Source: Owenia fusiformis (lineage: Eukaryota > Annelida > Polychaeta > Sabellida > Oweniidae). Taken from it: a stretch of DNA of 64,000 nucleotides. The stretch is from assembly GCA_903813345.2 (NCBI GenBank), contig CAIIXF020000009.1, positions 31,931,259-31,995,258 on the forward strand, read 5' to 3'. The notes below the pieces were generated by a model. That model had not been told where the DNA came from, ran no database searches, and worked only from the letters and a program-made list of their open reading frames with translations. The stretch's first letter is position 1; every line of letters begins with the position of its first letter. Positions 1-64,000 of this stretch are shown one piece after another. The position numbers were made by a program, and so were the translations under genes.

Positions 1-165
1 CTTAACTCAAATCGTTCTTTATGTCCTATATATCTATTTGTATGTTTCTATATTTATTTTACATATTGTAAATAATTGTAAATTATTACTCGGCCTCTAG
101 GAAGACCATTTTTGTACTGACAGAGCTACCCAGAATAAATATAGTTTTCAAATCAAATCAAATCT
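1..165 (+). mobile_element. possible 3' tail of a LINE-type element
   Basis: A polyadenylation-like AATAAAT near 133 is followed by a short tandem of AAATC units at about 148-164. This is the kind of ending seen on CR1/L2/Jockey-group non-LTR elements. No reading frame remains, and the element would extend to the left of the window. It could equally be an AT-rich coincidence, so the call is tentative. Confidence 0.35.
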
Positions 166-2978
166 TTTTTGTGCCCAATGAGAGTATAGTAAATGCAACA
201 AGGATGGTTTAACAACAAAGATCAAGGTTTTACTCCTTTTTATTATCCATTTTAACAACAAGGTCAAATTGAAACATATCTGTTATGTTGAATGGTTGGG
301 AAATATGAATCACATTTATCATTCTATGTTTTATGAATAGAAATGGTATGGTTGTTCTATAAATGTTAGTTGTTACCAATGGGAGAATGCTAAAAACCAC
401 TAAGGATGTTTTACAACCAAGATTAAGTTCAGGAATCAAATTCATACATATGTTAAATAAAGAGGGAACCAAGGTCTAGTGTATGTGACTATAAAATTGA
501 TGGTGCTTTTCACAGAGTAACAACCCACAACCAAACAGAACCCAATCATCTTGTCATCCCTTTTTCAGAAAACCACTCATCAGTTCTTTAAAGCTAACTT
601 CATAGCTTACTTGAAATTGATGCTTTTGTTTTTCATAAAACTTTGCCAAGTAATTTTTTGTATATCTTGTTAATAAACTCAAGACAAGTATGAAAACAAA
701 AAACTACCTTCTTGGTGGTATTATGATTGGTAACTTCCTCGTTCTTTTTATTACAATTATTTGATGCTCAGCAGGTACAACATACTTGTACTTTTCTTTA
801 TTTTTTAGTAGCATATAATGAACTTCTGACCCATTACCAAAATTACCTCCTATTTCTCAATGGTAATAGGCTCCCATGACATTTTTGGATATAAGTGCCT
901 CAAATACATATTCACTATTCTGATACTAAGTTATACTGTTGCTTGATACATTTCTGATGTATTGTTACAATTCTAATATCTAATGATAAACAAACCAGAA
1001 TAACAACTATTTGCATTTATGGAATTTAGTGGTTATACCCTATTATAGACCAGTAAATCAACTATATTGTTTTATAGACCATCAAAATCTATAAAAGATA
1101 TTTGTAAATATATTGAGTATTAGGGTGAATTTAGCTTCCACCCAACTTATAAGAGTTCTTTCTTTTATAACAGATCCAATCTCACTTAATAGGCAGATAT
1201 TTATGTAATAAATAAGTTGCCTTGTGTATTAAATGTTACAAATGAGAAAAGATGTGCTTAGTGAATATTTAGTTCCATATCTTTGATTAATTAATAAAAA
1301 ATTAATTAATTAATTAATAAAAAATATCTTTGATTTATTTTTAAAAACTCTGTTTTTTAGGTCACAAATGAGAAAAGGTTGATAAATACTGGGCCTGAAG
1401 AATAAATATTTAGTTGCACATCATAATTTAATTTTAAAAATTCTCATGAAACACTCCTTTCATAGTTGTTTATTCTCAAGTGGGAAGTTCAGAATATAGG
1501 AACTTTTTTAAGCAAAGCTGAACCCTTGCAAATTATTTATTGATTTAACAGTGCTCCACTTATCAAACAAAACCGTCTTTATCAATTTGCTTGACTGTTT
1601 TGACAAATTAATATTTTCTCTCATTTTGACGGGTGTTTTATCAAATTTTATACTAAAAATCGTTTTACTTCAACATCTACAAAAATATACATGCAAACCA
1701 CCAGTTAGCTGTGGGGGACTTACTTTTGTAGGTTATTTTTGTCAATATTTGAATTATGGCTCATATCAGTATTTTGCCAAACAGGTCTTTTCTCAATAAT
1801 CGTGATTTTGAAAACTGCTTACTCACCGTACACTTTAATTGCACTAATGAGGTTTCTCCAAGCAATAATTTTCATGCTTCATTATTCATTTTTGTAAATT
1901 GGCATGCCAGTATTTTGTTTTTCATTAGTTTCATGTAAAAAAGTGAGAAAAGCAGTACAGGTAAATAAGTGAAATTTTTATGGTATGAGTCGTGGCCTAA
2001 CCCTCAATAAAAGTACCATTGACATATTATTTGCCCTTGTATATTTGAGGTTTTTGAATAATCAATTGAAGAGAGGCATGTAAAGAATATGTTTATATAC
2101 CATTCAACTATGTACTAGTATTCCTTTCTGAATAATAAATCCAATATTCAACTAAAAAGACTGAATTCAATTATTATTTTGATTTAAAATTCCAACTATG
2201 TTCTTGGTTTTATCATGGACTTTCAACTAGATTGAACGCCCATGGTTTTATTGTAATTTATCCTACCATTTAGGCACAGATACTTACTAAAACTGTAAGG
2301 AGATCTAAATATATAGAGGTTATTTACTGGGAGGCACTGAATGTAGGTTTTATTCCTAGGGACAATATGATATTTCCCCCAGACCCTTAGGGCCCTCGGG
2401 GAATAAACCCTTATTCAAGCCGAACCAGTAAATACACTTTTTACCCATGATATTCATGCCTGTTTTCATGAAATCATATAAGTTCTGAATCAATATCTGA
2501 TTTTTGATGAAAATGTAAATTGTTTATAAAAATCATCTGTGTTGAACTTAACTTGGCATTCTCTCTTGGCACCTTGAATAGAGTATTGTACTAACTGGAC
2601 TATGTCGACAACTTTACGTGGTGTTCCTTCTTGGCAATAAACCCAAACATTATTGTCTTTTTTAAAATCGATATAAACAATGTTCACATATATGTAATCT
2701 GGCTCATTATCATGTTGTCCAAAAAATCATGATGAATATATTATTCCTTAAAGACATAGAAAATAATTCTGTTCTTTGCCAGCCTAAATGGAAGGCAATT
2801 CTTACAATATTAACAGATTTTATGGCATATTAATGTAATCATGTAATGATACAAGATGTCAATGAAAGTTATATATATACTTTATCTATGTCAAAAATTG
2901 CTCCATATTTTATATCTGCACAAATTAAATAAATAGGCAAAATTTAGACTTATACAGTATTTATCTATTTATTTTCAG
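166..2978. other. noncoding stretch before the first visible ABCA exon (probably intron)
   Basis: No open frame here joins in phase to the exon at 2979, which begins inside a codon, so at least one exon lies upstream. The short open frames in this stretch show no protein-like pattern. The stretch contains an AATT run (about 1290-1325), a degenerate palindromic element at 2317-2440 and otherwise unremarkable AT-rich DNA. It is most simply the 3' part of a long intron. Confidence 0.6.
2317..2440. mobile_element. palindromic MITE-like element, family 'GGTTATNTACTGGGAGG'
   Basis: The left arm reads roughly GGTTATTTACTGGGAGG and the right arm is its inverted counterpart ending CCAGTAAATA. The middle keeps a second inverted pair, GGTTTTATTCC and GGGGAATAAACCC. 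The same architecture is seen more completely at 4012-4150, and a half copy at 45609-45690. There is no coding capacity. Confidence 0.5.
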
Positions 2979-4674
2979 ATATGCTGATATCATAATGAAG
3001 TTGGATCCCTGGTTGGCACAATGGTTTGGTGATGACCCAGTGTGGGCAGGTATTAAGCAAGGATTGGAGTTTATGCAGCAAATTGTCAGCTGGACCTCCA
3101 CAGCCTCAAATAATGTCAGAAGTAAGTCTATATGAGATGGCTCATAATGTTAGGAAGCAATTAAACCAAATAGAAATCATAAATGACTTTCATTTTTTGG
3201 CGATCAAGAGCAATTCAAAATTCCCCAATTCCCCGATCCTGAATGCTGACTTATGAGGAATATGATAGCAGGATTTACCCAAAAATTGTGGAATGAATTA
3301 TAGAGAGATTTGAAATGATTACACGAGCTAGTTTGATACTATGTTAGATTGTGAGGAAAGCTCTTCAAATTGGAGAGTCTAATCTCTATTAACGTATCAA
3401 CAAACCCCAGTCACTCGAAATACGACAGAAACATTCAAAACTCACAAATCAACCAAAATCACGAACCATAAATATGAACTTCAGGACAGAATACAAAGAA
3501 AAAATGTTCAACTTTTTGATATAAACGATCTTATTGTAGATGTGACAGTATCTCTCGGGGATATCTTGAAAGATGCATCCCTAGATGACCTAGCCAATCA
3601 TACCCTAGGTGCAAGTGAGGTCCTAGCGAAATCTACCCTCAACATGGGAAAGGTAGGTGTACCTTAATATTAATTTCCTGACACTTAAATCTTTGTTCCA
3701 ATATATATACAGTGATTTTATAATTCTAATAATTTTAATGATAAAGCTTATCAGTGATCAAATGAAGAAAAAATGTTAGGATGAATCTCTAAATGTATGT
3801 TGAATATACCATTACACTGGCCTGTTAGCTTCTGGATCCGCCAGTGCATTATCTATGATTGGATATAACTTTATTTGCTGTACAAGGCATTTTGAAATGT
3901 TAAAATCTGTTGAGTGACACATGTGTTAAGAGTTAATATAACATATATAACATATACAGGGCGTCCATAACGTCTCTTTACAATTACAATACAAAGTGTG
4001 TGTAAAATAAATAAGGGTTATGTACTGGGAGGTTTTGGATATGGGGTTTATCCAGAGCGAGGTATGCATATCTACCTGAGGGACCGTAGGGACCGAAGGT
4101 AGATGTGCATATCTCACGAGGGATGAACCCCATATCCAAACCGACCGTACATAACTGCATTATCCTATACCAAGTAGAGTTTTCAGGGGCATATGGCCAT
4201 TTCAATAGTACAAGGTGTAAAAATAAAAAATCAAGTCATTTTATTGCATTACCGGAAGCTGGAAGATATGCACCGGAAGCGGGAAGATATGCAGCGAAGC
4301 GGGAGATATGGAGGTTCTGGATATGAAAACCTCAAAATCAGGATACGGGATATATTACCAACTTATCTCCCTAAAACTCTACTTGGCATAGGATAAAGAC
4401 ACTTTATTTTATTTCTTCAAGAGCTCATTCATGTTTATCTGGCTATGATTTTCAGTATGTTGCATTGATGGCACGAGTGGCAACATCTGGGGACAACATT
4501 GGAGCAGTAGTATGTAGCACAGCACCTGGAGAGGGTCTACTGGGGGTTTTAGACTCACCCCCTAATATGGATAGGGCCCCTTTAGAGGACTTTATAAAGG
4601 CTCTGTGTTCAGCTGATAATGAAACCCTTGAGATGTTTTTGAATCAGTTCAGTTACAATCAGATCACTAGCATT
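2979..4674 (+). CDS. ABCA loop cassette M0 (partial: exons B, C, D)
   Basis: Exons are 2979-3121 (enters phase 2, leaves phase 1), 3540-3652 (1 to 0) and 4456-4674 (0 to 0). The A exon of this cassette must lie before the window. B reads YADIIMKLDPWLAQWF and C reads VSLGDILKDASLDDLANHT. D carries the cysteine pair VVCSTAP and ALCSADN, about 37 residues apart. Donors are GTAAGT, GTAGGT and GTAAGT. The D exon has no stop in 73 codons. The 803-nt intron before D contains two nested palindromic elements. Confidence 0.8.
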
Positions 4675-7600
4675 GTAAGTTACACAAGTATACATATATA
4701 TAGAAATATGTCACTGTTTTTTAATATTTGTTAGATATTATTTTAGTCATGGAAGTTAGAAGAAGCATCAGTGTTAAAAATGAATGAATGAAATACTATA
4801 ATTTTGAAATATATATCAAAGAAGAATACTTGAATGACATATTTTTTCAAAATAATATGAGATTTATATCATGTGTGACATTTCTGATCCATAATAACAC
4901 ATGTTTGTATATGACATTACTGAAAATATATAACATTTTAATAATATATGACATTACTGAAAATATATGACATTTTGATAATATATCATTTTAATAATAA
5001 ATGACATTTCTAATCATGTATGAAATACTGAAAATGTATGACATTGATCATAATATATGTCATTACTAAAATAAAGGACATTTCCATTTATGTCTGGTAT
5101 TTCTTTCATTTTAGATTGAAAGCATGAACTCACAGGCTAACAATACCATTGGTCTACCATTGAACTTTACTGTAATTCTCCAAGATGCAAAAAATATTTT
5201 TGACTCATTTTCAAAACTTGCGGAAGAGCTGCCACTCAGTGAGACATTTATCACCCAAATCTGGAACAACATTTTGGGCGTACTCAATGGCATCCCTCTT
5301 GGTTTGAACTCAACAATGACAGTAGATTCAACACTACAGTATGTAATATAGAAAAGATTTTCTTAAAATTAATTTCAAACTGGCTTAATGTCCTTCAATA
5401 TGATGGTCATTTGTCAAACTATTAGAGATATATCATACAGAATTGTTTTTCGTACATGAGATTATTCCATTAGTTAACAAGAATATACAAACAACAATCG
5501 ATTGCCAAAGTCTTATAAAAAATATTAGCGGCAATTTTAAGAATTTAAAAGTATTTGTGATATTATAGTGTATCAAATAGGCTAACATATTTATTTGTTA
5601 TTACAGGACCATACTTGACTCACTGGGTGGACTTCAATTGGTTCTCCAAACTACTAATGATCCTACCACCAATGTACTACTGATTGTGGCTGACCATTTT
5701 ATGGACACATTAGAGATTGCAACTTCTATTATTCCTGGTAAGTTGCCATAATGAATGGATGAATGTTCAGGAAAACCTGTTTTCATGAACACCTCTTTCT
5801 AGTGAACACCTTAGTATTTTGGACACCTCTCTAGTGAACAACTGTGTCTCGTGAACACCTCTTCTCAGCACATACTCCACAGACTTCTGTACAAAATCGT
5901 CCGTCTATAGTGACCACATTACTATAATGATAACATACTTGTGCCTCCATAGGTGTTCACTATACACATGTTTTACTGTATTCTGCCAAGGGAAAAGAAA
6001 CAAACAAAACTGGTTTGACTGAAGGTATAGAACATGTTAAAGGAAATTAATTTGTGAGTCATGACAGATTCTTTTGTAGACATATTGTGCAGGTCTGGCA
6101 GATAATTCATACTTTTAGTTCTATTTTGGTGATTTTTGGTTAAATATGGATGCTTTGATTTGCTTAGATTTATAGCTTGAGCTGGGGGCCATTCCATTCA
6201 CCTCCATGTGTAAAATATATTGAAAACACAGCTTGTATTTTGCATATGCCTAATACTACTGTAAACATAAAATACATGTATTTGCATAAGAAGCAAAAGT
6301 ATAGGAAGATGAACACTAAATAAACAAATAAGTAAAAATAAAAGTGTACATGTATAACATTTATGTTGTAGACATCACTGGGTACATCTACAGATTGGTT
6401 ACTGAGGATGATAATGCCGGGCAACTGGTGTTTGACATCTTGGAGTCTGGTCCAAATGGAACACTGGCTGTCATAAAGGCATTGCTCGACCCTGAAGTTT
6501 TGGAGGTAAAATCTTAGTGTTTCAGTGTGCTATTTTTATTTGTTTCTCCATTTCATATAAAAGTTAAACAAATGAAACATTGAAAAAGAAAAAAGGTTGC
6601 TAACTCCTTATTCAACCATGCAATTTAAATTTTTTTGATAGAGTGCAGTACCTAGTATCTAAGTGTCATATCTGAGACGAATGGTCCCAGAATTATAATA
6701 TGTAGACACTGCCCATTTTGTAATCCATTTCCCTTACAGAGCATAATAGTTGATCCATCCCAACTCCAAGTCAAGCTCTGCAATGAGACCTGGTTCTCAA
6801 TGTACGTAGATGTCCCCGCAAGTATGTTTGATAACATCAAGAGTAGTCTCTGTGACAACCTAGCCTTCCCAGCAATAATTGAGAAGATACGTGCTGACGT
6901 GAGGGCTGATGATATGATAGCTTCTGTAAGTGAATTAGAATAGTTTGATTTTCAATTTATTTTTTATACTGCTGGCTTCATTCAATGATTTGCTATGAAG
7001 CACAGTACAGCAAATTTCATACACATAGCGTATAATTTACTATGAAACATTTACATTGTTTTATGTATTATTCGACATTAATGTGAGCAAAAATAAGAAT
7101 AGTATCCTTTAAAACTTTAATTTACTATTTTAATTTCAAATATGACATTGTTCTCATTTCATGTTTTTTTATATTCACATTTCAAATATGACATTGTTCT
7201 CATTTCATATTTTATTATGTTCACATTTCAAATATGAAATTGTTCATATGACATTGTTCTCATTTCACATTTTGTAATGTTCACATTTCTAATATGACAT
7301 TGTTCTCATTTCACATTTTATAATGTTCACATTTCTAATATGACATTGTTCTCATTTCACATTTTATAATGTTCACATTTCTAATATGACATTGTTCTCA
7401 TTTCACATTTTATAATGTTCACATTTCTAATATGACATTGTTCTCATTTCATATTTTATTATGTTCACATTTCAAATTTGACATTGTTCTCATTTCACAT
7501 TTTATAATGTTCACATTTCAAATATGACATTGTTCTCATTTCACATTTTATAATGTTCACATTTCTAATATGACATTGTTCTCATTTCATGTTTTATAAT

Positions 7601-10600
7601 GTTCACATTTCAGTTCAACAAATTCCTTGAGGTTGCTAATCTTGCACAAGTGAACAGCTCAGCCCTTCTGGGGCCAGAATACTCCCAGAGGGCCAATTTG
7701 GCTCGTCTCATAGAGAGAGGACAGGAGCTGGGAATGAGGCTGAGTACAATAAATGATGGACAGGACTTACCATGGGAAAACATTCTGGTGAAATTCAATG
7801 AAACAGGAGATTGGAATGTAATCGGTGAAGCTTTGATGCAAGAGTTTCAGTTTAATGCGTAAGTTGTGCCTCAGTCACATTTGATCTATGGCAACCATAC
7901 AGCAGCCATAGATTCCCAAAATTGAGATAAATGTGAAACATAAAATATAGGGATAAACAATATGATGTAGATTTTCTGTATCGATTTTGTGAGCCTACGG
8001 CCACTGTAAATCAAATATGAATGAGGCTTAATAATGCTATACCCATGGGAATAGTGCTAGTTTCATGAGTAGTATGCCACCACCGGGACATGATTTGAGC
8101 AGAAAAAAATGAGATATTTTAGTAGTGCTTATTGATGTACAAATTTTTCATCACTTTACATGTTTTTAACAGCATATCTGCAGTAATTCAGAGCCTGGGC
8201 ACACAGTACATGGTATCTGACCTGGGCAGGATCACAATGGGCAATGAATGGATGAGAGCCCTCCATGTTCTTGTCAAAGCTATGAATACTAACCTGGATA
8301 TTCAGAGAGGTAAGACTGAAATGATTCAATGCTGAATCATTAATAGTGAATAAATGAATTATCAATAAATTGCTACCATTCTAAATATAATATATTAAGA
8401 TATATTAACGGTTTAAGGTTCTAAATTACATCCCTTGATGACTCATTACATTTCTAAGAAATGAGTGAATTATAAGAAATCCTAGGATGAATGAATTAAT
8501 GAGAGTGCACTGGAGTCTGTGAAGTTCCAGGGGTAGGATATCATTTATATCCTGTATATCTTTTCCTCCAGGCATTGCATCAGTTAACAGCCAATATGGC
8601 CGCCTTGTATACTACATTCAGGAATATGGAGCTGACATTGTACAGAGTCTGTTTGATGGTTACTCTGAAAAGGTAAGTCAATCAAAGTTCAGAAATCTTG
8701 TTTAAAACACAAATCTCCTTTTTAATGCATTCAAACAGATAATTAAATAAGAGATAAATGCTGAGAATGAGCTACATTTCACATGTGATTTCAGATTATC
8801 TAAGCTTTTCACAGAAATTAATATTTTGTGTTACAATTTTTAAACAATCTGCATCTGATTTTTACAGCGTTGTTGAACTTTGGTGTATTCAAATCTGAGG
8901 AGCATATAATTTCTCTGTTGTAGCTTGCATACTTAACACAGCAAGATAAGAATGTTTTTGAGATCCTATGCAGTTCTCAGGCTGAGGAGCTATTCACATT
9001 TCCCAAGAGAGTCCCAGTTATGGAGATCCAATGGTTCATGTGTAGTATCCTCAATGGAACACAGCTCCAGATGGAGCTATACGAGCAAACATATGTAGCT
9101 TGGACTAACATGTTTCAACAGGTAATATGTAATAATATAACCAAGGAAGATTTGAAGCCAGAGTTCCAACTTAATATTCTATAATCTCCAAATAATGCGA
9201 TCTTGGTGATCTTGCCTGTATATTTCTACGGCTGTATGGAGAATGAACGATATTCTCCAACAAAGCTGGCGTCATTGTTGTCTGACATTTATCTGGCTAT
9301 AAATTCACAATCAGCATTCAAAATATTTGAACTATTGGCCATCTTGCATGATTTGAATTTGTTTGGTAATAAGACCAAAACTTCCATGTTGCACTTTGGC
9401 TGCCAATCCTCCTTGATATATACCCGCTCAAGGCCTTCATAACATTCACGAAAAATTGTCTCACAGAGTGTCTATTATATTGCAGTAGTAACATGTAAAA
9501 AGATTTTAAGGGATGTTATGACTCAATTTCAAGAAATGGTGTCGCATACACACATATACATATTATGTCTATCCTTATCTAATAGATGAACATTGAATGA
9601 AAAATGTACTTTCAAGTAGAATCAGTTCACATATGAAATGTTTTTTTCAGATGGAATTCATTTTCAACCCTAATTCAGCACTCCCTCCTCCCGAAGATTT
9701 CCCCTGGGACGAAGCGATAAGTGATGGCAAAAGATTTTACGATTATGTCTCATCTGAACCACCTAAAGGAATATGGAATACATTTACCGAGTTAAACTTG
9801 ACTGAGTTCATAAATGCTGTCTCAGGCGCACTTGCACCCATGGCAAGTACACTTGCACCCATGTTGAATGGCACAATGATGACCCCAGCCATGACCAGTG
9901 AATTTTCAAAGTAAGTTGATGAATATTGGTTGTGTAATATTAGAGCCAAATGATTATTGTAAACCTAGAATAAATATTTTCAAAAAAGAGGACTTGTCTC
10001 TTGAATGATTGGTTTTCCAAGTGAAGTGAAAAATTCAGGAGTCATGGATGATTTTTACACTCTCATACTATTTGTTTGCTTGTTGGACACAGTTGAATGA
10101 CATAATATTTAAGACAATATTTTTTATTGGTTTTATAGCTGGGTAGATGTGTTTGTACAGACAATGTCTAGCATTGACTTTGTATTGGGGAACACACCAG
10201 GCTGGTATGAGGCCAAACAATACATGGACCTCATGAATACAATCATGACAGACTGGAACCAAATGATGGCCAAATGGGATGGTAAATATATATTTATAAT
10301 AACACGTCATTTATATATTTATAATAACACGTCATTTATAAATTCATTAATGTGTAATGACGTAATGCAATATAACAAGTCATAAATGAGCTCAATATAT
10401 AAGGTAGGGGATGTATTTTAGGATTTATTATTTTACAATATACAATTATTTAAATCAATGTCAAAAGACAAAAATTGATTTGGCTCTAAATTCATTACTC
10501 TAAATTATGATGAAATGCAAGAAAATGTAATAGTACAATTATTTTCAATGCCAATGGGGCATTTATTTTTTCCACATTTATGGGCAAACTCGGTCATGTA

Positions 10601-13600
10601 GAATGGGAACTTTAATTCCTATTTGGTTATAATGTCCCCTTTTTTGTTCTGTAGTATTCAGGACATGATTTTCTGTGTTTTCAGAGTCTGGGCTACAAGT
10701 TAAGGATGTGTTAGGTGAGGGATCTGCTCTATACTATGTCATAGAGAGCACTTTGGATATGGTCCCTGAGGCAATGGATGTGTTGATGAAAGCCATGATA
10801 CAACCGGATCAGGTAATTGAAGTGTACTTGTATTGTATACTATATATACATTATATAACTATAAAATTAAGTCATGTTTACATGCACATAAAACTGAATG
10901 ATTTGACTCGAAGGGAAAAACAATACTCATTGTTTTCTCAGGGAGGGAAGGAGAGGTGGGTGTACATAGCACTCATTGGCAAATCCTAGCCAAAGCAAAT
11001 AACTTTCCTTATTTAATTCTCAGGTGATGAACCAATTAATGACTGTGTCTCTAAGCGGTGGCACTCTCTGTGGGACCCTCAAGCTTAAAGATATGGTGAC
11101 CTTTGATGACCCCAATGTTGCGGACAACATCCAGGATGCATTCTGCTCCCTCTCAACCAATGGAACTAATTCAATAATGCAGACCTTAATGGAATCACCT
11201 CTAATGAAAGAAATCGTTAGGTTTTCTGTAAGTGTTTATCTAGAATTATAGATTTTTAGGAGTGTTAGAGCCAGATTACCACAGTAAACAGTAGAACCTG
11301 TTATATACGAACACCATTGGGATTGACCAAAAGTGTTGGGATTTGCAAGTATTACAATTAAAAGTTTTCTTAAAACTTTTTCTTAAGAAAAATAATGTGC
11401 ACATAAGAGGTGTTTAAATGACTCAGATGCGAGTAGGTAGTTACCAGTTTCACCATCAGGTGGCTCGTTCGGGTCAGATAGCATGGCGGGTATAGTATAA
11501 AGATCCCTTTAACTTAATATTCATCTGTTTTAGCGGTTCAATTTTCATATCACCCTTATGTATCTAATAATTATGCAAATTAAAATATGTTCAGTTAAAG
11601 AAAATGTTATCTGTCCAATACAAGAAAAGATATTTAACTTTTAGTGATTTTATAACATGGGCTCTATGGGGAATCTCCCCATCTAAATTAAGATTATATC
11701 TACTCGCATCTAGTCTATTTGAGAGGTGTTTGGATATACTTCACCTTATTAATACAATATATATGTTTCAATTTTCATGTTGACTTTTCAGATGGATCCA
11801 ACATTCGAGAGAGTCCCACTAACCAAGGTTGACTTCAACATGATGGGAGCAAACATTAAAGAAATGCTCAACAACATGAATAAACTCGTTGATAAGATGT
11901 CCAAATATAGCATGGAGGATCTAGCCAATAGCATTAGTGATGAGTTCCCTGGATTGAGTATGTCTGAACTTGAAGGAAAAATGATGAACATTATGCAATC
12001 GAATCCAGATCTTGCAAGGTAAGGCAGAGATTTTCCTTATTCTTATCCTTATATCCTTATTGTTCCATTTCCTTTTTAATTTATATGTAAAAACTAAGGG
12101 TAGTAGGAATAATATTTATCAATGTTATCGATTTTGTTCAATCAATTTTGATTTGATTATAACTGAAATAAATTGAACGTTTTGTATTTGTAGCATTTCC
12201 ATTGCTGCTGGAAGTAGCCTTATACCTTTGTTAGAGCAAGCATTTGGCAGAGAAGGTTGGTGGAACATGTACAAGGTGCAAGTCTACCAGATGAACCTCT
12301 TACTCAAGTTTATAAACTACCAGGTGAAAGCTCTAAATGGTGAGTATGTCTCTTGCAGTCACCCCTATTATAAGCACATACATGTATGTCTAAACTATCA
12401 ATAGATGGGGGGTACCCCAGAATTCATAGATGATCATATCTACATATAAAGAGGTTCATCCTAATATGGAGATTGATCCGTCTATGCATTCTGGGAGATT
12501 TCTTCCTTTTAGGTCCTCTTAATGGTTACCATCTTAAAAAATAGAATTATCAGATTGAAGATTTTGTACAGTGTAGTTTTTAAGATTGTAATTGTATGTC
12601 ATTTAACTAAATGATGTATGATATACTACCTGTTCAGGGCTCTAAATTGATATAAGCAACAATATTAGGTATCATCTGTAATTTTAGGTAATTCAACACT
12701 GAACATCTTGGAGTACATCAACTCAAGTGAGCTATACAGACTGTTGAGGCTACAAGCTCTGAGCCCTGACATTGTTGATACACTGCTACATACAGTAGCC
12801 ACCATTAGCTCAAACCCAGCTGAAGTAAGTCAAATATTTGTGCATTTCCTCTAAAATACCAACCATTCACTCATATATTTATCAAAGATAACTGATTCTT
12901 TCATGACGCAGCTCATTAGTTTATCATTTCACAATTCCCTTTTATATGAGATATGGCATTTATAAATCAAAGTATTTATGTTTTTGTCAGTTTCTTTTTT
13001 CATGTTTTGTGCATTCATTTTTGCAGGCAACGAAGTGGCTAGATACGAATGCTCTGATGAATGTGTGCAGCAATTCAACCGTATTCGCACATTTCTTCTC
13101 TAAGTCGCCTTCGTCCTCAGTAGACCAGAACACACTCTTTAGAGTGAGTAACTTTTTTCAAATATGAATAATGGATTTAGCTTTTGCCAGGGAAAGTTTC
13201 ACCTACAGTTATTATGAAATATGAATATGATCATCTGAAACGAAATATTGTATTTTATTTTTATTTTGTTAAAATGAAAGAAAATTTGATTTAATGTCGT
13301 AAAACCAACAATAGAGGGGGTTTATTTATATTTATATGGACATGCATGAAATAATGAAATATACAACAATCAAAATGCAAAAATAACAAAATTCTTAATT
13401 TATGTACTTAATATATCTTTGTGAAATATCTTTGCTAATATATAAGCACTTTTTCTTCTTAATGTTTTCTTGTTTTGTTTATTTTAGGTTATATGTGAAA
13501 GTATCACAGTTAATGAGACCTTACTGTTAAGTGAACTTACCAACAACCTTGCAGGCTTTAATGAATATTTCAATTCTGTAAGTAATATAATGCAAAGATA

Positions 13601-16600
13601 TGTTCTTGTTAATCAGGTGGATTATTTAACAATATCAATGTATTTTTATAAGGCCAACATACTTTCTTTTGGCAGTTAGTTACGTAGTAGCTAAAAATAT
13701 GCCTGTTTATTCACATTTATACATGTATGTAAAGAACATACAATAAAGCTTTATATCTGAAATCTGAATCAAGTTCAGTTACATGATTTATTTAAATGCC
13801 TATATATGCATCAATATTTAAAAGAGCCCAACTTGTATGATGAAAACATAATATAAAATTTCATAGGTCCTTTAACAATAGTGTCTTCTCCTATTTACTC
13901 CTGATACTTAAGGAAGGTCTATTGTTTCAGTTGATGAATCCACCTGCTAATGTGGACCTTGCTGCTATTTTACCAGACTTTACCAAAACAGTTGATGAAT
14001 ATGTTCAGGCCATTACCTCCCTATCAACAAAGCCATTCCAAATTGAATATGGTCTTGATGATAAGTGGATGAATGAGACCGTTTGGATGGCAATCTTTAG
14101 CAGATTCGCACAGTCTTTCCTGACCCAGAGTATCATCAGCACAAATGCAACGTAAGTGTCGGATTCTAGAGATATTCACCGCAGACTTAAAGTAGGAAAA
14201 GGATCATTTTATCAGTCAAGTTTAACTTATCCAGGGAACATATCTTTTTAAATTACACATGTCAGCAAGGAATGATTTTGGCCTGTATGGGGGCATTCCA
14301 TATACAAATTAAAGTTTTACTGCATATGACATTCTGGGCTAAAGACCTCCAAATAAAGAGTTATTTTGCTCACTGAAGTAAGCTGTGTTCTACATATTGT
14401 TCTTTGCCTTCAATTATCCTAGCTATAAACATTGACTTGTTTGTAAAATCCAAAAAATAAATAAATATTAAATAATTATCTTTTAGCACTGCTGACACAT
14501 TGGCATCCCTGTTCAGCACCGGGACTGACCTACTACCATATTTGGAACCCATGCTTGCTCCACTATTGGAGACGCCTGGCGTTGCGGAGAACATTCACCG
14601 CATAGATGCAATATTAGGATTTTTAATTCAAGAACTTTCAACATTTAAAGGTATTTTACTATTTTTTTATTATTTCATTCCTTAACTACATATTTAGTAC
14701 ACAATTTTTGTCTATATTTGGATTTCTAAGATATCTTAATAAGAATTTAATAATTGTTGTGATAACATGTATGCCGATAGAATATCATGTCCCATGAATA
14801 TGCATTAATTGCCACATATAGTGGACTTTCAAAACTGTACATATACTAAATACATGTTATGGTTTTTATGTAAATTGAGTGAATATAAAACTGTCAATCC
14901 CAGTTTTTTGTTACCAGGCTTATTGTTTCGAATCATTATCCTTTGAAAATATGACACCATGTGAATTGTTTTGTGTTTTGAACATTTATGATATTGAGTC
15001 TGTTTTTATTCGATCAGGTGAACCCAAACGATTGGCTGAGATATTGGCAGGGTACCCAGAGCTTATGAAGTTTTTACGATTAATGGACCATATACCTGAT
15101 GTTGCATATGTCACAATAAGAACATTAGCAATGGACCCCGGTGCAGTAACCAAAGTAAGTGTGACAAAACATTAAGCCTGTCACATGAAGTACATGTACA
15201 GTATGTAATGTACAAATGGGTAGCTATATTGCCATACAAGCATCCTACTATATGTAATGTATAAGATTCTCTGTCTGTCTTTTTGTCCATTTTATCCTTC
15301 CATTCCTCTATCATTTATTTTTGTGAACCTCACTGAACTCATTTCATACTACACCATTGGCCCTGCTCCGACTTTTTCCTTGTTTTTGAGAAATCAGCTT
15401 TTTGATGTCAAAATATAACAATAAATGTAACAATAAGTATGCCAGCTGCAGAGTGAACCCATTGACGTTAATCATATTATTGTAGTTTTATATTCTTTTA
15501 TCTTTCTCTTCTATAATGCCTTTTAATTTGTAATGAAATGAATATAAATGAAAATAAAAAATACCATTTGAAATCACAACGTGACCTTACCAAATTGTGT
15601 CATGTTTTCCTTTAATCAAATGTCATCCTGTTTCAACAGCTCACCAGTATACAGAGCATTGAAGAGCTTTGCAGTAAAGACCTCACTACAATCCTCAACA
15701 TACCCGATTCTATAGCTCAGAATATAACAGAACTCTTCAATACAATGTGCAGTCTGGACTTGAACAAAACGTTGACTGAAGCCACAGCATTTAGCGGAGC
15801 TACAACCATCATTGATTTGGTAAGACATTTGAATTAATATAATTTTGATTTCTACTCCATATATAAAAATGAGATGTACAGTAAAACCTGTCGAGGTGGA
15901 ACACCTCTGGTACCTCTAAAAAGTGTTCCACTAGTAACAGGGGTCTTCCACTTCTAGAGGTGTTCCACTTTACGTGTTCTACTGTAGTTGTGATAACATT
16001 CTGTAGATGTACATTCTTTATTTTGTAGATATGACGTCTGTACATTCCACATTCCAAACATGTATTCATGTGGATTTATGTTTCAGGTAAATGCTGACTT
16101 TTCTGGGCGGGGACCTGTTGATCTACAGGAGATGATAAACAAAGTGACAACCTTACAAGCCTTGCTTGATGAGCTCATACAAGGAGAGCTCCCTATTGTC
16201 TTAGACCAGATGTGGCTTGACCCGGCTGTGTGGACTAAAGTGATTGAGTCCATTAGTAGAGATCTCCCAAATGAGGAGACAGGAGTGTCAATGTTAAGGT
16301 CAGTGCAAATAAAAGTGAATTGAAATATATACTCAAAGATTAGCAGGTGCTTATGTTTGATGAACTAAGTGCCCAGTTTATATTGATTACCATGTTGTCA
16401 GATCCTCTTAATGTGAACACATTTCAGTGTTCTCCAGAGGGTTTTTCTCAAGTGGGCACAAAATTCTCACTTTTACAAACTTCTCATTTTTTCAGACCAT
16501 TTTAAATTATATTTTCTTATTTTCAAGTGGGTGCAAATGAATTTTCTGGTGGGTGCAAGCTTGTTTTTAAAATCACAGGTGTGCTGCGCCCACTTTACTT

Positions 16601-19600
16601 AAATGCTGGGGAGATCACTGCCTTTGCACCTCTATATGTGATGTGAAGATTTTATATATTTTAGCTTGGCTGCCGTAGAATCCATCTTTCCTGTGTTAGA
16701 GCAGTTGCTTAGTAGCATGCCAGAGTCAAGGGATATATGGAGTATGATTAAACAACAGTTGTACCAGCAGAACCTGCTCATGAAGTTTCTGAATAAACAA
16801 ATCAAGGCTATCACTAGTGAGTTTACATAGAATATTGTGTATTTTTCAATGTTCTTTATATCTCAAAGAATCCACACACTGCTTGTATACCATGTACTGA
16901 ATTAAGTCAAGTGAAAATAAATCTCAGTTTTATCATATTACACTCTAGCCACCTTAAGAACAAAATACCAGAACTATTGTAATTAATAGACAAAAATATG
17001 CCGTAACGACCAAAAAGAGGCTTTAAATCTCACCATATAACATTGAGAGTATAACATGTCAATTAAAAAATTGATAATCCATGTTTTGACATTATTTTAG
17101 GTAATTCCACATTCAACATCTTAGAGTACATCAACTCTAATGAGTTATACAGATTGGCCAGGATACAAGCCATCAGCCCAGACATTGTTGATACCCTGCT
17201 GCGCACCATAGCTGCTATCAGTTCAGATCCAGCTGAAGTAAGTCATGAATTCCAATGATTTCATAAGCGATTTATTTATTCATATATTACCCACTTTAAC
17301 AGTATCTTCCTTTATTAATAATGGCTCGGTTATACCTGAGTGGCGGCTGTTATTTTAGTACAAGAAACCAAAAAGAGGGGAGTTTTATGGACTCTTTGAA
17401 CTTGATATGATAAAATACTAAGCCTGTGGAAAACTCAAAGTTTCTCTCTCTGCATCTTATATATGCTTTACTTAAAGATTGTAGTGACAGTGATGGTTAT
17501 ATTTCAGGCTGCTAAGTGGACAGATACAAATGCACTTATGAGGGTTTGTGTCGACTCTGCAGTGTTTGACAATTTCTTTGCTAAGGCTCCTTCAACCTCA
17601 GTCAACAGGACTACTTTATATAAGGTATGAATGCACTTCAAATTATATTATACATGAGTACATGTGTTAATTTATTCTGATTTTTGTTCAAACTTAACAT
17701 TGGTTTACTTGGTAATTCAATCCATAGTCAGGTGCCTGTATTACGAAGAAACTGAAGTTGACTAAATGTCCTTACTCCCACCCACCCACCCAAAACATTG
17801 TCATTGTCCTTTAAGTTAAACTCTCCTTGGTTATTTAGGTTGTATGTGAAAGCACCATGTTCAATGAGACTGCATTGCTGATGGAGTTGATGAACAATCT
17901 AGAAGGATTCAGAGAGTACTTTAATGTTGTAAGTATAAATATAGATATGATAATCTTTTGTTTTCCCTCAAACTTTTTATTTTCTCCAAGAATTTTGGAT
18001 CTAGATCCAAAGATCTCATAAAAGTTGATTTTTGAGAATTAATCATAAAATTTGGCGAATATTAGTTATTAGAAATGATTAATATCCATACCATACCATA
18101 GCAAACCATATGGCCAGGAATATGTTCTTACTTCAAATCACAAAATATAATTATAAAAATTGATTAACCACGACAGTGATAATATATTGTTTTATTTCCA
18201 GCTGACCAATCCACCTGCGGATGTAGATGTCGCAAAGATTTCTGATTTTGGTAAGACGATAGATGAGTATATCAGTATATGGACATCATTTGCTGAGAGT
18301 CCTCTAATGTTAGAGTATGACCTCCAGTCCCAGTGGATGAACCAATCTGTATGGTTAGCCATCTTGAACAGGTTCACTCAAGCATTTATGCCTGCAGACA
18401 ATCAAAATGCTACAAAGTAAGTCGCAATATAATAAGGAGATCTACGTCTGCTTTTTAATCAATATTCATTTTTGTGTCAGTTGACTTATCATATTGTTAT
18501 TTTCTTACATTTCATTCATTAGCTCTGGTTCCTAAAAAGCATCTTATACACTGTATGTGTCTTATATCATATGCAATGGTTTTAGTTTAATTTACCTCAT
18601 AATTCAGTCTGTTTTCCTTTCACAACATTAATGCTAATAATAATATCATTTACAATACCACATTCCCAATCAGATAAATGATTTTCTTTTACTTACAACA
18701 TTTTATTAAAAAATCAAACTCTACAATTCAAATCATTTTTGAAATCTCTTACAGCATTGTTGACATAATATCTGAAGTGAGCGCAGGTGTATTGCCCGCT
18801 TTACAACCTCTACTTGGCCCTCTATTGGAGACCCCTGGTATTAAAGAGAACATCCACCTAGCAAATGCATTCATTGATATGCTCCATGCAGATCTCACCA
18901 AATATATAGGTAAGTCACTCAATCATGTATAAAAACTAGTTGAACACTGAATTTTTCAAATGTTATTTTTTCCTGTTATTTGTTGTTGAATTTTTGATGA
19001 ATGATTTCATTTGCATTTGACAAACTACCCTGGCAGTACTTGTCTATTCTCTATTCAAGACAGAGCCATGGAAGATTGTACATTTGAATGGTGATACCAA
19101 GTGCCTGATTTATATTTGGCAAATTTATGTGAAAAGATTATATCTTATTAATTTGCCTCTTATCTGGATGAAATGACTTGAAATGTTTAGATTATGTTTA
19201 AAAGAGCAATGTTACATTCCAGCTGGAGGTGAATCTATTGATGAGATGGTCTCCAAATACAGAGAATTGCCCAAGTTATTGAGGGTCCTGACTCACCTGC
19301 CCGATGTAGTACATGTGGTGCTACGTACAGCCATATTCAAACCAAATGCTGTAAGTACTTTAAATATGAAATATTGTATGTAAATATTTGAAAATGGGAG
19401 TGTAGTTTGATCATGGCTTAGGCATTTATTATTTGTTGTCGATCCTTGTTTGTACTGTGCTTGTGATTTTCAAGTTTTGACTATAATGGCCATTTGTTTC
19501 GATTTTGAATTATCTACTACATTCTCAATCTCAGTTTCACTGTGTACTTTGTAATTGAAACATTAAACAGTTTATATATTTGCATTGTTGATGTATTTAC

Positions 19601-22600
19601 TTAGCACTACGTAAAGTATGTTACACAAATGCAAATTTTCAAAGCAGAGACATCTTTAAATGTTATAAAATATAAAAATCAAACTATATCAAATGTTAAG
19701 CTAAAAATGCAATGTACATGTAGTCAGTCGTTTCTAGAGAACTATAATTGCTAGTCTGTTGGTACATTTTCATTCTATTCGGTTGTGGGCCTTTAACAAA
19801 TGCCACAATCTAAGTGAGCCAGTATAAATTAATAAGATTCATTAATTAGACATAGTTTTAAAAAGACTACGTAGTATTTCCAAAAACATATTGAAAAAAC
19901 CTGATATGTCAAGGCAACAATAGTTTTACATCTTTTAATTGTTTTCAGATTTCCAGTATAACAAGTTTAGAGCAACTTTGTACAACAGAGCCCTCAGTTC
20001 TGTTCAGTATTCCAGACTCTATTGTCCAGAATATAACAGATCTGATTGGCTCGTTATGCACCTTGGATTTCAACCAAGTTATGATAGAAGCGTCAGACTT
20101 CAGTGGGACTAATGACTACAATGCTTTGGTAAGTGTCCACATTGTAAAAATAAACATAACTATTCAGAAAATCAAGAGTAAACATCAGCCCCATATATAT
20201 ACAGTATAGTGTAGCGACACTATAGCACAAGATTACATACACTTTGGCTATAAACAGTAAATAATGATAAACAAAGCACATTAAACTGATACAAATAAGT
20301 GATACAATATTCTATTTCTCGGAGAATCATTTGCATACATTTTGACCGAGTTTCTCTATAAACATGCAAACTGTATCAAATTGGCATCAATATAAAATGA
20401 CAGAAAATGATATTGCCACTTGAATAAGATTGATTTCAACTCAAAATGTGTACAAGAGTTTCCATTATACAATTATACAGTCATTACAAAAACATATATA
20501 TCATATATTTCATTTTTTAGTTCAGTGCTAACTACACTGCTCTTGGACCTATTAATATCCAAGAGATGCTGGATCGACTATTGAGATTGCAGCCATTGGT
20601 TGAAAAAGTAATGACGGGAGAAGTCTCTTTCATTGCTAACCAGATGTGGCTCGACCCGGCCATGTGGAACAAAATATTTGAGTCTTTGAATCAGGATCTT
20701 TCTAATCCTGCCTTTTTGGACAGGTATGTTGAGAAGAATTACAAAACAATTTTATCACATCTTCAATTCAGGGTGTTTGTGACATTCAAAATTGCTTAAC
20801 CATAGGACTTTGTCGAAAAATGGTTTAAATTTGGAAGACTGGTTATTGTAGCAAATATGAACAACATTTACTTGCACAATAAATATTTTCAAGCCTGGAA
20901 GTCTTGTTTGTACATTAACCAGTTAAAACAGATATAAATATTTTATTTAATTGATAAAATAAATCTACTTTTCTACTAATCTACTTTTTACTTTATTGCA
21001 TTACAATAATTATTTTCATTGATTCAACATTTTAGTTTGATGAGCATAACAAACCAGTTGGAGACAGTATTGACCAATGTATTGAGCGTGTCTGCTGGTA
21101 ACATGACAGAAATGTATTCAGGCATATTGGAGGCTCTGCTAGCTGCCTCCAAACTCACCGAGGGATTAATAGCTGACCCTGCATACTTGAATAGGTATGT
21201 AAAGCTCATTTTGTTAATAATCAACTAAAACACTATAAACTGGAATGGTATCAATAAGTTTCACCACTAGGTCTTTTTGGACTGTTCACCCCTTACTGAA
21301 ATATAAGGGTTTGCATTGATTCATGTTTCAATGTCGCTAGAAAATTTGCAGGCTTGCAAATCTAACAGTTTCAATGGTTTAAGATATGAGTGTGAGGCCC
21401 TGATCTATGATCAGAGAGCTAATATAAGCACCTCATTTTTTCAATTGGATAATTGATTCACTAATTTGATAACTTATGGGCAACATTTAAAAATCATACA
21501 TGTACGAATGTCGTATTATGAAATTGTGCTTGATATTCAGTTGATCAGCATGAGAAATGCCAGCATTGTTTTGACTATGTAATTTTACAAGACAAGCATT
21601 AACAGTGAAACTTGAAACTGAGAAAATTCATGAAAAATAGGCATATTTTGACCGAATTTGGTCTAAATTGTGAAATCAGGAATTTTGCACCCACTTGAGA
21701 AAAAATCCTGGGGAGAACACTGAGCATATATCATGAATATTTAAGAAATTAGAAGGGATAGAGTGTAACACAATGGAAGTTCAAAACCATGCCAATGTTC
21801 ATCCTCCGATCACAGGGCTTCAAAATCCAGAATATATTCTTTCTTTTTACCCCCTGCGATAAGCAGATAGCATTTCCCCGATTAAGAACTCGCAATCTGA
21901 TTGGCTGTCGCAACACTGCAACAGAAATCATGTATAAGTCATTGCGCATAAGTAGATCACGTGACTCAGTTTAATTGGACGCTTCCAAATTGGTTATACC
22001 AGGGGGAAGAAGGAGGTACGGATTCTAAATACCTGCTGAGGAGGAAGGCCAATGTTTCACCTAAAATCTTTACAAAAATAATTGAGATATCTGATCTAAT
22101 ATAGTAATTGAACACACAAAAGTTTTTAAAGAATTAGAATGCAGAAATGTTAAAATTAATTTTTGACAGATAACCTTAAAAATCAAAGGATTTTCCTGCA
22201 ATAAATTCAGAACTATTGGACATACATAATGACGAGAGCAAAAGATATTGTAAACTTGCGACTTTCTAAACTTGTCCGCATCCTGTTAAATCTCTTTAAC
22301 TTCTGAACTCATGGGACACAACTTGTTTAAGAGTATATGTGTTACCTATTCGAAGCCCCATAGTCCATTGTATAGTAGCAGTTGTTCTTTTATCCATTAT
22401 TTCTAGTACAAAATGTATCTTGTCCATATATTTAACAGTGCAGACTGTTCTATGGCATGTGTAGTAGGGCCCATCTTCGTTCACTCGGCTTCCGTCGGAA
22501 TGCAGTGAAGACCGAGCGTGGGAAGATGAGTAGGGCCCACACAGGTTACGTAGATGTGAGGTTCAACTGAGTTACTGCTAGTGTTACATTAACTGTCCAC

Positions 22601-25600
22601 TGTTACGCTACATGTCTACATTTTCTCAGGATTCTGGACTAAAACGAAATATGAATTTTATGAAAGTAGTATTATCCATGTACATGTAATAGGAATTCTA
22701 CGTAAAGGAATAGCGAATTGATGAGAACTCAAACACACAAACATAACCATCAACATTCAACATCAGTGCTCAAAACAACAAACATGAAGAGTTAAAGCTA
22801 CTTTAGTTGACAGCTAACTTTGTACATTGAAGTGTTATCTCCTCCCTTATGAGAATGGTTTCTAACAAATGAAATCAAATTTTATTAACACTTACACATT
22901 TTGATTTGCATGGATGTCTTGAAATATCAAATTTGTATATAAAATAGATGTAGTTTGTACCTTATCCTCTGTACTTCACAATGAAGAGGTTGCCATTTGT
23001 ATCCCCCACAAGAAGGTTACCATCATGATCGATCGTTACTGCATGTGGCTGATTCACCCCATCTTCCTCAGTTAACACATATCTCATGAATCTACCATGT
23101 GGATCTAGCATGTGTACACGTTGGTTGCTACAGTCTGCCACAAAGATGTAGTCTTCAGCATCGGTACATACTCCATGTGGATTGTACAGTTCTCCCTCTC
23201 CATCACCAGATTCTCCATATGTGAACACCTCAGTGCCATCTCTATTAATTCCTTTGACAAAGTGTCCCTCAATATCGCTGATTATAGCGATATCTTTACT
23301 ATTGCATGCCACATAGATTGGGTCCATAAACATGCCTGCCTTGGATTGCTGTTTAGCTTCACCTGTTGAAGCATCCACACAGAATACTGCTTTTGAATAA
23401 CGATCACCAACAACAATCTCACCTGCTGAGTTTATACTTATGCCTCGAAGATCATTTGTTCCTTTGCAGACAAGATTTCTTTTGTGGGTACCATCTGGCA
23501 GCAAAATGTGGATTGTGTTAGTCATATTTGTAAATGCCAGCTCATCTTCTTTTGTTCGTACAACATTGTTACATTTTTCCTTTAAATCTTTCTCCAACTT
23601 ATGGTCTTTATCATATATCGCAACTGAAGAGTCATCTTGCCCTGTTACTATTAATCGGTCTTTCGAAGTGCAAATCATGTCCCATATGTATTTGTTTTGC
23701 AGTTTTACCTTCTGTACAGATGGTTCATGCAACAAGATCGAGACTTTTCCAAATTCAACCTTGGTATCCAAACACCTTCCTACTTTAAATTGCATATTAG
23801 TTTTTTCATCGAATTTCAGCTTGGGCTTCTTTGTCCACTCATCTGACTTCTGGTTGGCTTTCTCAGCAAGGTCTGCTATTTCTACAGGATGTCCATGCTC
23901 TACCATGGTGCTGAATTTGTTGACTTGACTTTCAATGATGGCTTTATTGAGCTCCAAGTGACCAATGTGAGACATGACTTGCTTAACGTATGTTTGCTTC
24001 TCCTTTACCACTTGCTCTTTGAAGGACTTGTATTTAGCATCTACAGCCTCTTTTAAAACAATCATATCATTATTGATTTCAGCCAAGACGTTTTCTGTTT
24101 TGCTCTCAAATTTAGATTTATCAGCCTGTGTGTTTTGAATGGCCTGCTCATATGCGTCCACAAGTTGTTTCCCCTGTGTTATAGCTGCACCAATGTGTTT
24201 CACATTCTTAGCAGCAGTCTCATTGATGTCTTCACATGGGTGACCCGAGTGGTTGATGGTAAAGCAAGACTGGCAGAGAATAGTCTTATCAGCTTTACAG
24301 AAGTATTCTATAGGCTTGGTGGGATGTATCTTGCAGTAAACTGTGCGCTCTTTTACCATCTGAAAGGCTGTTTGCAAATCATTTGCGCTATCTCCTATGA
24401 GGTCAAGTACTTTGTGTCCTTGTAAAAATGTATCATGCATTTTACGGCATGAAGCACAGAATCTCTTGTTGCAATCTAGGCACCGGATTCTGGCTGGAGT
24501 GTTTTTCTCATAGTTGTCTAGACATGTTGAACAATCTGGCTCTTGGGTCTGGTTACTGTCCTTATAGGCATCTAGCAAGAATGTAATTGTAGGGCTCACC
24601 TTGAATTCTCCAACCCCCTGTTGTGGTACATTACATAAATCTCTGCATTCAGGGCAGTTGAAGCTTCCTCCTTCTAGGCCACTTTTCTCCACAAGGCTGT
24701 GTAGACACTTTAAGCAATAGGAATGTAAGCAAGGCAGTGTCCTTGGGTCAGTTAGAATGTCTTTACATAGTGCGCAATTTAGAGCAGTTTTGTAATGATC
24801 ATTTACATTTGTAGCCATTTTTACTTTGAATAATCAAGTTGAAATGAAAAGTAAAGACTTCATTGTTGTGTTTAATGTTAAGCAGTTCTCAGAAGTTATG
24901 AATATTGATGAGTCATACAAGTTCTCTAAAGGTTATCAAATATTTATATGTACTTAAGTTTATTTAAAAGAGTGACATCTATTTATGAATTACTTTTAAA
25001 AACATCATGTAAAACATTTAATAGTTAGGAATGTACTTCAATGCTCCCAGATTTCTGAAATAGTTCTGCTCTGGAGTTCTAGATGAGATTTAGACAAATA
25101 TTATAAATTTTTCTGTTGGAAATTTGCAAAAATTTATCAAAATACAAGATTTTGCAGATTCTTGTGCCAAGCCATATTTTGTTTATGCATTGCAGAAATA
25201 GAAAACCTGTTGGAATGTTACTTGTTTTGTTCAGAAAATACCTCTGAACAGATAATATTCTTTTTATTTTAGAATTATTGGTTCAATGAATCTATTTATA
25301 TTCAAGCGTAAGCACAATTTTATCAGACCCAACTGAGTGAGCCACCTGGTGTTGAAGCTGGCAATAACCACTTGCAGCCAGGTTTATATAGACAAGAATA
25401 AGTGTATAGTAACTGTTTCAAGTATGTATTCTCACCCATTGAATGGTATGCTGAAAGTTTTATTACCATGGACTACTCAGATACCAAAAGAATTTCAAAA
25501 AAAGATTAATTTTTCAAATCTAGACTCGAAAGTAAGATTCATATGTAAAATATACTAGATAGTACAAACACACTGGTTTTTCAGATTGACTGAGCAATTA

Positions 25601-28600
25601 AACTCAGGGGACCTCTCTGGTCTGATGGTAGTGACGACACAACTGGAACAACTCCTGGCCACATATCTTGTTACACCAGACATGGCAGAGGCAGACAGGT
25701 ACAACTTTGCAGCCATCCAAGTGATGCTGTCAATTGTCAGAGAAAACATCCAACTGGTCATACAAGGTAGGAAAACTTCACTACAGATATACACCAATAC
25801 ACAAATAAGTAACTTCGATGTGTATCGCCAAGATTTGGATCTAGTACTTGTAAAGTTGAATGTACCAATATTGTTTTGAAAGTCATTGAATTGCTGCATG
25901 AGCCGTGAGAGTTGTTCAACTAGAAGGCCTTGAAGTGAATGATGCATAAAGACATTAAATAAATAAAAATAATAAAATAAAATAAATAAATAAATAATAA
26001 ATAAAATAAAGACATTACTTTTGGATAAAATGAGAATGAGTTCCAACAAAATTGACATTGAAGGGCACAACTAAGTCTAAGTATTTATTTCTATGTTAAA
26101 GCCCAATCATTTGAGACCATAAAAACCCACTACCAAATAACTTCAATAGATAATCCATTGTATATTCTCCAGGTAACCCACTGGGTTCAATAGAATTGTT
26201 CTACAAAGACTCTGTTGAGTTTAAGAAGCTGCTACAAGTACTGGATTCAACCCCTGAATTGCTGGGTGTCATTATGCATACATTAGTGGACCCACAAAAG
26301 GTATGCACATGTATAAGACAATTTTCTCTAGTCTTGTACCCTCCCCTCCTCTTTACCCTTAATCCGGAAATTGGAGAGGAAATGTAAGACATAACACAAG
26401 ACTTCATATTTAGTCTTTAGTACCTTATTGAAGTTTTGGATGGAATTCAACATAAAATACATATATATCTTATTTTTCTATTACCATGAATTACTGCTAC
26501 ACTTCAATTGTGGGCCTGCCGGACTCAAGTTACCAACAGCAATATGTACAATTCATATACTTGTCATTCCAGGGTGGTAAGGTATCGGCTAGATTTCAGA
26601 ACGCGAGTATTGACTCTATATTCATTGTACTATGTGGGATGACTGACCAGGACCTAGCTGATTCATTCGTCATCCCATTGGGCTACTCCATTGATATGGT
26701 CAGCATTAGGGACTTGTTTTGTTCTGTTAACTTCAATGCAATAGGAGGAGAGCTAGAGACAGCATTCAACAATGTGTTCAATGTAAGTCAGTCATTTCCT
26801 TGTGAGATTTCATGGGAATACTTCTCAAAGCAAATGATCCAGATACTCAAAGGTGTGTCAATGATAGACCTGTGAGGGTACTTTGGTATTCATGGGCAAC
26901 TTTTATATGTCAACCAACAAGCAATATAGTATGTTGTACCATATGTACCTATAATCAAGCAACACAATGGCTGTATGCTAAATAATAAGATAATCAAACC
27001 ACAAAAACATTCTGAATAGACATTTCTTGACAATTATACACATTAAAGTAAATCACTATGTATTACTATAACTATGAATGATATAAAGTCTGAGTAACGT
27101 TCAATATGCACTTTTCATGGTCGATTTTTAGGGTGATCCAGCATTGATGTCTCCACCAAACTCGACAACATTTGTCAATGAATTGAACTCTGTCCAAACC
27201 TTGATGACAAAGCTTATAAGTCAGAGTATGAATGGCTCTCTCTCCACCACAGAGCTCCAACTGATGGGGTTGTTTAATACACAACGTTGGGCAGAGGTCT
27301 TCAATCAGTTCTTCCAGAGCGTCAGTACGCCTGCACCAATTGGACAGGAATTTGACTTCACAAGGTATTAAAGTTGATTTGTTTGATTTCATGAGGTATT
27401 ATATTTGATTTTCAATACTATTCTCTTTACTCACTATGAAATAGATTGCTTCCAGTATCCGTTGTCAGTATCAGTTATACTTTTGGAACGATTTGCAGAC
27501 TGTGCATTTTTGTTAAGTTAATGCCTTGTAGGCCTAGTGTGTTCTAACTTTTCGCTTCATTCGTCTTCTTTTGATTTCAACAATTTTTGTATCCTAAGAG
27601 AAAATTTATGTCACATTTAAGGAGGATTGAAATAAACAAAAAATTATCTTTTGTATTCCAGTTTATTAGCCTTACAAGGTGTGATTGGATTCCTCCCTCC
27701 TGAGATTACGAACCCTTTGAACAATGTCTTACACCCTCTGAACTTTGCAATGGATATAGCTATAGAGAAAATCATTGGACTTAACAGTAAGTGTTAATAT
27801 AATATAACCTGTATAAAGTGAACACCTCTGCATCTATGAAAAACATTCACTGTAGGTAGGTGTTCACTACAGAGAGGGGATTTTATACAGGAGTCAGTAT
27901 AAAATATGTCTTGAAGTGATGTTCTTTAAACACAGGTGTTCACAAGAGAGAGGCGTTCATTAAGACAGGTTTTACTGTTTGTTATATGATTGGTGGCATT
28001 TACAAATTGAAATTGCAGTTTCCCATTTTCTACTTGTTTTCCCATTTTTCTCATTTACATTTCATGATAAGTTATATATTTCATGCTTAGTTTACCTATT
28101 GTTTTCCAAATTTTTTACCTAGTTTGGTACTTAGTTTCACATGTTTTGTACATAGTTGCATGTATCTTATATTTAGCACTTATATTTACATAAACATATT
28201 AAAAACTTAGTTTCACATGTTTTGTACATAGTTGCATGTATCATATATTTAGCACTTATATTTACATACACATATTAAGAACTTAGTTTCACATATTTCA
28301 TAGCTCATATCACATATTTCACATCCTTTCCAGATTCAGCCATACAATTGAAGCAGTTATTCAAGCAGTCCCCTGAGATAACAAAACTTATAAAACTTCT
28401 TGACAAGTCACCAGAAATAACAGAGATTTTACTGGGTTCTGTTAATAATCCAAAGGTAAACAATTTCAAATGTGAGCCTCAAACTTTTAACATGATTGCC
28501 ACAATTTTTCAGTCAATTGCCCAATTGGCATTTTCCTAGTCCTGATTTCCAAGGCTAAAAGTATATATAATATATATAAGGTATCTGTCATTTACAAGTT

Positions 28601-31600
28601 GCTGTTGCTGATCAGATTCATTAAGGATATCGCCTGAAATGACAGATGTGATGGACATGTACTTCAAATACTTGCATACTCAATATTTTATAAACATATA
28701 AGTTTTATTTCACATTATGAAAGAGAAAAAAGCAATATATTAATTTAGAAAATGTTTCAGTTTATTGAGCTGCTAAGTGAACCCAATGCTACTGTGGTCC
28801 TCGTGAATATCTGTTACAACCCCATGTTCAACATTGATGAATACCTAGTCGTCCCCGAGGGCAGGGGCATTGACCTCACAGCACTCACTCAAGAGTTCTG
28901 CAAGGTTGATATCACCCAACTGGCTGTTGAATTGGATAAGGAGTTCAAGATATCAATGTACAATCCTTACATAATGGTGAGTAAAATGCTTTTTTATTTC
29001 TCTTATTAAGGGAAAATTGTCATGGTAATATCTTGCAAATATAAGCCCAGATAGGAAATACTCGCATAAAACAACGTCTTGTACACTCCAAAATCTGTTT
29101 GAAGAAATTGAATGATCTCCATTATATAAAGCTCTATTATTTTGTTTAACCTTCTAAAACCTTATAATGTTGATTTAATGTCTTATCCTACACTTAGTGT
29201 ACTAAATGTATAATAACATTAAAAAATAAATTTGATATTTATTGGCAAAATGAATATCCGGAGGATATCGTAACGATATACTCCGGGTGGAGGATATTGT
29301 GACGATATACTCCGGAAAACCCAATATGCGGAGGATATTGTGACGATATACTCCGCTTGTTGATTTCCCGCCAAATTGACTCTATTTGGCATGAAATTCA
29401 TTTTGCAATGATATTCTACATTTAGTACACTCCTTGTAAGTGTAGGATAATAAGAACATCCTATGATTTTTTCAGAATATCATTTTAATCTGCTCGGTGA
29501 TATTGATATATGCACTCGTTCGCTTTGCTCTCTCGTGCAGATATCAATATCACCTCGTAGATAAAAATGATATTCCTCAAAATCAAAGGATATCCTATAA
29601 TTATTAGACGTCACTTTTTACTCGGTTAATAATAGAACCATATATGGAATATATGTTTTAAAGAACCAAATGTTATTCTTGCAGGAAAAGATGAGCCAAC
29701 CTGTTAATTTTACAGAGGTTGTTATGAAAGCCATAACCCTAGGCACCCTAACAGAACAGCTTATACAGTCAGGTATAGCTGGTGGATTTGTAGTTGAACA
29801 GTGGATGAATGAGACAGCCTGGCTTTCAGTGCTTACCCAATATGCCATGCAGCAGTCAGTTAACCCACTGGACACGTGAGTAAATGTTTGATTCAGTAAC
29901 CTGGTGGTGAAATTGATGGAATAACATTTGTCTTGTATCCAGTCTGACTCCCCATTTTGAATTAAGAGATTGACATGTTCATGTGCAGATGTTTGTAATT
30001 AACTTTGATATAAAATGTCAGTTTTAATACTACCACAATAGCTAGTTATCAAGTAACTTTCAACTCAATCCAAAATGACTCAAAAATGTCAAAATTATTC
30101 CTACATGTTAATGACTATGATTTACACTGTTCACTTATGTTTTTATCAACTTCATCACTCAGATTTTACAATATGACTAGAAATAAAAATCAATTTATAA
30201 TCTACCTACATGGTGTGGATGTCCAAATGTTAGTCAAAATTGATCTTTGTGTAAAGATTGTACTGTTCCGTTGCTTGTAAACAATCATATGAGGCGGTAT
30301 ATTTAAATATTTGGAGATGCACACCAGTCATTCAATCTGTCTGTCTGTCTGACTTCAATTCTAGTTGATGGATTTTCTTTATGTTTTTTCAATATGGTAA
30401 CTGCTTTGAAAATGGCAGGAATTCATCGCAAAAAATTTGGTAGTATATCTATTCCACATATATTCCATGTTTTATTAGTTCTTGTTTAAATATATTTGCC
30501 GCATCATTTTTTAATCAGACATTTATTTATTTTTCAGGAGTTTACAGGGTCTCGGTCTGGCACTTACTCCTTTTGTTGAAGATCCAATGTTAAATCCAAT
30601 TGTGTCTTCGATCGAAATCCTTGTGAAAAATATGAATGGAATTCTGGGTAATTGGCCAGGAAGGACACTCACACTGGAGGACGTATTTGCTAATGAGCCA
30701 GCATGGCGGGAACGGGTCACAGCCGTGGCAGAATTTTCCCCAGATATATTGGAAACAATCCTCACAGCACAGATTAACAACCCAGGTGCTCTATACAGTC
30801 TTGCTCTTGACCCTGAAGGATTTAAGACATTCTGCGACAAAAACTATGACCTAGCAGAGATCTTCAAACTTCCACCAAATGTGAACATCAGTAGGGTAAA
30901 ATTGTTGATCTGCGAAACTAACGAGACTGTCATCTGGATGGAAGCATTCGCTAAGATCGGTGGTCTAGAGATCATGCAACTGCTTACAGCTCCTTCTGGA
31001 AGCCAAACGCCAACTGGAAATCTTACTACCCTCCTGTATCATATAGATCAGTTTAATAAGATATTCCAAAACTTAATATCAAATCCGCCAAACTTTCAAG
31101 TACCATTTATTGATGAGGCAGAAGTTTCACGGATACTGCAGGAGTATGTGGCCAAGTTGAATCTGATGCAGATCAATGATATAAGAAAATACATTCCAAT
31201 TATTGAATCGTTCTATCAGGCGATTGAACAAGTAAGTTTCTTGAAAGTAAAGATCTGTTCTGATTTTCAGTATGACATTATTACAGAGACAATATTGAAT
31301 GGCACCATTGTATAAGATCATTGTTTGACACCATTATGGTGATATATTAAATGAATTTGTACACCTGATTTTGCTTCTGGAACACATATTACTTAAAGTT
31401 GGAATAAAGAAGTCTCTTAACATTTTAAAAGCTACCTTAATCATATATATTAATAATAACAAGTTTTCTTTTCCATCTTGGGGTTGATATCAAACACAAT
31501 CTTCTTGTAAAAGAGCATGCATATTCTTTTACAAAAAAATTGCTTGATACACGTTTCTGATCTCACATTTTAAGGTCACATATACAATATCTAGATTTGT

Positions 31601-34600
31601 ACCTACTGCGTATCTTATGATCCAATTTCTCTCTTAGGATGCCTTATGGCAACAGGTGAAGCCCACCTACGATGGTATGAAAGTGGTCTTGGACTACGTG
31701 AATGACATGTTCAACATGCTATACATCAACAGTGAAGAGATAAATGTAGCAAGGCTTTTCAAGAACTCTTCAAGGATTGCTGTAATATTAGAATCTGCTT
31801 TCAACCTTGGTCCTGATGCTGTGAGTGCATTGCTCGCTGCGACTTTTCTCAGACAAGAAAAGGTAGGCTTTGTCCATATATGAATAGTTTATCATCAAAC
31901 AAAAATAAGATAACCCAAACCAAAGACCTTCTCAATATTCAATATTATAACATACATGTTCAATTGTTCATGTTAATACAAAGATCCCATGAAATATTGT
32001 ACTGTTAATGATTTTCTGATTCAAAACATTTGACTAAAAACCTACTTCACGTTTAAATTCATCATGATCAACAATTATTCCAGGCTGCTGAATTAGCATC
32101 TCTCATGCCAGCGCAAGTGGAACAACTGCTCTGTAACGAGGCCAAGCTGAGAGAATACTTCTTTTTGCCTCCCAGTTTTGACACAGGGGCTTTTACTGGT
32201 GCCTTGTGTGGAATAAATGAAACTGTCTTAGTTGATGAATTGGAACAGAATTACGTACAGAACATAATGATGCAGGTATAAGTGTACTTCAGAAACTATA
32301 TTTCTTAAATGCATTTTAGCATGTTTGTATACATGAAGAAAAAGAAATCCCAAAAAGAAGACAAAAACACAAGGTGTAACATTGAAGGATATGCATTTCA
32401 TCACAAATCCATTGCGTCTGCTGTCATCGTGTCATGTCATTACAGAATAACCTATTTCTTTGATAACTTTATTTCTGTTTTCAGATTAATTCAGTCGTTT
32501 CAAATCCTCCACCCATGGACGTCCGTAGTTACCTAGAGACCATGATTAAACTCTATGAAAACATTGCTAAACTGTTCAACATCAAATCCATCAAGTACAA
32601 TGACCATGACATTGCCAAGTTCTTTGATGTTTCCATGGAAGCATTGAACAATAGCATGGTTGTACAATATTGGTACAATGTTTTCCTCTCTCCAACTCTG
32701 GATACAAACATGTAAGTATTTTCTTGCAACTATTTTGTAGGTACTGTATTTAAGAAATATATCACCCAAGGATATTTAGTATTCTAAACCACAAACTGTG
32801 ACGTTGCTATAGCCATAATTATTTTGGGACAGAAATTTGGTGAATGGCATTAATTGATTGATGGCCTTGAGTATCTTTAACAATACCTTGTCTGTAGACA
32901 TTCAGTATTAGCGTTGAATAAGATTAACAAAAATATAATATGGAATACATTTTCAGAGCAAACGTCCTCAAATACATTCATTAATATTAAGAGGGGACCT
33001 TCATTGTATTTGAATTCATGTTCCACTGACTTCTCAAAATATAACAACAAAATACAGAATTTTAACACAGCTGCTCTCTAGAGTAAACTTAATATGAATC
33101 AAAACTGTTTTGTAGACTTGCATCAATACTGAAATCACTCGATGGTATTCTGATGTTAAGCCCTGAACTGCGTAAAAGTTTGGAAGGAGTAAACATTGCA
33201 GCCGACATCCTTAAAGGACGCCTAGAAGGAATGACTGAATTGACATTGGATAGTTTATTAAGAAATGCCACCTTGGTGAAGACCTATTTGAGAGATGTTG
33301 TAGGAGTAGCCCCTAATGTTGTAGAGTCATTGTTAGCAGTACAGTTAACCCCAGCTCAAGTATGTGTTTTCATATTACCTAAAACAGTTATGATTTTGTC
33401 TTAAGCTTGGATGTTATTTGCAATTAGAATTTGAAATTAAATTCATTTTTGTAAAATATGTACAATGTAGAATATTTTATGATAAATGAATGATAAAAAA
33501 TGGCTCATCGTGAATGCACCTATGTAATTGAATGGTTATGTATTGTTTAAGGTAAATCAGATGGTGACATATCCTACTTACATTGTGACCTTCTTGTGCC
33601 AAGATCTCGCCTTACAAGGCGCCTCCTCTTCTGTGAGAGATAAACTGTGCGCTATAAACGCTGATGATATTCTCATTGAACTGCAAGCTGAAGTTGATGT
33701 CACAGCGTTTATTACATTGGTAAGAGATCACCAGGGTATAAATAAGTATGCAAGTCATACATTGCTATGCCACCAGCATAAGATGTTTGGCATCTGACTG
33801 TCAGCATCTGGCATGTGGGGTATGGTGTCTGTAACAAATGGCAGGTGGTGACTTTTTGCTTATTAATGCTTTGTTATCATAGTTCACAGGATATCATATT
33901 CTCAGAATCTGGTTTAATTGTTTTACTAACGATATGAACATGTTAAGATATTATCAAGTTGCGGCATTGACCAAAATGGATAGGTAGGCAAAGCAATTGT
34001 ACATTAGAGGTTGGTGGTTTGAATCATGTAGAAGCACCTTGAGCATACTCAATTAGCTTACTTCTTATTTTTGCATAAATTTTTTTTTATAGGTACAGCC
34101 AGATACAACATTCACTGAACCATTCAACTGGACCAAACTTGTGATGAATATTCAAATGTTTAGCACAGAATTCCCACAAATGTTGCAAGCCTTGCAACAG
34201 CCTACTTTTGAGAAGTTCTTCAATATGAATCAGAACTTAACAGATTGGCTTGCAGCTTGGGGCAACTTACAGCTACCTGGCATGTCAGGTGACCCAACAC
34301 AGGATATTCTCAATATGTAAGTATTTAAATCTGTTGTTACAATATAGCAAGGCTCCCAGTCACCAATCAGAGACATCAGAGACATGTTGATATTATTATA
34401 GCCATACATTGATTTCAACTCACCTATATTTCTCTTCAGATTATCTCAGAGTGTATCTTCCCTGGATGGAGTGTTTGATTTGATTCCTGAACTCCGCCAA
34501 GCTATGGAAGGATTTAACGCAGCTATGGATGTCTTACAAGGACGCCTCTCAACCATGGATGAATTCACTTTGGAGAATTTGCTTAAAAACGCAACCACTC

Positions 34601-37600
34601 TTCGTGATTATATGAAAACTGTTCTCGAACTCGACCCAAGTGTTGTGACCTCATTGTTGACTACACAATTGACCCCAGCACAAGTAAGATCAATTTTTTA
34701 GAATTAATTTACATTATTTTTTAGTAAATTCTTAACCAGATGTGGTATAGGTATAATTTAGCAGAATGCACAATTCAAAATTGCTTATTCAGATTATAGT
34801 TTAAGTGAGCTTAGTGTGAATTTTAAGAAAATTTTATTTTGGGATTTTAGATCAACAATTTGCTGAGTGATCCAATGTCTCTTTTAACAATGCTATGTGA
34901 AGATGGAGTCCTACCAAATGCAACATCTGATATCAGAGGAAAGCTGTGCTCCATCAATCCTGATACACTATTGGAAGAGGTTATGGCTGAACCGGACATT
35001 CAACGATTCATTAAACTGGTAGGTGGTGTCTAATTCTTGTAAGGTTCTTTTTTTATTTTTTTCCTTTTCAAGATTTTACAATACAAAGTTATAAGTCGGC
35101 AGGAGTATTAGAAGAAAAAACAACAAAGTACAAAAATTTTCACAATAATTTAATTTTTTCTTGTAAGGTTCACACAACTGGGTATGCCACTTGTATAACA
35201 CTATGTTTGCTAGACTTTGTGAGATTCAGACCACTTTGAATGTTTATTGGAATTTTAAACACACTATCAAGGCGCATCGTTAACATCCCCAATACTCATT
35301 CTAAAGTCATACTGCCATATGGCACCTTAACTTATCCCATACTCTATAGTGTATAGAACTATTATGGTAGGCTTTGCATGAAAATGTTTTCATGAATATC
35401 CATCCATGCTATCAAATGATTGTTTTATAGGCACAACCAAATGTGACATTTAGTGGAGCATTTAACTGGAATAAATTCCTGACGAACATCCAGTTGTTAA
35501 CAACAGACTTTCCACAAATGATTCAAACCTTCCAACTACCAACTTTTGAGAAGTTCTTCAATTTAAACCAGAACTTAACAGATTGGCTCGCAGCTTGGGG
35601 CAACTTACAGCTACCTGGCATGTCAGGTGATCCAACACAGGATATTGTCAATCTGTGAGTATATTTGAATAAGTGAAAATGTTACATGTAAATATCAAAC
35701 ACAAGGCGGTTCTTTTATCCTATTATCCATTGGATACAGTAGGAAAAATAAATGTTCAAATTGTGAGAACCATGTTAATCTTGCATTGAGGACCCTCTAT
35801 TTTAGATGAGGTGTACAGGATGTCACAAGGGCTTGGTGCTAGTCAAAATGAAACAAAATTCATCGTACTACAAGTACAATAAATGATTTAATATTCAATG
35901 AAACAGTCATACATGTACAGTAATTGACACACTGGAACATTTATTTCAGGATTACTCAAGCTGCTTCATCTTTTGATGGAGTATTAAGTAGCATACCAGA
36001 GCTGAGACAATCTTTGGAAGTGTTCAATACAGCAGTAGAAATCTTGAAGGGACGTATTGGAACGATGGAAGAATTTACCTTAGAGGCTCTGCTCCAGAAT
36101 TCCACAGATCTCCAGGATTATTTAAAGACCATTCTTGAACTTGATCCTAATGTTATCACATCTTTGTTGAGTGTACAGTTGAATGGAACCCAGGTGAGTG
36201 GTAGCTCATAGTTCAACTTCTGGCCTGGTTGAGAGATACTTTGCCTACTCAAATGGCTTATTTGATGATTTAGGGAAAGTGTATACCCTTCAAATTGAAT
36301 TTCAGGCAAAATTATGTCTTAAACAGTAGATTGACATTCAACATCCTATTAATGTGCCTGCCTCAAAGTGTAAACATATTTTTGCGAAATTTTAAATGTT
36401 TGTAGTTAAAAATGTACACCTCTAAATGTAGATAATTTAAGCATCTCTAGCAGTATTCAGTTAAGGGCAATGTTACAGTTTTTTCTGTAATATAAGTTCT
36501 CTTGAATTTGGAAATGTAAGGAATAAAATTAAATGATAAAGATGTATCTATATCGCCTATTTTAGCTACAAGAGCTGATAAACAACCCCATGTATCTTAC
36601 AACATACCTATGTCAGGACATTGATCTGCCGAGTGTGTCAGAAGAGATCAGGAAGAAACTGTGCTCAATAAATCCAAATACTTTGTTGCAACAGATCCAG
36701 GTTGAGATTTCTATTGACAAGTTCTTGAATCTGGTGAGTAGATCGTAGACTTGATGTTATTATATATGTAGGTGATTTTTTATCTTGATTAACAGCAATA
36801 TTGATTAAAGGTTAAGAATTATTTAGTGCGGATTGAAAATGTGCATATGGATTATCAGTAAACATGTGCATCTAATGAGTATGAATATAGCATACATTGC
36901 TAGACCTTCAATATTGAAAGTCTTATTTTGTTGGTCAATATCTTGACAGTTGTCTGATGCACTACCATTTTTATCTCCATGTATTTTAGGTGCAGCCATC
37001 CATGACATTCAGTGAACCGTTCAACTGGTCAGGATTTATGATGAACATTCAAACAGTAATCAATGACTTCCCACAAATGTTACAAGCCATACAACTACCT
37101 GCAAGTATTGAAACATTCCTCGGCTTGAGGCAGAGCTTCAGTGACTTAGCTGCTGCCTGGGCAAGTGTACAGCTACCAGGCATGTCCTCCGACCCAGTAC
37201 AGGATATCACTAATCTGTGAGTCCCATCATTTAATCAAAACAATTAATTCAATACTGATATATTTCATTAATTTATGACTAACAGTTATATGGTTATACA
37301 GAGTGGGCTGAAAATGTTCTTATTTTACACGACTATGATAAGCGTAATGTTTTTAGCCCACCCTGTATGTTATTGGGTCTGACATAAACATTGGATCCCA
37401 AGAGCAATAACCAAGTGAATTTTATTATTGATCAGATTATGATTCATACATCATGCATGTTATGCTTTATGTTTTGGCACCTCATATTTCACTTGTAAGT
37501 TAGTAACCCCCCCCCCTTACCTCTTACCAAAAATGATCATACAAAATGCATTCAATTCACTTATTTCAGGCTCATTCAGGCAATGCCACTCGTCGAAGCA

Positions 37601-40600
37601 ACCGAGTACTGGGATGAGATCAGACCTGTCCTGGAAAGTTTCAATATTGCTTTGGAGATGTTAAATGGTAGGGTAACTGAGCTATCAGGAACAGAAATCA
37701 CACTTTGGTCCATTTTGAGAAATTCCACCCAACTAGAGGATTATCTGAGGGATGTTATCAATATACAACCTGATTTGATGGCAGTCATTGCAACCAATAT
37801 TGAAATCACAAAGGTAAGGTCATTTTTGTATGCTCTGGACAAGTGTGTCACAATTAACCAGTATTTTTACTTTCTCCTATAATCTTATTAAGGAGAAGCC
37901 TCTCAGTAAAATGAAGATAGTTTTGCCTCACAACCAATCAGTTATTTTATAGATAAAATCATTAATCCATTTTATTTATTATGTCACCACCACCACAATT
38001 GGTTTATAATTTGTAACAAATGGCAGGTGGTGGCATTTTGCATGTAAATTCCACATTATCCACATGTATTTTGGTTGAACTTCTTATACCTGTATTTCCT
38101 TACATTACCTTGATTCTACAAGCATGTTTGGTAACAAATGAAATCTCCTTTTATCACCTTATGTAATTTCAAACTTTTAAGGTGACCCAACTGCTACAGG
38201 GCCAAATGGACATTGGTACATTCCTGTGTGAGGGGGTGAACTGGCCAGCAGGTACTGGGCCCCAGGAAATCAAGACTAAACTCTGTAGTGCTGACATACA
38301 GGCAGTACTTCGCGATCTACAGGCTGAGGTGGACTTTGACAGAATAATGGCACCAGTAAGTGCTGAATCACCTATTAATTAGATTGATTTATCACTTTTC
38401 TGTGCAATTTTGAGAACTTTTTCTGATAATCAAATAATTCAATATAAATTTTATCTTTAAAGCATGAAATTGATTTTATTTATAAAGGTTTAAAAAATAT
38501 GATCACTCTTAACACTCCACTTTATAAAGCTAAAAAAATATTTTTTTATAGATTCAGAAAAGTCTGATGAATGAGAAATTTGAAGGCCCATTCAATTGGA
38601 CGAGGCTTGTCATGAATGCACAGATGTTTGCAACAATGTTCCCACAGCTTGTCATGACTGTGCAACCGCCAACTGTAGAGAACTTTTTTATGACGCCCCA
38701 GAATATGATATTGTGGTTAGGACAGTGGCAGAATGTTAGCACTCCACAGTTGACACCAGACAACATCATCAAGCTGTAAGTAGTTTCAGTTATAATCCTA
38801 GTATAATGAATTACTAGATTATTAGCGGGGTCAGATGTCCTTTTTTTGTTCGACTTTTTCAGGAAAGCAACAAACTTGGCAAAGTTGTAGAATCATATGA
38901 TCTGAGTGAAAAATGATTTCAGGGCAAGTGATTTGGGGTGGTCTTCATGGATTTTTTAGCCTCTGACCCCCCGTCCCTACCAGACTTGGAGGGGTATATT
39001 ACTAAAATTAAATAAAAATGGTTTTAAAGTATTTTTCTTTAAATGACTTTATTTGGTGATTGGTTTGAGCCTTGAAATTGTGTAAAAGCCAATTAAGAAG
39101 TTGTCTGTAGCAAGAAAAACTCATTTTAACCCAATTATCTAAGAATACTTCGTTGTTTAAAGGGCCAAATATGGGACATCCAGTACTGTATTTCAAGAAT
39201 GTGATGTCTGATAGTCCTGAAAAATTCATAGTAGTAGAGCTTTAAGTTTTTATCACAGATAAAAAATATACCATGGGTGGCTCGTGTATTTTTTGAGAAA
39301 AAAATTCTCGAAATTTCAATTTGTAAGTGCATGCAGCTCAGGGGTAACCTTATTTTACCTTAATAATTTTTAAAATATGCAATGTATGCATCTCATATGA
39401 GGTCTAAATGATGCATAGAGCATTGTTTTGTCATATTATTACTAATTAGATGTAAAATAATTCTTGGAAATTTTTCAAAATTCCAAATTTTCATTTTGCT
39501 TCTAAAAGACCAGGGGTAACCATATTTTACCCTAATAATTTTCAAGATATGTAATATATGCATATCAAATTAGCTCAAAATGATGCATATAGCTTTGTTT
39601 TATCAGATTACTCTTGATTAGATGTAGAAAAATGATTTGACATTTCTTAAAATCTAAATTTTCATTATAGCTTATTGTGGCCCATGGGTAGCCATATTTT
39701 AACTTAATAATTTGTATGAGACATATGCATCTCAAATGAGCTTTAAAGGGATTTTTAATCTTCTTTTGTCATATATTATTCCTAGGGAATGTAAAAAATG
39801 TTTAAAAATTTGAAAAAATGACATTTACATATTAGGCCATAAGAATTAGATTCTCTGTTTTGCGTCTTGGCAGAATCCAAATCATGCAAGGGTACAAGGA
39901 AAACAAACACACACTCAAGAAAAACACAAACTCGTTTGCTGAGAAATGTATACATTTTATGGGCATTAAAAGGGATGACATACCAATTTGCAGTGATACA
40001 AACACAGATCTATACTTTTTATACAATATATTCAAACATAACTATTATTCAAGGGTAAAAATAAGAAAATACACAATGTATGCCAAAGTAATCAATAACA
40101 CTGTCAATTTTGACGCACATCAATTTATCCGCCATTTCGTCTGATTCTGATTGAATAAAATGCGATGTTACTTTCAGACCCTTGTGATTGCTATTTGGAT
40201 GTGTTTGTTTTTTCTGATTTACTCAAAATCGTGCAAGCAAGGGGAGGCAAAACAAAGAATCTAATTCTTACGGCCTTAGCTTTTGATGCCATTTTACCGT
40301 AATAATTTAAATAAAGATATATCACACTTGTTACTCAAATGAGCTAAAAATGTTGAATATAGTCAAGTTTTGTCATTTATTCCTTCTGAGATAAGAAATA
40401 ATGATTAAAAAAATTATAAAAAATCTCAACATACATTTATTTATTCATATAAAGAATCTCAACATCCATTTATTCCTTTTTATTAGTACCAGTAGCTCAA
40501 TACTTTACAATAGTTTTATCGAGCACTTTTCTAAGATATGAAAATGTTTGACAGTCCAGTTTATACTGAGTAGTGGCATTGTTAAGATTCTGTGTATAAT

Positions 40601-43600
40601 CATTTGAAAATATAATCCAAATCCATAAAACATAATCAAACAGGTCAGGATTTATAGATTCTGACAGTCTCCCCTACAGCTACATAGCCCAGAGCAAATG
40701 GGATATGATTTCAAACATTTGCATATGTTCCCTCAACACTCCTTAAACATCAAACAAGTCTTTTTGCATGCCTCGGATGCAACATCTTTTGTTATTATAC
40801 AGATATCCGCCTCATAGGACCTAAATTTTCAAATGTTGTGGCCTCAGTATCAGCAGTGGGAGTAGTCCAGCCACATTCATGTGGTGATAGAAACTGTGGG
40901 TTAGAATGCATCAGAATAACAAATGACTCTACAACTGCAATGTTTCTAAAAAAAGATTCAAAGTTTAAAAACAACTGCAATAGCTCTGGGTATACACCTT
41001 CCATTCCTTCAAATAAGATGATTTAGAGTAGTAGTAGAATGCAAAGGTGACATATCAAATCCAGTGATTGCATGAAAAGTTGGGAGGGCTAAACTTTGGT
41101 CATGGCCAAGTGGTCTTGTAATATTGTGGGCAGGTAGATATTGGAAGGATTTCCCCTGACCATATGCAATTCAAATTGACATTTTCAGTTTTTCAGCACA
41201 AGTTGCCACCAGGATAAACCACATCAAAATCAACTGTTAAGCAATGATTGAAGCAGTCTTCATTACTTGGTCACTATCATCTTGCCATGTTCTTGAGGGT
41301 TTCAGTGTTGATGCCTGGAAGGAGGACAGCTCCCTCTTGTTCTCACTACATCTTGGATTGCATTTGGTAAAAGAAAATCCATTCAATAACTAGCTGCGCA
41401 TGATATTGCAAGATCACTTGGCCATGACCAAAGTTTAGCCCTCCCCGTTTTTCATTCAATCATTCTATGCGATGTCACATCTGCATTTAACTACTACTCT
41501 AGATCATCTGATTTGGAGGAATGGAAGGTGTACCCAGAGGTGATGCAAGTGTCCTTAAACCTTATATCTTTATATAATACTTCATTGATTTATCATTTTA
41601 TATCTCAGTATGAATATATGAACATATGAATATGACAAAATGCCATTTTGAGCTTATTTGAGTTGTAAATGTGACATATCTTGAAAGTTGTTATGGTAAA
41701 ATGAGGCCACCTATAACCAGTCAAAAGCTAAATCAAAATCTGATCATTTTTTACATCTCCTTAGAAATGATTTGACCACTTTGAGCTCATTTGAGATGCA
41801 TATGTATATACATGTACATTGCAAAGTATTATGTTAAAAATAGGGTTATAGAAACTTCAGATTTTTAAGAAATGTCCAATAATTTTTCTTCATCTTATTT
41901 GGGGTATGATAAAACAAGACTATATGCACCATTTTGAGCTCATTTGAGATGCATATATTACATATCTTGTAAATTATTATGCTAAAATATGGTTACCCCT
42001 GGACCGTCTGAAGCTTAAATGAAAATAGAGTTTTAAGAATTATCAATCATTTTTCTACATCTTATTAGGGTTAATATGATAAAACAAAACTAGATGCACC
42101 ATATTGAGCTCATCTGAGATGGATATATTACATATTTTAAAAATTTTTAAGGTACAATATGGTTACCCCTGGCCATTCAGAAGCGAAAATGAAAATGAAA
42201 TCTAAAAAAATGATAAAACAAGACTATATGCACCATTTTGAGCTCATTTGAGATGCATATATTACATATCTTGTTATGTCACCACCAAAAGTGGTGACAT
42301 ATTGTTATGGTCTCCGTTTTTTTGTGACGGCGTCCGGCGGTTGGTGGTTGGTGGTTGGCGTCCGGCGTCTGTAACAATTTCTTACAACTTCCTATAACTT
42401 AACAAATACTGTTTAGACTGACTTCAATATTTTTCTAAATCATCTACATGTTCTCAGAAGTTCAAATCTGACTTTAGATTTGACATTTGACCTTCAATGA
42501 CCTTCTCAAGGTAAAAAAGGTCTTTTTTCAACTTGCTTCACATTGACTAAATTTTTTTTCAAAATCATCTACATGTTCTCAGAAATTCAAATCTGACTTT
42601 AGATTTGACATTTGACCTTCAAATCTGACTTTAGATTTGACATTTGACCTTCAATGACCTTCTCAAGGTCAAAAAAGGTCAAAAAGGTCTTTTTTCAACT
42701 TGCTTCAAATTGACTAAATTTTTTTTTCAAAATCATCTACATGTTCTCAGAAATTCAAATCTGACTTAAGATTTGACATTTGACCTTCAATGACCTTCTC
42801 AAGGTCAAAAAAGGTCAAAAAGGTCTGTTTTCAACTTGCTTCAAATTGACTAAATTTTTTTTCAAAATCATCTACGTGTTCTCAGAAATTCAAATCTGAC
42901 TTAAGATTTGACATTTGACCTTCAATGACCTTCTCAAGGTCAAAAAAGGTCAAAAAGGTCTGTTTTCAACTTGCTTCAAATTGACTAAAAAAAAATTTCA
43001 AAATCATCTACGTGTTCTCAGAAATTCAAATCTGACTTTAGATTTGACTTAAGATTTGACATTTGACCTTCAATGACCTTCTCAAAGTCAAAAAAGGTCA
43101 AAAAGGTCTTTTTTCAACTTGCTTCAAATTGACTAAATTTTTTTTTCAAAATCATCTACATGTTCTCAAAAATTCAAATCTGACTTTAGATTTGACATTT
43201 GACCTTCAATGACCTTCTCAAGGTCAAAAAAGGTCAAAAAGGTCTGTTTTCAACTTGCTTCAAATTGACTAAAAAAAAATTTCAAAATCATCTACGTGTT
43301 CTCAGAAATTCAAATCTGACTTTAGATTTGACTTAAGATTTGACATTTGACCTTCAATGACCTTCTCAAAGTCAAAAAAGGTCAAAAAGGTCTTTTTTCA
43401 ACTTGCTTCAAATTGACTAAATTTTTTTTTCAAAATCATCTACATGTTCTCAGAAATTCAAATATGACTTTAGATTTGACTTTAGATTTGACTTTAGATT
43501 TGACATTTGACCTTCAATGACCTTCTCAAGGTCAAAAAAGGTCAAAAAGGTCTTTTTTCAACTTGCTTCAAATTGATTAATTTTTTTTTCAAAATCATCT

Positions 43601-46600
43601 ACATGTTCTCAGAAATTCAAATCTGACTTTAGATTTGACATTTGACCTTTAATGACCTTCTCAAGGTCAAAAAAGGTTAAAAAGGTATTTTTTCAACTTG
43701 CTTCAAATTGACCAAATTTTTTTTTCAAAATCATCTACATCTTTTCAGAAGTTCAAATTTGACTTTACAAGTTCTCAGAAATTCAAATCTGACTTAAGTT
43801 TCAACTCATAATATTGTGAGCAACTAGGTGGTGACATTTTGTCATGTTAATGCCTTGTATTAAAATTATTATGCTAAAATATGGTTACCCCTGGACCGTC
43901 TGAAGCTTAAATGAAAATAGAGTTTTAAGAATTATCAATCATTTTTCTACATCTTATTAGGGTTAATATGATAAAACAAAACTAGATGCACCATATTGAG
44001 CTCATTTGAGATGGATATATTACATATTTTGATAATTATTAAGATACAATATGGTTACCCCTGGCCATTCTGAATCGAAAATGAAGATTTGAATTTTTTT
44101 TGAATTCCAATCTTTTTTGTACATCTAATTAGCAATAATATGACAAAACAAGTCTAGAAGCACCATTCTGAGCTCATATGAGATGCATACATTGACTATC
44201 TTAAAAATTATTGAGGTAAGATAAGGTTACCCCTGAGCCAAATGCATCAAAAAATTGAAATTTCGATAATTTTTTTCTCTGAGAATACATCAGCTACTAA
44301 AGCAATATTTTCTATCTGCAATAAACACTTATACTTCTATTACTGTGAATTTTTTTAAGACTATTTGTCATCACATTCTTGAAATACAGTAATGGACGTC
44401 CCATATTTGGCCCTTTAAATAATGAATTTTTACTGGATAATTGGGTTAAAATGTATTTTCCTCACTAAATGCCACTTCTAAAATGAGTTTTACATCATTT
44501 CAAGGCTCAAAGCAATCACCAAATGAAGTCATTTAAACAAAAATACTTTAAAACCATTTTTATTTATTTTTTATAATTTACCCCTCCCCACCTGATAGGG
44601 GTGGGGGTCAGAGGTAAAAAAAATCCATGAAGACCACCCCCAACCACTTGCCCTGAAATTATTTTCCACTCAAATCATATGTTTCTACAAATGTGCCAAG
44701 TTTGTTGCTTTCCTGAAAAAGCGGAACAAAAAAGGGGTTATATCTGGACATCTGACCCCGCTATATATTGCGATTAGCTAAATGTAATGTTACCTAACCA
44801 AATAATTCATTAAATCCTTAGTTTGTGCATCATTTGTTTCTCCATTTTTCCTTTGTTATTTAAAATATTATACATACATGTAACTTATGTCACAACATTT
44901 TATACTTCAGCATTTTATACCTCAGCATTTGCCTCTGCTTGTAACACATTATCATGAACTGATTGAAATAGAAATACATGTAAACCACAATATATGTATG
45001 CTGACTTGTATTTGTTTACAACAGTGTTACGCAGACCATTGAGAGCACACTTGCAGCTCTACCTGCAGATGTCAGCCAATACCTTCAGGTGATCAAAGCT
45101 GTTGACTTCACCGTGAACATCATCAAACAAAAACTTATGGAATTACAAAGTGAGTGTTACATCACATGTGTGTTTCAACATTTATTTAAGTTTGACTTCA
45201 GAATCTTTGATGGAATGTTGAATGTTTTTTGTGAATGCTCAGAGTAATTGAAGATTCTTATTGAAATTTGGGAATTTCTTTTGACTATTGTGACAAGTAT
45301 TGTAGATCGGTAAAAAGGAAAGAATACATTTTTAATGAAATATTTTCAAAACCAAGAGATGTCTTGAAATAGGCAAAATTAGTTATAGGAAAACGAAATA
45401 TGTTTGTATTTTTGCAGGTGGACCTATAACTTTGGATACCCTACTAAAGAACTCTACAATTGTGAGAAACTTGATGCAAAGTATTTTGGGAGAAGAGTCT
45501 TCGGCCATTGCATCTCTCTTCTCAGCTACATTCGATGCCAATCAGGTAAAGGTCTTAATGTGAAACAAAAATCCTAAATAGGTCTGTGATACTAAATTTG
45601 AACTGTCAATAAATAGAGGTTATTCACTGAGAGGGATTAAATAAAGATTTTATTCAGAGGGTCAATATGATATTGTATGAAGTGAAATTTACAAAGGTAT
45701 AAAAGCTATATTCAGTTCCCAAGCAAAAAAAGCATTTTATACCATGTTTGCCAATTGATTTATCTAATAAAACACATGCATTACTTCATGATTATCATAT
45801 TAGTAATTTGCAAAATGTAATAATTATTGTATATTTATGTTTTCAGTTACTTTCACTCATTGAAACAATATCTGTCCCAAATGCAAATCTGTGTGAGTTC
45901 GAATTCGGGAAAATATTAGGGGTGTCAGGTGTTGATCTTGCCCAGCTGGAGGACTTGTTCTGTGATGCTAATGGAACTGTAATTAATGCCTTGGTGGAAG
46001 AACTAAATAACCAGCTTGATATAAAGGCCATCATGGAACAGGTACATTGTCTATATATTGTCATTTTTGTATCAAGATTAATAGTACTTAAAAAAAACTC
46101 TGTTTTCTCACTATTGAAAAAGAGAGAAAAGGGGGCGATGCTTCCAATGCAAAATGCAAAATTAGGTGATAGCTTTTTATCATATATGCATAAGTTACAT
46201 CGTGTTTCACTAAATTGAATCATTGACAATAAGAAAATCGAATAAAAATTGAAAGCTGATGAGATACTAGTACTATATTATTTGGCATATCTAAATGAGT
46301 GAAATAGAAAAATTTTATTATTTTTTAGTTCATGTTATAAATTTCAATATTCAACAGTTCATCAAGATAAAATCAAAGTTGACTGCAATCAAATTTGCAT
46401 GTTCAAAAATTGCATTTCCACCCCTTGAAAACCAATCAACCAATATTCTCTTATTACTTTTTCAGTTCCAAAAATACCTGAATCCAATGGGAGTTAGCAG
46501 TGGCCCCCTGAACCTGACCTCATCTGTTGCCAACATGATGCATTTGGTGGAGTTGTTCACCCAAGCTGGTAACATGCGGATTGATGATAGCCTTCTTAGC

Positions 46601-49600
46601 ACATTCAACGTCTCCAACCTTCAGGCCTCAATCAATAGAGTCCTCAGTTCTCTCATGGATCCAGCATTGTAAGTACATGTACTAGTACTAGGCGGCTGTT
46701 GGTCACAATCATTGGTATATATTATAGGTTTGTCGCAGGTTTAGGATGATTAATGTATGTTCCATTTTGAGGGAGGGCTAAGTTAACCTGTAATAGGTAT
46801 GTCTCTCACTGATAATGTAAGATAACATCTCATATTTTTTCAATTTTTGCCTCGAAATTGGGAATCCAGGTTAAGGATTTTTAGCAATAATTAGTACATA
46901 TTTTGACGTTTTTAGATTGACTTTTTTCAAGCAACATTTTGCCTTAAAGAAACTAGAATATATAGGCTAGATAGAGAGACCTTTGAATATAAATTCTCTG
47001 ACAAAAAATACACCTCTCATTCATCATGAATGTTTTGATTTTAGAACTTCGGTGTTATTTGATACCTGAAATGTATAAATAAAACAAAACTATTATTGTG
47101 ATGTACATATTCTGAGATCGTTCAAATGCATGTCACATGATAAATCATTTTATCCAAACACTGCTCATTTTCAAAAGTCACATGTTAATAATATTTCAAT
47201 TCAGGATCCAGAGTGTGATCACACAAGCTATAACAGGTGCAGGGTCAGCGCAAGATATTCTCCCTCCTGAGATCTCAACTGCCTTAGCTCCTGTTATCAA
47301 CCCAGCCAACTCAATCTTGAGCCAGATCACAACACAGCTACAGATGATGCTAGGTAAGACCTTCTCGAGATTGCTTCTATGTTGTTTTTAAGTTCATTGC
47401 ACATACAATATTGCGGTTTTGCTTTTGTGCAGATATTCAGCATTTGCTAATGTGCTATATTTTAGGGTTTGCTATTGTCATAAATTGTGCTTTAAATATA
47501 TATATATCTTTTATTGACTCTCTGATGTCATTACAATGACATATTAGTCACTAAAAACTACAATCTACAAAACTGACCTAAGACTAAACTAACTATTGAA
47601 TACAAAAATAAAGTTGTTGTCAAATACAATTCTAATTACATCATCAAATGTAAAATACAGAATACAAGATAATTGTAAAATACAAATATAACTTGACAGA
47701 AATTTAAATATCAGTGTGATGCATCGTTGACACATTAATCCAATTTTTTGAGTGAATGATAGATGAACTTTGCTAAATGTAAAATTACATAAGAATTTTT
47801 GTGAGACATTAGTTTTTTAAAAATAATGTCAGGACTGCCTACAAAATTAAATCGTGTAAGGGTGTCAAACAAAATTTTTCTTTCTGTAGTGTTTTTCTTA
47901 CAAATCATGATGAAGTGTTGTTCATCTTCTAAAATACCACAAATATTACATAAACGTTTATCTACAGGTTTTGGCTTTGGCTTTAAATGACGACCAAGTT
48001 CTATATGTAACTTGTGGGAACTAAGCCTAAATCTACAAATTGCTTGCCTGTAATTTTTATTTTGGATATTTAAATAACTCTCTCTTTCAAAGACATTTTT
48101 GAATTTAACATAAGTTCTCAAGACGGGGTAATTTAATATATCTTTGTTCCATTGAGTTTTATAATTCTGATACAGTGTTTTTGTTATTGTCTTGATAAAA
48201 ATATTGTCATCATCAATCTTTTGAGTATCCCAATAAGATAATAAATCACACTTTTTTAAAATATCAATGACTTTGTTTGACCAAGTGCCTTTAAAACCAA
48301 ATTGACTCATTTCACGGTCATATATATATGTTTTATGAAGAATGTTTCCTGGTGATAGGTGAAGTAAACGGAGCCAATATTTAATTAATTTGATTTCAAA
48401 ACGTATTTTTAACGGGTAGCGTCCCAATTCTCCATAAATTGCTGGTGTTGAAGTTGATTTTTTAACACCTAACAGACATTTAAGAAAAGATAGGTGCATT
48501 GTCTCTATTGACTTCAGATGTTTTTCATTGATCCACACCTCCGAGGCATAAGTTAAAATAGGTTCAACTAAGGAATCGAAAAGGTGCAATGCAACATTAA
48601 CTGGAATGTCATTAAATTTTTTATATTGCTGTTTAACTTTAAACAAAGCTTTCCTTGCTTGCTCTTTCAAGTAAAATACATGCTGGTCAACATTCTTTGT
48701 TTTACTTAATACACATCCAAGATATTTGTACTGCTCAACATTTTCTATGGCACTATCATTGAATCTGAAAACTGCATCAACTTTTGAGTTAAAAATAATT
48801 GATTTTGTCTTCATTGTGTTAACTATGAGATGATATCTCTTACAAAAATCAAAAAGGCAATTGAGCAAAATTTGGGCACCATCTTTACTATTTGACATCA
48901 AGATAAGATCATCAGCCCAAAGTAAATGGTTTAACATATTTCCATTAAATTGAATACCATTTTCTTTTGGTAAATTATCTTTTAAGTCATCAAGGAAATG
49001 GTTGAATAAATAGGTACTAAGTACAGAGCCCTGCATTACTCCAACATCTGTTTCAAAAGTAGGGGTGATACCTTCTTTAAATTTTAGGCATGCTTTTGAT
49101 TTTTCATACATACTAGATATAACCTTGAATATATTAGAATTAGGTGAAATTCCTGATTTACAAAGTTTATACATAAGCGCCACTCTATTTACATAGTCAA
49201 ATGCTTTTCTAAAATCTATCATGATACAGTATAGAGGCTTTTTCATGAGCTTATAACTGGCTAAGATTGTATTTAAAATATATAAATTATCTGTTGTTTG
49301 ATGTCCAGGTTTATATGCCCCTTGGAGTGGATCTTGGATATCTAACATTTCAGCATTAAAAACAAGTCTGTTTTGTATTACTCTATCAAAGATATTACCG
49401 ATACAAGTCAACACATTTATTCCCCTATAGTTATCAGGATTAAATCTACAACCTTGTTTAAAGAGAGTTGTTAACATGCCTATACTCCATTCATTAGGGT
49501 AGTCACCATGAGAAAAGATGTGATTAAAAAGGGACGTGAATTCAGGGACTAATATACTGCAATTCTTAATGATATTAGAAGATAACCCATCTATTCCAGG

Positions 49601-52600
49601 TGCTTTGTTAACTTTAACCTTATTGAGAGCAGCATATACCTCAGCTTCCTTTATATTGCTATTAAGCACTTCATGACTAAATCCAATTTCTCTGCTCAAA
49701 ACACTATTTTTATCATATTCATCTATAAATAATTGCATCTCTTTTAATGCTCCATCGTCAAAATAGTCTATTTTGGGATTCTTACCCAACTTTTCAAAAG
49801 CACAAAAAAGTTCTGATGCCTCAATAGGGATTTCATTTGTATTACTGCTACCTGGGATACTATTTATCATTTTCCAAAATTCTGTTGGATTTTTAGATTT
49901 GAAAGAAATGAGAGATTTTAAAAGATTTGACTGATATGTTCTTTTCTCGCGCTGTTTAGTTTGGTTATACGTTCTCTGTAAATCAGCAATAATGTTATTA
50001 GGTAGCTTCTGCTTAATTGCAGAATGTAAATCCTTTTTCAATTTTTTGCATTCACTGTTAAACCATGGATTCATTGGGAACTTTTTAGTACTTTTCTTTA
50101 AATGTTTAAGTGGGAGTATTTTATCAGAAGTGTCATATATAACATGTTTAAGAGACTGTAGTAAATAATCTGAATTAGTTTTGGAACCAACATCAATATA
50201 AAATTTTTCAAGTAAACCATTGTTGATATTTGCATCCAATAGCTCGGTGAATTGTTCCTTTAATTTATGATCCCATTTAAAGTATGAGTAAGGTAAATTC
50301 TGCATATTTTTGCTGACTTTATTTTTAATTTTGGCCTGACCTAGATTAAGATTAAAATTTATAGGACAGTGGTCAGAATCTGGACGCCTTTCATGTACTT
50401 TAAAGTCTGAAATTGTATTAAGTATATCAGCTTGAACTGCAACGTAGTCTAATACAGATTTTCCCTTACTTGGATCTAGGTTAATTTCATTTATGTATCT
50501 ATAGTATGTAAATTGACCAATGTTTTTATCATGAAAAAATCTGCCATTTAGGATTCTTAAATTAGATGCCTTGCATAGACTTATGAATTCATTGCCATGT
50601 GTCTGGCTTATTGCCTTTATATTTTTATCCATTAAAACACGGTTATGAAGAGGGTCACTTGGTTCATGGTGATGATTATTATTATTTATATAGTGATCAT
50701 TTAAAAAATAAGAATTGGTAAACTGATCATTCGATCCATGAATGTCAATATTCATATCTGATAACTGGGCAGTGCGGGCATTCATGTCTCCGCATATGAT
50801 TGTTTTACCAGAAAGTTGATAGGAGGCAATTGATTTTTCTAAAATGTCAAAGTTGTCAAAATGTTCATAAGTTGAACCTTTATGAGGCATATAAACAAAA
50901 CAAATATAAATATCATTCTCTAAATTCTAAAAAGAAGACTTAACTCTTAACCATACAAAGAAATCATGAGTCTGTTTTAGCACTTCAATTGAATTATAAC
51001 AGTCATCTTTTATGAAGACAGCTATGCCTCCAGAATAAAAATTTGAGTTAGTGTTTTTGGTTTTTCTTGCGAGATTATGTACAGTATAACCATTGAATGA
51101 TATGTTGTCACATGGATCCAGCCATGTCTCACTTAACAGGATAACTGAATATTTACTGAAGAGCTCATAAATATCACATCCGTCGTATAACTTATCGGAA
51201 ATTCTGTTAATATTCCAAAATAGAAAATTTATTTCACCTTGACTCATATTATCATTTGTTTGCTTTAAATTACCATTTATGTTGTTGTCAGTTGATTTGA
51301 GCCTATAGCGCAGATCCTGCGACTGGGCATTCAACTGTGTTGTTATAGGACTAGATGGTTGAATATTGATTTCATTTTGGGAAACTTGACTTAACGTGGT
51401 GTTTAATTCCATATTGTGGGGGCCCAAATCAGAATTATTTGGAGTTACATTATTTGCACAAAATGGAGCTTCACTCATTATCATATGATTTGAATCATGG
51501 AAATGAATAAAATTGTGTTTTATCTCATTTAAAGAATCACTCATACATTCTGTGTTTGAGATGCTATCACACTGATCAGTGTTTATAACTTCAGTCCAGT
51601 TCGAGATTTGCGAGAGTTTCCCATGCTTACTGCCTCTGCATAGGAGTTGTGTGTTGAGTTAATGATAGACAACATTGCATCTACCAACCGAGTTCTTCCA
51701 GTGAAGTTAAAGTGGAGTTTGTCATTATATAGTACATTCATGTTAGGGTCCAGTGATGTTGAATCGTTAATTCTGTTGATGTTAATGAAATGAAAGCCTT
51801 TCTTCGTGGCAAAAGACTCCATCTCTCTATTGACTTGGTCTATTTTCATATTCATTTGTTTCACTTCCTGAGGATTGGGATGATCTGCCCTGTGGTGCAG
51901 TCCACATAGAGTTATTTTGGATGTTGGGTGCTGGTTTTGAGCTGTAATTGCCAGATTTTTCAACTCGTAAGTAATGGTTTGAGCAGAGTCAACTTTAACG
52001 TTGTTTGTTCCAAAACCTAGGAATTTGTGATCTGTTGATTTGCCAATGTCACCTTGTTGTATGATACGGGTGGCATCTTCGATGTTAGCACCACTATACA
52101 CTGATGAGGTCACTTTCATGTTTTTCCCCTTTGATCTATTGTGCATCATACCTGATAGTTTCTTCCCATTTGAGGAGTACATTATATGGACAGTTGTTGG
52201 GAGCTGCTTGGAACTATTGATATATTTTCTTGGGGATGGTTTTGGGGGGCTCCTTGAAGGTACTTTGGGGGGTCTGTTAGGGGGTTGTGTAACAGGCCTC
52301 TTGGCAGTAGAGGCTGATATTCCTTCATTGTCATGAGTGGGGAATCGCTTTGTAGCAGGATTTTTGTTTACAAATCTCTTGGGTATGCTGGTTTTTGAGG
52401 TAGTCTGTCCTTTTTGGGAAATGGTTGGAGGCGACATTGATTGTGGGAGTGACTGATCAAAATCATGACATCCCATCTGTTGAAACCTCTCAATAAGGGC
52501 GACATTTTTCCTGTGTTGTGTTGCAAGGTCTGCTTTAAGCCCCTGTATTGTAGTTATTTGCCACTTCTCGTTTGATTCATAGCATTCAAGCTTACTTGCC

Positions 52601-55600
52601 AGATCTCTCGTCTCTTGTTCATGGAGTTGTTTTGGCATCTGTATTTCATCTTCTTTCTTCTTGTCAGCTGATTGAAGCCTATAGTGCAGATCCTGCAACT
52701 TGGCATTCAGCTGAGTAATGTGTTGACTGTGTTCAATAGATTCCTCTTCAAGCCTCTTTTCAAGAGAGATAATCCTAGTCCTCAGTTTTTTGTTTTCATA
52801 TTGTAACTCCGATGTTATGCTTGGTGTGTCAGGTTTAGAAGTTGATTCTGTCTGAGTAGGAGATATATTTGATAAATGCAAAGATCCTGTCGCTGGTTGG
52901 GATGCATTTTGAGAAAGCGGTTTTTGAGTATCAAGCTGAGTTTCTGGTATAACAGTGGGCTGTATTAGAGACTGAGATTGAGATATTTGGGCAGATTCAC
53001 CACTGTCAGCTTGGGTATTGGGTATAGTATCATTACCCAAGAAGAAGATAATACTGTCCTCGCCAGTGTCTATTTCCTCGGATTGGCTTATGAAGATATC
53101 CTCTTGCGTTTGTGCGGGTAATGTTCCACTACTGTGAGTATTACAAGGAGTTGAGGTAGATGGCAGAGATGTAGAGTATGAATCAGGAGTAGATGTTATT
53201 TTCAAAGAAACTAATGTTCCTTTGATCAGATCAAAATCATTGTCTCTCCAGTCCTGTAGCTCTTCTCCAAAGACTGTAATAATGCCTGAGTCACTGACTT
53301 CTACTGTCACATAATCTGACACAGTTATTTTAGTTCCATGTTTGAGGCGTGCTGTTGTTGCTTTCATACCTTTTCGCTGATAGAACTGCTTGAAAGCCTC
53401 TAACCATAGAAGTGTTCATTCTGTGTAGAATACCAGACTCATAAACTCATCATCTAAAACTAGTACACCTGTGTTTTGCAAATCCTTGTACTCAAAGTTC
53501 TCATGTAATGTCTCTGGGTTTTTCTTGAGGGTTCTCATTGTCTGTTTCTTTGTATTTAAATATGTTGCATAGTACATGCTTATAAGAAGTAAAGAATAGC
53601 AAATGACTTTTATCAATTCCAAGTCTTGGGCTCTTATCAATATAAAAACTCGGGGAGAAGAGAGGAATGTTGCATAGTTCTAACAAGGATTGATGCAAGA
53701 GTTGGGGAAAATTTTAATAATTTCAGATGATGGTGTTACACTAGATGCCTGGGCAAGGGACAACTCAGCAGTTGCTCAGTTCTATGATAACCTCATACAG
53801 GACCTTTCAACAAACCAGACATTCAAACTCCTCAGAGATATTTTAAAACCACAGGTACTGTTATATTTTAAAGAAAAATACATGTACATGTAAATCAAAT
53901 ACCCTTTACATTCGTTTGACTTCACTTGTTAAAAGAGAGCTTTGTCTGTAGTTTAACTCGACTCTGCACGCAGGGTATAAATCAAACTGCTTTAAAGGGA
54001 AAAGCAAAAATGTGTTCTTGAGACTAAGTTTTGTCATTAAGAGGGTCACCAAGGGTTTAATTTTGACATGTGTTCAAGTTGATATCTATCAATTGAGTTA
54101 ATTGCATTTAATTGTTTTTACCAGTGTTGCCTTTTCTGTGTTTTGATTTACAAAAGTGAATAATTTTTCCATTTTCTAGCTTGATAACCTAGCATCTAGG
54201 ACAGAGCTCCAAGGTGCATTGTGTAACGTATCTGCCCTAACTGAGATCCTATCTGATGCTAACATGGCAGGTCTTGTCAGCACTGCAGTGTGTGGACAGA
54301 CAGCTGATTGGTTCAAATTACTCTTGGACAATGGGGTACCAATGAGCAGCCTTCAGGATATTTTGAATAAGGTAAAGTAGAATATCACTTATATGGTAGT
54401 GAAGCATATAATACCCTATTATTAACAAGGCACTGGGCCTTATCGCTAATAAGGTACAGTAACATACCGGTACCATTAATATACTATGGTAGTGAACCAT
54501 ATTGTATCGTATCACTTACAAGGTATTGGGCCCTGTTGCTATATATGAGTTTGGATACTACCCATGAGAATCACATAATTCTAAGATTTGACTATTTTTG
54601 TCACAATACTTTTAGGCAGAAATTAACCATAAATACTTGTATATTAATTACATATGGTGAATTCCAGTTGTATGTCTACCTCTATGCAACACTAGGAGAA
54701 ACTGAGAGACCAGCCAGAGCAAATGTCAACTTTGAGGACCTGGCCAGTAATGTAGACAAATTCATCAAGATGCTTACAGGGCAAGGTGAGTTACAGAGTG
54801 GGTGTGTTCAGGGGTTTCATTAGGAGCAGGCAACAGGCGATTATCATGGGTTGTTTTCACAAAATTGCCTGTTGTTTTCACGGACTTTTCAACTTTTCCA
54901 TGTTGAATTTATGGTTTCCATTCATTTTACCTGTTGTTTTCTTTTATTTAGCCTGTTATGAGAAATTCTAGTGAAACCCCTGGTGTTATGCCTCAGTCAC
55001 ATTTGATTCACAGCAACCGTAAGTCAGCCGTAGCTTACCAAAATCGAACGAAATATGCAGTATGAAATATAGGGATAAGCAGTGCAATAGATTTTCTATA
55101 TCAATTTTGTGAAGCTACGGTCATCGTAAAGCAAATGCGACTGAGGCTTTTATGAAGATTTCAAAGCTGTATGTTGAAATTGAATCACATGCCAGTTGTC
55201 ATATTGTGAGAAAAAGCTGGCTCTTGAGTCTTTGGATTGGCACTAATTAACATACATTTTGTAACGAGAAAATATGTACACTCATATTAGATTATATGTT
55301 CACTGTAAGATATCTAATTAAATACTAATGTACATGTACAATTTATTATATTATGCATTTTAGGTATTCCAGAAGGTTTCATCCCAGGGACCAATGTGAC
55401 TTATCTGGAACAATTGTTCTCACAATTTGGCAGTGCCCTTGAGAAAGGAGCCTTTGATATGTGAGTGTAAAGTATTTTATCAAACTATTCAATAAATGTA
55501 CAAGTTACAGAATGCAGTAACTTTTTTATCAAATATGAGAATGATTTTTTAGTAGATCAATCAGGAGTAGAAATACTTTTTGTGATAACTCCACACCCAG

Positions 55601-58600
55601 TTCATTGTTTTCATGAATTTTTAAAAATGTAATGAGAAAAAGCATTACTACTGTATTTGTCATATATTTCAGAGCATCTGGTGTAATGACTTTAATAGAT
55701 GGCGTGATTGGAGGTGATGAGGTATGGAAAGCTATCAAGGATAACCTCCATCAACAGTCTGTTTATATGAAATTTGTCAATTCTTACCTCAACAAACTAG
55801 AAGGTAGGCCTACATATTATTTATTTTTTGACTGATTTTAATAGAGGCGATACATATGTACATACTAAAATTGAGATATGAGATATAAAATAGTAAATAA
55901 TATAGTATGTGAAATGCTGTTCGGAGAACTATACTGTACTTCCAATATTTATGAATCGCAGATGATTAATAGAAAAAAACAATTTATTTACTTACAAAAA
56001 TTGACTGTATCTAGATGCTCTTAATAATTGTTCAGGCCCTCTACAACATTGTTAATTCTATTGGAGATTAATTATGAAAAGTAGACCAATTAAGAAAATA
56101 ATGCTATCATATATGTCACATATATATCACATATGTATCATATATATCATATATTCTCTTCTGTATTTGTAGTTGAAGGGGGTCTTGTGAACATATCTAG
56201 TATAATACCAGATGACACAAGCCTGGTGAAACTGTTGAACAGTATTCTCAGTGCGGAGGGGGCGGCGCAGATGTTAGCTGCAGGGGTACAACCAGACCAG
56301 GTCAGTTCCAACTTTACATTTTTAAATTTTCGTTCAAATTTATTTTTTTGTTTATCCATACATTTACAAATAAACCAAGGTAATCTTACATCATTGAAGG
56401 CAAATAAACAAAGTTAGAGTTTATGAGGATTTAAATAGTGAAACACTAGTATAACCTGATGAACTCTGCTTGGAGTAACTCCTCCATAACTTCAAATTCA
56501 GTGTAAATCACCAAAGTAGTTGTGAATGAGACTCTAGATGAAGCATGTCAGTGGCCAGGACCAGTACTGTATATATGATGTTGTGTTACTACCTGGTAAA
56601 TAGAGTAAATAATGAATCCCAATCTTGTGTATTTCCCCCAATTGCTTTGAAGGAAGCTTACCCTTACATGTATTCTAGATTTCTGAACTAAAAATGAATA
56701 TTTCAATTCCAGTTCATCCAGCTGCTGAACCACAAAAACTGGCAAGCAATAGTGTGTGATAAGGGAAGGTTTGATCAGACCTTTGTCTTTCCCCTGGGGA
56801 CTGATGCAGACAAAGAACTCATCCGCGTAGGCCTATGTGATTCCGCCACATCAAATAGTTCCACCATCATCAGTGACATTGTTAAATTGTTTAACTTTGA
56901 TGAATTGCTAATGCAGGTAAGGTTACAAATGATATAGCTGAAGTCCATATAGTGAAGAATTACAACAGTCAATGAAATTTGTTTCTGTTCATCTTGAATA
57001 GTTGCATATTGTAGATAGACTTCACTAAATCTTTCAAAATGTACAATATATATATTGATAAAATTCTGTTTGATTTGCGCATTTTCAATTGTATATTTCT
57101 TAGGATTTAAACTGCATATCTGATCCTACATCTAATGACTATACTTCTTATTCCATTGCAGACCATTGCTGGAACTGCACCAAGTGATCCAGATAGAGTG
57201 ATTCCAGATTATTTCAAACAGCTTAAACAGTTCTGGGCCAACATAGATGTCCTACTTAGTATTACAGGAGTGACTTCTACCAATTTGGCTGACACATGGG
57301 CAAAACTGTATAACTTTGCGGCTGGCTTAGGAGAGTTAGAATCTGATAAGTAAGTCTGTGTTCTTGCATGGTAAAAATGTATACCTGTATCATAAAAACA
57401 GAATACCACATGATTTTCATGCCTTCATTGACTGGTGTTGATTGGTAGTGCAACATACTTTGTGTTCATTTTATATATTCAGTAAACTATGCCGTATAGA
57501 TATGCCACACCATAGAAATATTAAATAAGAAACTGCTGAATTGGCACTAAAATTGACTCACCTCATTAAAATATTATAATTTCAGTTTTGTTGGAATGTG
57601 TGACATCATACTGCCGCTAGCCCAGAGTGAGACTTGGTACAAAACATATATTAAACCCTACCTCTCCCAAGTGATCTTGGCTACTGAGATTGCAAACCAA
57701 CAGTTAGAACTTCTACCTGAGATTGAGAGGTTGTTCTGTGATATAGAGACTCTTAATCTGACTGGATTCTACTATAGATTGGAAGACATGGGACTATTAG
57801 AGACCATCAATAAGGTCACTATCCATTATTCTTAGATTTTCAGTTTGTCGTGAGAAAAATTGTCTCAGGACTCCTAGAATTTGGAAGTTTCAATGTCATT
57901 CAACTTGGTATTGAGATAAATGTACATGTATGTGTAATAGTACTTCAATTTTTTATTGAAATATTTGTAAAAGTTCCCAAAGGTTTTTCAGATAAGGGAA
58001 GAACCCAATTTTTACAAGATGGCTCTCATTAATGTTTATACAGTTTGAACCACAGACTCCAATATTGTCACAATTTTAAGCGACCCCTTTTTTGATTTAC
58101 ACATTTAATCAGATTTTCTCAGAATTTCGACTAGACTCTGTCTCTTAGTGATATCCATTTTTCAGATTGTCAATGAGACTATAAACAGCACAGTTATACC
58201 AGAAGACAAAACATGTAGTAGGATAATGAGGCTTCAATATGACCTCATGGTTGTCACAAATAGAACACAATATGAACTGGAAGGATTTGGAGACAGGGTT
58301 GGCAAGTGTGTCTTGTCTACTACACTGGCTAACCTCACCATTGTCAGAGACCTGGATGAGTAAGTTGATTGTTAAAAAATAAATGAAAATTGAATAGACT
58401 AAGATTGAATTAGAAATGTAATTTGTCATATATGTTATCTATGAATAAGAGGTATTAATGTTTTTAAAGAGACATTTTCTGTTGTTTTTTCAGGTTGCTG
58501 TTTTTAGCTAACGAGATTAATGGCCTTATGTCGAATGAGGCCATACAGAACCTGTTCCGCATGGACCTCCTTTCTTTGGCACCTACCATCAACTCACTGT

Positions 58601-61600
58601 TGGAAGGTCTCCTTCAGCAAAGACAAGGTCAGTTTTGGGCTCCCATGCCTACTATTTGCTTATTCAAATATATAGTACTTGAGGAACCAGTGTATGATAT
58701 GATATAGGATCTTGGTGGTCAGAGAATGCCATTTTGATTTCATGTTAAAAAGGGCTGAGTTGAAATGATTTCCTAAATTCTGCCATACTTTGCTTATTTC
58801 TAGATCCAGACAAGTTATTTAATAACTTGATTTTCTTCACTTCACACTTTGATTTTTAATATGGTGTGTTTATTATGTTTTTTCAGTATGGCTGAAACTG
58901 GAAGATGTTCTCAAAGGAGATGCCAACTTGGAGCAGACACTTTTAGATGTAGCGTCCCTCAGTCCTGATCTTATCTCAGCAATTTTGAAATCTACCATCA
59001 ACCTTGACCTGGTAAGCATAAAGTGTATCTTTATATTAACTTCCTGTTCGAGTTTTACTATATTATACTATACTATATGATAAAGAGTTCCAACTAATTC
59101 TGATTTCTTTTTCTGTTTCAGCTGTCCATTATCAACAACACAGCAGATGATTTGAAAGCTATTCTGTGCAACTCTTCAAAATTAGAGGAATACGTTCGTC
59201 TGCCACCAGGGCTCCAATCGGATGTTACATCTGAGGCTTTCAACAATGCTTTCTGCAAGTCTAACAATGCTACCCTCGTGAATGACCTCACTCAGGCTAT
59301 TGATGTTGGAAGACTTGCCTTCCAATGGGCTATTGCCAATCGGGAAGGATTCCTTGATCCAAACTGGTTGAAAAATCTGACAACTGAATTGTCCATGGCT
59401 TTCAATTGGTTCAGATCTGTTCCTCAACTCCAAAATTTTATTGATGATTTGACGTCTGGGAGGTTAGAGGATGTGTTACCAGAATTCCAGAAGTTCCTAC
59501 TGCAAAATGACCCATCTGTGTTTTATTCAAGGTAAACACTCATTATTATTCATTTTGTTTTGGAGTTTACTTTTCATTTATATATATTTCATTTATGTAG
59601 ATTTTATTGTGATACCTCGTATTTTTGTACTTAAGGTGTAAGATTCATAAATTAGATATAATACCTGCTAAAATATTAGAGATTAAATTTTTTTTTAATA
59701 GAAATTTAGGTTTCCCTATAAATAGACCCTTTGTTCACTGCATAAAAATGTATTGTCTTTTGTTACAGTGTTGAGATGGTCCTTCAACTATTGAGTGAGG
59801 GCACCAGTAGCTCAGACCCTACAGCCAGTAAGGTGTTCCATGATCTTAAAGTTATAGCCAATGCTGCCAGGGCCTTACAGACAGTACAGACCTACATGCC
59901 TGTCACTGGTAAGCCATATGTACAGTTATTAGCCTCTAGTCTTGATTCGATCCCTTGTAACCCCATGGAGGTGAGATAGACAAGTTAGATACTAATACAG
60001 ACACTTGGTACAAGACTTTAAGTCCCTGCAATGATTTCCTAGGCAAGCTAACTAAACAGATTCTTTAAGTAGTAAACTAGAAAAACTTGAAAAATATAAT
60101 AATCAGTTCTAGTCAAATAGATATACAATGAGCAAATACAATTTTGGAATACTCATGTAAAATTAAAAAACTGATATGAGAGGAAACGTAATGATCTCTT
60201 TGAGTAAAGTACATTATGAGGTGTTTGTATATGGAAGCATTCCCCCTTGGGAGATGCCAATGGGAGATTAAATTATGAAAATATATCTGTATTTATTTTA
60301 GTGAGGATGGAAGACCTACTGAAGAGTAGAGATGCTGTAAGAGACTATTTAATGAATACATTGGGAATCAGTCGGAACACCACAGAGGCTCTCTTGACTG
60401 CCTCTGTATCATACGCTGAGGTATGAATAGAATATGTCACTTCTCAAAACTGGACTTATTTCGTAAATTGATTTACTGAGTTCATATTATATAGAAGAGA
60501 ATAATATTGTCATATTTTTTCAAATTCACGAGGGGAATGATTTTTATGTCAACTTTTGGGATACATATATCGATGTTTGTCTTTTTGAGAGGTATGTAGA
60601 GGATGGCCAACATTCCAGAAATACAATCAGTGAAAAACTTATACAGTTATTCTAATAAAATTCATTAATTTTGATTTTGTCCATTCATTTTTCTATTATT
60701 CAAATGTTGAATATGATATACTTTCAGCTGATGAACACAACTGGTGACACTTTTACTGACACATTCTGTAAACCAGACCAACTTGGGCAGCTGTTTATCT
60801 TTGATGACGCAGCTGTGAATGTAACAGACATCAGTGGGCAGCTGTGTGCTCTCAATCAGACACAGATGTCTGGGTTGTTGGACTTTGTCTTGCAGGAAGC
60901 AAACATTGGCACGATGCTTCAACAGGTCTGTATGACATCATTGTAGAGTCAATATGACATCATAGAATTAAATTATTATGACATCATCATAGATTCTTTC
61001 TTTGCTGAGCCGAAGTACTAAAAAAGCTGTGGATTGCACCCATTTGCATCCAATATTGAAAATGAGAAGAATCATGAAAACAGTCACATTTCTACCAATT
61101 TTGGACTGAGTTGTGAAGATGGGATTTTACACCAACTTGAGTAAAAAATCTTTTAGGATCATACTGCCAATGCTAGTCTTTTAATTCAAAATGATGAATA
61201 TGTTCCAGATGTTAACACTGAGTCCAGACAAAATCCTAGCAAAGGCCAACCTGACACAGCAAGAGGTGACCAACCTGGTGACAAACCTAACAGAGAGTTT
61301 ATCTGAAGTCAGAACAGACCTAAATAGTCTTGTAAGCTCATTCAAGAACCTCTCACAAGTAGCAGATATCTCAAATATTGCTAGTATATCAGCAGGACAA
61401 ATTGGATTCAGTGATAGTAAGTATTATATAGAACTAACAAAAAGTGAGCCTAAAGGTAAATCAACTCAATAGATACTCGACTACAAACACATTTTCAAAT
61501 ATGATCAGGTGACCATTTCAATAGCTGGTACCAGTTACATCTGGATTTAAGCTAAGTTTTTCATCTTAATGTGTAAATGTCCAATTACAATTTTCTATTT

Positions 61601-63416
61601 GAACAACTCAAGAGATTTGGAATCTGGTAGTGCCAAATCTGCATCCATGTTTTATTATTCTCACTCAGAGCAATGTGTCTCTATGAGCAGAGCAATGTGT
61701 CTCTATGAGCAATGTGTCTTTATGAGCAATGTGTCTTTATGAGCAATTTGTCTTTACAGGTGAGAGTCTCAAGTCAATGAGTCAGATGCTATGTGGAACA
61801 GAAGATGCCCTAGCATTCACTGATGACTTTGGACTATCAGGAGATTTTGGTATAAATGATCAAAGGGCAATAAAAACTGAAAATGGAGAGGCAGTTGCTG
61901 ATATCTCTCAGTTTAGTGAAAAGCAGAAGAAAGAATTGGCATCATTTTCAAGTGAGTTGAAACACTTTAGTATTTTTATTTAACTATTGCAGATAAACTT
62001 ATAATGTCAAGTAACTTTGGTCTCAATAATGGACCAGATTCATTTGATCCAACATGATTGTTTCATTTAGGGTAAGGTGTTCAAAGTCTGTGGCATTTTG
62101 TCAGCATACATGGACATTTTAAAAAGAAGTGATTTTCAATATGGCAGGACTTAAGGAAGGGTGTCAGCCATAAGTGTATTTATTCACATTATGGAATAAC
62201 ACTGAAGTAAGTACATTGTATTTGTATTGTACATGTATTTCCAGGCCAATACTGCAAAGACATGTTCATCAACATCCAGACCTCAGACATTGGCTCTATC
62301 ATCTGGACATACATAAAGCCTCTCATCAGAGGAAAGATCCCATTCTCCCCCAACAACAAGCTCACCAGGGCTATCATGAATGAGGCTAACCACACATTCA
62401 CTGAGATAGTACAGCTTCAGGAGTTTGCATATTCCATTCTGAATGGGACTGATGGTCTATATCAGTTAGTTAACAGCTCAGATAGCTTGAAGAAACTCCA
62501 GGTAGGAGCTCTTTATTCTAGAAGTATAATATTGTATAGTAATGGACTAAATTCATCTAGAACATAGTAATAGTATTTTCTATATAGTAATGGACATACT
62601 ATTACAGGCGTGTTGTAATTTCAATTTAGTCATATTTAGGCAATTAATAACTATGACTCCAATACAAGTAATTCACTGATAGGCAACTTGAACTTACTGA
62701 TGCCTTCCTTTGTAACCAATGTGTTTGATTTTATATAAGCCAAGCAGTAACTCTGGTGATAGGCAACTCTGGTGATAGGCAACTTGCCTTAATCAGGAGA
62801 CCTGATGACATCATTGAACTCACTGATGCCTTCCTTTGTAACCAATGTCTTTAATTATATATTAAGGCAAGCAACTCTCCAATAATTGACTCGGTGGTAA
62901 GCGGGATGCCTGACACAGGAGACCTGATGGCTTCACTAGACTCCTTTACTGGCTACACGACTGAAGACGTAGACACCATGGTAACCTTGGCTCAGCTTAT
63001 GCTGGATGTCACTGAGTGTATAGAATTGGACAGGTTTGAAGGATTCGACACAGAAGAAGAGATGGAAAAACGTGCACAGGAGTTAAACTCTGATAAATCT
63101 ATGCTTGCTAGTAAGTACAACTGGCTTATATAAACCCCTATCTATTATAGCACCGTATATATTAGACTGACGATTAAATTTTTTCTTGGCAAAAGTTTGT
63201 ATGCTATGCTCCTTAAGGTGTTGGTTTAATGTATTCTGATTCTAAATATGTATGCTGTACTCCTTAAGGTGTTGTGTTCCTGAACGTTGATGATGATGCT
63301 ACTGGTCGAAGAAGGAGACAAGCTGACACTACAGGAGATGGAATTCCTAAACACATTCAATATAAGATCAGAATGGATATTGAGAATGTGCATGTGACCA
63401 ACAGGCTTAGAGACTT
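2979..63416 (+). CDS. giant ABCA-type transporter (ABCA12/13-like), extracellular domain 1 only, 85 exons, both ends outside the window
   Basis: ABCA proteins are full-length ABC exporters that move lipids across the plasma membrane or vesicle membranes. Their first membrane domain is split by a large extracellular loop after the first helix. Here 85 exons chain in phase (15,615 nt, about 5,205 residues) without a stop. The family call rests on exons 82-85: MLCG...QYCKD, SIIW...KPLIRGKIPFSP...TRAIMNEANHTF and QYKIRMDIENV, collinear with ABCA1. Everything upstream is a repeat of about 22 cassettes rich in N-x-S/T sequons, with two cysteines each. No transmembrane helix or nucleotide-binding motif lies in the window. 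The family member (ABCA1-like versus ABCA12/13-like) is inferred from loop length only. Introns not listed separately hold nothing I recognise. Confidence 0.88.
4012..4150. mobile_element. palindromic MITE-like element (best copy of the family)
   Basis: Two arms of about 45 nt face each other. The left arm runs GGGTTATGTACTGGGAGG, then GGATATGGGGTTTATCC. The right arm gives GGATGAACCCCATATCC, then CCGACCGTACATAAC. The centre is a second palindrome around CTACCTGAGGGACC and GGGACCGAAGGTAG. It lies inside the intron between the M0 C and D exons and is noncoding. The open frames seen here on both strands are products of the palindrome. Confidence 0.65.
4152..4397. mobile_element. second inverted-repeat element next to the palindrome
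   Basis: The terminal arms are TATCCTATACCAAGTAGAGTTTT at the left and AAAACTCTACTTGGCATAGGATA at the right, an inverted repeat of about 23 nt with one or two mismatches. The interior holds a short tandem of GGAAGCGGGAAGATATG. It abuts the 4012-4150 palindrome, so the two may be one compound element. Confidence 0.55.
4868..5075. repeat. degenerate AT-rich tandem repeat (ATATGACATT units)
   Basis: Variants of ATATGACATTACTGAAAATAT recur about eight times in the intron between cassettes M0 and M1. Units diverge in length, so there is no fixed period. It is noncoding and ends about 40 nt before the acceptor of the next exon. Confidence 0.55.
5115..6925 (+). CDS. ABCA loop cassette M1 (A-B-C-D)
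   Basis: Exons are 5115-5338 (A, 0 to 2), 5607-5737 (B, 2 to 1), 6372-6505 (C, 1 to 0) and 6740-6925 (D, 0 to 0). Phases join exactly and give about 225 residues. A holds sequons (NNT, NFT, NST) and the late tryptophan typical of A exons. C has the LV..DIL...GTLAVIKALL pattern shared by all C modules. D has KLCNETW and SLCDNLA. The intron between B and C contains a MITE remnant (5765-5980). Confidence 0.85.
5765..5980. mobile_element. MITE-like element with internal GTGAACACCTCT repeats
   Basis: It starts near CAGGAAAACCTG and ends with GTTTTACTGTA, which is the inverted version of the TACAGTAAAAC end seen at 15877-15986. The interior contains several direct copies of GTGAACACCTCT. It belongs with the copies at 15877-15986, 27804-27977 and the fragment near 11287. 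It is noncoding and intronic. Confidence 0.5.
7134..7613. repeat. 46-bp minisatellite, about ten units, ending at a splice acceptor
   Basis: The unit contains TATGACATTGTTCTCATTTC then ACATTTTATAATGTTCACATT. It recurs about every 46 nt with a few substitutions and one short unit near 7235. The last unit ends GTTCACATTTCAG, which is the acceptor of the next coding exon (7614). The minisatellite thus supplies the polypyrimidine tract and is one or two bases from making an acceptor in every unit. Confidence 0.85.
7614..9121 (+). CDS. ABCA loop cassette M2 (A-B-C-D)
   Basis: Exons are 7614-7858 (A), 8173-8309 (B), 8572-8672 (C) and 8924-9121 (D), with the standard phases 0-2, 2-1, 1-0 and 0-0. 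C is short (101 nt). D has ILCSSQ and FMCSIL. The A exon begins directly after a minisatellite. The intron between A and B holds a 'GCCTCAGTCACATTTG' MITE. About 226 residues, all consistent with a soluble helical extracellular module without membrane segments. Confidence 0.85.
7868..8033. mobile_element. MITE with 'GCCTCAGTCACATTTG' ends, copy 1
   Basis: The left end GCCTCAGTCACATTTG and the right end CAAATATGAATGAGGC form an imperfect terminal inverted repeat. Inside, AAATATAGGGATAA and AGATTTTCTGTATC are shared with a second copy at 54989-55150, and the two align along their whole length. It is a nonautonomous element of about 165 bp lying in an intron, with no coding capacity. Confidence 0.7.
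9122..9650. other. intron between M2 and M3, no recognised content
   Basis: A 240-nt open frame on the plus strand (9203-9442) has no neighbour it can splice to in phase and does not resemble cassette exons A to D. It may be part of an unrecognised transposon fragment. Nothing else can be supported in this intron. Confidence 0.4.
9651..11227 (+). CDS. ABCA loop cassette M3 (A-B-C-D)
   Basis: Exons are 9651-9910 (A, 260 nt, longest ordinary A exon), 10139-10281 (B), 10685-10812 (C) and 11024-11227 (D). A contains a short internal repeat, ALAPMAS followed by TLAPMLN. C shows VIESTLDMVPEAMDVLM, matching the C-module core. D has TLCGTLK and AFCSLSTN. Phases join exactly. The intron after B has two direct copies of TATTTATAATAACACGTCAT. 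Confidence 0.85.
10286..10345. repeat. two-copy direct repeat in an intron
   Basis: TATATTTATAATAACACGTCATTTA occurs twice in a row, starting about 5 nt after the donor of the M3 B exon. It is short, noncoding and of no evident function. Confidence 0.6.
11420..11715. mobile_element. possible MITE with GACTAGATGCGAGTAG ends
   Basis: GACTCAGATGCGAGTAG at the left faces CTACTCGCATCTAGTC at the right, about 295 nt apart. The left flank and right flank also share AGAGGTGTTT as a direct repeat. The interior is AT-rich without an open frame. It lies in the 564-nt intron between M3 and M4 and accounts for half of it. A small TACAGTA-family fragment lies just before it near 11287-11345. Confidence 0.45.
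11792..13577 (+). CDS. ABCA loop cassette M4 (A-B-C, split D)
   Basis: Exons are 11792-12018 (A), 12194-12339 (B), 12688-12824 (C), 13027-13143 (D, first part) and 13488-13577 (D, second part). D is divided by a phase-0 intron after TLFR, with one cysteine in each half (NVCSNS and VICES). C reads LNILEYINSSELYRLLRLQ, nearly the same as the C exon of M6. B has YQMNLLLKFIN, which M6 repeats as YQQNLLMKFLN. Confidence 0.88.
12416..12495. mobile_element. 80-bp inverted-repeat element
   Basis: CCCAGAATTCATAGATGATCA and the inverted TTGATCCGTCTATGCATTCTGGG make a terminal inverted repeat of about 22 nt with a few mismatches around a 35-nt middle. It is intronic and noncoding. It is probably a tiny MITE or solo hairpin. 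Confidence 0.5.
13931..15819 (+). CDS. ABCA loop cassette M5 (A-B-C-D)
   Basis: Exons are 13931-14151 (A), 14487-14650 (B), 15018-15154 (C) and 15640-15819 (D). A has NPPANVD and KWMNETVW, B has LEPMLAPLLETPGVAENIH, and D has ELCSKD and TMCSLD with PDSIAQNITELF between them. Each is matched closely by M7 (exons 30-33). B's PLLETPG core is the clearest signature of B modules across the gene. Confidence 0.88.
15877..15986. mobile_element. TACAGTAAAACCTG-family MITE, best copy
   Basis: The left end TACAGTAAAACCTGTCGAGG and the right end ...TTTACGTGTTCTACTGTA are inverted copies. GTGGAACACCTCT is also repeated in inverted orientation inside, making the 110-bp unit nearly a full hairpin. TA-rich flanks leave the target duplication unclear. 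Related copies lie at 5765-5980 and 27804-27977. Confidence 0.65.
16087..17928 (+). CDS. ABCA loop cassette M6 (A-B-C, split D), paralogue of M4
   Basis: Exons are 16087-16298 (A), 16665-16816 (B), 17101-17237 (C), 17508-17624 and 17839-17928 (split D). The D halves have exactly the lengths of the M4 halves (117 and 90 nt) and the same phase-0 intron position, with RVCVDS and VVCES. A holds QMWLDPAVW, repeated in the A exon of M8. The B donor is GTGAGT after ATCACTA. Together with M7 it is the second copy of a two-cassette repeat. Confidence 0.88.
16425..16610. repeat. dispersed 'CAGTGTTCTCC...CAAGTGGG' repeat, copy 1
   Basis: It begins CAGTGTTCTCCAGAGGG and runs into TTTTTCTCAAGTGGGCACAAAATTCTCAC. 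A related stretch in the opposite orientation is at 21600-21725, ending CCTGGGGAGAACACTG, and a weaker one lies near 61050-61160. It is noncoding and probably a nonautonomous transposon family. Confidence 0.5.
18202..20128 (+). CDS. ABCA loop cassette M7 (A-B-C-D), paralogue of M5
   Basis: Exons are 18202-18416 (A), 18755-18909 (B), 19223-19350 (C) and 19949-20128 (D). A reads LTNPPADVDVAK then SQWMNQSVW, B reads LQPLLGPLLETPGIKENIH, and D reads QLCTTEP and SLCTLDF around PDSIVQNITDL. All align without gaps of note to M5. The 598-nt intron before D shows no element I recognise. Confidence 0.88.
20521..26782 (+). CDS. ABCA loop cassette M8 (A, extra exon, B-C-D) spanning the nested TRIM gene
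   Basis: Exons are 20521-20723 (A), 21036-21194 (extra, phase 2 to 2), 25585-25766 (B), 26173-26300 (C) and 26573-26782 (D). A (QMWLDPAMWNKIFESLNQDL) copies the A exon of M6. The extra exon starts like a B exon (SLMSITNQLETVL) but ends LIADPAYLNR, like the end of the A exon (LSNPAFLDR). It is probably the scar of an unequal exchange and could be skipped without changing frame. D has VLCGMT and LFCSVN. The 4.39-kb intron between the extra exon and B contains the antisense TRIM gene. Confidence 0.82.
21600..21725. repeat. dispersed 'CAGTGTTCTCC...' repeat, copy 2 (reverse orientation)
   Basis: TTTTGCACCCACTTGAGAAAAAATCCTGGGGAGAACACTG is the reverse counterpart of the start of the repeat at 16425. 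It lies in the intron that also holds the TRIM gene. Confidence 0.45.
21830..22028. mobile_element. possible MITE with CACGTG inside
   Basis: AGAATATATTCTTTCTTTTTACCCCCTG at the left and CCAGGGGGAAGAAGGAGGTACGGATTCT at the right are imperfect inverted repeats. The interior is less AT-rich than its surroundings and contains a perfect CACGTG palindrome (about 21958-21963), which basic-helix-loop-helix factors bind. Whether this has any regulatory role for the neighbouring TRIM gene is unknown. Confidence 0.4.
22457..22542. repeat. GC-richer hairpin
   Basis: GGGCCCATCTTCGTTCACTCGGCTTC faces GAAGACCGAGCGTGGGAAGATGAGTAGGGCCC. The two arms pair over about 30 bases with small gaps and stand out from the AT-rich intron. 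It lies about 420 bp beyond the stop codon of the TRIM gene. It is probably a transposon-derived foldback, as at 29457-29594. Confidence 0.5.
22881..22886 (-). terminator. candidate polyadenylation signal of the TRIM gene
   Basis: TTTATT on the plus strand is AATAAA on the minus strand, about 75 nt after the TRIM stop codon. It is the nearest canonical hexamer downstream. In this AT-rich DNA the match may be chance. Confidence 0.4.
22962..24818 (-). CDS. TRIM-NHL-type protein (RING, two B-boxes, coiled coil, NHL-like propeller), intronless, nested antisense
   Basis: A complete 618-residue open frame ends in TAA. RING-HC ligands are C15, C18, C30, H32, C35, C38, C55 and C58. B-box 1 runs about C96 to H135. 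B-box 2 has C162, H165, C174, D177, C182, C185, H190 and H193. A coiled coil covers about 200-340. The C-terminal 240 residues contain NHL-type repeats (PHGVCTDAEDYIFVADCSNQRV, then PHAVTIDHDGNLLVGD). Proteins of this architecture are E3 ubiquitin ligases or RNA-binding regulators, and invertebrates have many single-exon members in immune-type expansions. No filamin domain is visible. The start is the first ATG, 14 codons before the RING. It lies inside an intron of the ABCA gene, opposite strand, without introns of its own, which suggests a retrocopy origin. It is intact, so probably functional. Confidence 0.92.
   Translation of the reverse strand: MATNVNDHYKTALNCALCKDILTDPRTLPCLHSYCLKCLHSLVEKSGLEGGSFNCPECRDLCNVPQQGVGEFKVSPTITFLLDAYKDSNQTQEPDCSTCLDNYEKNTPARIRCLDCNKRFCASCRKMHDTFLQGHKVLDLIGDSANDLQTAFQMVKERTVYCKIHPTKPIEYFCKADKTILCQSCFTINHSGHPCEDINETAAKNVKHIGAAITQGKQLVDAYEQAIQNTQADKSKFESKTENVLAEINNDMIVLKEAVDAKYKSFKEQVVKEKQTYVKQVMSHIGHLELNKAIIESQVNKFSTMVEHGHPVEIADLAEKANQKSDEWTKKPKLKFDEKTNMQFKVGRCLDTKVEFGKVSILLHEPSVQKVKLQNKYIWDMICTSKDRLIVTGQDDSSVAIYDKDHKLEKDLKEKCNNVVRTKEDELAFTNMTNTIHILLPDGTHKRNLVCKGTNDLRGISINSAGEIVVGDRYSKAVFCVDASTGEAKQQSKAGMFMDPIYVACNSKDIAIISDIEGHFVKGINRDGTEVFTYGESGDGEGELYNPHGVCTDAEDYIFVADCSNQRVHMLDPHGRFMRYVLTEEDGVNQPHAVTIDHDGNLLVGDTNGNLFIVKYRG
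24941..24948 (-). promoter_or_regulatory. TATA-like box upstream of the TRIM gene
   Basis: TATTTATA on the plus strand reads TATAAATA on the minus strand, about 125 nt before the TRIM start codon, a plausible distance for a short 5' leader. No other promoter element is recognisable, and AT-rich DNA makes chance matches common. Confidence 0.25.
25960..26010. repeat. AAAT microsatellite
   Basis: AAATAAAATAAATAAATAAAT-type repeats lie in the intron after the M8 B exon. It is noncoding. Confidence 0.75.
27132..28976 (+). CDS. ABCA loop cassette M9 (A-B-C-D)
   Basis: Exons are 27132-27364 (A), 27662-27786 (B), 28334-28455 (C) and 28761-28976 (D). B reads GVIGFLPPEITNPLNNVLHPL, a PPE-type variant also seen at M17 (ILPPEISTALAPVINP). 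C reads PEITKLIKLLDKSPEITEILL. D has NICYNPM and EFCKVDI with YLVVPEGRGIDLTAL between. The B-C intron holds a MITE and a 76-bp repeat. Confidence 0.85.
27804..27977. mobile_element. TACAGTAAAACCTG-family MITE, degenerate copy
   Basis: It starts ATAACCTGTATAAAGTGAACACCTCTG and ends GTTCATTAAGACAGGTTTTACTGT. Internal GTTCACT and AGAGAGG motifs repeat in both orientations. It is related to the copies at 5765-5980 and 15877-15986. Confidence 0.55.
28129..28300. repeat. 76-bp tandem repeat, just over two units
   Basis: ACTTAGTTTCACATGTTTTG followed by TACATAGTTGCATGTATC starts at 28129 and again at 28205. A third truncated start is at about 28281, after which the sequence passes into the pyrimidine-rich tract before the M9 C exon acceptor at 28333. 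Confidence 0.75.
29183..29450. mobile_element. MITE with 30-bp inverted ends and a three-copy internal palindrome
   Basis: The left end TTATCCTACACTTAGTGTAC and the right end GTACACTCCTTGTAAGTGTAGGATAA are inverted copies and extend inward with ACTAAATGTA. Inside, GGAGGATATTGTGACGATATACTCCG or a close variant occurs three times (about 29258, 29286 and 29331), and each copy is itself palindromic. There is no coding capacity. Confidence 0.7.
29457..29594. repeat. 138-bp near-perfect palindrome (snapback element)
   Basis: Arms of about 58 nt flank a 20-nt loop. The left arm passes from CATCCTATGATTTT to GGTGATATTGATATATGCAC. The right arm mirrors it from GTGCAGATATCAATATCACC to AATCAAAGGATATCC. 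It starts just after the MITE at 29183-29450, so it may be a separate hit in the same insertion-prone spot. Confidence 0.65.
29685..31231 (+). CDS. ABCA loop cassette M10 with a 694-nt fused exon (A | B+C+D plus the A part of M11)
   Basis: Exons are 29685-29875 (A, phase 0 to 2, with EQWMNETAWLSVL) and 30538-31231 (phase 2 to 0). The second exon reads without interruption through a B part (GLGLALTPFVEDPMLNPIV), a C part (LTLEDVF then SPDILETIL), a D part with TFCDKN and LICETN, and a new A part ending RKYIPIIESFYQAIEQ. Introns that separate these modules everywhere else are missing. That points to precise intron loss, for example through a reverse-transcribed copy. Confidence 0.85.
31638..32275 (+). 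CDS. ABCA loop cassette M11 (fused B+C exon, D)
   Basis: Exons are 31638-31862 (225 nt, phase 0 to 0) and 32084-32275 (D). The first joins a B-like half (VKPTYDGMKVVLDYVNDM) directly to a C-like half (INVARLFKNSSRIAVILES, GPDAVSALLAATF). Unlike the later fused exons it also begins in phase 0, because the preceding A part is fused into the exon before. D has LLCNEAK and ALCGINE. Confidence 0.85.
32485..33719 (+). CDS. ABCA loop cassette M12 (A, fused BC, D)
   Basis: Exons are 32485-32711 (A, 227 nt), 33116-33359 (BC fused, 244 nt, phase 2 to 0) and 33552-33719 (D, 168 nt). BC reads LDGILMLSPELRKSLEGVN then DILKGRLEGMTELTLDSLL, the template of the next three cassettes. D has FLCQDLA and KLCAIN. 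The A exon differs from those of M13 to M16: it lacks their PFNW motif. Confidence 0.87.
33766..33880. mobile_element. small copy of the 'TGTCACCACC...GGTGGTGACA' element
   Basis: It starts TATGCCACCAGC, contains GTGTCTGTAACAAATGGCAGG and ends GGTGGTGACTTTTTGCTTATTAATGC. The same right end is at 43827-43859 and the same middle at 37979-38050. It appears to be a deletion derivative of the large element at 42274-43859. Confidence 0.5.
34093..35018 (+). CDS. ABCA loop cassette M13 (A, fused BC, D)
   Basis: Exons are 34093-34316 (A, 224 nt), 34440-34683 (BC, 244 nt) and 34851-35018 (D, 168 nt). A has FNWTKLVMNIQMF and TDWLAAWGNLQLPGMSGDP, the second half nearly identical to M14 at DNA level. BC has SSLDGVFDLIPELRQAMEGF. 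D has MLCEDGV and KLCSINP. Introns are very short (123 and 167 nt), the most compact cassette in the gene. Confidence 0.9.
35431..36733 (+). CDS. ABCA loop cassette M14 (A, fused BC, D)
   Basis: Exons are 35431-35654 (A, 224 nt), 35950-36193 (BC, 244 nt) and 36566-36733 (D, 168 nt), all three lengths identical to M13. A repeats TDWLAAWGNLQLPGMSGDP. BC has IPELRQSLEVFN and EILKGRIGTMEEFTLEALL. D has YLCQDID and KLCSINP. M13 and M14 look like the most recent duplicate pair. Confidence 0.9.
36990..38355 (+). CDS. ABCA loop cassette M15 (A, fused BC, D)
   Basis: Exons are 36990-37216 (A, 227 nt), 37570-37813 (BC, 244 nt) and 38182-38355 (D, 174 nt). A keeps EPFNWSGFMMNIQ and VQLPGMSSDP. BC is more diverged (EIRPVLESFNIALEMLNGRV) but has exactly the same length and splice phases. 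D has FLCEGVN and KLCSAD. Introns contain one tiny TACAGGGTGGGC hairpin and a small TGTCACCACC element. Confidence 0.88.
37297..37367. mobile_element. 71-bp hairpin with TACAGNGTGGGCT ends
   Basis: TACAGAGTGGGCTGAAAATGTT at the left and AATGTTTTTAGCCCACCCTGTA at the right are inverted repeats of 22 nt with few mismatches. It is a miniature element in the intron between the M15 A and BC exons. Confidence 0.6.
37979..38050. mobile_element. smallest copy of the 'TGTCACCACC' element
   Basis: TTATGTCACCACCACCAC is followed by TTTGTAACAAATGGCAGG and then TGGTGGCATTTTGCATGTAA, keeping both ends and only the middle GTAACAAATGGCAGG motif of the longer copies at 33766 and 42274. Confidence 0.55.
38552..46041 (+). 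CDS. ABCA loop cassette M16 (A, B, C, D) split by the foldback element
   Basis: Exons are 38552-38775 (A, 224 nt, PFNWTRLVMNAQMF), 45025-45149 (B, 2 to 1), 45418-45545 (C, 1 to 0) and 45847-46041 (D). A belongs to the M13-M15 type, but B and C are again separate exons. So the fused-BC array ends exactly here. D has NLCEFE and LFCDAN. The A-B intron is 6,249 nt, of which 5,937 nt is the foldback element. Without it the intron would be about 310 nt. Confidence 0.86.
39834..40278. mobile_element. 445-bp MITE nested in the left arm of the foldback element
   Basis: GGCCATAAGAATTAGATTCT at the left faces AGAATCTAATTCTTACGGCC at the right, and similarity continues with TGTTTTGC. Flanking TTA on both sides may be a target duplication. 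The short open frames inside (both strands) have no protein-like character. Confidence 0.65.
40970..41545. repeat. inverted repeat at the core of the foldback element
   Basis: CTCTGGGTATACACCTTCCATTCC and TAGAGTAGTAGTAG at the left, then AGGGCTAAACTTTGGTCATGGCC, are mirrored at the right by GGCCATGACCAAAGTTTAGCCCT, CTACTACTCTA and GGAATGGAAGGTGTACCCAGAG. The arms are about 150 nt long around a 230-nt centre. This could be an independent older insertion. Confidence 0.6.
41950..42170. repeat. 195-bp near-identical direct repeat, copy 1 (copy 2 at 43862-44070)
   Basis: From ATTATTATGCTAAAATATGG to GGTTACCCCTGGCCATTC the two copies differ at only a few positions, far fewer than other sub-repeats of the element. 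They flank the satellite-bearing insertion at 42274-43859. Confidence 0.7.
42274..43859. mobile_element. 'TGTCACCACC' element carrying a nine-unit satellite, nested in the foldback element
   Basis: The left end TTATGTCACCACC immediately forms a small hairpin with GTGGTGACAT. The right end is GGTGGTGACATTTTGTCATGTTAATGCC. It interrupts a foldback sub-repeat after ATTACATATCTTG. Between the ends lies a short GGTTGGTGGTTGGCGTCCGGCG segment and then the satellite. Small derivatives lie at 33766-33880 and 37979-38050, showing that the family moves or deletes internally. Confidence 0.65.
42400..43760. repeat. satellite-like tandem array, about nine units of 130-155 bp
   Basis: Each unit runs CTTGCTTCAAATTGACTAAA, a T or A run, CAAAATCATCTAC, TTCTCAGAAATTCAAATCTG, ATTTGACATTTGACC, then TTCAATGACCTTCTCAAGGTC and AAAAAAGGTCAAAAAGGTC. 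Unit length varies through small internal duplications of GACTTTAGATTT. Every unit has AGGTCA direct repeats spaced 4 and 3 nt and opposite TGACCT copies. Confidence 0.85.
45609..45690. mobile_element. half copy of the GGTTATNTACTGGGAGG palindrome family
   Basis: GAGGTTATTCACTGAGAGGG followed by AGATTTTATTCAGAGGGTCAATATGATAT matches the left arm and centre of the elements at 2317-2440. The right arm is missing. Confidence 0.4.
46466..54371 (+). CDS. ABCA loop cassette M17 (A-B-C-D) split by the LINE
   Basis: Exons are 46466-46668 (A), 47205-47353 (B), 53727-53854 (C) and 54180-54371 (D). B reads DILPPEISTALAPVINP. C follows the LINE and starts DGVTLDAWARDNSAVAQF. Its phase fits the B exon exactly, showing that the retrotransposon sits in an intron and leaves the gene readable. 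D has ALCNVSA and AVCGQTAD. Without the LINE the B-C intron would be about 180 nt. Confidence 0.85.
47735..51544 (-). pseudogene. LINE ORF2 (endonuclease, reverse transcriptase), broken by one in-frame TAG
   Basis: The frame opens at 51544, meets a single TAG at 50927-50929 and continues in the same frame to 47735, about 1,269 codons in all. Before the stop lie INFLFWNIN and LLSETWLD of the endonuclease. After it come GDMNAR, DYVAVQ and SDHCP of the same domain, so the stop falls inside the endonuclease. The reverse transcriptase shows YRGINVL, MIDFRKAFD, GVMQGSVLS and LLWADDLIL (a WADD form of the catalytic box). The C-terminus has CNICGILEDEQHFIMIC. A single lesion in 3.8 kb indicates a young copy. 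Confidence 0.9.
51583..53367 (-). CDS. LINE ORF1 (coiled coil, proline/basic linker, SGNH-hydrolase-like C-terminus)
   Basis: 594 residues. A Ser/Thr/Gln-rich N-terminal part is followed by a coiled coil (about 185-300, from ELQYENKKLRTRIISLEKRL) and a proline- and lysine-rich linker (RPPKVPSRSPPKPSPRK). The C-terminal domain resembles the esterase domain of CR1/L2 ORF1 proteins: MYSSNGKKL where GDS is usual, GFGTNN for the GxN block and NDKLHFN for the DxxH block. The stop is 38 nt before the ORF2 start, in another frame. In the same frame upstream, an open stretch (53640-53416) is separated by one TGA plus 16 codons, so the native start may lie further 5'. Confidence 0.8.
   Translation of the reverse strand: MKATTARLKHGTKITVSDYVTVEVSDSGIITVFGEELQDWRDNDFDLIKGTLVSLKITSTPDSYSTSLPSTSTPCNTHSSGTLPAQTQEDIFISQSEEIDTGEDSIIFFLGNDTIPNTQADSGESAQISQSQSLIQPTVIPETQLDTQKPLSQNASQPATGSLHLSNISPTQTESTSKPDTPSITSELQYENKKLRTRIISLEKRLEEESIEHSQHITQLNAKLQDLHYRLQSADKKKEDEIQMPKQLHEQETRDLASKLECYESNEKWQITTIQGLKADLATQHRKNVALIERFQQMGCHDFDQSLPQSMSPPTISQKGQTTSKTSIPKRFVNKNPATKRFPTHDNEGISASTAKRPVTQPPNRPPKVPSRSPPKPSPRKYINSSKQLPTTVHIMYSSNGKKLSGMMHNRSKGKNMKVTSSVYSGANIEDATRIIQQGDIGKSTDHKFLGFGTNNVKVDSAQTITYELKNLAITAQNQHPTSKITLCGLHHRADHPNPQEVKQMNMKIDQVNREMESFATKKGFHFININRINDSTSLDPNMNVLYNDKLHFNFTGRTRLVDAMLSIINSTHNSYAEAVSMGNSRKSRTGLKL
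54668..56916 (+). CDS. ABCA loop cassette M18 (split A, B-C-D)
   Basis: Exons are 54668-54785 (A first part, 0 to 1), 55364-55460 (A second part, 1 to 2), 55673-55803 (B), 56173-56300 (C) and 56713-56916 (D). The usual A exon is divided by a phase-1 intron, seen nowhere else in the window, yet the outer phases are kept. D has IVCDKGR and GLCDSAT around QTFVFPLGTDADKEL. The intron dividing A contains the second copy of the GCCTCAGTCACATTTG MITE. Confidence 0.82.
54989..55150. mobile_element. MITE with 'GCCTCAGTCACATTTG' ends, copy 2
   Basis: The left end GCCTCAGTCACATTTGATTC and the right end GCAAATGCGACTGAGGC are inverted repeats of about 16 nt. The interior (AAATATAGGGATAA, AGATTTTCTATATC, GAAGCTACGG) aligns throughout with the copy at 7868-8033. 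Confidence 0.7.
57162..57814 (+). CDS. ABCA loop cassette M19 (A, D-like; B and C missing)
   Basis: Exons are 57162-57349 (A, 0 to 2) and 57586-57814 (2 to 0). The second exon has a D-type cysteine pair (GMCDII and LFCDIE) but enters in phase 2, where a B exon would start. It looks like a deletion that joined the beginning of a B exon to a D exon. Its donor, GTCACT, is the weakest in the gene, so the 3' boundary is less certain than others. Confidence 0.72.
58166..59531 (+). CDS. ABCA loop cassette M20 (A, B, C, D fused to the A of M21)
   Basis: Exons are 58166-58359 (A position, 0 to 2, unusual in having two cysteines, TCSRIM and GKCVLS), 58494-58627 (B), 58887-59011 (C, DVLKGDANLEQTLLDVASL) and 59122-59531 (410 nt, 0 to 2). 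The last exon holds a D part with ILCNSS and AFCKSNN and then, without an intron, an A part (FAW-type, SMAFNWFRSVPQLQNFIDDL). This is a second independent D-A exon fusion beside the one at 30538-31231. Confidence 0.82.
59769..60925 (+). CDS. ABCA loop cassette M21 (B, C, D), last repeat
   Basis: Exons are 59769-59908 (B, 2 to 1), 60302-60420 (C, 1 to 0) and 60728-60925 (D, 0 to 0). The A part is the 3' half of the preceding exon. C reads MEDLLKSRDAVRDYLMN and TTEALLTASV. D has TFCKPDQ and QLCALNQ. The D donor is GTCTGT. From here on, the sequence becomes the non-repeated, conserved end of the loop. Confidence 0.83.
61209..63416 (+). CDS. ABCA extracellular domain 1, conserved membrane-proximal end (exons 81-85)
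   Basis: Exons are 61209-61416, 61760-61951, 62245-62501, 62867-63110 and 63269-63416 (leaves in phase 2, continues beyond the window). MLCGTED and QYCKDMF match the cysteine pair of ABCA1 before SIIW...KPLIRGKIPFSP and NEANHTFTEI. ECIELDRFEGFDTEEEM corresponds to the CVNLNKLE region. VVFLNV...HIQYKIRMDIENVHVTNRLRD corresponds to the block that directly precedes the five-helix membrane bundle. A four-arginine run (63307-63318), not present in ABCA1, lies just before it. Acceptors of the last two exons have tandem decoy copies upstream. Confidence 0.92.
61668..61759. repeat. 17-bp minisatellite, five units, ending at a splice acceptor
   Basis: GAGCAATGTGTCTTTAT repeats five times (first units CTCTAT, one with an extra GAGCA). 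The last unit becomes GAGCAATTTGTCTTTACAG, which is the acceptor of the exon at 61760. The pyrimidine tract of the acceptor is therefore repeat-derived. Confidence 0.8.
62696..62943 (+). repeat. tandem duplication of about 125 bp covering an acceptor and an exon start
   Basis: ACTGATGCCTTCCTTTGTAACCAATGT occurs at about 62696 and 62823, and CAGGAGACCTGATG at about 62794 and 62917. The second copy contains the functional acceptor and the first 77 nt of the exon at 62867. The first copy is a decayed version inside the intron. Confidence 0.8.
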
Positions 63417-64000
63417 GTGAGTTTAGATCTTATGTTCTTAACTATTTATTTATGATATTTGAATGAATTTCACTTTTATTAAATCTAAATAGGGTCTTTT
63501 TATATGAACTTTTTTATTGTCAGTTTTTACACTTTTGAATTTCTTGTTGACATATTTTGGAAAATTAGTAAATATAAAACTGCATTACACTAATTGATGC
63601 TGCCAGGTAAACCCTGCTCCTACCCAACAACTATTGATGTGCTCTTATTTATACTTATTTATTTATTTGCGCTATTATTATATTCAATTTATGTTAATCA
63701 AGCAGTATATACACCTATTTTAGGTGTCCTCTGTAAATAATTTGTATTTTGATTTATTGTTATATGAAGGAAATAAGAAATAAATAAAAAAAAAAAAAAA
63801 AAAAAAACCCATATAGAATGCTAGTAATGTGAGCTTTTTCGCGTTAAAATCACCCCCTTTAGCATTTTTCATTATGCATTGTTTTCAAAGATATGATAGG
63901 CCTATATGGGAATATATTTCAAGTTGATGAGTTTGCTATGTAAGTATTTTTACCTTAAAATGATAAAAATGAACAAATATACATCATACCTTTTCAGACA
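63417..64000. other. intron after exon 85 with a poly(A)-tailed insertion
   Basis: A 22-nt A run (63786-63807) preceded by AATAAA-type sequence and an AT-rich stretch from about 63600 looks like the 3' end of a retrotransposed sequence in plus orientation. Its source is not recognisable. Nothing coding can be joined to exon 85 before the window ends, so the next ABCA exon lies outside. Confidence 0.5.

Follow-up and report, generated by a model that had tools for sequence, protein, structure and literature searches.

A predicted ABCA-type transporter gene of Owenia fusiformis with a first extracellular loop built from tandem copies of the lid domain

The window, a stretch of 64,000 nucleotides of Owenia fusiformis DNA, was extended by flanking sequence, 30 kb on the upstream side and 40 kb on the downstream side, resulting in 134 kb of joined sequence without N. 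Negative coordinates refer to positions upstream of window position 1. From -13311 to 94246, exon models on the plus strand follow the ABCA order TM1-ECD1-TM2-6-NBD1-R1-TM7-ECD2-TM8-12-NBD2-R2 (Table 1). Between TM1 and TM2 lies a loop of about 5,542 residues, which contains 22 divergent cassettes (c01-c09, c11-c21, c23 and c24) and two remnants (c10 and c22). The gene is predicted to encode an ABCA-subfamily transporter that does not match the single-lid type. With its draft C-terminal part of 1,636 residues, the protein would comprise ~7,200 residues, possibly more than any ABC transporter described so far.

Table 1. Positions of the modelled ABCA domains, lid cassettes and remnants. Scores are those of leave-one-out profiles; TM segments are from exon models, hydropathy and ABCA likeness.
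Feature	Position	Strand	Score (bits)	Remarks
TM1 exon	-13311..-13218	+		exon model
ECD1-start exon	-12477..-12336	+		exon model
Lid cassette c01	-4949..-1145	+		upstream of window
Lid cassette c02	2979..5338	+	41.1	4 exons, phases 2>1, 1>0, 0>0, 0>2; shuffles <=4.0
Lid cassette c03	5607..7858	+	38.5
Lid cassette c04	8173..9910	+	34.3
Lid cassette c05	10139..12018	+	69.3
Lid cassette c06	12194..14151	+	99.7	tree partner c08 (100/100)
Lid cassette c07	14487..16298	+	81.7	weak-acceptor exon 15018-15154 placed by homology
Lid cassette c08	16665..18416	+	96.4
Lid cassette c09	18755..20723	+	80.8	tree partner c07 (100/98)
c10, remnant exon	21036..21194	+		phase 2>2, no cysteine; profile match not significant
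Lid cassette c11	25585..27364	+	52.3
Lid cassette c12	27662..29875	+	79.1
Lid cassette c13	30538..31150	+	53.9	inside 694-base exon 30538-31231, where c14 also starts
Lid cassette c14	31151..32711	+	82.5
Lid cassette c15	33116..34316	+	144.5	3-exon form (244+168+224 bases); c15-c18 clade 98/99
Lid cassette c16	34440..35654	+	159.1	3-exon form
Lid cassette c17	35950..37216	+	117.3	3-exon form
Lid cassette c18	37570..38775	+	104.9	3-exon form
Lid cassette c19	45025..46668	+	73.5
Lid cassette c20	47205..55460	+	29.5	weakest; split by 6.4-kb intron; shuffles <=9.0
Lid cassette c21	55673..57349	+	62.5
c22, degenerate cassette	57586..58359	+		2 exons, four cysteines; profile match not significant
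Lid cassette c23	58494..59531	+	65.1
Lid cassette c24, last	59769..61416	+	49.0	groups with c01 and paralogue lid (85/91)
ECD1 base-domain exons	61760..63416, on to 63998-64174	+		after c24; ABCA1, ABCA4 and ABCA7 matches
TM2-6	64442-65902	+		exon model
NBD1	from 72669	+		draft with doubtful micro-exons
TM7	80457-80730	+		exon model
ECD2	80996-87008	+		exon model
TM8-12	87303-88970	+		exon model
NBD2 and regulatory domain	from 89327	+		exon model, Pfam
Last coding exon, ending at stop	from 93737	+		exon model

Exons were predicted using our own exon finder, trained on repeated plus-strand exon groups from a self-comparison of open frames. On the plus strand of the window, a score of 1153.6 was obtained with 88 exons, 82 of which were strong, with scores of at least 13. 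As a control, the minus strand scored 55.5 (26 exons, five strong) and eight shuffled sequences scored 20.9-39.4 (zero to four strong exons each). During curation, eight exons were removed. Five of these were weak exons of 12-51 bases (16428, 23820, 38863, 49354 and 63924) and three (13027, 15129 and 20016) were replaced by the homology-corrected versions 13027-13143, 15018-15154 and 19949-20128. Two exons were added (19223-19350 and 63269-63416), resulting in a stop-free chain from 2979 to 63416 of 85 exons with continuous phases (15,609 coding bases, 5,202 residues). A few splice choices, at weak splice sites, were set by homology. The original prediction had likewise given 85 in-phase exons without a stop; curation was carried out knowing this count, every edit being based on phase and cassette homology.

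In the upstream flank, 14 of 20 modelled exons were removed as weak, and a weak candidate start codon was located at -13589. Curation ended at 66345; counted from 64442, the downstream model has 35 exons and 1,636 residues. Using Pfam, ABC2_membrane_3 and ABC_tran were found over the cut-off in both halves of the protein. R1_ABCA1 passed it in the second half only, the first half reaching 19.9 versus the required 27 bits; four exons in the interval 73281-77283 were omitted from this query as doubtful, leaving its NBD1 incomplete. Among solved chains, ABCA1 was nearest to NBD2/TMD2 (E 3.4e-207), followed by ABCA4, ABCA7 and ABCA3. The N-terminal part of the loop had been expected outside the window, and c01, the ECD1-start exon and the TM1 exon were indeed found upstream. 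The proposed search of the flanks for a first helix and a first NBD yielded TM1, 13.3 kb upstream, and the draft NBD1, and the ABC domains on whose presence downstream the prediction depended are there.

Several further elements were observed in the window. In the intron between c10 and c11, the minus strand carries a 623-residue open frame (22962-24833) with Pfam matches to RING, B-box and NHL, a putative TRIM-NHL-like gene or retrocopy. The c20 intron contains, also on the minus strand, a LINE-type retroelement (47735-53679); one of its frames matches a reverse transcriptase and, below the cut-off, an endonuclease, and a second frame has a GDSL-lipase-like match that is likewise below the cut-off. 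Between c18 and c19, the intron carries tandem repeats (42383-43862) with a spacing of mostly 135-148 bases, and a tandem array with a 23-base period (7041-7652) extends up to the c03 exon at 7614 and over its beginning.

The 22 cassettes, counted here and below without the remnants c10 and c22, are 204-250 residues long (~225) and together comprise 4,940 residues. All of them contain exactly two cysteines at homologous positions, which probably form a disulfide, and one to seven N-glycosylation sequons. Intron phases recur across the array as 2,1,0,0. A phase-2 intron marks the start of 21 of the 22 cassettes, the exception being c14, which starts within an exon and whose border with c13 was placed by hand; the plain four-exon 2,1,0,0 form is found in 12, including c24, the exit phase of which differs. 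When each cassette was searched with a profile from which it had been left out, all 22, as well as the lid of an ABCA1-type paralogue on C1 of the same genome, were recognised at 29.5-159.1 bits, whereas 100 shuffles of each sequence did not exceed 11.5 bits. Divergence is strong, ten of 13 other cassettes compared being 13-20% identical to c15.

A profile was built from 14 of 18 cassettes, with c02, c04, c06 and c20 omitted, and searched against all PDB chains. The four credible sequences were all ABCA4, aligned over residues 125-258 at an E of about 5e-6 with both cysteines matched, and the next-best match had an E of 0.39; ABCA1 and ABCA7 chains were absent among the 16 sequences listed at E<=10. 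Searched singly against PDB, c01 gave no ABCA chain and no credible match, and the C1 paralogue lid gave ABCA4 only at E 0.22. Cassette c24 plus the base was colinear, end to end, with ABCA1 (E 1.8e-10), and ABCA4 and ABCA7 also matched. NCBIfam TIGR01257 (ABCA4) matched two of the 14 cassettes (best E 4.6e-5). From the 14-cassette profile, the alignment of c24 plus base and the TIGR01257 matches, the repeated unit of the loop is identified, by sequence homology, as the ECD1 lid of ABCA1/4/7-type proteins. In the available parts of the structural reports on ABCA4, the density of residues 138-271 is described as the lid, flexible and hollow, situated above a helical tunnel or barrel ~15 A wide (PMC7932691, PMC8219669).

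Two single-cassette models were computed using AlphaFold2 from contiguous exon peptides of the window. Both were all-helical and of low confidence (mean pLDDT 55.2 and 66.1; pTM 0.37 and 0.47). Foldseek returned no matches at E<=0.001 for either model, and when the second was compared with 13 chains using VIA-align, none reached Z>=2, the ABCA lid included. Given the low confidence and the absence of a fold match, these models were set aside as support for a lid fold or a shared cavity.

The original claim of one ABCA loop with over 5,200 ectodomain residues is supported by the phases, the exon-finder controls, the flanking TM and NBD exons and the ECD1 homology to ABCA1 and ABCA4.

The C1 paralogue begins with exons of 94 bases (0>1) and 142 bases (1>2), equal in size and phase to the first two exons of the array gene. 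There, the same exon finder then returned a single lid, encoded by exons of 134, 128 and 216 bases (phases 2>1, 1>0 and 0>0), and only one lid match was found in the 30 kb scanned (E 1.7e-9). A paralogue on C6 gave one weaker lid match in 20 kb scanned (E 3.8e-4). Since a single lid follows exons of equal size and phase in the C1 paralogue, a four-exon block bounded by phase-2 introns on both sides would have been copied ~21 times, and with a phase-2 intron at each block end the frame is preserved at any copy number. The outermost cassettes are still joined to TM1 and to the base in the canonical way. When the genome was searched with c16, c01 and c24, no second array was seen among the best-scoring candidates. 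In the genome query for the base, exon 62867-63110 was omitted and residues of the weak exon 63924 were included.

Other ABCA-like genes were observed at C1:27.57-27.61M, C6:6.76-6.78M, C2:8.70-8.75M and C9:24.48-24.50M, lids being counted for those on C1 and C6. Separately, C2:18588776-18947228 (~358 kb) contains recurring fragments that resemble lid exons of the ABCA1-type gene on C1. The first lid exon is matched 15 times, at 66-77% identity and mostly with one TAA, and the second 17 times over a short length of 23-24 residues. These fragments presumably form an amplified cluster.

In a tree of the cassettes, 13 of 20 inner forks were weak. Well-supported pairs were c06-c08 (100/100) and c07-c09 (100/98), which suggests that a block of two cassettes was duplicated to give c06-c07 and c08-c09. 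Cassettes c15-c18 (98/99) appear as a recent series. The group of c01, c24 and the C1 lid (85/91) has long branches and falls outside the strictest support class. Among the fragment alignments, A2 and A4 were dropped as misaligned, and A3 (imperfect) and A5 were used. In all eight exon pairs compared pN was lower than pS, dS being saturated in four of them; for exon 2 of c06 and c08, dN was 0.11 and dS 1.03. The nine introns of c15-c17, compared by blastn, showed no similarity to one another. Low pN relative to pS in exons whose introns lack similarity argues that the exons are held by selection.

The 5,202 residues of the loop within the window have a slightly hydrophobic composition (LIVFM 35.3%, GRAVY +0.11) and a hydrophobic moment that is highest at 100-110 degrees (0.26-0.27 vs 0.19-0.20 in shuffled sequence). 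In the proposed mechanism, an ATP-driven TM/NBD engine would deliver lipid into the ECD, as has been proposed for ABCA1, and every extra lid would be an amphipathic, helical and hydrophobic chamber, probably pinned by its disulfide; each copy is taken to be a hollow helical chamber because the unit is the lid. The loop would then form a multi-chamber relay or reservoir for lipids extending from the membrane, in which the lipid output of the pump could be stored or passed along the lid chain. As both ends of the array are presumably anchored at the base, the chain would run out and back and would not form a one-way mast. Lipid binding by every copy is not required, given the high divergence of the cassettes. 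Among the roles offered by the original prediction, lipid handling is the best fit, the repeat being the ABCA lid; adhesion or a decoy function would be conceivable alternatives.

This main reading, anatomy and lipid-holding function taken jointly, is assigned a probability of roughly 0.5. As to its parts, one ABCA gene with a lid multiplied to 22 tandem copies is, from the sequence evidence, close to certain, and the lipid-holding function of the array would be put slightly below an even chance. It is unlikely, in our estimation, that the array forms a hollow fibre which runs out and back over a length of tens of nanometres, with ~22 lipid-lined chambers supplied by the ABC engine, and serves as an extracellular conduit or reservoir for lipid, the giant regions of ABCA12 and ABCA13 in other animals consisting of the same multiplied lid. 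In the accessible part of one report, lipid passage via the ECD tunnel of ABCA1 is termed speculative (PMC13161189). The long N-terminal region of ABCA13 is described as required for cholesterol internalisation in cells (PMC7948424, seen in part), a finding consistent with giant loops acting on lipids.

The strongest competing explanation, to which we give perhaps one chance in a few, is that the array serves as a structural spacer or an adhesive arm, its lids being no more than stable helical domains that keep binding sites or glycans at a distance from the cell and contain no lipid. The window part contains 84 N-glycosylation sequons vs 47.2 expected, at the one to seven per cassette given above, and it is acidic overall (DE 12.1% vs KR 6.0%); these figures, together with the strong divergence between cassettes, would suit an arm. 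However, the unit is an ABCA lid, its hydrophobic amphipathic composition has been kept and the domains of the pump are present, and a Pfam scan of 14 cassettes revealed no credible family and no adhesion domain (best E 0.0051).

Far less probable is a reading of the chain as adjacent genes or partial pseudogenes joined by the exon model, in which the largest introns would separate an ABCA gene from lid-only genes not linked to it. Large introns do occur at 21.2-25.6, 38.8-45.0 and 47.4-53.7 kb, the first and the last containing another coding element, and two cassettes, c10 and c22, are degenerate. Against this, 97 curated exons from TM1 to 66345 were in phase and stop-free, and pN remained below pS in every exon pair compared. 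Cassette c20 spans the intron at 47.4-53.7 kb, the largest in the window, and thereby ties both sides together. Hydropathy was calculated according to Kyte-Doolittle in 19-residue windows: the loop peaks at 1.44, versus 1.65-2.49 in six flanking TM-like windows, in agreement with the earlier statement that no helix-like hydrophobic stretch interrupts it. With no TM-like window within the loop, TM1 upstream and TM2 onward downstream, each half of a split gene would be left without its membrane partner.

A mucin-like brush, an option of the original prediction that is not supported and barely credible, would suit a huge, predicted extracellular loop rich in N-glycosylation sequons, but S+T+P amounts to just 18.8% of the 5,202 residues, the periodicity is that of amphipathic helices, cysteine pairs recur regularly at one per cassette, and the low-confidence models were all-helical.

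With the lipid-holding array retained as the preferred reading, what is new is the identification of the building block of a giant loop as the ABCA lid, multiplied 22-fold via a symmetrical exon block, while a single-lid relative persists in the same genome. The question of what giant loops are made of thereby becomes testable, as there is a domain to express, fold and assay for lipid binding, and the lid profile can be used on ABCA12/13 of other animals. For the giant ABCA13 loop, structure and function are described in the available parts of two reports as largely unexplored (PMC13161189, PMC7948424).

Compared with ABCA1, ABCA4 and ABCA7, the lid core corresponds to ABCA4 residues 125-258, c24 plus base resembles ABCA1, and NBD2/TMD2 is nearest to ABCA1. 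Those proteins have one lid, whereas 22 tandem lids are present here, and ECD1 comprises ~5,542 residues as opposed to 600 in ABCA4 (PMC7932691, seen in part). A very long ECD1 is shared with ABCA12 and ABCA13; as predicted, the loop exceeds the whole of human ABCA13 (5,058 residues according to the part of PMC7948424 available), with 5,202 residues in the window and 5,542 in full. According to the same source, the N-terminal region of ABCA13 lacks homology to known human proteins. Our literature search turned up no description of ABCA13 as a series of lids, nor any of the present gene. Against an approximate ABCA12 stretch, the cassette profile scored 3.8 bits, within the range of the shuffles (best 5.5 bits; 160 of 200 shuffles gave a score). 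Part of the ABCA13 loop reportedly lies in one 4.8-kb exon, according to the title of work by Prades from 2002; an exon of this size is absent here, the longest of the loop measuring 694 bases. Finally, bridge-like lipid transfer proteins of the VPS13/ATG2 type offer an analogy only, in that they too consist of tandem units with a possible long lipid-lined path; the array described here differs from them in being extracellular and in consisting of helical-looking lid units placed on an ABC pump.
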